DNA from: Asterochloris sp. CNOR1
Lineage: Eukaryota > Chlorophyta > Trebouxiophyceae > Trebouxiales > Trebouxiaceae
NCBI GenBank assembly: GCA_963969365.1
Contig: OZ017748.1
Span: 3,469,001-3,533,000 of the forward strand
Direction: 5' to 3'
Length of the DNA stretch: 64,000 nt
In this document: in pieces, positions 1 to 64,000 of the stretch
Layout: each line of letters starts with the position of its first letter
How positions within the stretch are numbered: the stretch's first letter is position 1
Notes under the pieces: model-generated
The model's input: the letters and a program-made list of their open reading frames with translations, nothing else
Databases searched by the model: none
What the model was told of the DNA's origin: nothing
Translations under genes and position numbers: made by a program

Positions 1-3000
1 TGGGGCAGTGCTGCACAGCCACTCTATGAATGCTGTGCTTGCCACCTTGCTGGACCCCACAGCCAAGGAGTTCAGGGTCACCAACCTGGAGATGGTCAAG
101 GTGGGACCAGACTTGGCCAGGGTAGTTGCCAAATTGCATGCACCGGAGATAGGCCACAGCATGCTGCTTGCCTCAGGCATTCAGCGACCTCTGCCCATTG
201 CTGGAATGCATCTAGCCCAGCTGCTTTGCAGGGCGGCTGCCTCTACTGGAGGTCAGTGGTTGCTGGCTGGCCATGCCGTAAGTCACAAACCAGCAGGGGT
301 GCTGTTACTGCAGGGCATTGCCGGCGTTGGCTACTTTGACTCCTGCGTGGTCCCCATCATCGAGAACACAGCCAGGGAGTGCGAGCTCACCGACAGGCTG
401 CGGCAGGCCATCAAGGAGTATCCTGAGGCGCATGCAGTGCTGGTCAGGAGGCATGGAGTGTATGTGTGGGGGAGCAGCTGGATACAGGTCAGCTGCTTTG
501 GGCTGGCTCCAGCTTTGTTTGCAGGCTGGGAGCCTATCTGAAGGCTGGCATGCCTGCTGCCAAGGCCTGCAAACAGCCAGATCCAGGTCAGCTTTGTTTC
601 AGTTGTTGCTGCTCTGCAGGCTTTCTGCGCATGCGGCTGGATTCTAATTTGCTGCTAGAGTAGTCGATGCCTGCTGGGGAATTCAGATCATGGGGACGAT
701 TACTCATTCTCAAAGCCTGGCAGCTGCTTCCTGGTCAGCCGTCAGGCTGACACCTGCCCTGCCTGCTTGTGAAGTGCAAGGCACAGAGTAGCTGGCCGTG
801 AAAGAATCGCTGCCAGGGCACCTCTGGACGCCCGATGTGTACAGCAGAGGCTGTGTGGCGCCTGCTGCTTGTCCTCAGCGAGCGCTGTGCTGCTGTCTGG
901 CGCTGTGGGTCAGGCCTGCGAATGACTGCAAAGCTGGCTGTGCACCCACCTTTGAAAAGCTAGGTGATTCTGCATACTCAAGCACCGTCTGACACGCTGG
1001 TTGTTCGTGGCCGGCAGGCAAAGACTCAGGCAGAGTGCTACGATTACCTGTTCGATGCTGCTATCCGCATGCGCCAGTTGGGGTATGATGCCTCGAAGCC
1101 GCCGACGCTGAAGAGGGGCGCTGCGCAGATCAATGGGCATGACAGCCATGTCCACGCTGCACCCAGTGAGAACCTCCTGTCAGGATGCCGATTCCATGAA
1201 AATGTGTTGAGATGTGCACGAGGCAACTTTGCGCACCTGACCTGCATTTGTCGCCCAGCAGCGTGGCTGGTCTGCAATGGGCTAGCCTCCTTTGTTGTAC
1301 CGGGAGCACAGCTGCCACTCAGCTTGCCAGAGATGCCTGGCAGCAAGCCCTTGTCCAGCTTGCAGACGTGGACACTGACAACCCCTGCCTGCTTGCATGG
1401 CTGATGACTGCAGCCCTGCACCATGCCTGCATGGCAATGGGCTCACAAGCAGGCTTTGACGCATCTGGTCAGCTGGTGTGCAGGCAATGGGCCTGCAGTC
1501 AAGAAGCAGAAGACTGGGGTGGCAGCCCACCCTGTTGCAGTGGTCTTGGACATTGAAGGCACAGTGGCGCCGATTTCCTTTGTGAAGGAAACCATGTACA
1601 GCTATGCAGCTAGCCATCTCAAGGCTCACCTGGAAAGTACCTTTGATTCTGAACAGACACAGGTGGGCAGGGTCTTCATGCTTTGCTTGAGTACAGAGTT
1701 TGAGCACATTGGCCAAGGTTGCCCAGCAGTTTGAAACTTCTTTTGCCTTGCAGGGGGACATCAAGCTTATGAGAGAACTGGTGGGTTGCATGTGCCATCA
1801 CTATTCACAACATCAGCCAGTCATGCTGCAACACACACCTGACATATCCTGCAGGATGAAAAGGACAAGGCAGCAGGCAAAATGGCTGCCAGCATTCCGC
1901 AGCACGCCGGAAAGGCTCAGGTGATCAAGGCTGTCATCAGTAGCGTCCAGGCACAGATGGCAGAGGATAGGAAGACAACAGCCCTCAAAAGCCTCCAGGT
2001 AAGCCATCAGTGCAGCCCTCTGTAAAGGCCCAATTATTTGCCCATTGAATGTGCTATGGCAGCCCTGTGCAGGCATGCCATAAAAGCAGCTTTCTGCAAT
2101 GGCATTGTGGTAATGCTGATTGCTTTCAGGTGCATGCTGTGAGGGCTTCCTTGCAGACCTGCTCCTGTGCAGAAGTTTTCAAGCCATGAGCCTGTGTGCT
2201 GCATGCACCCTGAGTCCAGCGCCAGCCAAAACCCTTGACATCTCTGAATTGGGCTGGCCCCTGCCAGGAGCTGCACGCCCCACCTCTGCAGGGCCTCATC
2301 CGCCCTTTCCCGACGCCTCCTGTCTCCAGGTGCTTGCCAGGAACTGCACTGCCGCCTGGGCAGGCCCCCGGCTGGCTCCTTCCAGCCAAGTCAGACATCA
2401 GTTTCTGCCAAGATCTGCTCCACCGCCTTGGCAGCTTCATGTCTGGCCTGTTGCTGTCTGACGCCCACCAGGACGTCCACTCCCTGCCTCTGCAGGGCCA
2501 CATCTGGCAGAAGGGCTTTCAGTCAGGTGAGCTGAAGGGGGACCTGTACCCCGACACAGCGCCTGCGCTGGCAGAGTGGGTCTCCAAGGGCATCAAGGTC
2601 TACATCTACAGCAGCGGGTCCAGGTCGGCGCAGCTCAACTTCTTCAAGTACAGCAACAGTGGCGACCTGCGCCACTTTCTCTCTGGCTACTTTGACACCA
2701 GCAGCGGCCCCAAGGTACTTTGGGTCCTTGGGTCGGGGCTTCGCTGTTGTATGTTCAGCAGCGCCTCCGCACCGCCCGGGCACAAGACATGCCTGTTTGA
2801 AGGCACGTGCTGTATGTGACGCCATGTTTGCTGCATGTGGAGCCTTGATGGTATCACCACCTGTCCTGCGCCGCACACCGAGCGGCAGCTGCCCCTGGTC
2901 ATCATAGTTTGAGGCTGTAGCCCTGATCCAGGCTGTCGGCGTAGGTCGACTGCCTCCAAACCACAAGATCCTGCCAAGGTTGAAGTTGCCCTCACCTCCA

Positions 3001-3435
3001 CCAGTGTTGGCAAAACCCAAGCTGAGATCGCTGTAAGCCCCACCCGCTGCAGGCCCGATATTGGCCGGGTTGCCGACTGGCCATGCACCTGGCAAGGGCT
3101 GTAGCATTGCTGAGGGGCCGAATGCTAGGTGCATGCAACAGAGCTGAGGCTGCAGATTTGTCCAGGCGTCCACCTTGGGACACTGCTATCATCAAGCTGA
3201 GGCACAGCAGCCAAACATGCAGGTTGAGGCCAGCAGCTACCGCAACATTGCACTGTCCCTGGGCGTGGATGCAGCTGAGCACATCTGCTTTGCCACAGAC
3301 AGTATCAAGGAGGCTGAGGCGGCCAGCCAAGCTGGATGGCAGGTTGCTCTGGCAGTCAGGCCAGGGAACGACGCCCTGCCGGCTCAGCACCCTTTCAGGG
3401 TGGTGACCACGATGAGCGAGCTGCTGTCACCCTGA
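1..3435 (+). CDS. DEP1: Bifunctional methylthioribulose-1-phosphate dehydratase / enolase-phosphatase E1 (5' truncated)
   Basis: Cytosolic methionine-salvage enzyme fusion: the N-terminal class II aldolase-like half dehydrates 5-methylthioribulose-1-P, and the C-terminal HAD half (acireductone synthase) enolises and dephosphorylates the product. The window starts inside the first half. Exons that keep phase: <1-100, 314-487, 1018-1165, 1484-1662, 1754-1780 (27-nt microexon), 1855-1998, 2496-2714, 3223-3435. The dehydratase part shows the zinc-ligand type HSH motif (LHSHSMNAV), VPIIENTA and RRHGVYVWG. After a short basic linker (VKKQKTG) the phosphatase shows HAD motif I (VVLDIEGTV), the YSSGS motif II region, [14 protein letters not shown] and the late [12 protein letters not shown] block. 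It ends MSELLSP. The fused arrangement is typical of plants and green algae; bacteria usually have separate MtnB and MtnC. Identity is firm; only the missing 5' end is unknown. Confidence 0.93.
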
Positions 3436-3596
3436 AGGTCTTGCTGTCACATTGGCCACCTCCCAATGTACCCAGTGGAGTCCAGGGTTCAAGCACAACA
3501 GCTGTGACATCATTCATCATTCCTTTCGTAAACCGAAACCACTCTCAAACAGATGACCTGAAGCGTCGCTGCCTGGCTCCGAAAGTATCGACCAGG

Positions 3597-6500
3597 ATGG
3601 TGTCAGCCAAGATGTTCACAAAGAAGCTGAGCAGGGTGTTGGACGGAGCAGAGCTATCCGAGAGCGATGTTCACCCAGATGCAGGGGTTGACATTGCAGA
3701 AGGACGCTTTGAGGATGCTCAGGATGTGAGCAGCTGTATCCTGCTCCTCCATCATGCAGGGTTGCATGATGGAGAGCTTGTTCCCCTGCCAGGGCCTGCT
3801 GCAGCACCATCCTGATTAGCCAGTCCAGTGACAGGCTGCGTCACGATTCCTTGCAGACCTTTCTACACCCAGAAGCCTGTAAGGAGGAAGGAGGCTTCGG
3901 CTTTCATGACAGGGAGTTGATGGAGACGCAGCGCGCAGCGATCCTGGAGCTGGCGAAGGATGTACGCTCTGCATCAGGCCTCACTATGGCAGCGTTGACA
4001 TAAACCCTCATTGCCCGTCACCATACACCCTCCTTGCAGTGTGAAGTGCCAGCCGCCTTGCCAGCCTGGTGCACAGCCCAAGCTGCTGATCTGCATCACT
4101 GGGCGAGAAGATGCCTGCCAGACATAGCTGCTCTAGTCGTTAAACCCACCCTTGACCTTCCATGTGCAGCTGGGGCGCAAGCTGCTGACTGGGCACATCA
4201 ACCTGACGAGCACCACCCTGCCCGTCAAGATGTTCTCCCCCCGCAGCTACCTGGAAAAGCTGGCAGACGAGTGGCTGCACCCCACGTTCCTGCGGAGGGC
4301 AGCGCTAGCCGCTGACCCTGTCGAGCGCATGAAGCTGTTGGTCTGCTGGTGGGTCGTAGCAGTGTCATGCAGGCTGCGTGAGGCTACATGAGCGCATGAG
4401 GCTGGACAACAGCAGTTAGGAGGGCAGTGCAGGACGAAATCCTCGCTAACATGGGATTTGGCGTCACTGCTGCCGGCGGTGCCTTGCCATGCAGGGAGGG
4501 CCTGAGCTGGAGAGGATTAGCTCAGTGAGCCTGCTCATACAAAGGGCATACAGGCCAGAGGGCTGCGCAAAGCTGCGCATTTGCCCGTGCCAGCTGATTG
4601 CACGAGCCCTGCCGATGAATGGCCTACAAATGGGCATTGGCATTGGACCAGCTGTCTCAGGGGGCCAATCGACCTCCCATGCTGCAGGTTTGTGGCGGGG
4701 CTGCAGCACGTCTATGAGGATTTCAGGAAGCCCTTCAACCCCATCCTGGGGGAGACATGGCAGGCCACACTGCCCCAGGATGGCACACAGTTATTTGTAG
4801 AGCAGATCAGCCACCACCCACCAGTGTCAGCCTTCCAGATGCAGGGCCCAGGTCAGATGGTGATGAGCTCCACAGATATAGCAGCATCAGCCTTTACCTC
4901 CCTTAGCCTGTGCTGAGAGGGTTGCATCCTTGTGTGTGTTGTTGTGGCATTGTGCACCCACTTCAGCTGTACTTGCCACCAGAACGGCTCATAGCCTGCT
5001 GCAGGCAATCTGTGCATGTGTGGGACGCTGCAGTGCAGCAATGGCTCTTGATCAGCCCTGCCATGCCAACTTGTTATGTTGAGAGCGCAGATGGGCTCTT
5101 CACCTTCCATGGCACCTGCCAGCCAGATGCCAGCTGGACTGGCAATAACATCAAGCTCCAGGTCAAGGGGCACAAACAGATCGAATTCCGTGATGGCGGC
5201 CAGATTGACATCATCAGCCCCATACAGTACATCAAGGGTGAGCTCAGGGGCAAGTGGCTTCAAGCTCAATTGTTTGCAGGAGTCCAGGGCAGTGCAAAGA
5301 GGAGAGCCAAGCCTGAGACGGGCTTGCTTGGCTAGGGTGGGCGTTCGCTGTCAAGCACACTGTTCAGCTGCAGCAGTTGCCATCATTTGTACCCGCTTGA
5401 GCTTTATGTGGCATCAGGTACTTGCAGGATCTGAGCTCATTGACTGATGTCTCTTGGTGTAGAGAGTTGCCCAGCAGCTGCAGTCACCAACCCAGCAGTG
5501 GCGTGGCGGTGTATGCTGCACAAAATACAGCATGCTGCCGAAGCGTCTCCAGCCAGCAGCAGCAGCACTCATCATGTTGGCGACATGCTTGTGTCTTCGT
5601 AAAGGGCCTATGATATAACAGCATCAATCTTATCACCCTTAGCTTGAATTGAGAAGCAAGCCCCACCAAAACAGTTCTGCTGCTGCAGGCGTTCTCTATG
5701 CTGCCGTGACCCGCGGGGAGTTTCAGGGCGTGGCTAAGTTTGTAGACAGGCAGAACCAGCTGAGCTGCGAGCTGCGTTTTGGGAAAGTTGAAGGGCACAG
5801 CGAGGACCTATTGCAGCGGGCAGACAGCATCTCAGGGCAGCTGTGCCACTGGCAGAGCCCGAGCCCTCAGGCCTCGGATAGCGCTACGCAGGTACCGACC
5901 TGAAAGCGTGTGCTCAATGCTGCACCTTGGCGTTGCTGACCTGCTTGCAGCAGACAAACAGATGGCGTCTTGTGCAGCTGTGCCGCTGGCAGAGCTCCAA
6001 GCCTCTTAGAGGGCTGCGCAGGTATCGTGGGTGTGTCTGACCTGCGGTCATGTATGCTGCACCTTGGGGTCGCTGACCATATGTGTGGCATGGCTGGATG
6101 CCAGCCTTCTGGGACAGCATGCGGATGACCTTGAGCCACGCTCTGCTTTTAGAACCCTGCAGCTGTGTACAGCTACTGAGCTTATGCCGCGTTACAGCGT
6201 TGGCATGTGACACTGACCTTTGTGCTGGTGCAGAACACGCACAAGAAGCGGCTGCTCTCCAAAACAAGTCTAGGTCATGTTACTTCAGCACTAACTTCAC
6301 TCACGACTAGCAGCCGCCCGGAGGCAGACGTTCACCAGGACGTGCTGGCAAGGTGCACAGGCAACTGGCTCTCACACCTCGACTGGGGCAGTGAAAGGTG
6401 ATTAGAGGCAGGTTCAGCTGTTTGCTCGTGCGAGCCTGTCCTTTGTGGAGTCAGCGGTTCAAGTGTGCACTGCAGCTGGTAGCTTGTGCACACTTGTCAT

Positions 6501-6820
6501 TTGTACACTGGTAACATGCTCGGAGCTGCTATTGACTGACCCTGTGACAGTTGCACCATAGTGACTTGCCAAGCCACTTGGACCACTCTCCCAGTGGTCA
6601 CATGCTGTCTCATCAGGCTGGCACCTGCTGCAGATACTGGACGCTGGCGGCTGACCAGCCAGAGGCCTGGCAGCATCACCAGCCTGTGTTGCCTTCTGAC
6701 TGCCGGAGTCGCATAGATCTCGCAGCGCTGGCAGTCGGCAGCATTTCCCAGGCACAAAGCCTCAAGGAGGAACTTGAAAACCTGCAGCGAGCAGACAGCA
6801 AGCTTAGAAAGGTGTCATAA
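3597..6820 (+). CDS. Oxysterol-binding protein-related protein (ORP), lipid transfer
   Basis: Lipid-exchange protein of the OSBP/Osh family, expected to move sterols or phosphoinositides between membranes at contact sites. My exon model is 3597-3725, 3857-3961, 4170-4348, 4688-4851, 5091-5237, 5689-5891, 6234-6397 and 6634-6820; phases close and give 425 aa, the length of a short ORP without a PH domain. The family fingerprint [12 protein letters not shown] lies in exon 4. Other ORP landmarks are the lid/tunnel entry around [27 protein letters not shown], and the C-terminal [10 protein letters not shown] followed by a helical [16 protein letters not shown] tail. No PH domain, FFAT motif or membrane segment is visible. 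The start is the first ATG that opens the exon 1 frame; a further upstream exon is possible. The intron after exon 6 holds a decayed copy of its own donor region. Confidence 0.9.
5837..6079 (+). repeat. Tandem duplication of an exon-intron junction inside the ORP gene
   Basis: About 105 bp containing the end of ORP exon 6 and its donor (5837-5943) recurs in diverged form at about 5974-6079. Both begin gcagctgtgcc, run into a gcaggta donor-like site, and end tgctgcacctt followed by a gctgacc. The second copy has an in-frame stop (tag) and is intronic in my model. Confidence 0.7.
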
Positions 6821-7031
6821 AGTAGTGTTCCCTCCATTCTCCCTGGTGTGTTCTGATTGCAAAGTCGTATGAACCGAATTGCCCAGTGCTTCTGTAGCAT
6901 AAACTGTCATCGTGATGACCATGCCACCCCAATTTGATGCCACTGAGCCCCTCTTGTTGAGCGACCACCAGCTATGTGCGATTGCTGTATACAAGGCCCC
7001 TGTGTACAAGACCTGCAAAAGTGCTTGCCAT
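6821..7031. other. Convergent ORP / PET117-like intergenic gap
   Basis: Short gap between the stop of the ORP gene and the stop of the minus-strand PET117-like gene. It should hold both 3' UTRs. I see no coding or RNA signal in it. Confidence 0.5.
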
Positions 7032-7319
7032 TCAAGGGCGCTGCCTGGCTCCATGGTTAACTCCCAGCTGCTGCAGCCTCTTTAGGTCACGTTCTGCCTT
7101 CTTGAGGGCATACAGCTCATCGTCTCGCAGGACCCCCTGGTGAAGGTTCTGCAGCATGCGACGCAACAGTGACTGCATGCATTGCAATGCCTGCCCATCT
7201 GGTGACTGCTTGTGCAAACTGCGGCATACCTGCCGTTCGATTGCCTGACCATGATGGATCCACCAAATGCCGCTCAAAGTTCCAATTGCCACCAGAAGCA
7301 GCACATTGCGGCCTCTCAT
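7032..7319 (-). CDS. PET117: PET117-like cytochrome c oxidase assembly factor, single-membrane-segment small protein
   Basis: Small mitochondrial inner-membrane protein; PET117 in yeast and animals supports heme a synthesis (Cox15 oligomerisation) and complex IV assembly. Two exons, 7319-7230 and 7148-7032, remove an 81-nt gt-ag intron and give 68 aa. The protein has one hydrophobic segment (NVLLLVAIGTLSGIWWI), then HHGQAIERQ joined by the splice to NLHQGVLRDDE, matching the family pattern of a membrane helix, Q-ERE, LHQG and a D-rich turn, ending in a basic helix. The intron is a multiple of three and stop-free, so the unspliced frame also stays open; the family match across the junction argues for splicing. 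An in-frame ATG at 7352 would add 11 residues. Identity rests on a short motif and size, so it is probable, not proven. Confidence 0.72.
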   Translation of the reverse strand: MRGRNVLLLVAIGTLSGIWWIHHGQAIERQVCRSLHKQSPDGQALQCMQSLLRRMLQNLHQGVLRDDELYALKKAERDLKRLQQLGVNHGARQRP

Positions 7320-7382
7320 CCTCAAAGATCTGGCAAGGGCGACGCTTGACATGGCCTGCCCCAGATGTTCTGGCATTGGCAT

Positions 7383-7709
7383 TTAGATTCACTTAGGTCA
7401 GACAACATATAGCTCAGACCACTGCAGCTTGCGGGCAGAGCCCCCTGCAGGCCATGAATGCGCGTGACAGTCCCAAAGGATTCATCTAGGAGTTCATCAC
7501 AAACCACATTGCTGCTGCAGAGTTGGCGACCAAGGCCGCCCTCTTGTCTCGCACAATCAGCCGCTGAGGGCAAGCAGACGTTCTTAGGAAAAGAAAGTGG
7601 CGTTCCTGATCAGGTAACTGACAGCCATATAAGCAGTGGCGGGCAGCCACCCCAGGTCTACTCTTGTGTCCTGCTCAGGTGCCATTCAAGGTCCTGAGCA
7701 GTCACCGTC
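7383..7709. other. Divergent intergenic region between PET117-like and VPS37A-like genes
   Basis: About 330 bp between two divergently transcribed genes, presumably holding both promoters and 5' UTRs. I could not pick out a convincing core promoter, RNA gene or further coding exon. An upstream 5' UTR exon of the VPS37A-like gene cannot be excluded, because ccttgcag just inside its proposed start could act as an acceptor. Confidence 0.4.
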
Positions 7710-10279
7710 ATGGATGAATGCCTTGCAGGCTTCATGAAGCCAGACATCCAGCTCCAGATGGCCTGTGATCGGCTGGCACATATCACAGAGCTGACCTCAC
7801 AGGTCAAATCCTGCCGGCAGAGCGCAGTGGACCAGTGAGACTGTCTGCCTTGCCTGCATGCCTCTGGTGGCCACTTTCCCCCCTCAAGTCTGCTGCCGCC
7901 TGCAGGAACGTGTTTGAGGCGCCGTTCAGCCTCGTCAGTGGCCATAGGGTCTCGCTGAGGATACAGCTGCCTGCGAACTTTCCACAGGCAAGCAGGCACC
8001 TGCTGCTGCGTTTAAAAGCGTTTCAAAGAATTCTTTAACATCCGTGGCCTGCAGGTGCTGGGCTCAATCCAGCCTCATGCCACTCCTCCAAGCAGCCGTC
8101 CTCATGCAGCCTGAGTCAATGCCTGCCATAAGCACTCACTGACTCCTTCCAGTGTGGTTCCCAGGTGCCACCCCTCCTGTCAGTGTCCCACGCAGTTCGC
8201 CACAAGTGTGTGGATCGCTGCGGCAGCATCAGCCTGCCTGAGCTGGAGGCATGGGATGGCACCACGAGCAGGCTGGCTGCAGTGGTCCAGCAGGCCTACG
8301 CCCAGATGACGGGGCAGCCCATGCGCTCCAGGTCGCCCTCACCCTTGCCCTCACGCCCCGGTGTGTCTCTACAGGCAAAGGTTTTGCATGGCTGGCCGCA
8401 GGGCAAGCTGCACGGGCTGCTGCTTGATCTGCACCCTGCCCTTGCGCCCAGTTGTGTGCCTGCAAGCAGGGCCTCTGTCAGGCCGGCAGCAGTGCATGCT
8501 GCACAGGGTGCTGCACTCATGCGCACCTGTGGTGCATGTTCCTGGCACTTGTGCCTGCAGTGCGGCAGTGCTAGGGTCTGAGGAGGACTGATTTCATGCT
8601 TGCTCTGGTGGCCAGCCTGTTACTGCAAATGCTCTGCTGCCCCATTATCAAACCTTTGCAAGTGGCAGGCTCAGCAAGCAGCCCGGCATCAAGCTCCCTG
8701 CTGACATGGCCGCAGCAGTTCACCTGCATACCTGTGCCTCCTGCCCTGCAGCCACGCCGCAGCTGTCGCCGCGAGGCCCGCGTACCCCCAGGGGCCAGGC
8801 CCAGCCGGGACGACAGGCGTCCTTGTCGCCCCGCGACCCTGGGTGGCAGCTCTCTCCCCGCCAGCAGCCCCCCGCCAGCCTGTGTCATATGAACAACAGT
8901 CCCAGCCCTGGCAGCTGCAGGGCATTGGTGGAGAGCGCCAGCCCTGACGCACTGGGACAGAGGAGCAGCAGCCCCTGCCCTGGCAGCTGCAGGCTGCTGT
9001 CTCAGAGCCCTCCTCCTGTAGCATGCAGCCAGAGAAGTCCCAGCCCTGGGCCAGTGTCGCACCCCATCCAGCTGTCCCCACGCAGCGTTGAGGCTGGCGA
9101 TCTGCAGCCCTGTAGCAGTGAGCATTGGGCTGAGGGCGGCAGCGGGACTCCTGGATCGTGTAGGTCGCTGTCCCCACTTTCGTCACCCAGGTCAGTGGAA
9201 CTGTCAAGGACTTGATGGCATGGCACCCTGCCTGTGCCTGCCTCCTCTTGCTATCAGGTTTGCTACCAGATGCAGTTGCAAAGTCAACTATGCAAGATTG
9301 ATGCATGCCTGAGGGAGAGAGCATGCAGAGCTCAAAGCTGCTGCTAGGTCCAGCCTGCAATGCAGCCCTCTGTGTGGGAACCTGCAGACCCAGACAGCGT
9401 GGCAGGCTGACAAACATCACTGCTGCAGAGGCCAGCCAGCCATGCAGGCCTCTGTGTTTGGGGACTTAGAGAATCTCAGCAACGAGGAGCTGGCTGAGGT
9501 CATCCAGACGCCCAGCCTGTACCAGGAGCTTTGTGCACACTTCCTGGGCATGTTCGAAACATCGAGAGGGGTGCAGGTTGGTCAGACCGCAACACGGCAC
9601 TTCTGTCAGGACAGTTCTATGGTTCCATGGCATCCAGGCGTCCCTGAGTGCATGTGGCTCAGGCTTGAGCACGGCTGTGTGCCAAATTCAGGGCAACCTT
9701 GTGATTTCATTATTGCAGTGGGTGACTGTTAGCAAGCCTCACTTTGTGTTCACTAGGTGGCGTGGGCTGTGTCCAAGCTTTGTGAGGTTGTTCACTGTAA
9801 GGAGCCACACAGCTGTGTGTCATTGTGCAGGAGAGGGCTGCTTTCAGAAAAGGAAATGCTGCCATGGCTCAAAGGCTGATCAAGCAGGCGGAGGAGCTTC
9901 TAGCAGTGGATCGAGGCATACAGCGCTGCAGGTGCACATGAGCATCTTCTGGCTGTGAGCTGCTGTCAGGCAGGTGCAGCCTGAGCTCTCAACATCTCTG
10001 CCTGGCCGTTGCAGAGACGAGGTGCTGGCACCTGCCACTGAGCGCTTAAATGGCTTGCTGCTGTGCCAGAGGAGATTGCTGCGCAGGACTGCACCTGCAG
10101 CGCTGATTGCTGCCAATGCAAAGGCGGCAGGCCAGCTAGGCGCAGAATCACAGCACCTCTTTGCAGCATTCCTGGAAGGGCAGATGGGTGCTGAAGCTTT
10201 TACTGAAAACTACATCAAGGCCAAGGTGATGTACCACCAGCTGGAGTTGAAGCGGCAGGCAGCCCTGCACGTGTTCTGA
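7710..10279 (+). CDS. VPS37A: VPS37A-like ESCRT-I subunit (UEV-like domain + Ser/Pro linker + Mod(r) domain)
   Basis: Subunit of the endosomal sorting complex ESCRT-I, acting in multivesicular-body sorting on late endosomes. Exons: 7710-7834, 7906-7987, 8165-8360, 8752-9190, 9429-9576, 9831-9931, 10015-10279; phases close, 451 aa. Residues about 1-130 form a UEV/RWD-like fold as in animal VPS37A: RIQLPANFPQ is followed by VPPLLSVSHAVRHKCVD, then LPELEAWD. The middle exon is a low-complexity Ser/Pro linker with repeated S-P-x-P-G-S-C units. The C-terminal third is a Mod(r) helical hairpin: FGDLENLSNEELAEVIQ, then an exon of the NAAMAQRLI type, then AESQHLFAAFLEGQMGAEAF and YHQLELKRQA at the very end, as expected for this family. 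The second intron uses a GC donor (7988). The start is an in-frame ATG; an upstream start is possible. Confidence 0.82.
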
Positions 10280-10338
10280 TGAAGGCAGTCCAGATAGTTT
10301 CACTGATTTCTTAGCGTTTTTGCCCACAAACAAGCTGA

Positions 10339-12201
10339 TCAGTCTGAAGCCCTTGAGTGCCAGACGATGCCATCTAGCTTCCACTCCTCAGGCCCACCGG
10401 CAGCCACAAACACCTGCATTTTAGCAGATGGTATGTCTGCAGCCCCATGAAACGTTGTCTACCAGTATTGCAGCCACACTGCCCAGAGCCTACCTTTAAG
10501 TCTACCAGTTTTGCACCCCTAGTCTCATTCTGTGCAAACAAAGTGCGGCCGCCGTCTGGGCGCCTTGCGTAGTAAGCCCCCAGGCGGCTCCTGGCCCGCC
10601 TCTGCTCATTGCCACTGCCTCTCAATGGGATGACCAGGCTGCAAATATGAGACATCTTCCCGTAGTGGCTTGGACTGAGAGGCAATCTGAGGTATGAGAG
10701 GGCCAGGCTGCAAGCCTCTAGCAGACGGGTTGCAACTCAGGCTACAAAACATTGTGGTAAGCAGTGCATGTCTTCACCCGTCAGGTCCAAACTGTATGCC
10801 ATGCTCTTCCTTGTCAATCAGTGCGAGGCCAGCACCACCCTCCTGCACGTTTGCAGTGTCAGGCAATGCGCAGGTGTCTGAGAGCCATCTGGAGTCGACA
10901 CATTACATGCAGTGCACAGGTAGGCAAACAACAGTCTACAGGGGTGCAGCAGCACAGTGCCCCACCTTTCGAAGCTTTATTGCTGGATGCTCGGTGTTGC
11001 CATCTGGCCACGTGAACAAAAACGCTGCCATTGCATTGCGCTCGTCACCTAGGCCTATCCTGAGGGATACAGGAGGTTAGGCTGCAGATGGGAGGACAGA
11101 CTGCGGATATCGCTTGTTACAAGTCAGCATGCCTGCCCAGCAGCAGACTTCACAGCCCGCAGTGGCAGTCATGGGGTCACGCTGGTCAGTGCTTGCCACA
11201 AATTTGCATGCTGAGCCAACAGCAAGCTTCACAGCCCCCTGAGGCCACGATGCTCAGGTCCTTGTCATCATCCAGAACTCCTACCCAGCAGCAGGCATCT
11301 TAGCCCCCAAAGAGGGGCTCCAATTGAGGTCAGACTGCGTAGGGCTCCTCAAGCAGCATGTGATCTAAAGCAGCAGGCGTGTGGTCCAGGATGGGCAGAG
11401 TCTCAGGAGGGATGCAAGGGCAAGGTGCTTTGCCCAGCTGCTGCTCCTGGTCCACTCTGCGTATTGGCCTTTCTGCCGGGCGCTGTGCTGCACCATGCTG
11501 CACCATGCTGTACCTGCGGCTGCTCACCATCCTCTCGGGTTGTAGCCACCCAAGACAGCCCCGCCCTCGGTCCTGGCCAGCACGACGGCTGCCCCATAAG
11601 TGTTGCACTGCTCATGGAAGGCTTCCGCCGACCACTCATGCTGCCGTGCATCATAGGCCAGCCGCAGCGGCAGCTTCTCCAGGCGTGTCCTTGCCAACAG
11701 GGGGCGAAAGAGTGCCATCTCAGCATCGTCGCCTTCCACAGGGCCGGCAAACTCGTCCAGGACTGCAGGGTACTGCTCCCATAGCGCTGGCCCCTGCAGC
11801 CGCTTCATGCCTCCTGCAGGGACAAGGGAGTTTGTGCTGCAGGCCATCGGGATGAGCCTGAGCAGGCCTGGCCAGCCAAGGCGTGATCAAGGCAAGGGCG
11901 CCGCAGCCTGGAGTGCAGCTTCGCTGCTGCTCACAAAGCTGATTGACAGACCTGGCTCCTCTGCGTCCAGGGCTGCTTTGCCGAACAGCTTCCCCACGAT
12001 TCGCGTGACGAAGTCATCTGGCCCCTCTGAGCTGCTGGCTTTCACTGTACTTCTGTGTTTTCTGCCAGATGGAGCATGCCACCTACAGAGAGTGGTTGGC
12101 CTGTGCCATTCCTGATGATTGCAGCTTGAAGGCTGACAAGAAGCCTGTGTGTGCCGAGCACTGATCATGGAAGATGTGTTCATGGCTTTGAGGTATTCCA
12201 A
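10339..12201 (-). CDS. TLDc-domain protein with probable transit peptide
   Basis: TLDc domains occur in OXR1/TBC1D24-type proteins linked to oxidative-stress tolerance and V-ATPase regulation; the role of plant and algal members is largely unknown. Exons on the minus strand: 12201-11952, 11813-11528, 11059-10966, 10842-10778, 10638-10494, 10413-10339; 304 aa, or 293 from the ATG at 12168. The N-terminal 65-70 residues are Ser/Thr/Arg/His-rich ([17 protein letters not shown]), resembling a plastid or mitochondrial transit peptide. The TLDc core is complete: [45 protein letters not shown], a G-x-G-L-A-L-I stretch and FGPDG, SRLGAYY, then the closing [11 protein letters not shown]. It converges with the VPS37A-like gene and lies 93 bp downstream of the ETF alpha stop in the same orientation. 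Confidence 0.85.
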
Positions 12202-12294
12202 GCGTCCATTCTGAGTGCCTCAGGTGGGGGAGCGAAACAGATGTGGGGAGGCGAAACAGATCAGGTCGATCGTGCTCAACCTAAAACAAGTCTG

Positions 12295-15153
<2,859 letters not shown>

Positions 15154-16257
15154 GGCTTCAAGGGAGCAGAGAAGACTCCAACAATGTTGAGATTACATGT
15201 GCCCAGCTGGCAGTCAAAGCAGCTGTGAAAACGAAAAATCTTCAACATACAAACAACCGCCTGCCGATGGTTCCTCTTGTGGTACCAGGATCTGGTCAGC
15301 AACACTAATTTGATCATCTGTGCGCGAGACGCCGTGCTGCACGGACTACACCCGTGCCAAATGCAGCTGCACAGCCACCGTCTGGGGCTAAGACACCAAT
15401 TGACAGGGTGCAAGGGCTGTAATGCACAGCTGTCTGCCCTCAGGTACTCTTGGGGTGCAGCAGCCTGACATGGGTTTCTGACACACTCTGATGACAATAG
15501 CTTGCGCTGCTTGTTTGCAGGGTCACGCGCTCTCGCATCCCCTGCCAGCGGTGCAGACGCTGCTCCTGGAGCATCAGGTGGGCCGCTGTCCTGACAGCAT
15601 TTCAGGGCAAAGCTGTGCCTGCTCTGGCCCTGGCTGCTCCCTGACACCACCCCAGACTGACCACTGTGCTGCAGATCAGCAGCAGGAACAGGAAAGCGTG
15701 AGCAGCAGCAGCAGATCATCACAGCCCCTCCTGTGCGGATGCCGCCGCCTCCGCCTCCCCCACCCCCGCCACAAGCGGTGAGCTCAGAAGTGGCCATGGC
15801 ATGTATTGTCTGTCACACTTTCGCAAAAACCATGCAGCAGGCACCTTTTGCGTTTGCAGCATCCATTGTCTTTTTACCTTTCTGAAAGTCAACACTCCTT
15901 GTTCTGCTGGTACACCATGAGCTTGGGAAGCCTGCAGCATGCTGTGAGCACCACAACTCACGCTTAAGCAGTCGCTCAGGCACTATGGTGCATTGCTGCA
16001 GCCTCCTACGCCTCCCTTCTCACGCCGAACCATCCTAGCAGCTTTGCTTGTGGGCGCTGCTGGCTGGCAGGCATGGATCCGCAGTGAGCCAACAACTGCC
16101 TGCCAGCATGTACACCCAGCATTGACAGCTATCTCCAGGCAAAGCCTGCTTGCTTGACCTCCCGCAAGAGCCACCAGTACAGAGCTGTGTTAGCACGACT
16201 GCACACGATTGTATTCCTGGCCAGAACAGACGTTCCTCTCTCTTGCTGGTCTTGCAG
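15154..16257. other. Intergenic / upstream region with a poly-proline-coding GC-rich tract
   Basis: About 1.1 kb between the ETF alpha start (minus) and the first solid exon of the plus-strand unknown gene. It should hold a divergent promoter and may hold 5' exons of the unknown gene. On the plus strand, 15715-15780 is pyrimidine-rich (gccgcctccgcctccccc type) and reads as poly-proline, ending in a good donor (gcg|gtgagc at 15778-15783). The complementary strand reads as a poly-glycine ORF that I do not believe. I could not connect this tract to the downstream exons in a consistent phase. Confidence 0.4.
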
Positions 16258-17335
16258 GTGGTCAGCTGCAGATCAGCAGCATGGGAGGCGAATTTGATTA
16301 CATCACAACTGAAAACGGCAACAGGGTGGCTATCTCACTGGATGAAAATGGGAATACCTTCATGCTGGACGCAGCAGGCAACATGTATTATGACACGGGG
16401 GATGCTCGTTTTGGAATCTACATAGTGAGTGCTTCGGCAGCACAAAGAGCTTCCAGTTGAGCATAGAGCAGGGATTGATGCTGATGAGCTACTGGGCAGA
16501 AGGCAGGGGGCCTGTGCTGCCCCAGAGCTCCCAGTGTGCCTGCACACAGCGATGTGTTCTGCCAGCTGTACCAGCTTAAGTATGCATGCTCACAGCAATG
16601 AGTGTCATGGGCTTGCAGGTGGACCCTCAAGGGCGCATGTTCAATTCCTTCACAGACGCAGAGGGCCAGGTGCAGCGCACCTTTGTAGGCAACGTGAAGG
16701 ATCTGCAAGAGGTCAACATGGACTCCATTGGCGGCATCCCCATGGATCAAATAAGGAAGGCGTACGAGGACCGGAATGGCAGCGGGGAGGGCAGCAGTCC
16801 CCCTGGCGGAAGGCCAGAGGACCGTGAGGCGGGGAAGCCAGACTCAAACAAACTGGCGTTCTTCCCAGATGTCGAGCATCCCATTGTGGTGCCGCCAGAT
16901 GCCTTGAAATCAAATGAGGTGGGTAGTCTGTGCTCCTGGGGAGATGTGCTGGTGGGCTGTGGCTGCCCTTCGCAGTGAGTGGGGGTTGGGGCCAAGCTTG
17001 GTCCATAATGTGCCGATGCATCAGGGCTGCCCTTCTGCTGGGGTGAGGCTTTCCGTTTGGAGTGTGCTGGGTACACGTACTGCAGTTTCCAGTTGTGAGG
17101 TCGTCAGCTTGGTTTAAGTCATCGGTGCTGGAGGTGCTAATGGTATTGACACCCTGCCTGCTCCTAACGCTCTGCTGCTGCTGACCTGCTGCCCTCTGCC
17201 CTGCAGAAAGGTGAGGTCATTCAGCCTCGCTACTTTGACGAGGGCGAAATCAGGAACATAAAGCGTCGCTCTTGGTTGCCCAGCTTTGGTCGCAGGAAGG
17301 ACAATACCTGGAATGCCGGGGACCCCTGGTTCTGA
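16258..17335 (+). CDS. Unrecognised protein, three 3' exons (5' end not found)
   Basis: I do not recognise this family. Three exons join in phase: 16258-16424, 16619-16918 and 17207-17335 (stop tga). The product is hydrophilic and ordered-looking: a repetitive beta-type start (NGNRVAISLDENGNTFMLDA, then AGNMYYDTGDARFG), a similar second block (VDPQGRMFNSFTDAEGQV), an acidic/glycine-rich spacer (NGSGEGSSPPGGRPEDREAG), then PDVEHPIVVPPDAL and a basic C-terminus ending NTWNAGDPWF. The two D-x-x-G-x-x-F/M units look like short beta-hairpin repeats. The first exon begins mid-codon, so at least one upstream exon is expected, perhaps with a targeting peptide; otherwise translation would start at the in-frame ATG at 16280. 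No membrane segment is visible. Confidence 0.65.
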
Positions 17336-17446
17336 TGTCATGCTGTAGCTGTCCTTTGCTTTCTCTTCTTCTTGCGCTGCAGACCTTCTGCGTTGACTGT
17401 TGCAGCAGCTGATGTCTTACCTGCGCAGCAGGCATGAAATGAAATG

Positions 17447-17725
17447 CTAGTAAGAACGCATGCTTGTTGGCTTCAACTCTTTGCCAAGCGGCAGCGCCTC
17501 ACCAGCTGCAGCTGGCTTGTCTACAATCGGTGTACCGTCCTCCTGCGGGGTTGCTGCCTCCTTGTCATGCTGCCGCTCCAGAGCTTCTGCTGCCGCCACA
17601 AGGTTCCCTGCTACATTGGCATCGGTTGTCCCCTGCAGCAACAGCCCCCTGATGCTGGCTGCCGCCTGGGCTGGTGGGCATAGCCTTTCCTCGACCAGCT
17701 GGGCCCTGCAGAACCGAGTGTCCAT
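17447..17725 (-). CDS. Possible small protein or 3' exon, unknown
   Basis: A 92-codon open frame on the minus strand with protein-like composition (LVAAAEALERQHDKEA, then TPIVDKPAAAGEALPLGKEL). The frame stays open upstream of the ATG to a possible acceptor (cctttag at about 17757-17763), which would prepend AGICITAWDTV; it may therefore be the last exon of a short minus-strand gene whose first exon I could not find. No family is recognised. The opposite strand also has an open frame here, so strand choice is tentative. Confidence 0.3.
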   Translation of the reverse strand: MDTRFCRAQLVEERLCPPAQAAASIRGLLLQGTTDANVAGNLVAAAEALERQHDKEAATPQEDGTPIVDKPAAAGEALPLGKELKPTSMRSY

Positions 17726-17982
17726 GACTGTGTCCCAAGCTGTGATGCAGATCCCAGCTAAAGGACAGCAGAGGGACGCATCAGCAAGCGGTCCAAAGGG
17801 CTTCTAGGTCACATGCCAAAATAAAGAAGAGGAGACGTGGTTTGAACGGGTTGCTAGCCGCACCGCCGTTGGTTGGCCTTGATCCAGCATGCAGGTGACC
17901 TCTGGTGTCCCCTCCCAGAGGGTCCCTGCTTTTCCCAGCTCCCACCAGCAGGCTTCATGCAGATTGCTGGCAGGGCGTTCCC

Positions 17983-20900
17983 ATGTTCAGGGACTGTCGG
18001 TGGCAGAGAAGCGAATCTGGCGCAGCCTGCCCCAGCAATGGCAGTGCAAATCCAAGAGGCAAGTCATGTGGACGGTCCCCAGAACCCGGGGCAACCATTG
18101 GCTGTCAAGCAACCTTCTGCAGCTCAGGCTCCTCTGCACTCTCAGCCAGCTTAGCCTCTGAGATACTGAATCATAGCCATGTGTGCTCCAGGACCACCTC
18201 ATCAAAGCGAAGGGGCCTTGTGGTGCGCGCAGCTCAGTCCTCATCAAACTTTGACTATGACCTGCTCATTATTGGCGCTGGTGTTGGCGGCCATGGAGCA
18301 GCCCTGCACGCCATCGAGTCAGTAAGTCCCTGGCCCCTGGATCACATTAAATCCTTGGCATTGCCTATGCTGCTGTAGCTCAGCACTACAGCTCCACGAA
18401 CCCACTCTTGAGCCTGCAAGATCTTTGGCACAGAGCCTGACAGGCATCTCCACACCACTTGCAGGGTCTCAAGGTTGGCATTGTTGAGGGACACGACATC
18501 GGCGGGACCTGTGTAAATCGCGGCTGCGTGCCCTCCAAGGCGCTGCTGGCAGCCTCTGGCAAAGTCAGGGAGCTCAAAAATGCACACCACCTCAAGTCCA
18601 TTGGCATCTCGGTCAGTGCTCTGCACTCCGCCCGTGGGAAGCCTGGCTCTGAGGCAGCTGAGCGGCTGCCCTGGCAGCTATGCCGGGAACCCGCTGTGCT
18701 CAGGCCAGCAACTTTGCCTCCTTGCTGCTCATACCTAGATTGGAAATGGTCTTTTGCATGCAGTCCCTGCCTGCCACCCGTTTTCACTTGCTGTCCAACT
18801 TGATCTGTCTCTGAGGGCACCTGTGCCTGTGTAGAAGCTGCCAAAACTACCCTCGCGCATATTCTGCGCTGTGCTTCCCTGACAATGTTGGTGCCTGCCA
18901 TGGCCTGGCCTGATCGTGTCCACTTGTGAGTTTGCGTGGCCTTGTGCCACTCTGCCCTCTACTCTGCAGACTCCTCTTGCTGCCTGCAGGTGAGCGATGT
19001 CAGCTTTGAGAGGCAGCCCATTGCAGATCATGCCACCCAGCTGGCTGCCACCATTCAGCAGAATCTCAAGCGCTCCATGGAGGGCCTTGGTGTGGTGAGT
19101 GGCACCAGCCCCTTCATTGAGCAACACCATGGGGCTGTGCACGGGGTTGCTGGGTGCAGCTTGACTTCTCTGCTTGTTAATTCTTGCACTCAGCACTGCA
19201 AGGTGCTGCTACATTTGGTCAGAGACTGTGTTCAGTGTGCACAGCGCTGCCTTCTTGGTCAGCAGAGGTCATGCTGTCGTCATCTGCAAGACCCTGCAGC
19301 CCTGCCCACTGATGTTGCTGCCCGCCTTACTGCAGGACATCTTGATTGGCCAGGCCAAGCTCATGGGCAACAACACAGTCAAGTACAGCCTGCCTGGCCG
19401 CGTTGACGTCGGCGGCACAGTGACTGCCAGAGACATCATGATTGCCACTGGCTCTGTGCCCTTCGTGCCCCCTGGCATCCCCATTGATGGCAAGACGGTG
19501 AGCTGCCCTGACAAGCTCATGTCGCCTGAGCAGACATGCTCACATGCACTGTGCAGCAGGCTGTATGAGTGCAGCCTCAACTGCACCAGAGGTCCAGGGG
19601 ATGCCCGGCAGGGACTCTGCAGCAGGCAATGTAAGAGCGGCATGCCTGATGGCCCCCGTGCCTGCCTGCATTAGAAAGCACCAACTCTGTGGTTTTGGTT
19701 CACGGAGAATTTAGCTTCCACTGCTTTCATGGTGATCCCCTGTGCTGGCCGCCCTCCGGTGCACCTGTGCGAGGCAAGAGAAGCTGCATACTGTCTCTTG
19801 CAGGTCTTCACATCAGACCATGCCCTCAAGCTGGACTGGATCCCTGACTGGATAGCGATCATCGGATCTGGCTACATCGGTCTGGAGTTCAGCGATGTCT
19901 ACACTGCACTGGGGTCTGAAGTCACGTTCATTGAGGTGAGAGCGGCTTAGGAAGGCAGCTACCCCTTCTGGTGCTTTGAGCCGAAACACCTGCCTGGCAA
20001 GCAAGGTGCAGGCCACTGTTGTATGTCTGTTGCTGCTTGGTGCTGCCTTGCTGCTTGCAGCAAACCTACAGCTGCTTGTGATCACTGCCATGCTGCTTGC
20101 ATCAACAGCAGCGCAGCTGCTGTCAGGCTAGCTGAGAGCAGCCTGTACACTGGCTGCCCGTAGGGCTTGGTGCTGCTACACCTGCAGTCATTTGGTGCTA
20201 CCTGCACTGACAGTGTGCTGACAAACTGCTGGTGCTAGAGCCTGGGCCAAGCAGGCTACTGTTCTGTGAGAGCCTGCACCACTTGGCTTGCTTACAAATG
20301 GTTAAGTTGTGTCCAGCAACCATCACAGCTGGAAGGGGCGCGCCCTAGTCATGTGGGTGCAGGCAGGGATGAGGAGCTGAGATCCCCTGTGACATCATCT
20401 GCAGGCAATGGACAAGCTGATGCCTGGCTTTGACGGCGAGATCGCCAAGCTGGCCCAGCGCGTGTTGGTCAACCCACGGCGCATTGATTGGCACACAGGT
20501 GTCCTGGCCACCAAGGTCACCCCAGGTAGGCCCGAAAGGAGCTGGTGCCAGCAGGCCTGGCGTGTCCCCGCCTGGCTGCCTCAAATCAGCTTTGACTAAC
20601 TGCTGCCTCCAGTCCTCAGCCCTGCAACTCATCGCTCCACTTTTGAGATTGGTGGTACATTGCGGTCCTGAGGCAGTCCTGACCGGGCCAGGACATAATC
20701 ATCTGCCTGTACATTCCATAGCCTGGCATGGCACCTAGCAGCAAGGCGATACCATCGAGCTGACCGGGAACTGATGGCCCCTGCTTGCAGGTGTGCCTGG
20801 CAGCAAGCCAGTCACCATCGAACTGACTGATGTGAAGACCAAGGAGGTTGTTGACACGCTGGAGGTGGATGCCTGCCTAGTGGCCACGGGCAGGGCACCT

Positions 20901-23275
20901 TACACCCAGGTCAGGATGGACCTCTCCCATTCAATTGCAGGACGCTGCGTGCAGGGCGTGTGCAAGTCCAATGTGTGGCTGGGTCTACAGAAGAGCTCTG
21001 CCTGTCTGCCTGTGGTCAACAGGCAGAGACCCTACACCCAGGCAAGCATGAGGCGCTCTGCTGAGCCCGCAGAACAGTGCCTGCAAGGTGTGCAGCACCC
21101 TTGCAGTGCAGCTCAGCCAACAAATTTAATCAGTCTGCCTCCCAGGTGGGGCAGTGTACACCCAAGTGTGCATGGGGTTTCACTGGGAACCCTTGCCTGC
21201 TGCCTGTGCAATGGCATCGCCTGGCCGACGATGACGTGTGGTGACCAATCCTGCCCTCAGGGCGCTGCCCCTTTGCCTGCGCCACACTAGAAGCTGTGGC
21301 ACTTGGGCCACAGCAACATTGAAGCAATGCTGTGAGTGAGCAGGGTCCTGATCACGGCAGCTTGTACTCCTAAGTACTTTGCATCCCATGCTGGTGGCCG
21401 GCAGGCAGGCAGTGTCTTGATGGAGAACAGGAACTCATCTGGAATGATTTGGTGCAGGGTCTGAAGATGGCATCTGTGGGCGCTCAGACAGGGCAGCACC
21501 TGCTGCGGGGTTTGATCTGGCATCTCTCGGCGCTAAGACAGGGGTGCATCCATTGCAGGGTCTCAACTTGGCGTCTGTGGGCGCTGAGACAGACAGGCGA
21601 GGCTTCGTTCCGGTCAACGAGAAGATGCAGGTGCTGGACACCAAGGGCAAGCCTGTGCCAGGCGTGTGGTGCATCGGTGATGCAAATGGTGAGACGGAGC
21701 CACAGCACAGCATGTGGCTGCTGTGTGATGCGTGCCTGCAATTTCCCTGCTGCCCATGGCTGCATCTTGCACTCCATGCTGGCATGCTGGGCCCCCGCTG
21801 GTGGGCCCACAGGCCAAACCTGAACCTGCAGGGTCATGCAGATGCCAAGCCAGCTTTGCTCCATGTGCTGCAGGCAAGTACATGCTTGCACATGCTGCCA
21901 GCGCCCAGGGCATCAGCGCCGTAGAGAACATGTGCGGGCGCCCACATGTGCTCAACCATGCCAGCGTCCCAGCTGCCTGCTTCACCCACCCCGAGGTACC
22001 TCTTGTTCTGGTCTGGAGTACTGTGACTACAAGCTTGTCCCCCCTCAGGCTGAGAGACTTCTGCAGCAGCCAGGGCGGCGCTTGGCTGTTCTGCTGACAG
22101 GCACCAGCTCCTGTGTGGCAGCTGGTGGCATTCCCAGACTAGGCGGTTCTAGGGCCTGCATCCCTGTGTGCATGCGTATAGCTGCAGTTGAGCAGCCTGC
22201 ACAAAATGGGCAGCAGCAGCCCCCTTCAGTCTTTGACACCTCTGCTCATTTGCTGGTTGCGGCAACATGGCCCCCTCACCTGGCTGTGCATGTGGTTGCA
22301 GGTCAGCTTTGTGGGCGCCACTGAGGAGCAGGCGCGGGATGTGGCTCAGAAAGCAGGCTATGGTGACAAACTTGCTGTGGTTAAGACCTCCTTCAGGGCC
22401 AACTCCAAGGTGAGACATTCAGCACACAGGGCGGCAGCTGCATCAGATGGGAGAAATCACTAAGAGCAACGAAGGGCAGAGAGCTCCCTGTTGAAACCAG
22501 CTGGGTGTTAGCTCAGCATAGAGTGCCAACTGCCAGGAGACCTTTGCGAATGAATGGAGGGCAGGGAGCCACTTGTTGTATCAGCTGGGCATTGAGCAAA
22601 GCCTGGAGTGCTGGCTGCCATGGCCCTGAGGAACCCAATCTGCTGGTGCCATGCCAGATGTGCACCAAATCTGCTGCTCCCTCCTGGGGCGCCCACCTCG
22701 CTGGCACCTTGCCCCTGACCTGCCGGGATCAACGTCACACAAGTGCTCTTCTATAGGCCTGGTGCCGTTTTGCCCAGCAACATGCCCACCTCTGTGCTGC
22801 AGGCGCTGGCAGAGAAGGAGTCCGACGGCATGGCCAAGATGATCTACCGCAAGGACACTGGAGAGATCCTGGGAGTGCACATCTTTGGTCTACATGCAGC
22901 AGATCTCATCCACGAGGCCTCAAATGCTGTTGCCACCGGGCAGACAGTGCAGGTCAGTCGGTTGGTCAACTCCTGCAACAGTCCGCCATTCAACTGTTTG
23001 GTATGAAGCACAAGCTATGGCTGTGTCCTGCTCTCCTGCCGTCAGCACCTGCAGGTGCTGGAATGCTGCCAACATGTATTTGCTGTTCTGCAAGCAGCGG
23101 CATGCTCACCTCAACTGTCTGGCTCATGCAGGACATCAAGTTCAATGTGCATGCCCACCCCACTCTGTCAGAGGTTCTTGATGAGCTGTTCAAGCAGGCT
23201 CATGTCAATGCTCTTCCTAGGCCAGATGCCAAGCCAATTGCAGCAAAGAAGATGCCTCAGGAGGCACGTGTCTGA
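17983..23275 (+). CDS. LPD1: Dihydrolipoyl dehydrogenase, plastid-type (E3 of plastid pyruvate dehydrogenase complex)
   Basis: Flavoprotein reoxidising dihydrolipoyl groups with NAD+ in the plastid pyruvate dehydrogenase complex, supplying acetyl-CoA for fatty-acid synthesis. Exons after the first: 18465-18611, 18990-19094, 19336-19497, 19804-19935, 20405-20525, 20791-20909, 21559-21688, 21874-21995, 22302-22409, 22803-22952, 23132-23275. All phases close. The first exon ends at 18321; from the in-frame ATG at 17983 the protein is 592 aa with a long Ser/Arg-rich extension suited to a transit peptide, but the true start is unsettled (another frame opens at ATG 17889). FAD-binding [12 protein letters not shown], redox disulfide [19 protein letters not shown]-binding [11 protein letters not shown], second FAD contact CIGDANG, and the catalytic His-Glu region [10 protein letters not shown] are all present. 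[11 protein letters not shown] is characteristic of the plastid rather than the mitochondrial isoform. Confidence 0.93.
20890..21558 (+). repeat. Intron with decayed copies of both its flanking splice junctions
   Basis: The LPD intron 20910-21558 contains copies of its own edges. On the donor side, the exon end tacacccag recurs at about 21030 (ctacacccaggcaagc) and 21153 (tacacccaagtgtg). On the acceptor side, the start of the next exon (ggtctcaacttggcgtctg) has two diverged forerunners at about 21458-21491 (ggtctgaagatggcatctg) and 21510-21540 (gtttgatctggcatctctc), with a spacing of about 50 bp. The copies have lost the reading frame. Confidence 0.75.
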
Positions 23276-23573
23276 GAGAAACTCCAAATAGAGAGCTGAG
23301 CGTGATTGAGATGCATGTATCAAAGCTTGTCCAGCAAGGCCCCAGTCTCCGAGGATTGTATCCATGAAGTGTGAGGCTGACTTCTTGACATTCTTTAGCC
23401 AATGAATTGCAAATAGGGGCAGGGATTCTAAAAATCTGAACGTGTTTGATCACGGTTTGCTGGGTCTGCACTGCAGGAGCTTGTCTCCTAGGCCAGTGAG
23501 AGCGCCAGAAGCCAATGTGTCACCCCATTCGCAGCTTTGACCTGAAGATGTGAAGTCCTCTGCCCCAAGGAGA
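23276..23573. other. Intergenic region LPD / THADA
   Basis: About 300 bp between the LPD stop and the first ATG of the THADA frame, both plus strand. It should hold the LPD 3' UTR and the THADA promoter. I see no further coding or RNA feature. Confidence 0.5.
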
Positions 23574-26500
23574 ATGTCTGTCAAACAGCTGAGGCATGCC
23601 CAGCAGACAGTTGCCAGCCTTGCAGCACCTCAGAGCTTTGGAGTCAAGATACAGAGAACTGCACAGGAAAGCAGCCGCCTGCAAGGCTTCCTCACTGAGC
23701 TGCGGCGCCTGACTCAGGTGCACAACTGCCACAAGGAACTCGAGGTCCTTAAGGTACAGGCAGCCCACTCATATTTGATCTTAGCAGTCGTGCAGTTTGT
23801 GCATGTCAGGAGGGGTTCAACAAAGACTCAGCCTGCCAATGCATGCTCTAATTCAACGTGCAGGTGCTTGCTAGATCCCTCAAGCAGCTGTCCCAGGGGC
23901 CTGAGGATGGAAGCACCAATCTGGCCTCCAGCCTGCTGCTGGAGGTGCTGTTTTTCAATAACAGCCGCCACCTACACAAGCAGCTGCTGTCCAGCCTCAG
24001 GCAGCTGGCCCCCCAGCAGAGAGACCAGGCTGGGCGGCTGCTGGCCTCAAAGATTGCAGCAGCGGTGGGGGAGCTGCGTGGAAAGCTGGAGCACGGCCTG
24101 CCGCAGCACATGCCCCTGCCGGCAGCAGTCTCAGCAGTATTGGACGACGCGGCCCTCAGGCCTGTGCTGAGGTGAGGCCACGCAGCGTTTAGTCACTGCT
24201 TTTGACAGGCATCTTCTCTCTGAAAACCAGCTCACCTGAATCCAACCACAAAACAGGCTGCAAATGGAGTCGCAACCTGCCTGGCCGCTGGTTTGACTGT
24301 GCCCCTGCGCATTGCAGGTCTTGCTGCCCTGAACTACTTGAGGTCCTGCCAGCAGCCATCCTGGCTGTCACAGCAGCCGGCAAGGCAGGATCACATCTGC
24401 CGGCAGACCTCACGCACGCTGCCCAGGAGGCAGTCTCCTGCCTTTACTCCCTGCTGCAAACTTTTGGCTTGGAGGTGGCCTCTGCTGATGGAAAGCCTGG
24501 AGCAGAGGGGATCTGTTTGACCGCAGATGCCATGATGAGCATTCTGCAGGTGGGTGCAGCAGGCAGGTGCATGATACACTTGGTTCCGCCGATGCATCAG
24601 CCTCAGCATGGCTAGACCTGTGGATTGGGTAGGCTCCCTAATGCCCCCAGTCCACTATTGCTGCCTCCCGTACTCGATGTGCATTGTTATGTCTGCAGCC
24701 TGAGAGTGTTCACATCAGCATTATCGCTTATGTCGCTGATGCATTGCCTCAACAGCAAGGTGTGGTGATGCAGGGCTTCTCTATAGCCAGGGAGGCCATG
24801 TCGTCTGCTGCAGCAACGCTGCAGTGCGCTGCAGCTCTGCCGCGGGCTGATGCAGGGCAGCTGGCAGAAGCTGTTGCCAACGGGCTGTTTGGCAGGCCTG
24901 GCGGCCGCTGGCATGCAGCAGATGCAGGATCAGGTGACCTTTCAGACTTGCTTCTGCAGAAATTGTCCACAGGAGTAACAGATGCAAAGTGTAAGCAATT
25001 TTTCATTGCTGGCCCTTTACGTGGGCTGCTGCCTAGATACCACGTGAGCTGCAGCTGGTGCTTGTCAAGTAAGCTCTGGGCAACTGACACGCTCCCTGAA
25101 AGCCTGAGCTGGGCGGCGTCTGTTGGGCATACATGCTCTGGCTGGTCAGGTGACTGAGCCCGGCAGCACAGTCTGTTTACCATATTGTCTGCATGACCTG
25201 CAGGGACACCCAGCTTTGCAGCGACCAGCTTGATTGAGAGCCGCTGGCGGAGGCAGGATACAAGCCTGGCGCAGCAGCTGCAGCAGCTGTCGGGGAGTGG
25301 CTGGATCTGTGCAGTGAAGGGGTTGCTGCAAGCACTCCCAGCGCCTGTGCAGGCCACGCCGCTGCTGTGGACTCCCACACAGGCTGCAGAGGCTGTGCAG
25401 GTGCGAGCAGCTGGAGAGGCGGCGAGACAACTATGCCAAAGCTGCTGCATGACCAGTGCCGAGTGGGGCAAAGGCGCTGCGTCTCTGCATGGCCAGGCAG
25501 CACACAACTGTCGAGCCGCTGTGCATTGTCTTTTCTACCCAGGCTGTACCTCGTGCGCTGCAGGGTCTTCCTGGAGCGCCCCGCGTGCAGCTTCTGGCCG
25601 CGCACGTCGCCCTCCCGGCCATCTGCAGCGCCCTCACGGCTGCCACTGAGACCCATGCAAAGTACCATGCAGTGGGGGCGCTGGCAGCCTGCCTGGAACA
25701 GATGAAGGCCCTGCTGCAGGCAAGCTGTCTGCTTGGCAGCCATGAAGGCACTGCTGCAGGCATGTCGCAATGTGTTGATTGATAGCGGGTCCACCCATCA
25801 ATGCGCTGCTGCACTGACAGCCGCGTTGCCTTGCTATAGCAGGCAGAGGACTACAGCAGCATAGGCACAGCAGCCCTGCCAGCTGTATGAGCTAACCGAT
25901 GAACGATGGTGTGCACCATCCATGGCTGGTCCATCGCCTCCCAGCAGCATCTGCTGTCCTGATGGCTGGCCATCAGCCTGGGCAGCAGCCCTGCTAGCTG
26001 CATGAGCTGATTCCTGAATCGTGCTGTGCCCCACCAACGGCCACCCAATGGCTGGTGTATGAAGTCCCAGCAGCATGTGCTGTCCTGACGGTGATGCTGG
26101 CTGGCCCCGCAGGAGGTCAAGGCCCCATCAGACGTCGGCCGGCAGCACTGTCATGGGGTGACATCTTGCATGCAAGCTGGCAACTTATCTGATCTGACGC
26201 TAGGCTCAGCAGACAGCAGCACTGCCAGTCCAGGTGCGCCATTTCCAGATCAAAAGCCACATGGCATGCGTGGCACTGTTTGGCGAAGTATTGCGGAATG
26301 CCAATCTGGGCCCTATAAACGATCCTTAGGTGTGCTGTCTCAGGGCAGCCCTGGCTTCAGCTTATGTCACACCTGGAGCTGTTGGACGCCAGTGGCAGGG
26401 AGGAGCTCACCCAGCTCATGCTGCAGATCTTCCAGGCAAGCCCAGAAATTTGGTTGGCCCAACCTGATGACTCCCCTGCATGTACCCAGCCTTGCATTAC

Positions 26501-27033
26501 CTCCTCAAGCATCCCTGCTGCACTTTTGGCAAGCCTGCATTCAGCCTCACATGTCCCTCAGACGTGTAAATGCTGCAGCTGTGCCAGGCAGGGCTATATG
26601 CCCCAGCCTCATCACCCAGTCCGTTGAAGCTGCTCGAGCATGCGCTGCTCCCTTTATCTCTGCATGTAAGCCATCGCCCCGCCTTGTTGGCCTCAAATAC
26701 ATACTTGCAAGTTTCTGTGCTCATCCTGCAGACCAAACAGGTCCTGGCGGCTTACAGCGTTTGCTGCAGCTGGTGCCCATGTTCTCCCACGCCTGGCTCT
26801 TCCGGCAGCAAGCATGGGCAGAGCTGCTGTGCACGCTGGTCCATGCTCACCTCCCTGAACAGGCTACACAAAAGGAGCCATAACATCCCCCCTGGCTGCA
26901 GCAGGGGATTCAGTCAAGCACTTCAATAGCAATGTTCAGTCACCAGTACTGGCCATTCGTCTGCAGGACCCCATCCTTCAGTCATACAACCAGTCTGAGC
27001 AGGCTTTCCAGTGCTTCCTGGACCTAGTGCACC

Positions 27034-27075
<42 letters not shown>

Positions 27076-30000
27076 CTGGCTCAGCTTCAGAGGCAGGCCT
27101 CTGGATGCTTGAGCTCGCCCAGAAGCTGATCACCATCAGTGAGTGACCAAAATCCACACACCCCTTGCCAAAGCTCATCTGTGCACCAACCAAAGCTGCC
27201 CTGCAGCTTCCAATGCCTATCCTGTGCATCTCTGGCTGCAGACAGATTTGTCTGGCTGCTGCAGGGCCACCCCAAAAGGGCATCTATTCCCTGCTGGGCA
27301 GCCTGGTGCAGTACATTGGGGCTCACAAGCTGCTGCACCTCCAGCCAGACCTGGTCGGTCAGCTTCTGGCTGCCATGGAGCACAGCACCCTGGGCTCGGT
27401 AGTGCCCAACCTGCTGCGCAAGCTCCTGGAGCAGCTGCGCAAAGAGCTGCTGGCAGCAACAGGTGTACTCTCTCCTTGAGCTGAATTGTGACTGCTCCAT
27501 TGTGAGTCAACAGATGCTTGCAGTGGATATGTGAAGCTTGCTGTCGCTGCACAGCTGCCTGCTCAAGTAACAGGTGAGGCAGGCTGTACATAGCAATAAG
27601 TAGCACTTTCATTTTTGACTGCTTGTCACTTGTTTGCAGGTAGCCACGATGAGGGCATGCGGCAGTGGCGCCAGCAGTGGTCTCCAGCGTTGCTGGCTGG
27701 CCTACTGAACAGCCGTGAGGAGCTCCGTCAGGCTGTAGCAACTCAGGCCATTCCAGTTGTGCTGCAGCTGGACAATGCCAGCCTGCTGCACCTGATGAGG
27801 GCAGCACTTGACGCGCCGCAGCAGCAGGTAACGGTGCTGGCCACCATGTTGCTTGATCTGCTTCCTTGGTCCTGCTTGTCAAAAGGCCCTACAAATAGCT
27901 GCCAGCCGCGCCTGCAGGCAAGCATGTTGAGATTCAACCCAGGATGTATGCCGCCTTCTGCAAAGTAACCTACAGCAGAACGCAGGCCCAGAGCCCCTTG
28001 TTGCAGGTTGCAGCGTGGTGGCTTGCTCAAAGCCGCCCATCAGTTGCATTTGACTCAGATGAAAGCTGTTGTCTCTGAGAAAGGGTTGTCACCTGGTCAC
28101 TGAGCAATGCTGGCTGCAGATCTCTGGTGTGGTGGCTCTGCTCAAGGCGGCTCACCAGCTGCACCTGGCAGATGGCTTGGAGGCGGTCAGCCTGCAGGAG
28201 GGGGAGGTGGCCATCCCTGCATCCCTGCTGCAGCGGGGTGTGCGACATGCATCAGAGGCTCTACGGGTGGACGTCATGCAGCTGTGCTGCATGGGCATGG
28301 CCTCGACCAGGCCACCAAGTGAGCCTGCCTGTGAAAACGGCTCTGCTGTGCCAGCCTCGCCAGGTGCTGTGCTTTTTGCATGTGGTCAGCTTCTGGACCC
28401 TGCACATCTGTGGCTCTGTATCAGCTGGCTGCACAGCGCACCTGCAAGTGTGTATACATCTCACCTCCTCCCTTGGCTCTCACAAAGTGCTGTGGGCACT
28501 CTGCAGGCAACCTGGAGCTGAGCCTGATGGCTGAGAGCCTGCAGCTCAACATGCGCTGCGCCGCTGGGCTGCGCCACAAGGTGGCCAGCCACCTGGACAG
28601 GCTTATGCAGCGCATCCTGGTGTCGACGATGAGCATGCTGAGCAGGCGCCACAGGGCTAGCAGTGGGGGCTCAGATGATGAGGCCGACGCAGAGACACAA
28701 GGTGAACACCCAACCTGTGCTTACCTCTGCCATGGGGGCGGTTTGCGCCACGTTGATGTCTGCTATGTGCATGCTCAGAAGCTCAACATGGCTGGCAGCA
28801 GTGACTTGGGCGACAAGGTAGAAACGCTGAAGGTCAAACAGCTGCCTGCTCCTTGCGCCTAGCAGTCTTCAGGGCAGGCATCGCTGTGGTCCATCGCCCC
28901 TCACAACAGCGCAGCTGAGGCAGCGTGTGCATGCCCTGTATTTTTAGCATACAGAGATGGCATCACAGCAAGCCACAGCTGCGCCTGCCTGCATGCAGGG
29001 CTGCAGCGCCTGCAGGATTTTGTGCAGTGGGTGACAGGCTACCTGGTGGCCTGCCTCTACCCTGAGGCCCCTAGCTCTCGCAAGTACCTGGCCATGCAGC
29101 TGCTCAACACGGTGCTGGACGTGTGGCAGACCCCCAATGGCTCTACCAAGTTCTACCAGAGGCCTGAGGACACAGTCCTGGAGAGTAGCGGCGCGCTGCG
29201 CATTGGGCAGCACACCTTCGCGCCTTTCTGCCCAGGGTTTTTTGGACCTGACTTGACGCAGAAGTTGCTGGGTGAGGCACGTTTACTGGTTTTGGTCGTT
29301 ACATGGCATGGTTGTGTAAATCAGGGTGATGTGGAATGATGATGGCATTGCTGGGGGAGTGGCAGCTTTGCACATTGAACGGCAGAGGTGTGTGCCCTTC
29401 TGCTCAGGCTTTATTGGTTTGGAAACTCACCAGTCACGCTGTGAGATGTATCTGGCAGCAAATGGCCTTGCATGTGAATGTGGAGCTGCTTTGCTCCTCA
29501 GAGCATTGTCTGTTGGACTACCAGAAACTGCACTGGACAGCTGAAAGCAGCTGCAGCACCTGGCCCTGGTGGCACATGTTCATTAGTCAATAGCGTGCTG
29601 TGGGTGTGCAAGAGCTATGCTGGACAGGCGGCATCAGCTGCGGCAGCTGCCCATGTGTAACTTGGCAAACGAATTGCTGCTGATACTGGAGAAAGGTGCT
29701 CTGCACATCTGTGTTGCGTGCCCTTTAGTGGGATGCTGCTGATGCTGCAGGGACTGCGCTGGACAGCTGGGACCAGCTGAGGCAGCTGGCAGTGGCTGCG
29801 CTGGCCAGGATGCCCGCCCCACTGCCAGGGCTGCGGGAGCCTGCCCAGGTGGAGGGGGTGCTGCGCTGGGCCTGCAGCCTGCTGGACAGCCCCAGGCAGC
29901 GTGAGGCTGATGCAGGTGTGCTGGGAGAGGTGGGCACAAAATCCCCTGCTGTGAGGTGCAATCAGCAGCGGGCTGCGGTCCCAGGTGGTGTGAGGCTGAT

Positions 30001-33000
30001 GCAGGTGGGCTGGGGCTTGAAGAGCATCAATGCCCCTGCTGTGAAGTGGACCAACTGAGGCTTGCTTCAGGCGAGGCAAAGGTGGTGCAGGTGAGCTTAG
30101 TGGGCGTGGTGTGGAAGGACCTGAATGGAGGCTAGGAGGCCACATATCCCATGCAGGGGCCATGGTGGACTCACAGAATGCCACCCTGTGCATTGCGTAT
30201 AAGCTAGGCCCAGCTGTACATGGGAGCTGCATCGAATTGTGTGGTTGCCACTCATCGTGCTGTGCATGATGGCTTATCTGTGTTTAAGCCTGGCCACCTC
30301 TGATGGAGGCTGCTAGACAGACCAGCTGCCCTGAGCCTTTCCTGTGAACCCAATAGAAGTAAGACAAGCTGCAGCTTGTCTGTCTTTGCTGTGCAGGGGG
30401 TCGCTTGTTGGGCATGATCTTCACAAAGTACACTGTCCAGCTGCGCTGGCACATGAAGGTGTTTCCCAGCATCTCAGCCTCGCCCAACACAGATCAGCAG
30501 AAGCCACCAGGCGAGGAAGGCCTGACAATCCTCTGCTTCCTGGCAAGCCTACTTGGGCAGCTTCAGGTGCGAAGGTCAAAGAGGCACTACCCTGTGATCA
30601 GCAAAGCCTGCAGCTGGTGACGCCTCAGGCGTCATGATGCCTAGCACTGCCTGACTTGGGTTCCCCAGTCCGCACCTGCTGAGGCCCAGGATGGAACTGG
30701 CAAGGTTACTGCCCTGCCTGCCCTGACGAGGCCTGCAACTCCTCTCTGCTGGAGCCATCTGGCACGTCTGCAACTGTGCTGTCAAGTCCAATGCCAACCA
30801 AGTTCCTACACGCTGTTAGGGACCATAAGCAGAGCCTACTTTGCTGGAGCTGTACAACCTGCGACTATGACGCAAGCAGGCCAATGCGGCAAATGCCCAA
30901 GTCCTGCTGGCAACCTTCTTGCCCTGCCTTCTCAAGCAGCAACTATGAATGGGTGCTGCTCGAGCCACCAGCCAGGCCTCTAAGCTGGCAGCAAGTGTCT
31001 TATATCCTGCTGGCTGTCTGCAGGTCAGAATAGCAGCTGCCAAGGACTCGCTATGGGCAGCCTGTCAGCAGAGTCTGGCTCATGGGACGTTGCTGACCCT
31101 GCGCTACCTGGTGCTGCTGGTTCCTTGGAGGGATGTCATGCAGAGCCAGGGGGGCGCACAACCCCTCAGGCAGTGGGTCGGGCAGCTGCTGGATACTCTG
31201 CTGGTGGCCACAGATCTGGTGCTGCCCCATCTGGCACAAACTGGCACACTCATAGGTGAGCTGTGGCTGGCTCCTAGTCCAGATTGTGCAGTAGGTGGCC
31301 TCCCTTGCTCTGCTGCTGCTTGCCCTTTGTCCCCCTCCTAGTGTGTAGCAACTTTGGAGGCACAGGGTGCGTAACAGGTGATAGGGGCAGTGCTTACCAA
31401 TGGTTCTGCAAGCAGACAACTGTCAGTGCAGCCCTGAGATGAGCCGACTCGGTGCAGTGCCTCCTGGCTGCGATACTTAGGCGAGCTGACTCAGGCGCCT
31501 TCACTGACGCAAGCTGACTCAGGCCGTCTGGTGCTCCAGCAAGGCAGAGGCAGGCTCACTCAGCGTGTCTTTGCCCTGTAACTGCAACAAGGCAAAGGCA
31601 GGCTCTCACAGCATGTCTGTCTCCTGCAGGCAAAGGCTGGTTCACAGGATCATCTATGCCCTACAGCAGGGCTTACGCAACTACCTGTGCTGCGGAAGCT
31701 CCCAGGCCAAGCCTCAGCCATGCTTAGCAGTAGCGTCTGCTGCATTGAGCAGGCCCACATCGTGTTTCTGTCTGCTCACATTCTCATGCACATGTGACAA
31801 CCCTGTCTGTGCCCTGCAGATGCTCATGAAGTCGATGCCGAGGACTGGCCAGCAGATGCGGAGGGTAATGGTGGCCCCAGCTCTGCAGCCCAGGCCACCA
31901 CCACAGGGTGCTGGCTCACCATGAAGGAGACAGCCCTTGTCATGGGCTGCCTGGCCTGCAGCACGGGGCTGACAGGTGGGTCGCCTGAGACACAGGTTGG
32001 CCATGCTTGCGGCACAGCAGCAGGCCGGCCTGAAGCCAAGCATCAAGCTCACCTCAGAGCCCAAGTGGCAGACTCTGGCGCACGTCGGGCCCAGACGCAC
32101 AGGATGTGTGACACTGCAGCTGCCTGCATGCTCGGTCAACTAATTGCAGCTAGCAGGCAGTAAGAGGTGGGCAGTGTTGTGGCTGCTAGGGGCCCCGCAG
32201 GGTGACCTTTGCCTGTGCTGGCCGGCCTCTGCTGTGCCCCAAACACCAATACACAGGTGTTTGAAAAGGCAGAACCTGCCAGGCCCAATAGCCAATACCC
32301 TATGGCACCTCCCAGATGCGCAGCCGCTGTTTGATTACGCTATCCTCAACAAGAAAGTGCAACACAGTGTTGACATGTGCAGATGCTGCGTGCTGCTGCA
32401 GGTGTTGAGGATGAGGCAGGCCATGTTCTGACAGCGGCCCAGGTGCAACGGATGGGCCACTGTCTTGTGGACGCCCTGCTTCGGCTGCAGCACTATGGCG
32501 CTATAGACAAGACGGCAGAGGGGTTCCAAATGATCATCAAGAGGTGCAACCTGCACTCCAGGGCCTGCACTGAGCAAGTGCTGACCCCTTTCCCCAGAGC
32601 AGAGCCATGTGCATCTTACATGGCTTGGTAAAAATGCTGATGCCGTTTGTGGCGCGGCCTGCAGTGCTCGTGGCCTCTGCTCTTTGCAGGTCTTCAATGC
32701 TAGCAACAGTGACTTGCGTGCCAGTTGTGCACAAGATGCCAGCACCTTCAGAGGGGCAGCCTGCAGCATAGACAGTGCATACCCGCTTTGTCGCTACACG
32801 TCTAGCAGCCAGGGGTCTCTCACATCAGCACTCGTTTGTCCTGTGGCAGGTGCTGAGATCAAGCCCTGCCTTGTGTTGCAGGCGGCCATCATGAACTCAT
32901 GCGTGCTTGAGTTAACCCCTTGCCTGCACACCTCTGGAGTAGACCATACCGTCGAGCTTTGTTCATTCACATCCCAAAAGCTGACCATCCATGATCTTCC

Positions 33001-36000
33001 CCCTGCCTGCAGGCTACTGGAGGAGCCGTCCCAGGAGCTGAATGCTTTGCCCATGTGCTGGCTGCAGCAGCTGCTGGACCATGTTGCTCGTCCTGGGCAG
33101 ACTGTGGACGACATTGTGCGCCGCAGCGCCGGGCTGCCCTATGCTTTTGTGGCCCTGTTTGCTGCCGAGCCTGGGGGCCGTGTCAGGCCGCTACTGCAGA
33201 AAGGTGGGCCTGTCGAGCTGTGCGCACCCCATCCTTCTACCAGCCTAGCACAGCCCAGATGTGGGCATCAGAGCTCTAGTGCACATCCTGGCTTGATGCG
33301 TTCACTCCTACAATCAAGTCAACCTTGTCAGTCATTCAGCTAATGCTGTTTTGCAAAGCCCTACGCTCTGGGCAACAGGTTGAGTGCTTTATACTCAAAG
33401 ACTGTGCAAGCACCTTTTGTGCTGTTCCTGGTGCGTGAGTCTGGTGTGTGCTGCAGGTCTGAATCAGGTGTTGCAGATAGCTGGCAACACGAAGGGGGAG
33501 TCCATGCCAAGAGTGCATGCTCTGAACATCATCCGCATGGCCTTCAGCAACACTGCCCTGGCCAAGGACATCTCTGAGTTCTTGCAGCGAGGTGTGTGGC
33601 CCTGTCCATGGCTCTGCTGTATGTTTGGGGGCGGGAAGCTTGTTGTGTTGCTAGCCTGGGCCCCACGTTGGCCAAGCCCAATACCTCTTGGGCACCACCA
33701 CATGATTGTCATGCAGCGAGCCTAGTTGCCTTGTTGCACTAATGCTGGCCACCAGCAGTCGCGAACCTGTGCCTCAGTGACTGCTGCAGGCATCGAGGTG
33801 GCAATCATCGCCATGGCTGCTCCAGAGTGGGAGGTTCGCAATGCTGCCAGTCTTGCCTTCACCTCTCTGCTGGTCCGTCTGCTTGGCTTCAGGAACCCCA
33901 GCAAGGTCAGGCCCCTGCCCTTCAAGTTGCCACACACTGCCTCTGCCGATTGACCTCTCATCATGCAATGTAGAAGTGCCCAAGACTGCGCAGCGCCACT
34001 GCACACCCCTGTATGGTGGCTCGAGCTGAGCTTGCCCTGCCTGAGTCCTGAGTTGCTGCTCGCGCCTGTCCATCGTGTGCTGATGATGTTTTTACATTGA
34101 AGCCTGTCCTGTGCAACCCAATTTCAATTAGCTTACCAACAGCCGCTGAAACCCCTGCTTCAGGGACAGCAGCGCCGCGGCGCAAGCGGCGCAGACCTGT
34201 TTGCCCGGTGTCCAGGCCTGCACGCCTTTCTTCTGGCAGAGCTACAGGATGCTGCTGCCCAGCTGCAGCGCGAAGGGTCTGCGCTGCACCCCAGCTTATT
34301 CCCCGTCCTCATCCTGCTCTCGCACCTCAAGTGGGCATACCATAGTTTGGAGGCAGCTTGTGGCCAAGTGAATGCGGTATACACTGCGCAACTGATGGCA
34401 GCCCGCATGAGTCGGCACAGCATGTTGTGCAACCTGCAGGGCGCTGATCAATTACTGTGATCCCTGGAGCCCGCACTCAACCTGGCTGCTCAAAAAACCA
34501 TTTGCTGTTGGCTGCTTTTGGTTTGGCCACTCAGGGGCCCGCCCGGGCAATCGAGGCTCATCCACAGGGCGTCACCCCAGTCCATGTGCCCAGCAATGAA
34601 CCTCCTTGACTTGTCTGCCTGCTCTTCCAGGCTACCTGTCTGGCCACATCCTTGTTGTGACGCTCAGTTGCTGGCTGGCGGGCTGCCCCAGGTTTGTGTC
34701 AAAGCTCACCAGTGTCTTCACGGACCCCCTTCCCTCACCATGCAGGACCTCCACCAGCAGCATCAACAACAGGAAGTACAGTCCTGCCCACCTCCAGGCC
34801 ATGGTGCAGCGCTGCACTGCTGTAGGGCCCCACGCAGTGCGGCATCTGGCTGCACGGGCCCTGGCCCCGCTGATTGAGCCAGGGCAGCTGAGCCCCATGC
34901 TGCTACAGCTGGTCCGCCGCTTGCCAGGCCCAGACTTACCTATCACCTCGCACAACGAAGTGAGGGCCATGCCTCTTTTGGATTGCTGCCCATCATAAAG
35001 ACTTCATGGCTAGCATGTGCGCAACCGGAACAAAGGCGACGGCACTTGCTGAGCCTATGTAGTCTGAATGCTGGCAGTAAGAGGCTCAGGCTGCTACCCT
35101 GTTTTGCGAGCAGTACAAAATTTGCTTGATACGATACAATTTGAGGGAATCTTGACTTGCATGGCTTTGTGTGAACTCCAAGCCCTCTTGCCTACCAAGT
35201 ACTGTTGTGCAGCCCCTGCACAATAGCATTGCTACCGCATTTGCTGCCGCGTGCAGATGCAGGCAACCAGCTGCCGTCTTGCATAAAGTCTGGCGCTGAG
35301 CGCATCAGCAATGTGGCTGCAGGTGCATGGCACCCTGCTGCAGCTGAAGACCCTGCTGCTGGACAGCAGGCCTCCCCAGGAAGACCTGCAGGCGCTGCTG
35401 CCAGAGCTGCAGGCTAAGCTGTGGCTGCTGGGAGTTGCATGCCGTTGCCCGCCGCTGCAGGCACAGATGGCTGCCGTGGCGACCCAAGCCCTCGCGGCTG
35501 TCCAGTGCCCGCTCCCTGCTGCAGCGGCTTTTGCACAGGCTGCTCAAGTGCATGCACGGGCAGTGGTGCTGCTGTCGGGGGCGGCCAGCGAGGCGCGGCT
35601 GCCTGTGCAGCAAGCGAAGGTGGCAGACGCAAAGCAAGAGAGATGTGGGCTGCATGCGCAGCAAGCGTCTCAGGCAGAGGGAGGTGTTGGCACTGCCGGC
35701 ATGGCAAGGCTACCCATGGCTGCTGAGGCTGCCAAGCGGGCGGCAGCGTTGCTGTTTGGCCCAGATATGTCGCGCTGGTGTGGGCCGAGTGACCCGCAGG
35801 ATGTGGCAGCAGCCATGGGGAGCAGCTGCTATGAGGTTGCAGCTGCTTGCCTGAGGGGTGTCCTGCTGCAACAGTACGAGCAGGGCATTGCAGGTGATCC
35901 CTGACTTGTGGCCATCTTGCTTTTGCTTAGGCAGTGGCAGTGGGCCACTATGACGCCACAACTCCAGGCCGGGGTGCCCCTTGCATGGCTTGCTTTTGGC

Positions 36001-38204
36001 AGCCGATCAATCATACAGCATGGTGCTATCAAGCTGGCACCATTGCTGGGTTGCTGTCTGACGCCTGGTCTGTCTATCTGCTTGCAAAATGTGGCAATGA
36101 ATACCTCTGGCAATCGTCTATACGCGGCCGTGCAGGTGGGGACTCCCCCCTCATCAGTGTCTCGCTTCTCCAGCGCCTTCTCAGCACAAGCAAGCATCCG
36201 AAAGTTAAGCAGCGAGCACTCCAGCTGCTCACGGCAACCCTCAGCGCAGGTCAGCAGCAGCTTGAGCAGGCCAGCCGAAGACCCTTGGGGACTCTGTCTC
36301 AGGAAATATTTGCCCCGCAAGCTCAGAGCAATGGCAGTGCTTTGAAGGCTCGGGAAGCATGTTTTCAGAGCTCATGTCTGGCCAGAGCTGAGCCACAGCA
36401 GGGGCTCAAGACAGCACTCGACTTGTGGTCTGCTGTCAGGTGGCTGGCAGGGGAGAGAGGGCACCCGGGTGTGCAGCGGGCGGCGGTTTGCTGCCTGGGC
36501 AGGGCTGCGGGGGCAGTCACAGCATACATGGGGCTGTTGTTGCAGCACCAGAGGCAGAGTGTCAACTCACAGGGCAGCCAGGCACTGCCCACACAAGGCA
36601 AGCTGTGGCCACCAGAGGCTGTGCCACAGCCAGCTGAGCCCGCCTTCACCAACCAGGGAGACAGCACACCAGGGGAGTCTGCCAGCAGCCAGCCGCCCGC
36701 TGCTGTTGCTGCACAACCCGGCGATGCAGGCCTGCAAGGGGCTGAAGGAGCACTGGACATCACAATCGCCCTGCTGGGCAGCACTTCTCAGCCAGAGCAG
36801 TTGGTGGACCTGCGGCTGGCCACAGGGCAGGCTCTTGGGACCGCAGGTGAGGTGCTGTTCTGCTCTATGGCCTTAAGTTTCAGCGCAGCGGCCAAGCAAC
36901 ATGCAGCACAAGACTGTACCCTTGCTCCCGACCTGACACGAGCGCAATGGTGTCAAGATCACCCACGGTCCTGCTGTCTGCTGACATCAAGGTGACATCA
37001 TCCCATGGCAGTGGCATCTGGCTCCTGCTGCAATGCCTGCAGGGGTGCTTGTGGAGATCACGTCTGAGCAGGCTGCTGTACGGACACGGGGCGTGAGGGC
37101 CTGGGCACTGGTAGTCCGCCTTCTGGAGGATGACTCTGCGGAGGCAAGCGAGCTCAAGCGCCACGTCAACTTTGCGCTGGTGTCCTGCACTTGCTGAGCC
37201 AGTGTGCTGCGTCTTGTGAGCCATGTTACCTCTGTAGGAGGACAAACAAGAACTGCTCTGAGCTCTGAAAAGTGACCAGGCTCATTGGGGGCCTGAGCTC
37301 CACTGGTTCCGTCTGCTTGCGCTCCAGTGCTGCCAGCCTGCATCTCAGGTCCACTCTTTTCTTGAGCTTGCCATGCAGCCACCTCATCTGCCTTTTCACC
37401 TCCAAGCATGTCGTTCAGGTGCGCAGTGCAGCAGCAGCCACTGCCGGCGCAGCACTTGAGCAGCTGCAAGTGCCATCAGCCGCTGCCGCAATCCACGTGG
37501 AGCATGCTCTGCGCCTGGCAGTGCAGCTGGTGGGCGCTTGTGCACCGCACTGCGCTGCAGCATGGCAGCAGCTGATGGACTGGGTGTTGCCAACAGGTCA
37601 GGTGCTGCCAGATCACGGTGCTCTGCACGTGGTGTCGGCTGCCTCTGCCGCGGCTGCTGAGGGCAGCAGCAATGGGGTGCCAACCCCTGCAGCCGGAAGG
37701 AGCGCTGCTGGCAGCACCTGTCAGCAGCTGGGTGCCGCTGTGAGGGCCAGCGGCCGAGTGTTCGACCATGAGGCAGACAATCAGCATGAGGAGCCCCTGC
37801 TGCTAGCACAGCTGGCTTCACAGCAGCTGGTGGAGGCTGCTCAGCAGGCGCCTGTGAGCACCGGGTCTGACGGTGGCAGTTCTGAAGTAGGACCTTGCTC
37901 AGCTGAGAGCAGAAGCAAAGGACTGAACCTTGCGCCACTTAGAGCTGCAGTCCAAAGCTGGAGCCAGCATTTGAGGGGCCTGCTGCCTGAAACAGACTCC
38001 AGTGTGTCTGAGTGGTGTACGAGTGGCTCTCAGAGACAGGCCAGGCTGCAGCATGCAAGAGCCCTGCTTGCCGCGCAATGTGTAGCTTCCTGCTCCCTCT
38101 CATCGCCAGGTCCCACCCCTGACAGTGCGATCGGCCCCTTCCTGGAGCACACGCTTCTGTCCTTGCCCAGGATCTCATCGTCTAGTCATGCTGCAAGCTC
38201 ATGA
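23574..38204 (+). CDS. THADA: THADA / TRM732-type armadillo-like protein (DUF2428), tRNA 2'-O-methylation cofactor
   Basis: Giant alpha-helical repeat protein; yeast Trm732 and human THADA partner the Trm7/FTSJ1 methyltransferase for 2'-O-methylation of tRNA position 32. Many exons over 14.6 kb; supported ones include 23574-23753, 23864-24171, 24318-24549, 25204-25400, 25543-25719, 37043-37143 and the last, 37419-38204. Conserved DUF2428 core: VRRSAGLPYAFVALF (about 33116), VHALNIIRMAFSN (about 33510), WEVRNAASLAFTSLLVRLLG (about 33828), LFARCPGLHAFLLAEL (about 34197), VHGTLLQLKTLL (about 35322). The C-terminus has RTRGVRAWALVVRLLEDD spliced through a GC-AG intron (37144-37418) to VRSAAAATAGAAL, then VFDHEADNQHEE, ending SSSHAASS. 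A 13-codon CAG run gives poly-Gln at 27036. The 3' end from 36358 on is unit 0 of the 5S array. Central and C-terminal identity is firm; some early exons remain unresolved. Confidence 0.85.
25702..25766 (+). repeat. Adjacent duplicate of a THADA exon end with its donor
   Basis: The exon end atgaaggccctgctgcag followed by a gcaagc donor (25702-25725) is repeated almost at once, with diverged flanks, as atgaaggcactgctgcag plus gcatgt (25741-25764). Confidence 0.65.
25862..26100 (+). repeat. Two-copy tandem repeat of about 115 bp in a THADA intron
   Basis: Copy 1 starts cacagcagccctgccagct (about 25866) and copy 2 gggcagcagccctgctagct (about 25979). Both contain a gag-ct-ga segment, atggctggt and cccagcagcat-tgctgtcctga, in the same order. 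They are diverged and non-coding in my model. Confidence 0.65.
27036..27074 (+). repeat. (CAG)13 trinucleotide run encoding polyglutamine in THADA
   Basis: Thirteen uninterrupted CAG codons inside a THADA exon, between a leucine-rich helix (FLDLVHL) and TGSASEAG. It reads in the THADA frame as poly-Gln. Confidence 0.85.
29895..30012 (+). repeat. Second copy of a THADA donor region in the following intron
   Basis: The exon end cgtgaggctgatgcag plus gtgtgctggg (about 29900-29925) recurs about 100 bp downstream as tgtgaggctgatgcag plus gtgggctggg (29990-30013), with ccctgctgtga also present after each copy. Confidence 0.7.
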
Positions 38205-39408
38205 AACACACTGCTCTCTGCATCAGCCACCGTCAGAGCTGTGCTGGCCCTCCAGTTTTGAGCACTGGCCACACGTTCAACGTGCGCAGTGGAGAGGTGG
38301 AGCAAAGCCACAGCTCTGAAGACAAAACGTCGGAGGCCCCTCTTGGGCACAGCCCAAGAAGGCCATCCCGGATCTCAGGGCCACCAGGCGGCACAGCAAG
38401 GCGTGAACACCCCATCCAGGCAGCGCCTTGGTACCGTCAGACAGGTGGCACTGCGGGAGATGCCTCAACGCCTCGAAGTACAGGAGCTGAGGCAGCTTCA
38501 CACCATGCTGCCTCTGACTGCTCGACGCATCTGTACCTGCCTGATGCCTCTGCTTGGCGTTCTACGACTGTATGAAAGAGGCAGCAAGACGACTCAGGAC
38601 TGTGCACACCACCTGACTCTGCTGTCCAGACCCTGTGTTGGGGTGCAGCCACCACGGAGTCGAAGTCGCACCGGGCCATTGTAGTGTGGGGCTCAAGGGA
38701 AGCAGCTCCGCGCTGATGGTGGATTTGTGTCGCTTCCTTTCTGCATGCAGTGCGGGGCATGACGCAGACAGGCTGTAGTCAGTCGGGGAGTCGTCTCCTG
38801 GCGCCCCTGCTCCTCACAACCTGCCAGGCCGGTGGAGGGCGGAGCCGCTTGGTAGGGCCATCAGCAGCCTTCGTCTCCCACAGGCCCCAGCCCCAGATGG
38901 CTCCTGTGAGATGCCTGAGCAACCCGCCTGGAAGCGCCCTGATCGTGTGGCCGCCACCGGTGCGGCCCAACCTGCTGTCACGAGCAGCATCCGCTGTCAT
39001 TTCAGCGTGGCGCGGACCAACTTGGCTCGCCGAACGCCAGCGACACGCCCCGTCTTGTAGCTGAGCTCAGCAGAGCGGCAGCGGTCGCAGACCGGTGCAG
39101 GCCTGCTGCGTTTGGTGCCTTGGCTGATGTTGGTCGGCCTGGTGTGTCTCCACCACTCCCAACGGGCTTGGTCGACGTCTCCTTAGCAACAGACTGGGTG
39201 GTGTCGACTCGTCCCCTGATGACAGGCGCAGTCGTATGAGCACCTCATGGTGGAGACCTCAGGCCCTGCACATCTATGACCTTGTCAGGACCTCCGAGGT
39301 TGTCGAGGAGTGGGTCCTGGGCCTTTCTGGGGCGGTGTCGGTGCCAGGTCCTGGGCTCAGGCAAAAGCTTTGTGTAGCCAAGCCGTCAACATGAAACCTG
39401 GTCAGCCC
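38205..39408 (+). other. Spacer between THADA stop and first 5S gene (unit 0)
   Basis: 1.2 kb, GC-rich, present in every unit and nearly identical between unit 0 and the later units. It has several modest open frames (for example 38289-38684, 131 codons) with Arg/Pro/Ser-rich, low-information products and no recognisable domain; identity between units reflects homogenisation and is not evidence of coding. No tRNA, snRNA or second rRNA gene was recognised. Confidence 0.55.
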
Positions 39409-39528
39409 ATGCTACGGTCATACCATCCAGAATAACCCCGTTCTCGTCCGATCACGGAAGGCAAACTGGATTGGGCCAGATCAGTACTACGTTGGGTGAC
39501 CACGCGGGAATATCTGGTGCTGTAGCGT
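39409..39528 (+). rRNA. 5S ribosomal RNA (unit 0)
   Basis: Exactly 120 nt. The ends pair as helix I over nine positions (atgctacgg with ctgtagcgt). The internal RNA polymerase III control region is clear: ggaaggcaaactgg (box A area), gggccagatcagtact, and the box C block gttgggtgaccacgcgggaa. Helix II forms between ccatccag and ctggattgg with the usual bulge. A TTTT run (39528-39531) directly at the 3' end fits a Pol III terminator. Same strand as THADA, 1.2 kb after its stop. Confidence 0.96.
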
Positions 39529-39813
39529 TTTGCTCTTGACAGAGTGGGGTGGGGGGCCCTGCAAGGTGCACTTTGGCCATTGGCCCTGTTCCCGGGGCCA
39601 GGGTGAAGGGAGAGGAAGTGGCCAGCAATCTTCAGGGTATGGTTCCTCACAGGTGCAAGCGTCTGAGAGGGTGTCGTCGGCTGCACGAGGTTGGAGGAGA
39701 AGGCCGCCGGCGCAGAGACAGAGGAGGCTTGGCTGGGCACCTGCAGCGCTCCCACTCTTCCACCTCTATGACTTGCGGCGGCGCTGTGTGACAGTGCCAG
39801 CCGCACGGGGATC
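39529..39813 (+). other. Post-5S spacer of unit 0
   Basis: About 285 bp from the 5S terminator to the repeat junction, repeated in each unit. It is G-rich (gtggggtggggggccc) at its start. No gene recognised. Confidence 0.6.
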
Positions 39814-41428
39814 ATGTTTTCAGAGCCCATGTCTGGCCAGAGCTGAGCCGCAGCAGGGGCTCAAGGCAGCACCCGACTTGCGGTGTCAGGCGGCTGGCAG
39901 GGGAGAGAGGGCGCCCAGGTGTGCAGCTGCCCAGGCAGGGCTGCGGGGGCAGTCACAGCATACGTGAGGCTGCTGTTGCAGCACCAGAGGCAGGGTGTCG
40001 ACTCACAGGGCAGCCAAGCACTGCCCACACAAGGCAAGCTGTGGCCACCAGAGGCTGTGCCACAGCCGGCTCAGCCCGCCTTCACCAACCAGGGAGACAG
40101 CACACCAGGGGAGTCTGCCAGCAGCCAGCCGCCCGCTGCTGTTGCTGCACAACCCGGCACTGCAGTCCTGCAAGGGGCTGAAGAAGCACTGGATATCACA
40201 ATCGCCCTGCTGGGCAGCACTTCTCAGCCAGAGCAGTTGGTGGACCAGCGGCTGGCCACAGGGCAGGCTCTTGGGACCGCAGGTGAGGTGCTGTTCTGCT
40301 CTTGTATGGCCTGGCAGCTGCCATGCAACATGAAGCACAAGACTGTGCCCTTGCTGCCAACCTGACACGAGCGCAATGGTGTCAAGGCCACCCACAGTCT
40401 TGCTGTCTGCTGACATCAAGGTGACTTCCCAGGGCAGTGCCATTTGGCTCCTGCTGCAATGCCTGCTGGGCTGCTCGTGGAGGTCACGTCTGAGCAGGCT
40501 GCTGTACGGACACGGGGCGTGAGGGCCTGGGCACTGGTAGTCCGCCTTCTGGAGGATGACTCTGCGGAGGCAAGCGAGCTCAAGTCAACTTTGCGCTGGT
40601 GTCCTGCACTTGCTGAGCCAGTGTGCTGCGTCTTGTGAGCCATGTTACCTCTGTAGGAGGACAAACAAGAACTGCTCTGAGCTCTGGAAAGTAACCAGGC
40701 TCATTGGGGGCCTGAGCTCCACTGGTTCCGTCTGCTTGCGCTCCAGTGCTGCCAGCCTGCATCTCAGGTCCACTCTTTCCTTGAGCTTGCCATGCAGCCA
40801 CCTCATCTGCCTTTTCACCTCCAAGCATGTCGTTCAGGTGCGCAGTGCAGCAGCAGCCACTGCCGGCGCAGCACTTGAGCAGCTGCGAGTGCCATCAGCC
40901 GCTGCCGCAATCCACGTGGAGCATGCTCTGCGCCTGGCAGTGCAGCTGGTGGGCGCTTGTGCACCGCACTGCGCTGCAGCATGGCAGCAGCTGATGGACT
41001 GGGTGTTGCCAACAGGTCAGGTGCTGCCAGATCACGGTGCTCTGCACGTGGTGTCGGCTGCCTCTGCCGCGGCTGCTGAGGGCAGCAGCAATGGGGTGCC
41101 AACCCCTGCAGCCGGAAGGAGCGCTGCTGGCAGCACCTGTCAGCAGCTGGGTGCCGCTGTGAGGGCCAGCGGCCGAGTGTTCGACCATGAGGCAGACAAT
41201 CAGCATGAGGAGCCCCTGCTGCTAGCACAGCTGGCTCCACAGCAGCTGGTGGAGGCTGCTCAGCAGGCGCCTGTGAGCACCGGCTCTGACGGTGGCAGTT
41301 CTGAAGTAGGACCTTGCTCAGCTGAGAGCAGAAGCGAAGGACTGAACCTTGCGATCGGCCCCTTCCTGGAGCACACGCTTCTGTCCTTGCCCAGGATCTC
41401 ATCGTCTAGTCATGCTGCAAGCTCATGA
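39814..41428 (+). pseudogene. THADA 3' fragment, unit 1
   Basis: Copy of THADA from mid-exon to the stop. Relative to unit 0 it has lost 5 bp and 14 bp (counterparts of 36429-36433 and 36478-36491), which shifts the frame. The acceptor of the next exon is destroyed (ag to tg, at 40467). It also lacks 195 bp in the last exon, which leaves that exon open. It cannot encode the normal C-terminus; no start of its own is evident. Confidence 0.88.
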
Positions 41429-42632
41429 AACACACTGCTCTCTGCATCAGCCACCGTCAGAGCTGTGCTGGCCCTCCAGTTTTGAGCACTGGCCACACGT
41501 TCAACGTGCGCAGTGGAGAGGTGGAGCAAAGCCACAGCTCTGAAAACAAAACGTCGGAGGCCCCTCTTGGGCACAGCCCAAGAAGGCCATCCCGGATCTC
41601 AGGGCCACCAGGCGGCACAGCAAGGCGTGAACACCCCATCCAGGCAGCGCCTTGGTACCGTCAGACAGGTGGCACTGCGGGAGATGCCTCAACGCCTCGA
41701 AGTACAGGAGCTGAGGCAGCTTCACACCATGCTGCCTCTGACTGCTCGACGCATCTGTACCTGCCTGATGCCTCTGCTTGGCGTTCTACGACTGTATGAA
41801 AGAGGCAGCAAGACGACTCAGGACTGTGCACACCACCTGACTCTGCTGTCCAGACCCTGTGTTGGGGTGCAGCCACCACGGAGTCGAAGTCGCACCGGGC
41901 CATTGTAGTGTGGGGCTCAAGGGAAGCAGCTCCGCGCTGATGGTGGATTTGTGTCGCTTCCTTTCTGCATGCAGTGCGGGGCATGACGCAGACAGGCTGT
42001 AGTCAGTCGGGGAGTCGTCTCCTGGCGCCCCTGCTCCTCACAACCTGCCAGGCCGGTGGAGGGCGGAGCCGCTTGGTAGGGCCATCAGCAGCCTTCGTCT
42101 CCCACAGGCCCCAGCCCCAGATGGCTCCTGTGAGATGCCTGAGCAACCCGCCTGGAAGCGCCCTGATCGTGTGGCCGCCACCGGTGCGGCCCAACCTGCT
42201 GTCACGAGCAGCATCCGCTGTCATTTCAGCGTGGCGCGGACCAACTTGGCTCGCCGAACGCCAGCGACACGCCCCGTCTTGTAGCTGAGCTCAGCAGAGC
42301 GGCAGCGGTCGCAGACCGGTGCAGGCCTGCTGCGTTTGGTGCCTTGGCTGATGTTGGTCGGCCTGGTGTGTCTCCACCACTCCCAACGGGCTTGGTCGAC
42401 GTCTCCTTAGCAACAGACTGGGTGGTGTCGACTCGTCCCCTGATGACAGGCGCAGTCGTATGAGCACCTCATGGTGGAGACCTCAGGCCCTGCACATCTA
42501 TGACCTTGTCAGGACCTCCGAGGTTGTCGAGGAGTGGGTCCTGGGCCTTTCTGGGGCGGTGTCGGTGCCAGGTCCTGGGCTCAGGCAAAAGCTTTGTGTA
42601 GCCAAGCCGTCAACATGAAACCTGGTCAGCCC

Positions 42633-42752
42633 ATGCTACGGTCATACCATCCAGAATAACCCCGTTCTCGTCCGATCACGGAAGGCAAACTGGATTGGGC
42701 CAGATCAGTACTACGTTGGGTGACCACGCGGGAATATCTGGTGCTGTAGCGT
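42633..42752 (+). rRNA. 5S ribosomal RNA (unit 1)
   Basis: Same 120-nt gene as at 39409, with the TTTT terminator after it. Confidence 0.96.
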
Positions 42753-43037
42753 TTTGCTCTTGACAGAGTGGGGTGGGGGGCCCTGCAAGGTGCACTTTGG
42801 CCATTGGCCCTGTTCCCGGGGCCAGGGTGAAGGGAGAGGAAGTGGCCAGCAATCTTCAGGGTATGGTTCCTCACAGGTGCAAGCGTCTGAGAGGGTGTCG
42901 TCGGCTGCACGAGGTTGGAGGAGAAGGCCGCCGGCGCAGAGACAGAGGAGGCTTGGCTGGGCACCTGCAGCGCTCCCACTCTTCCACCTCTATGACTTGC
43001 GGCGGCGCTGTGTGACAGTGCCAGCCGCACGGGGATC

Positions 43038-44652
43038 ATGTTTTCAGAGCCCATGTCTGGCCAGAGCTGAGCCGCAGCAGGGGCTCAAGGCAGCACCCGA
43101 CTTGCGGTGTCAGGCGGCTGGCAGGGGAGAGAGGGCGCCCAGGTGTGCAGCTGCCCAGGCAGGGCTGCGGGGGCAGTCACAGCATACGTGAGGCTGCTGT
43201 TGCAGCACCAGAGGCAGGGTGTCGACTCACAGGGCAGCCAAGCACTGCCCACACAAGGCAAGCTGTGGCCACCAGAGGCTGTGCCACAGCCGGCTCAGCC
43301 CGCCTTCACCAACCAGGGAGACAGCACACCAGGGGAGTCTGCCAGCAGCCAGCCGCCCGCTGCTGTTGCTGCACAACCCGGCACTGCAGTCCTGCAAGGG
43401 GCTGAAGAAGCACTGGATATCACAATCGCCCTGCTGGGCAGCACTTCTCAGCCAGAGCAGTTGGTGGACCAGCGGCTGGCCACAGGGCAGGCTCTTGGGA
43501 CCGCAGGTGAGGTGCTGTTCTGCTCTTGTATGGCCTGGCAGCTGCCATGCAACATGAAGCACAAGACTGTGCCCTTGCTGCCAACCTGACACGAGCGCAA
43601 TGGTGTCAAGGCCACCCACAGTCTTGCTGTCTGCTGACATCAAGGTGACTTCCCAGGGCAGTGCCATTTGGCTCCTGCTGCAATGCCTGCTGGGCTGCTC
43701 GTGGAGGTCACGTCTGAGCAGGCTGCTGTACGGACACGGGGCGTGAGGGCCTGGGCACTGGTAGTCCGCCTTCTGGAGGATGACTCTGCGGAGGCAAGCG
43801 AGCTCAAGTCAACTTTGCGCTGGTGTCCTGCACTTGCTGAGCCAGTGTGCTGCGTCTTGTGAGCCATGTTACCTCTGTAGGAGGACAAACAAGAACTGCT
43901 CTGAGCTCTGGAAAGTAACCAGGCTCATTGGGGGCCTGAGCTCCACTGGTTCCGTCTGCTTGCGCTCCAGTGCTGCCAGCCTGCATCTCAGGTCCACTCT
44001 TTCCTTGAGCTTGCCATGCAGCCACCTCATCTGCCTTTTCACCTCCAAGCATGTCGTTCAGGTGCGCAGTGCAGCAGCAGCCACTGCCGGCGCAGCACTT
44101 GAGCAGCTGCGAGTGCCATCAGCCGCTGCCGCAATCCACGTGGAGCATGCTCTGCGCCTGGCAGTGCAGCTGGTGGGCGCTTGTGCACCGCACTGCGCTG
44201 CAGCATGGCAGCAGCTGATGGACTGGGTGTTGCCAACAGGTCAGGTGCTGCCAGATCACGGTGCTCTGCACGTGGTGTCGGCTGCCTCTGCCGCGGCTGC
44301 TGAGGGCAGCAGCAATGGGGTGCCAACCCCTGCAGCCGGAAGGAGCGCTGCTGGCAGCACCTGTCAGCAGCTGGGTGCCGCTGTGAGGGCCAGCGGCCGA
44401 GTGTTCGACCATGAGGCAGACAATCAGCATGAGGAGCCCCTGCTGCTAGCACAGCTGGCTCCACAGCAGCTGGTGGAGGCTGCTCAGCAGGCGCCTGTGA
44501 GCACCGGCTCTGACGGTGGCAGTTCTGAAGTAGGACCTTGCTCAGCTGAGAGCAGAAGCGAAGGACTGAACCTTGCGATCGGCCCCTTCCTGGAGCACAC
44601 GCTTCTGTCCTTGCCCAGGATCTCATCGTCTAGTCATGCTGCAAGCTCATGA
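43038..44652 (+). pseudogene. THADA 3' fragment, unit 2
   Basis: Same lesions as the unit 1 fragment. Confidence 0.88.
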
Positions 44653-45856
44653 AACACACTGCTCTCTGCATCAGCCACCGTCAGAGCTGTGCTGGCCCTC
44701 CAGTTTTGAGCACTGGCCACACGTTCAACGTGCGCAGTGGAGAGGTGGAGCAAAGCCACAGCTCTGAAAACAAAACGTCGGAGGCCCCTCTTGGGCACAG
44801 CCCAAGAAGGCCATCCCGGATCTCAGGGCCACCAGGCGGCACAGCAAGGCGTGAACACCCCATCCAGGCAGCGCCTTGGTACCGTCAGACAGGTGGCACT
44901 GCGGGAGATGCCTCAACGCCTCGAAGTACAGGAGCTGAGGCAGCTTCACACCATGCTGCCTCTGACTGCTCGACGCATCTGTACCTGCCTGATGCCTCTG
45001 CTTGGCGTTCTACGACTGTATGAAAGAGGCAGCAAGACGACTCAGGACTGTGCACACCACCTGACTCTGCTGTCCAGACCCTGTGTTGGGGTGCAGCCAC
45101 CACGGAGTCGAAGTCGCACCGGGCCATTGTAGTGTGGGGCTCAAGGGAAGCAGCTCCGCGCTGATGGTGGATTTGTGTCGCTTCCTTTCTGCATGCAGTG
45201 CGGGGCATGACGCAGACAGGCTGTAGTCAGTCGGGGAGTCGTCTCCTGGCGCCCCTGCTCCTCACAACCTGCCAGGCCGGTGGAGGGCGGAGCCGCTTGG
45301 TAGGGCCATCAGCAGCCTTCGTCTCCCACAGGCCCCAGCCCCAGATGGCTCCTGTGAGATGCCTGAGCAACCCGCCTGGAAGCGCCCTGATCGTGTGGCC
45401 GCCACCGGTGCGGCCCAACCTGCTGTCACGAGCAGCATCCGCTGTCATTTCAGCGTGGCGCGGACCAACTTGGCTCGCCGAACGCCAGCGACACGCCCCG
45501 TCTTGTAGCTGAGCTCAGCAGAGCGGCAGCGGTCGCAGACCGGTGCAGGCCTGCTGCGTTTGGTGCCTTGGCTGATGTTGGTCGGCCTGGTGTGTCTCCA
45601 CCACTCCCAACGGGCTTGGTCGACGTCTCCTTAGCAACAGACTGGGTGGTGTCGACTCGTCCCCTGATGACAGGCGCAGTCGTATGAGCACCTCATGGTG
45701 GAGACCTCAGGCCCTGCACATCTATGACCTTGTCAGGACCTCCGAGGTTGTCGAGGAGTGGGTCCTGGGCCTTTCTGGGGCGGTGTCGGTGCCAGGTCCT
45801 GGGCTCAGGCAAAAGCTTTGTGTAGCCAAGCCGTCAACATGAAACCTGGTCAGCCC

Positions 45857-45976
45857 ATGCTACGGTCATACCATCCAGAATAACCCCGTTCTCGTCCGAT
45901 CACGGAAGGCAAACTGGATTGGGCCAGATCAGTACTACGTTGGGTGACCACGCGGGAATATCTGGTGCTGTAGCGT
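45857..45976 (+). rRNA. 5S ribosomal RNA (unit 2)
   Basis: Same 120-nt gene and terminator as at 39409. Confidence 0.96.
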
Positions 45977-46261
45977 TTTGCTCTTGACAGAGTGGGGTGG
46001 GGGGCCCTGCAAGGTGCACTTTGGCCATTGGCCCTGTTCCCGGGGCCAGGGTGAAGGGAGAGGAAGTGGCCAGCAATCTTCAGGGTATGGTTCCTCACAG
46101 GTGCAAGCGTCTGAGAGGGTGTCGTCGGCTGCACGAGGTTGGAGGAGAAGGCCGCCGGCGCAGAGACAGAGGAGGCTTGGCTGGGCACCTGCAGCGCTCC
46201 CACTCTTCCACCTCTATGACTTGCGGCGGCGCTGTGTGACAGTGCCAGCCGCACGGGGATC

Positions 46262-47876
46262 ATGTTTTCAGAGCCCATGTCTGGCCAGAGCTGAGCCGCA
46301 GCAGGGGCTCAAGGCAGCACCCGACTTGCGGTGTCAGGCGGCTGGCAGGGGAGAGAGGGCGCCCAGGTGTGCAGCTGCCCAGGCAGGGCTGCGGGGGCAG
46401 TCACAGCATACGTGAGGCTGCTGTTGCAGCACCAGAGGCAGGGTGTCGACTCACAGGGCAGCCAAGCACTGCCCACACAAGGCAAGCTGTGGCCACCAGA
46501 GGCTGTGCCACAGCCGGCTCAGCCCGCCTTCACCAACCAGGGAGACAGCACACCAGGGGAGTCTGCCAGCAGCCAGCCGCCCGCTGCTGTTGCTGCACAA
46601 CCCGGCACTGCAGTCCTGCAAGGGGCTGAAGAAGCACTGGATATCACAATCGCCCTGCTGGGCAGCACTTCTCAGCCAGAGCAGTTGGTGGACCAGCGGC
46701 TGGCCACAGGGCAGGCTCTTGGGACCGCAGGTGAGGTGCTGTTCTGCTCTTGTATGGCCTGGCAGCTGCCATGCAACATGAAGCACAAGACTGTGCCCTT
46801 GCTGCCAACCTGACACGAGCGCAATGGTGTCAAGGCCACCCACAGTCTTGCTGTCTGCTGACATCAAGGTGACTTCCCAGGGCAGTGCCATTTGGCTCCT
46901 GCTGCAATGCCTGCTGGGCTGCTCGTGGAGGTCACGTCTGAGCAGGCTGCTGTACGGACACGGGGCGTGAGGGCCTGGGCACTGGTAGTCCGCCTTCTGG
47001 AGGATGACTCTGCGGAGGCAAGCGAGCTCAAGTCAACTTTGCGCTGGTGTCCTGCACTTGCTGAGCCAGTGTGCTGCGTCTTGTGAGCCATGTTACCTCT
47101 GTAGGAGGACAAACAAGAACTGCTCTGAGCTCTGGAAAGTGACCAGGCTCATTGGGGGCCTGAGCTCCACTGGTTCCGTCTGCTTGCGCTCCAGTGCTGC
47201 CAGCCTGCATCTCAGGTCCACTCTTTCCTTGAGCTTGCCATGCAGCCACCTCATCTGCCTTTTCACCTCCAAGCATGTCGTTCAGGTGCGCAGTGCAGCA
47301 GCAGCCACTGCCGGCGCAGCACTTGAGCAGCTGCGAGTGCCATCAGCCGCTGCCGCAATCCACGTGGAGCATGCTCTGCGCCTGGCAGTGCAGCTGGTGG
47401 GCGCTTGTGCACCGCACTGCGCTGCAGCATGGCAGCAGCTGATGGACTGGGTGTTGCCAACAGGTCAGGTGCTGCCAGATCACGGTGCTCTGCACGTGGT
47501 GTCGGCTGCCTCTGCCGCGGCTGCTGAGGGCAGCAGCAATGGGGTGCCAACCCCTGCAGCCGGAAGGAGCGCTGCTGGCAGCACCTGTCAGCAGCTGGGT
47601 GCCGCTGTGAGGGCCAGCGGCCGAGTGTTCGACCATGAGGCAGACAATCAGCATGAGGAGCCCCTGCTGCTAGCACAGCTGGCTCCACAGCAGCTGGTGG
47701 AGGCTGCTCAGCAGGCGCCTGTGAGCACCGGCTCTGACGGTGGCAGTTCTGAAGTAGGACCTTGCTCAGCTGAGAGCAGAAGCGAAGGACTGAACCTTGC
47801 GATCGGCCCCTTCCTGGAGCACACGCTTCTGTCCTTGCCCAGGATCTCATCGTCTAGTCATGCTGCAAGCTCATGA
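46262..47876 (+). pseudogene. THADA 3' fragment, unit 3
   Basis: Same lesions as the unit 1 fragment. Confidence 0.88.
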
Positions 47877-49080
47877 AACACACTGCTCTCTGCATCAGCC
47901 ACCGTCAGAGCTGTGCTGGCCCTCCAGTTTTGAGCACTGGCCACACGTTCAACGTGCGCAGTGGAGAGGTGGAGCAAAGCCACAGCTCTGAAAACAAAAC
48001 GTCGGAGGCCCCTCTTGGGCACAGCCCAAGAAGGCCATCCCGGATCTCAGGGCCACCAGGCGGCACAGCAAGGCGTGAACACCCCATCCAGGCAGCGCCT
48101 TGGTACCGTCAGACAGGTGGCACTGCGGGAGATGCCTCAACGCCTCGAAGTACAGGAGCTGAGGCAGCTTCACACCATGCTGCCTCTGACTGCTCGACGC
48201 ATCTGTACCTGCCTGATGCCTCTGCTTGGCGTTCTACGACTGTATGAAAGAGGCAGCAAGACGACTCAGGACTGTGCACACCACCTGACTCTGCTGTCCA
48301 GACCCTGTGTTGGGGTGCAGCCACCACGGAGTCGAAGTCGCACCGGGCCATTGTAGTGTGGGGCTCAAGGGAAGCAGCTCCGCGCTGATGGTGGATTTGT
48401 GTCGCTTCCTTTCTGCATGCAGTGCGGGGCATGACGCAGACAGGCTGTAGTCAGTCGGGGAGTCGTCTCCTGGCGCCCCTGCTCCTCACAACCTGCCAGG
48501 CCGGTGGAGGGCGGAGCCGCTTGGTAGGGCCATCAGCAGCCTTCGTCTCCCACAGGCCCCAGCCCCAGATGGCTCCTGTGAGATGCCTGAGCAACCCGCC
48601 TGGAAGCGCCCTGATCGTGTGGCCGCCACCGGTGCGGCCCAACCTGCTGTCACGAGCAGCATCCGCTGTCATTTCAGCGTGGCGCGGACCAACTTGGCTC
48701 GCCGAACGCCAGCGACACGCCCCGTCTTGTAGCTGAGCTCAGCAGAGCGGCAGCGGTCGCAGACCGGTGCAGGCCTGCTGCGTTTGGTGCCTTGGCTGAT
48801 GTTGGTCGGCCTGGTGTGTCTCCACCACTCCCAACGGGCTTGGTCGACGTCTCCTTAGCAACAGACTGGGTGGTGTCGACTCGTCCCCTGATGACAGGCG
48901 CAGTCGTATGAGCACCTCATGGTGGAGACCTCAGGCCCTGCACATCTATGACCTTGTCAGGACCTCCGAGGTTGTCGAGGAGTGGGTCCTGGGCCTTTCT
49001 GGGGCGGTGTCGGTGCCAGGTCCTGGGCTCAGGCAAAAGCTTTGTGTAGCCAAGCCGTCAACATGAAACCTGGTCAGCCC

Positions 49081-49200
49081 ATGCTACGGTCATACCATCC
49101 AGAATAACCCCGTTCTCGTCCGATCACGGAAGGCAAACTGGATTGGGCCAGATCAGTACTACGTTGGGTGACCACGCGGGAATATCTGGTGCTGTAGCGT
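49081..49200 (+). rRNA. 5S ribosomal RNA (unit 3)
   Basis: Same 120-nt gene and terminator as at 39409. Confidence 0.96.
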
Positions 49201-49485
49201 TTTGCTCTTGACAGAGTGGGGTGGGGGGCCCTGCAAGGTGCACTTTGGCCATTGGCCCTGTTCCCGGGGCCAGGGTGAAGGGAGAGGAAGTGGCCAGCAA
49301 TCTTCAGGGTATGGTTCCTCACAGGTGCAAGCGTCTGAGAGGGTGTCGTCGGCTGCACGAGGTTGGAGGAGAAGGCCGCCGGCGCAGAGACAGAGGAGGC
49401 TTGGCTGGGCACCTGCAGCGCTCCCACTCTTCCACCTCTATGACTTGCGGCGGCGCTGTGTGACAGTGCCAGCCGCACGGGGATC

Positions 49486-51100
49486 ATGTTTTCAGAGCCC
49501 ATGTCTGGCCAGAGCTGAGCCGCAGCAGGGGCTCAAGGCAGCACCCGACTTGCGGTGTCAGGCGGCTGGCAGGGGAGAGAGGGCGCCCAGGTGTGCAGCT
49601 GCCCAGGCAGGGCTGCGGGGGCAGTCACAGCATACGTGAGGCTGCTGTTGCAGCACCAGAGGCAGGGTGTCGACTCACAGGGCAGCCAAGCACTGCCCAC
49701 ACAAGGCAAGCTGTGGCCACCAGAGGCTGTGCCACAGCCGGCTCAGCCCGCCTTCACCAACCAGGGAGACAGCACACCAGGGGAGTCTGCCAGCAGCCAG
49801 CCGCCCGCTGCTGTTGCTGCACAACCCGGCACTGCAGTCCTGCAAGGGGCTGAAGAAGCACTGGATATCACAATCGCCCTGCTGGGCAGCACTTCTCAGC
49901 CAGAGCAGTTGGTGGACCAGCGGCTGGCCACAGGGCAGGCTCTTGGGACCGCAGGTGAGGTGCTGTTCTGCTCTTGTATGGCCTGGCAGCTGCCATGCAA
50001 CATGAAGCACAAGACTGTGCCCTTGCTGCCAACCTGACACGAGCGCAATGGTGTCAAGGCCACCCACAGTCTTGCTGTCTGCTGACATCAAGGTGACTTC
50101 CCAGGGCAGTGCCATTTGGCTCCTGCTGCAATGCCTGCTGGGCTGCTCGTGGAGGTCACGTCTGAGCAGGCTGCTGTACGGACACGGGGCGTGAGGGCCT
50201 GGGCACTGGTAGTCCGCCTTCTGGAGGATGACTCTGCGGAGGCAAGCGAGCTCAAGTCAACTTTGCGCTGGTGTCCTGCACTTGCTGAGCCAGTGTGCTG
50301 CGTCTTGTGAGCCATGTTACCTCTGTAGGAGGACAAACAAGAACTGCTCTGAGCTCTGGAAAGTGACCAGGCTCATTGGGGGCCTGAGCTCCACTGGTTC
50401 CGTCTGCTTGCGCTCCAGTGCTGCCAGCCTGCATCTCAGGTCCACTCTTTCCTTGAGCTTGCCATGCAGCCACCTCATCTGCCTTTTCACCTCCAAGCAT
50501 GTCGTTCAGGTGCGCAGTGCAGCAGCAGCCACTGCCGGCGCAGCACTTGAGCAGCTGCGAGTGCCATCAGCCGCTGCCGCAATCCACGTGGAGCATGCTC
50601 TGCGCCTGGCAGTGCAGCTGGTGGGCGCTTGTGCACCGCACTGCGCTGCAGCATGGCAGCAGCTGATGGACTGGGTGTTGCCAACAGGTCAGGTGCTGCC
50701 AGATCACGGTGCTCTGCACGTGGTGTCGGCTGCCTCTGCCGCGGCTGCTGAGGGCAGCAGCAATGGGGTGCCAACCCCTGCAGCCGGAAGGAGCGCTGCT
50801 GGCAGCACCTGTCAGCAGCTGGGTGCCGCTGTGAGGGCCAGCGGCCGAGTGTTCGACCATGAGGCAGACAATCAGCATGAGGAGCCCCTGCTGCTAGCAC
50901 AGCTGGCTCCACAGCAGCTGGTGGAGGCTGCTCAGCAGGCGCCTGTGAGCACCGGCTCTGACGGTGGCAGTTCTGAAGTAGGACCTTGCTCAGCTGAGAG
51001 CAGAAGCGAAGGACTGAACCTTGCGATCGGCCCCTTCCTGGAGCACACGCTTCTGTCCTTGCCCAGGATCTCATCGTCTAGTCATGCTGCAAGCTCATGA
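49486..51100 (+). pseudogene. THADA 3' fragment, unit 4
   Basis: Same lesions as the unit 1 fragment. Confidence 0.88.
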
Positions 51101-52304
51101 AACACACTGCTCTCTGCATCAGCCACCGTCAGAGCTGTGCTGGCCCTCCAGTTTTGAGCACTGGCCACACGTTCAACGTGCGCAGTGGAGAGGTGGAGCA
51201 AAGCCACAGCTCTGAAAACAAAACGTCGGAGGCCCCTCTTGGGCACAGCCCAAGAAGGCCATCCCGGATCTCAGGGCCACCAGGCGGCACAGCAAGGCGT
51301 GAACACCCCATCCAGGCAGCGCCTTGGTACCGTCAGACAGGTGGCACTGCGGGAGATGCCTCAACGCCTCGAAGTACAGGAGCTGAGGCAGCTTCACACC
51401 ATGCTGCCTCTGACTGCTCGACGCATCTGTACCTGCCTGATGCCTCTGCTTGGCGTTCTACGACTGTATGAAAGAGGCAGCAAGACGACTCAGGACTGTG
51501 CACACCACCTGACTCTGCTGTCCAGACCCTGTGTTGGGGTGCAGCCACCACGGAGTCGAAGTCGCACCGGGCCATTGTAGTGTGGGGCTCAAGGGAAGCA
51601 GCTCCGCGCTGATGGTGGATTTGTGTCGCTTCCTTTCTGCATGCAGTGCGGGGCATGACGCAGACAGGCTGTAGTCAGTCGGGGAGTCGTCTCCTGGCGC
51701 CCCTGCTCCTCACAACCTGCCAGGCCGGTGGAGGGCGGAGCCGCTTGGTAGGGCCATCAGCAGCCTTCGTCTCCCACAGGCCCCAGCCCCAGATGGCTCC
51801 TGTGAGATGCCTGAGCAACCCGCCTGGAAGCGCCCTGATCGTGTGGCCGCCACCGGTGCGGCCCAACCTGCTGTCACGAGCAGCATCCGCTGTCATTTCA
51901 GCGTGGCGCGGACCAACTTGGCTCGCCGAACGCCAGCGACACGCCCCGTCTTGTAGCTGAGCTCAGCAGAGCGGCAGCGGTCGCAGACCGGTGCAGGCCT
52001 GCTGCGTTTGGTGCCTTGGCTGATGTTGGTCGGCCTGGTGTGTCTCCACCACTCCCAACGGGCTTGGTCGACGTCTCCTTAGCAACAGACTGGGTGGTGT
52101 CGACTCGTCCCCTGATGACAGGCGCAGTCGTATGAGCACCTCATGGTGGAGACCTCAGGCCCTGCACATCTATGACCTTGTCAGGACCTCCGAGGTTGTC
52201 GAGGAGTGGGTCCTGGGCCTTTCTGGGGCGGTGTCGGTGCCAGGTCCTGGGCTCAGGCAAAAGCTTTGTGTAGCCAAGCCGTCAACATGAAACCTGGTCA
52301 GCCC

Positions 52305-52424
52305 ATGCTACGGTCATACCATCCAGAATAACCCCGTTCTCGTCCGATCACGGAAGGCAAACTGGATTGGGCCAGATCAGTACTACGTTGGGTGACCACG
52401 CGGGAATATCTGGTGCTGTAGCGT
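52305..52424 (+). rRNA. 5S ribosomal RNA (unit 4)
   Basis: Same 120-nt gene and terminator as at 39409. Confidence 0.96.
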
Positions 52425-52709
52425 TTTGCTCTTGACAGAGTGGGGTGGGGGGCCCTGCAAGGTGCACTTTGGCCATTGGCCCTGTTCCCGGGGCCAGGGT
52501 GAAGGGAGAGGAAGTGGCCAGCAATCTTCAGGGTATGGTTCCTCACAGGTGCAAGCGTCTGAGAGGGTGTCGTCGGCTGCACGAGGTTGGAGGAGAAGGC
52601 CGCCGGCGCAGAGACAGAGGAGGCTTGGCTGGGCACCTGCAGCGCTCCCACTCTTCCACCTCTATGACTTGCGGCGGCGCTGTGTGACAGTGCCAGCCGC
52701 TCGGGGATC

Positions 52710-54324
52710 ATGTTTTCAGAGCCCATGTCTGGCCAGAGCTGAGCCGCAGCAGGGGCTCAAGGCAGCACCCGACTTGCGGTGTCAGGCGGCTGGCAGGGGA
52801 GAGAGGGCGCCCAGGTGTGCAGCTGCCCAGGCAGGGCTGCGGGGGCAGTCACAGCATACGTGAGGCTGCTGTTGCAGCACCAGAGGCAGGGTGTCGACTC
52901 ACAGGGCAGCCAAGCACTGCCCACACAAGGCAAGCTGTGGCCACCAGAGGCTGTGCCACAGCCGGCTCAGCCCGCCTTCACCAACCAGGGAGACAGCACA
53001 CCAGGGGAGTCTGCCAGCAGCCAGCCGCCCGCTGCTGTTGCTGCACAACCCGGCACTGCAGTCCTGCAAGGGGCTGAAGAAGCACTGGATATCACAATCG
53101 CCCTGCTGGGCAGCACTTCTCAGCCAGAGCAGTTGGTGGACCAGCGGCTGGCCACAGGGCAGGCTCTTGGGACCGCAGGTGAGGTGCTGTTCTGCTCTTG
53201 TATGGCCTGGCAGCTGCCATGCAACATGAAGCACAAGACTGTGCCCTTGCTGCCAACCTGACACGAGCGCAATGGTGTCAAGGCCACCCACAGTCTTGCT
53301 GTCTGCTGACATCAAGGTGACTTCCCAGGGCAGTGCCATTTGGCTCCTGCTGCAATGCCTGCTGGGCTGCTCGTGGAGGTCACGTCTGAGCAGGCTGCTG
53401 TACGGACACGGGGCGTGAGGGCCTGGGCACTGGTAGTCCGCCTTCTGGAGGATGACTCTGCGGAGGCAAGCGAGCTCAAGTCAACTTTGCGCTGGTGTCC
53501 TGCACTTGCTGAGCCAGTGTGCTGCGTCTTGTGAGCCATGTTACCTCTGTAGGAGGACAAACAAGAACTGCTCTGAGCTCTGGAAAGTGACCAGGCTCAT
53601 TGGGGGCCTGAGCTCCACTGGTTCCGTCTGCTTGCGCTCCAGTGCTGCCAGCCTGCATCTCAGGTCCACTCTTTCCTTGAGCTTGCCATGCAGCCACCTC
53701 ATCTGCCTTTTCACCTCCAAGCATGTCGTTCAGGTGCGCAGTGCAGCAGCAGCCACTGCCGGCGCAGCACTTGAGCAGCTGCGAGTGCCATCAGCCGCTG
53801 CCGCAATCCACGTGGAGCATGCTCTGCGCCTGGCAGTGCAGCTGGTGGGCGCTTGTGCACCGCACTGCGCTGCAGCATGGCAGCAGCTGATGGACTGGGT
53901 GTTGCCAACAGGTCAGGTGCTGCCAGATCACGGTGCTCTGCACGTGGTGTCGGCTGCCTCTGCCGCGGCTGCTGAGGGCAGCAGCAATGGGGTGCCAACC
54001 CCTGCAGCCGGAAGGAGCGCTGCTGGCAGCACCTGTCAGCAGCTGGGTGCCGCTGTGAGGGCCAGCGGCCGAGTGTTCGACCATGAGGCAGACAATCAGC
54101 ATGAGGAGCCCCTGCTGCTAGCACAGCTGGCTCCACAGCAGCTGGTGGAGGCTGCTCAGCAGGCGCCTGTGAGCACCGGCTCTGACGGTGGCAGTTCTGA
54201 AGTAGGACCTTGCTCAGCTGAGAGCAGAAGCGAAGGACTGAACCTTGCGATCGGCCCCTTCCTGGAGCACACGCTTCTGTCCTTGCCCAGGATCTCATCG
54301 TCTAGTCATGCTGCAAGCTCATGA
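52710..54324 (+). pseudogene. THADA 3' fragment, unit 5
   Basis: Same lesions as the unit 1 fragment. Confidence 0.88.
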
Positions 54325-55528
54325 AACACACTGCTCTCTGCATCAGCCACCGTCAGAGCTGTGCTGGCCCTCCAGTTTTGAGCACTGGCCACACGTTCAA
54401 CGTGCGCAGTGGAGAGGTGGAGCAAAGCCACAGCTCTGAAAACAAAACGTCGGAGGCCCCTCTTGGGCACAGCCCAAGAAGGCCATCCCGGATCTCAGGG
54501 CCACCAGGCGGCACAGCAAGGCGTGAACACCCCATCCAGGCAGCGCCTTGGTACCGTCAGACAGGTGGCACTGCGGGAGATGCCTCAACGCCTCGAAGTA
54601 CAGGAGCTGAGGCAGCTTCACACCATGCTGCCTCTGACTGCTCGACGCATCTGTACCTGCCTGATGCCTCTGCTTGGCGTTCTACGACTGTATGAAAGAG
54701 GCAGCAAGACGACTCAGGACTGTGCACACCACCTGACTCTGCTGTCCAGACCCTGTGTTGGGGTGCAGCCACCACGGAGTCGAAGTCGCACCGGGCCATT
54801 GTAGTGTGGGGCTCAAGGGAAGCAGCTCCGCGCTGATGGTGGATTTGTGTCGCTTCCTTTCTGCATGCAGTGCGGGGCATGACGCAGACAGGCTGTAGTC
54901 AGTCGGGGAGTCGTCTCCTGGCGCCCCTGCTCCTCACAACCTGCCAGGCCGGTGGAGGGCGGAGCCGCTTGGTAGGGCCATCAGCAGCCTTCGTCTCCCA
55001 CAGGCCCCAGCCCCAGATGGCTCCTGTGAGATGCCTGAGCAACCCGCCTGGAAGCGCCCTGATCGTGTGGCCGCCACCGGTGCGGCCCAACCTGCTGTCA
55101 CGAGCAGCATCCGCTGTCATTTCAGCGTGGCGCGGACCAACTTGGCTCGCCGAACGCCAGCGACACGCCCCGTCTTGTAGCTGAGCTCAGCAGAGCGGCA
55201 GCGGTCGCAGACCGGTGCAGGCCTGCTGCGTTTGGTGCCTTGGCTGATGTTGGTCGGCCTGGTGTGTCTCCACCACTCCCAACGGGCTTGGTCGACGTCT
55301 CCTTAGCAACAGACTGGGTGGTGTCGACTCGTCCCCTGATGACAGGCGCAGTCGTATGAGCACCTCATGGTGGAGACCTCAGGCCCTGCACATCTATGAC
55401 CTTGTCAGGACCTCCGAGGTTGTCGAGGAGTGGGTCCTGGGCCTTTCTGGGGCGGTGTCGGTGCCAGGTCCTGGGCTCAGGCAAAAGCTTTGTGTAGCCA
55501 AGCCGTCAACATGAAACCTGGTCAGCCC

Positions 55529-55648
55529 ATGCTACGGTCATACCATCCAGAATAACCCCGTTCTCGTCCGATCACGGAAGGCAAACTGGATTGGGCCAGA
55601 TCAGTACTACGTTGGGTGACCACGCGGGAATATCTGGTGCTGTAGCGT
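55529..55648 (+). rRNA. 5S ribosomal RNA (unit 5)
   Basis: Same 120-nt gene and terminator as at 39409. Confidence 0.96.
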
Positions 55649-55933
55649 TTTGCTCTTGACAGAGTGGGGTGGGGGGCCCTGCAAGGTGCACTTTGGCCAT
55701 TGGCCCTGTTCCCGGGGCCAGGGTGAAGGGAGAGGAAGTGGCCAGCAATCTTCAGGGTATGGTTCCTCACAGGTGCAAGCGTCTGAGAGGGTGTCGTCGG
55801 CTGCACGAGGTTGGAGGAGAAGGCCGCCGGCGCAGAGACAGAGGAGGCTTGGCTGGGCACCTGCAGCGCTCCCACTCTTCCACCTCTATGACTTGCGGCG
55901 GCGCTGTGTGACAGTGCCAGCCGCTCGGGGATC

Positions 55934-57562
55934 ATGTTTTCAGAGCCCATGTCTGGCCAGAGCTGAGCCGCAGCAGGGGCTCAAGGCAGCCCCCGACTTG
56001 CGGTGTCAGGCGGCTGGCAGGGGAGAGAGGGCGCCCAGGTGTGCAGCTGCCCAGGCAGGGCTGCGGGGGCAGTCACAGCATACGTGAGGCTGCTGTTGCA
56101 GCACCAGAGGCAGGGTGTCGACTCACAGGGCAGCCAAGCACTGCCCACACAAGGCAAGCTGTGGCCACCAGAGGCTGTGCCACAGCCGGCTCAGCCCGCC
56201 TTCACCAACCAGGGAGACAGCACACCAGGGGAGTCTGCCAGCAGCCAGCCGCCCGCTGCTGTTGCTGCACAACCCGGCACTGCAGTCCTGCAAGGGGCTG
56301 AAGAAGCACTGGATATCACAATCGCCCTGCTGGGCAGCACTTCTCAGCCAGAGCAGTTGGTGGACCAGCGGCTGGCCACAGGGCAGGCTCTTGGGACCGC
56401 AGGTGAGGTGCTGTTCTGCTCTTGTATGGCCTGGCAGCTGCCATGCAACATGAAGCACAAGACTGTGCCCTTGCTGCCAACCTGACACGAGCGCAATGGT
56501 GTCAAGGCCACCCACAGTCTTGCTGTCTGCTGACATCAAGGTGACTTCCCAGCTGTGACTTCCCAGGGCAGTGCCATTTGGCTCCTGCTGCAATGCCTGC
56601 TGGGCTGCTCGTGGAGGTCACGTCTGAGCAGGCTGCTGTACGGACACGGGGCGTGAGGGCCTGGGCACTGGTAGTCCGCCTTCTGGAGGATGACTCTGCG
56701 GAGGCAAGCGAGCTCAAGTCAACTTTGCGCTGGTGTCCTGCACTTGCTGAGCCAGTGTGCTGCGTCTTGTGAGCCATGTTACCTCTGTAGGAGGACAAAC
56801 AAGAACTGCTCTGAGCTCTGGAAAGTGACCAGGCTCATTGGGGGCCTGAGCTCCACTGGTTCCGTCTGCTTGCGCTCCAGTGCTGCCAGCCTGCATCTCA
56901 GGTCCACTCTTTCCTTGAGCTTGCCATGCAGCCACCTCATCTGCCTTTTCACCTCCAAGCATGTCGTTCAGGTGCGCAGTGCAGCAGCAGCCACTGCCGG
57001 CGCAGCACTTGAGCAGCTGCGAGTGCCATCAGCCGCTGCCGCAATCCACGTGGAGCATGCTCTGCGCCTGGCAGTGCAGCTGGTGGGCGCTTGTGCACCG
57101 CACTGCGCTGCAGCATGGCAGCAGCTGATGGACTGGGTGTTGCCAACAGGTCAGGTGCTGCCAGATCACGGTGCTCTGCACGTGGTGTCGGCTGCCTCTG
57201 CCGCGGCTGCTGAGGGCAGCAGCAATGGGGTGCCAACCCCTGCAGCCGGAAGGAGCGCTGCTGGCAGCACCTGTCAGCAGCTGGGTGCCGCTGTGAGGGC
57301 CAGCGGCCGAGTGTTCGACCATGAGGCAGACAATCAGCATGAGGAGCCCCTGCTGCTAGCACAGCTGGCTCCACAGCAGCTGGTGGAGGCTGCTCAGCAG
57401 GCGCCTGTGAGCACCGGCTCTGACGGTGGCAGTTCTGAAGTAGGACCTTGCTCAGCTGAGAGCAGAAGCGAAGGACTGAACCTTGCGATCGGCCCCTTCC
57501 TGGAGCACACGCTTCTGTCCTTGCCCAGGATCTCATCGTCTAGTCATGCTGCAAGCTCATGA
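55934..57562 (+). pseudogene. THADA 3' fragment, unit 6
   Basis: Same lesions as the unit 1 fragment, plus the 14-bp duplication just upstream of the lost acceptor. Confidence 0.88.
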
Positions 57563-58766
57563 AACACACTGCTCTCTGCATCAGCCACCGTCAGAGCTGT
57601 GCTGGCCCTCCAGTTTTGAGCACTGGCCACACGTTCAACGTGCGCAGTGGAGAGGTGGAGCAAAGCCACAGCTCTGAAAACAAAACGTCGGAGGCCCCTC
57701 TTGGGCACAGCCCAAGAAGGCCATCCCGGATCTCAGGGCCACCAGGCGGCACAGCAAGGCGTGAACACCCCATCCAGGCAGCGCCTTGGTACCGTCAGAC
57801 AGGTGGCACTGCGGGAGATGCCTCAACGCCTCGAAGTACAGGAGCTGAGGCAGCTTCACACCATGCTGCCTCTGACTGCTCGACGCATCTGTACCTGCCT
57901 GACGCCTCTGCTTGGCGTTCTACGACTGTATGAAAGAGGCAGCAAGACGACTCAGGACTGTGCACACCACCTGACTCTGCTGTCCAGACCCTGTGTTGGG
58001 GTGCAGCCACCACGGAGTCGAAGTCGCACCGGGCCATTGTAGTGTGGGGCTCAAGGGAAGCAGCTCCGCGCTGATGGTGGATTTGTGTCGCTTCCTTTCT
58101 GCATGCAGTGCGGGGCATGACGCAGACAGGCTGTAGTCAGTCGGGGAGTCGTCTCCTGGCGCCCCTGCTCCTCACAACCTGCCAGGCCGGTGGAGGGCGG
58201 AGCCGCTTGGTAGGGCCATCAGCAGCCTTCGTCTCCCACAGGCCCCAGCCCCAGATGGCTCCTGTGAGATGCCTGAGCAACCCGCCTGGAAGCGCCCTGA
58301 TCGTGTGGCCGCCACCGGTGCGGCCCAACCTGCTGTCACGAGCAGCATCCGCTGTCATTTCAGCGTGGCGCGGACCAACTTGGCTCGCCGAACGCCAGCG
58401 ACACGCCCCGTCTTGTAGCTGAGCTCAGCAGAGCGGCAGCGGTCGCAGACCGGTGCAGGCCTGCTGCGTTTGGTGCCTTGGCTGATGTTGGTCGGCCTGG
58501 TGTGTCTCCACCACTCCCAACGGGCTTGGTCGACGTCTCCTTAGCAACAGACTGGGTGGTGTCGACTCGTCCCCTGATGACAGGCGCAGTCGTATGAGCA
58601 CCTCATGGTGGAGACCTCAGGCCCTGCACATCTATGACCTTGTCAGGACCTCCGAGGTTGTCGAGGAGTGGGTCCTGGGCCTTTCTGGGGCGGTGTCGGT
58701 GCCAGGTCCTGGGCTCAGGCAAAAGCTTTGTGTAGCCAAGCCGTCAACATGAAACCTGGTCAGCCC

Positions 58767-58886
58767 ATGCTACGGTCATACCATCCAGAATAACCCCGTT
58801 CTCGTCCGATCACGGAAGGCAAACTGGATTGGGCCAGATCAGTACTACGTTGGGTGACCACGCGGGAATATCTGGTGCTGTAGCGT
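58767..58886 (+). rRNA. 5S ribosomal RNA (unit 6)
   Basis: Same 120-nt gene and terminator as at 39409. Confidence 0.96.
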
Positions 58887-59171
58887 TTTGCTCTTGACAG
58901 AGTGGGGTGGGGGGCCCTGCAAGGTGCACTTTGGCCATTGGCCCTGTTCCCGGGGCCAGGGTGAAGGGAGAGGAAGTGGCCAGCAATCTTCAGGGTATGG
59001 TTCCTCACAGGTGCAAGCGTCTGAGAGGGTGTCGTCGGCTGCACGAGGTTGGAGGAGAAGGCCGCCGGCGCAGAGACAGAGGAGGCTTGGCTGGGCACCT
59101 GCAGCGCTCCCACTCTTCCACCTCTATGACTTGCGGCGGCGCTGTGTGACAGTGCCAGCCGCTCGGGGATC

Positions 59172-60800
59172 ATGTTTTCAGAGCCCATGTCTGGCCAGAG
59201 CTGAGCCGCAGCAGGGGCTCAAGGCAGCACCCGACTTGCGGTGTCAGGCGGCTGGCAGGGGAGAGAGGGCGCCCAGGTGTGCAGCTGCCTAGGCAGGGCT
59301 GCGGGGGCAGTCACAGCATACGTGAGGCTGCTGTTGCAGCACCAGAGGCAGGGTGTCGACTCACAGGGCAGCCAAGCACTGCCCACACAAGGCAAGCTGT
59401 GGCCACCAGAGGCTGTGCCACAGCCGGCTCAGCCCGCCTTCACCAACCAGGGAGACAGCACACCAGGGGAGTCTGCCAGCAGCCAGCCGCCCGCTGCTGT
59501 TGCTGCACAACCCGGCACTGCAGTCCTGCAAGGGGCTGAAGAAGCACTGGATATCACAATCGCCCTGCTGGGCAGCACTTCTCAGCCAGAGCAGTTGGTG
59601 GACCAGCGGCTGGCCACAGGGCAGGCTCTTGGGACCGCAGGTGAGGTGCTGTTCTGCTCTTGTATGGCCTGGCAGCTGCCATGCAACATGAAGCACAAGA
59701 CTGTGCCCTTGCTGCCAACCTGACACGAGCGCAATGGTGTCAAGGCCACCCACAGTCTTGCTGTCTGCTGACATCAAGGTGACTTCCCAGCTGTGACTTC
59801 CCAGGGCAGTGCCATTTGGCTCCTGCTGCAATGCCTGCTGGGCTGCTCGTGGAGGTCACGTCTGAGCAGGCTGCTGTACGGACACGGGGCGTGAGGGCCT
59901 GGGCACTGGTAGTCCGCCTTCTGGAGGATGACTCTGCGGAGGCAAGCGAGCTCAAGTCAACTTTGCGCTGGTGTCCTGCACTTGCTGAGCCAGTGTGCTG
60001 CGTCTTGTGAGCCATGTTACCTCTGTAGGAGGACAAACAAGAACTGCTCTGAGCTCTGGAAAGTGACCAGGCTCATTGGGGGCCTGAGCTCCACTGGTTC
60101 CGTCTGCTTGCGCTCCAGTGCTGCCAGCCTGCATCTCAGGTCCACTCTTTCCTTGAGCTTGCCATGCAGCCACCTCATCTGCCTTTTCACCTCCAAGCAT
60201 GTCGTTCAGGTGCGCAGTGCAGCAGCAGCCACTGCCGGCGCAGCACTTGAGCAGCTGCGAGTGCCATCAGCCGCTGCCGCAATCCACGTGGAGCATGCTC
60301 TGCGCCTGGCAGTGCAGCTGGTGGGCGCTTGTGCACCGCACTGCGCTGCAGCATGGCAGCAGCTGATGGACTGGGTGTTGCCAACAGGTCAGGTGCTGCC
60401 AGATCACGGTGCTCTGCACGTGGTGTCGGCTGCCTCTGCCGCGGCTGCTGAGGGCAGCAGCAATGGGGTGCCAACCCCTGCAGCCGGAAGGAGCGCTGCT
60501 GGCAGCACCTGTCAGCAGCTGGGTGCCGCTGTGAGGGCCAGCGGCCGAGTGTTCGACCATGAGGCAGACAATCAGCATGAGGAGCCCCTGCTGCTAGCAC
60601 AGCTGGCTCCACAGCAGCTGGTGGAGGCTGCTCAGCAGGCGCCTGTGAGCACCGGCTCTGACGGTGGCAGTTCTGAAGTAGGACCTTGCTCAGCTGAGAG
60701 CAGAAGCGAAGGACTGAACCTTGCGATCGGCCCCTTCCTGGAGCACACGCTTCTGTCCTTGCCCAGGATCTCATCGTCTAGTCATGCTGCAAGCTCATGA
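59172..60800 (+). pseudogene. THADA 3' fragment, unit 7
   Basis: As unit 6. The private C-to-T at 59290 adds a stop (tag) in one frame. Confidence 0.88.
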
Positions 60801-62004
60801 AACACACTGCTCTCTGCATCAGCCACCGTCAGAGCTGTGCTGGCCCTCCAGTTTTGAGCACTGGCCACACGTTCAACGTGCGCAGTGGAGAGGTGGAGCA
60901 AAGCCACAGCTCTGAAAACAAAACGTCGGAGGCCCCTCTTGGGCACAGCCCAAGAAGGCCATCCCGGATCTCAGGGCCACCAGGCGGCACAGCAAGGCGT
61001 GAACACCCCATCCAGGCAGCGCCTTGGTACCGTCAGACAGGTGGCACTGCGGGAGATGCCTCAACGCCTCGAAGTACAGGAGCTGAGGCAGCTTCACACC
61101 ATGCTGCCTCTGACTGCTCGACGCATCTGTACCTGCCTGACGCCTCTGCTTGGCGTTCTACGACTGTATGAAAGAGGCAGCAAGACGACTCAGGACTGTG
61201 CACACCACCTGACTCTGCTGTCCAGACCCTGTGTTGGGGTGCAGCCACCACGGAGTCGAAGTCGCACCGGGCCATTGTAGTGTGGGGCTCAAGGGAAGCA
61301 GCTCCGCGCTGATGGTGGATTTGTGTCGCTTCCTTTCTGCATGCAGTGCGGGGCATGACGCAGACAGGCTGTAGTCAGTCGGGGAGTCGTCTCCTGGCGC
61401 CCCTGCTCCTCACAACCTGCCAGGCCGGTGGAGGGCGGAGCCGCTTGGTAGGGCCATCAGCAGCCTTCGTCTCCCACAGGCCCCAGCCCCAGATGGCTCC
61501 TGTGAGATGCCTGAGCAACCCGCCTGGAAGCGCCCTGATCGTGTGGCCGCCACCGGTGCGGCCCAACCTGCTGTCACGAGCAGCATCCGCTGTCATTTCA
61601 GCGTGGCGCGGACCAACTTGGCTCGCCGAACGCCAGCGACACGCCCCGTCTTGTAGCTGAGCTCAGCAGAGCGGCAGCGGTCGCAGACCGGTGCAGGCCT
61701 GCTGCGTTTGGTGCCTTGGCTGATGTTGGTCGGCCTGGTGTGTCTCCACCACTCCCAACGGGCTTGGTCGACGTCTCCTTAGCAACAGACTGGGTGGTGT
61801 CGACTCGTCCCCTGATGACAGGCGCAGTCGTATGAGCACCTCATGGTGGAGACCTCAGGCCCTGCACATCTATGACCTTGTCAGGACCTCCGAGGTTGTC
61901 GAGGAGTGGGTCCTGGGCCTTTCTGGGGCGGTGTCGGTGCCAGGTCCTGGGCTCAGGCAAAAGCTTTGTGTAGCCAAGCCGTCAACATGAAACCTGGTCA
62001 GCCC

Positions 62005-62124
62005 ATGCTACGGTCATACCATCCAGAATAACCCCGTTCTCGTCCGATCACGGAAGGCAAACTGGATTGGGCCAGATCAGTACTACGTTGGGTGACCACG
62101 CGGGAATATCTGGTGCTGTAGCGT
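62005..62124 (+). rRNA. 5S ribosomal RNA (unit 7)
   Basis: Same 120-nt gene and terminator as at 39409. Confidence 0.96.
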
Positions 62125-62409
62125 TTTGCTCTTGACAGAGTGGGGTGGGGGGCCCTGCAAGGTGCACTTTGGCCATTGGCCCTGTTCCCGGGGCCAGGGT
62201 GAAGGGAGAGGAAGTGGCCAGCAATCTTCAGGGTATGGTTCCTCACAGGTGCAAGCGTCTGAGAGGGTGTCGTCGGCTGCACGAGGTTGGAGGAGAAGGC
62301 CGCCGGCGCAGAGACAGAGGAGGCTTGGCTGGGCACCTGCAGCGCTCCCACTCTTCCACCTCTATGACTTGCGGCGGCGCTGTGTGACAGTGCCAGCCGC
62401 TCGGGGATC

Positions 62410-64000
62410 ATGTTTTCAGAGCCCATGTCTGGCCAGAGCTGAGCCGCAGCAGGGGCTCAAGGCAGCCCCCGACTTGCGGTGTCAGGCGGCTGGCAGGGGA
62501 GAGAGGGCGCCCAGGTGTGCAGCTGCCCAGGCAGGGCTGCGGGGGCAGTCACAGCATACGTGAGGCTGCTGTTGCAGCACCAGAGGCAGGGTGTCGACTC
62601 ACAGGGCAGCCAAGCACTGCCCACACAAGGCAAGCTGTGGCCACCAGAGGCTGTGCCACAGCCGGCTCAGCCCGCCTTCACCAACCAGGGAGACAGCACA
62701 CCAGGGGAGTCTGCCAGCAGCCAGCCGCCCGCTGCTGTTGCTGCACAACCCGGCACTGCAGTCCTGCAAGGGGCTGAAGAAGCACTGGATATCACAATCG
62801 CCCTGCTGGGCAGCACTTCTCAGCCAGAGCAGTTGGTGGACCAGCGGCTGGCCACAGGGCAGGCTCTTGGGACCGCAGGTGAGGTGCTGTTCTGCTCTTG
62901 TATGGCCTGGCAGCTGCCATGCAACATGAAGCACAAGACTGTGCCCTTGCTGCCAACCTGACACGAGCGCAATGGTGTCAAGGCCACCCACAGTCTTGCT
63001 GTCTGCTGACATCAAGGTGACTTCCCAGCTGTGACTTCCCAGGGCAGTGCCATTTGGCTCCTGCTGCAATGCCTGCTGGGCTGCTCGTGGAGGTCACGTC
63101 TGAGCAGGCTGCTGTACGGACACGGGGCGTGAGGGCCTGGGCACTGGTAGTCCGCCTTCTGGAGGATGACTCTGCGGAGGCAAGCGAGCTCAAGTCAACT
63201 TTGCGCTGGTGTCCTGCACTTGCTGAGCCAGTGTGCTGCGTCTTGTGAGCCATGTTACCTCTGTAGGAGGACAAACAAGAACTGCTCTGAGCTCTGGAAA
63301 GTGACCAGGCTCATTGGGGGCCTGAGCTCCACTGGTTCCGTCTGCTTGCGCTCCAGTGCTGCCAGCCTGCATCTCAGGTCCACTCTTTCCTTGAGCTTGC
63401 CATGCAGCCACCTCATCTGCCTTTTCACCTCCAAGCATGTCGTTCAGGTGCGCAGTGCAGCAGCAGCCACTGCCGGCGCAGCACTTGAGCAGCTGCGAGT
63501 GCCATCAGCCGCTGCCGCAATCCACGTGGAGCATGCTCTGCGCCTGGCAGTGCAGCTGGTGGGCGCTTGTGCACCGCACTGCGCTGCAGCATGGCAGCAG
63601 CTGATGGACTGGGTGTTGCCAACAGGTCAGGTGCTGCCAGATCACGGTGCTCTGCACGTGGTGTCGGCTGCCTCTGCCGCGGCTGCTGAGGGCAGCAGCA
63701 ATGGGGTGCCAACCCCTGCAGCCGGAAGGAGCGCTGCTGGCAGCACCTGTCAGCAGCTGGGTGCCGCTGTGAGGGCCAGCGGCCGAGTGTTCGACCATGA
63801 GGCAGACAATCAGCATGAGGAGCCCCTGCTGCTAGCACAGCTGGCTCCACAGCAGCTGGTGGAGGCTGCTCAGCAGGCGCCTGTGAGCACCGGCTCTGAC
63901 GGTGGCAGTTCTGAAGTAGGACCTTGCTCAGCTGAGAGCAGAAGCGAAGGACTGAACCTTGCGATCGGCCCCTTCCTGGAGCACACGCTTCTGTCCTTGC
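62410..64000 (+). repeat. Array unit 8 (cut by window edge)
   Basis: Has the 14-bp duplication (63017-63044) and gcagcccccg at its left end (62467), so it matches unit 6 rather than unit 7. It ends within the THADA fragment, before its 5S gene. Confidence 0.93.
62410..64000 (+). pseudogene. THADA 3' fragment, unit 8 (cut by window edge)
   Basis: Same lesions as unit 6 over the visible part. Confidence 0.85.

Follow-up and report, generated by a model that had tools for sequence, protein, structure and literature searches.

How does a 5S rRNA gene array come to carry the end of a protein-coding gene in its spacer, and can its founding still be read from the sequence? These questions are raised by a 64,000-nt stretch of contig OZ017748.1 (positions 3,469,001 to 3,533,000) of the green alga Asterochloris sp. 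CNOR1, hereafter called the window; contig coordinates, given as C3, become window coordinates when 3469000 is subtracted. The initial annotation had described eight 120-nt 5S genes in repeat units of about 3.2 kb, and a covariance search bore this out, as all eight genes match RF00001 over its full length with 98.9 bits (E 2.3e-20; gathering cut-off 38 bits). They are spaced 3224 or 3238 bp apart, and the gene length of 120 nt includes an A ahead of the model start that is present in 14 of 14 compared loci. 5S genes are, as a rule, transcribed by Pol III from internal promoters. TTTT lies immediately at the gene end in all 14 compared loci. A search of the 56.4-Mb assembly returned at least 37 5S matches (a lower bound, with 47 of 1936 first-look candidates scored), 13 of them elsewhere and 24 in a single run on one strand (C3:3508410-3588060), of which the first eight fall inside the window. 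With complete genes arranged head to tail at regular spacing, this is a tandem 5S rDNA array, roughly 80 kb long and continuing for 55 kb beyond the window.

At its left edge, the array adjoins the later part of a THADA/TRM732 gene, which we take as the live copy (Table 1). The exons upstream of the array match PF10350 (THADA/TRM732 DUF2428; 1e-13 and 1e-6) and PF25151 (Trm732 C-terminal TPR; 1.1e-10 and 2.8e-6), all four matches being above the cut-off and two of them by less than 2 bits. Searching the whole genome with PF10350 gave three matches, all within this gene. From the exon starting at 34165, where exon ends and phases were worked out by hand, the reading frame continues through GT-AG introns into the exons captured by the array and ends with a stop at 38204. 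The captured piece itself (35931-36992 and 37269-38201 searched) has no Pfam match above the cut-off, and the name THADA thus rests here on in-frame splice continuity. A PDB sequence search with the late THADA exons gave a chance match only (E 0.26).

Table 1. Positions of the THADA gene, the repeat units, and the 5S rRNA genes, in window coordinates
Feature	Position	Strand	Basis or remark
Later part of THADA/TRM732 gene, taken as live copy	32413..38204	+	PF10350 and PF25151 matches; exon borders and frames
THADA exons, approximate	32413-32577, 33010-33203, 33456-33590, 33790-33905	+	
THADA exons, exact ends	34165-34330, 34746-34959, 35323-35893, 36136-36846, 37043-37164, 37419-38204	+	Ends by hand
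Founding left breakpoint, inside THADA exon 36136-36846	36348..36359	+	Unit comparison
Unit 0	36348..39802	+	THADA end from founding breakpoint, spacer, first 5S gene and its 3' flank; THADA frame open
Array spacer	38557..39325 (approximate)	+	Unmatched in last (distal) unit; beyond the array, matched by the C7 copy alone
THADA fragment, unit 1	39803..41428 (about)	+	Comparison with unit 0
Unit 1, junction to junction as cut for comparison	39814..43037	+	3224 bp
Later junctions in the window	43038, 46262, 49486, 52710, 55934, 59172, 62410		
5S rRNA gene 1 (unit 0)	39409..39528	+	Covariance match 39410-39528, plus 5' A
5S rRNA gene 2	42633..42752	+	Covariance search
5S rRNA gene 3	45857..45976	+	Covariance search
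5S rRNA gene 4	49081..49200	+	Covariance search
5S rRNA gene 5	52305..52424	+	Covariance search
5S rRNA gene 6	55529..55648	+	Covariance search
5S rRNA gene 7	58767..58886	+	Covariance search
5S rRNA gene 8	62005..62124	+	Covariance search

The two ends of the array are informative about its origin. The repeat junction had been placed in mid-exon, at 36358 in the first unit and 39814 in the second; the mid-exon location holds, but the position moves about 10 bp to the left, to about 36348/39803, because 17 of 23 junctions and a displaced copy on contig C7 still match THADA there. The array closes at the far edge with a last 5S gene (C3:3587942-3588060) that has diverged (85.5 bits) and whose 3' flank matches the unit at 75% identity up to about 3588286, where the match ends at the repeat junction (222 bp from gene to junction in this copy, 274 bp in the units). 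Thus, THADA lacks a preceding 5S flank at the left edge, and the 5S flank lacks a following THADA sequence at the far edge, an arrangement that we read as the footprint of a tandem duplication reaching from mid-THADA to just past a 5S gene. This is the history the initial annotation had proposed, followed by amplification, and it predicts that the last 5S flank should match the unit only as far as the junction, as found at C3:3587942-3588286. We therefore consider it very probable that the array was founded by a THADA-to-5S tandem duplication with unrelated breakpoints and then multiplied to 24 5S genes, with the order of events read from a single genome.

The last unit also shows that this history needs at least one more rearrangement. 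Its last THADA exon has a private 264-bp deletion, and the similarity of this unit to the array continues until about 350 bp past the THADA stop codon, where a different spacer of 1.3 kb begins. Lying ahead of the last 5S gene (C3:3586560-3587840), this distal spacer has no relation to that of the array. Beyond the last 5S gene, a piece of 227 alignment columns resembles part of the distal spacer at 66% identity (E 1.3e-16), and next to it comes a more tentative 72-column match (69%, E 0.002) to the region upstream of the 5S gene and to the gene's first bases. As a control for the 227-column match, the distal query was shuffled three times, and none of the shuffled versions gave a match. A genome search, for which a repeat as weak as the 227-column one is too faint to be reported, found no source of the distal spacer elsewhere. 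The stretch beyond the last 5S gene is possibly the remnant of an older 5S repeat, a weak candidate judged from sequence similarity and not recognised as 5S by Rfam, since a search of the distal stretch at E values up to 1 reported just the two full 5S genes. If so, the array may have been founded at a site where a small 5S cluster in partial decay already lay, with one of the two spacers being a replacement. About 1.5 kb beyond the flank of the last 5S gene, a short stretch has a weak RRM match below the family cut-off.

The same distal repeats would also fit a history in which an older 5S array already lay downstream of THADA, and a THADA fragment recombined into one of its units, which then replaced the others. 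We regard this as unlikely, because the captured THADA sequence joins the real gene without a break at the left edge, in the same order and on the same strand, and because the similarity of the last unit extends past the stop codon, as the duplication of a gene end would produce. Moreover, a single candidate remnant is all that was seen of such an array, and Rfam, at E values up to 1, is silent on it. Founding by tandem duplication thus remains our preferred reading.

What the captured fragment has become is seen by comparing unit 1 with unit 0. The initial annotation had attributed about 1.6 kb, or half of every spacer, to THADA, in agreement with the 1.63 of 3.10 kb (52%) measured in unit 1. 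Relative to unit 0, the first captured exon of unit 1 has lost 5 and 14 bp and the second 7 bp, all of them frame-breaking deletions, and the last has an in-frame deletion of 195 bp. The 5-, 14-, and 7-bp deletions are also present in the last unit of the array, and at these deletion sites the 22 units compared show no indel differences among themselves. The units therefore do not each hold an intact partner gene, and the THADA sequence captured in them is most likely pseudogene filler that lacks a promoter. It is very unlikely that the repeated ends are functional, for example as alternative gene ends or in the regulation of THADA: the last captured exon is indeed open in unit 1 (ORF 40541-41428) and differs from unit 0 by only 4 changes in 591 aligned sites, but two of the three captured exons are frame-broken, and the near-identity extends into intron and spacer, pointing to recent exchange rather than to protein constraint.

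Such exchange appears to involve the live gene as well. Between units 0 and 1, we counted 43 differences in 755 aligned sites at 36346-37145, 7 in 778 at 37146-37945, and 1 in 1600 at 38146-39745. The contrast between the first two intervals (Fisher's p = 5.7e-8) is a description rather than a fair test, as the border was picked after viewing the profile. Each part includes an intron (36847-37042 in the high-difference part and 37165-37418 in the low-difference part), so protein selection does not explain the step, while exchange with the array does. From about 37146 onward, unit 0 is nearly identical to the other units, except for the 195-bp segment that they lack, and it is thus not an untouched ancestor. 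Judged from these similarities, the last exons of the live THADA gene show signs of sequence exchange with the array, in either direction. Tentatively, and at somewhat less than an even chance, these exons (about 260 codons) may have been drawn from the array or kept in step with it by exchange; if true, the end of a protein would be evolving jointly with ribosomal DNA.

Between the first and the last repeat junction, the array comprises 22 units, 21 of which measure 3222, 3224, or 3238 bp, whereas the remaining one is 8058 bp long and split by an inserted Ty3-type element. These units are homogenised: the 5S gene sequence is identical in all 22, and the complete set has 24 variable characters, 12 of them informative (the count skips the 12 leading alignment columns, in which unit 19 borders on the inserted element). 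Adjacent units differ by a mean of 2.76 characters compared with 4.71 for chance order, and none of 10000 permutations gave a value as low, a pattern that agrees with unequal exchange acting locally and argues against an invented array. The variants partly form ordered blocks, such as a 14-bp insertion in units 6-8 and a 17-bp insertion in units 16-17, and the divergence seen in the edge units is absent from the interior ones. The element in unit 19 (C3 about 3566932-3571760), an LTR retroelement whose frames lie on the opposite strand, about 300 bp downstream of a 5S gene, has gag, protease, reverse transcriptase, RNase H, integrase, and chromodomain matches; its end repeats of 202 bp are identical, which suggests a recent insertion.

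A displaced piece of the array is found on contig C7 (C7:1066066-1070326). At 4261 bp, it is a little over one unit long and includes a 5S gene identical to that of the array, followed by a short second copy of the 5S 3' end, and it is 98% like the units over the first-half THADA part. This copy has the 5- and 14-bp deletions and a 1-bp insertion (net 18) and is without the 7-bp deletion, and it retains the 195-bp segment. As unit 0 keeps this segment too, the simplest reading is that the 195-bp deletion arose later and swept the interior of the array, although the C7 copy may instead stem from a unit without the deletion, at a time when units of both kinds existed side by side. Assembling near-identical units is difficult, and the real copy number may differ, but that they are an assembly artefact of a one- or two-copy locus is highly improbable given the variable characters in partly ordered blocks, the unit that holds an LTR element, the displaced copy on another contig, and a sequence free of Ns.

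Taken as a sequence of events, THADA would originally have been followed by a same-strand 5S gene, then possibly by the remnant of another 5S repeat, and lastly by an RRM-like gene. A segment from the middle of a THADA exon to a little past the 5S gene would have been duplicated in tandem, an event for which the breakpoints are visible in the assembly. Unequal exchange and gene conversion, to which the variant blocks point, may then have raised the number of 5S genes to 24 and spread changes such as the 195-bp deletion across the units. The full THADA gene at the left edge stays open and would have swapped last-exon sequence with the array.

Outside the array, the 13 additional 5S matches comprise the one in the C7 piece, a weak one on C20 (45.6 bits), and 11 full-length genes on 7 contigs. 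In these full-length loci, at least 11 in number, the similarity reported to the array unit is confined to roughly the gene. Three of the genes, on C5 (1218627, 1236793, and 1246734), lie within about 28 kb; they have flanks in common that the array does not share, and the third shows 6 differences from the array gene. The C20 match (C20:95843-95953) and two further sequences (C4:3192992 and C4:3202236; 72% identity) are weak or partial 5S-like stretches, perhaps 5S-derived pseudogenes. In a search for shared promoter sequences within 100 bp upstream of the gene (11 loci outside array-type sequence, 22 comparisons), the locus at C18:1256655 has a 16-mer about 50 bp upstream of the 5S gene that is alike at 14 of 16 positions and lies at nearly the same distance as in the array. 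Matches as good occurred in 12 of 300 shuffles against the array and, with the distal copy as the reference, in 1 of 300; the best results after these were 18 and 40 of 300. With 22 comparisons at these rates, we claim no promoter element, and the 16-mer may reflect such an element, a common origin, or coincidence.

5S arrays, scattered 5S genes, and concerted evolution are already known. How arrays originate from scattered genes is usually deduced from finished arrays, whereas here the two founding breakpoints and the parent gene occur in one assembly together with diverged units at the edges, a displaced and seemingly pre-deletion copy, and scattered 5S genes, and the birth of an array thus becomes testable step by step in close relatives. 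In addition, the homogenisation of the repeats appears to reach the coding end of a neighbouring gene. Among the papers listed in a literature search over titles and the starts of abstracts, thin for subscription journals, none describes a 5S spacer made from a mid-exon protein-gene fragment with both founding breakpoints readable, and none pairs "5S rDNA" with "THADA"; both results are weak evidence of absence.

Several known systems share single features with this locus. For microbial eukaryotes, PMC6562748, which cites Torres-Machorro 2010 and Drouin and Tsang 2012, describes rRNA genes linked to other genes. These resemble the present array in that 5S shares its repeat unit with the sequence of another gene; the partner here, however, is no intact repeated gene but a truncated piece, broken in frame, of a gene that was found once. 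PMC8961926 mentions the protein gene TAR1 in yeast rDNA, likewise a protein-coding sequence within an rDNA cluster, whereas the coding sequence here is a broken fragment of the neighbouring gene and lies in a 5S-only array. In the tandem 5S rDNA cluster of C. elegans, the units carry SNP and indel variants, and unique flanks delimit the cluster (PMC8961926), as in Asterochloris, where in contrast a protein-gene fragment makes up half of the spacer and continues into the full gene at one edge. Finally, the green alga Auxenochlorella has 16 or 17 standalone, dispersed 5S genes per haplotype (preprint PMC12633428). Full 5S genes with unrelated flanks are dispersed in the same manner over at least 11 loci on 7 contigs in the genome studied here, in which, unlike in Auxenochlorella, one locus has been amplified to 24 copies.
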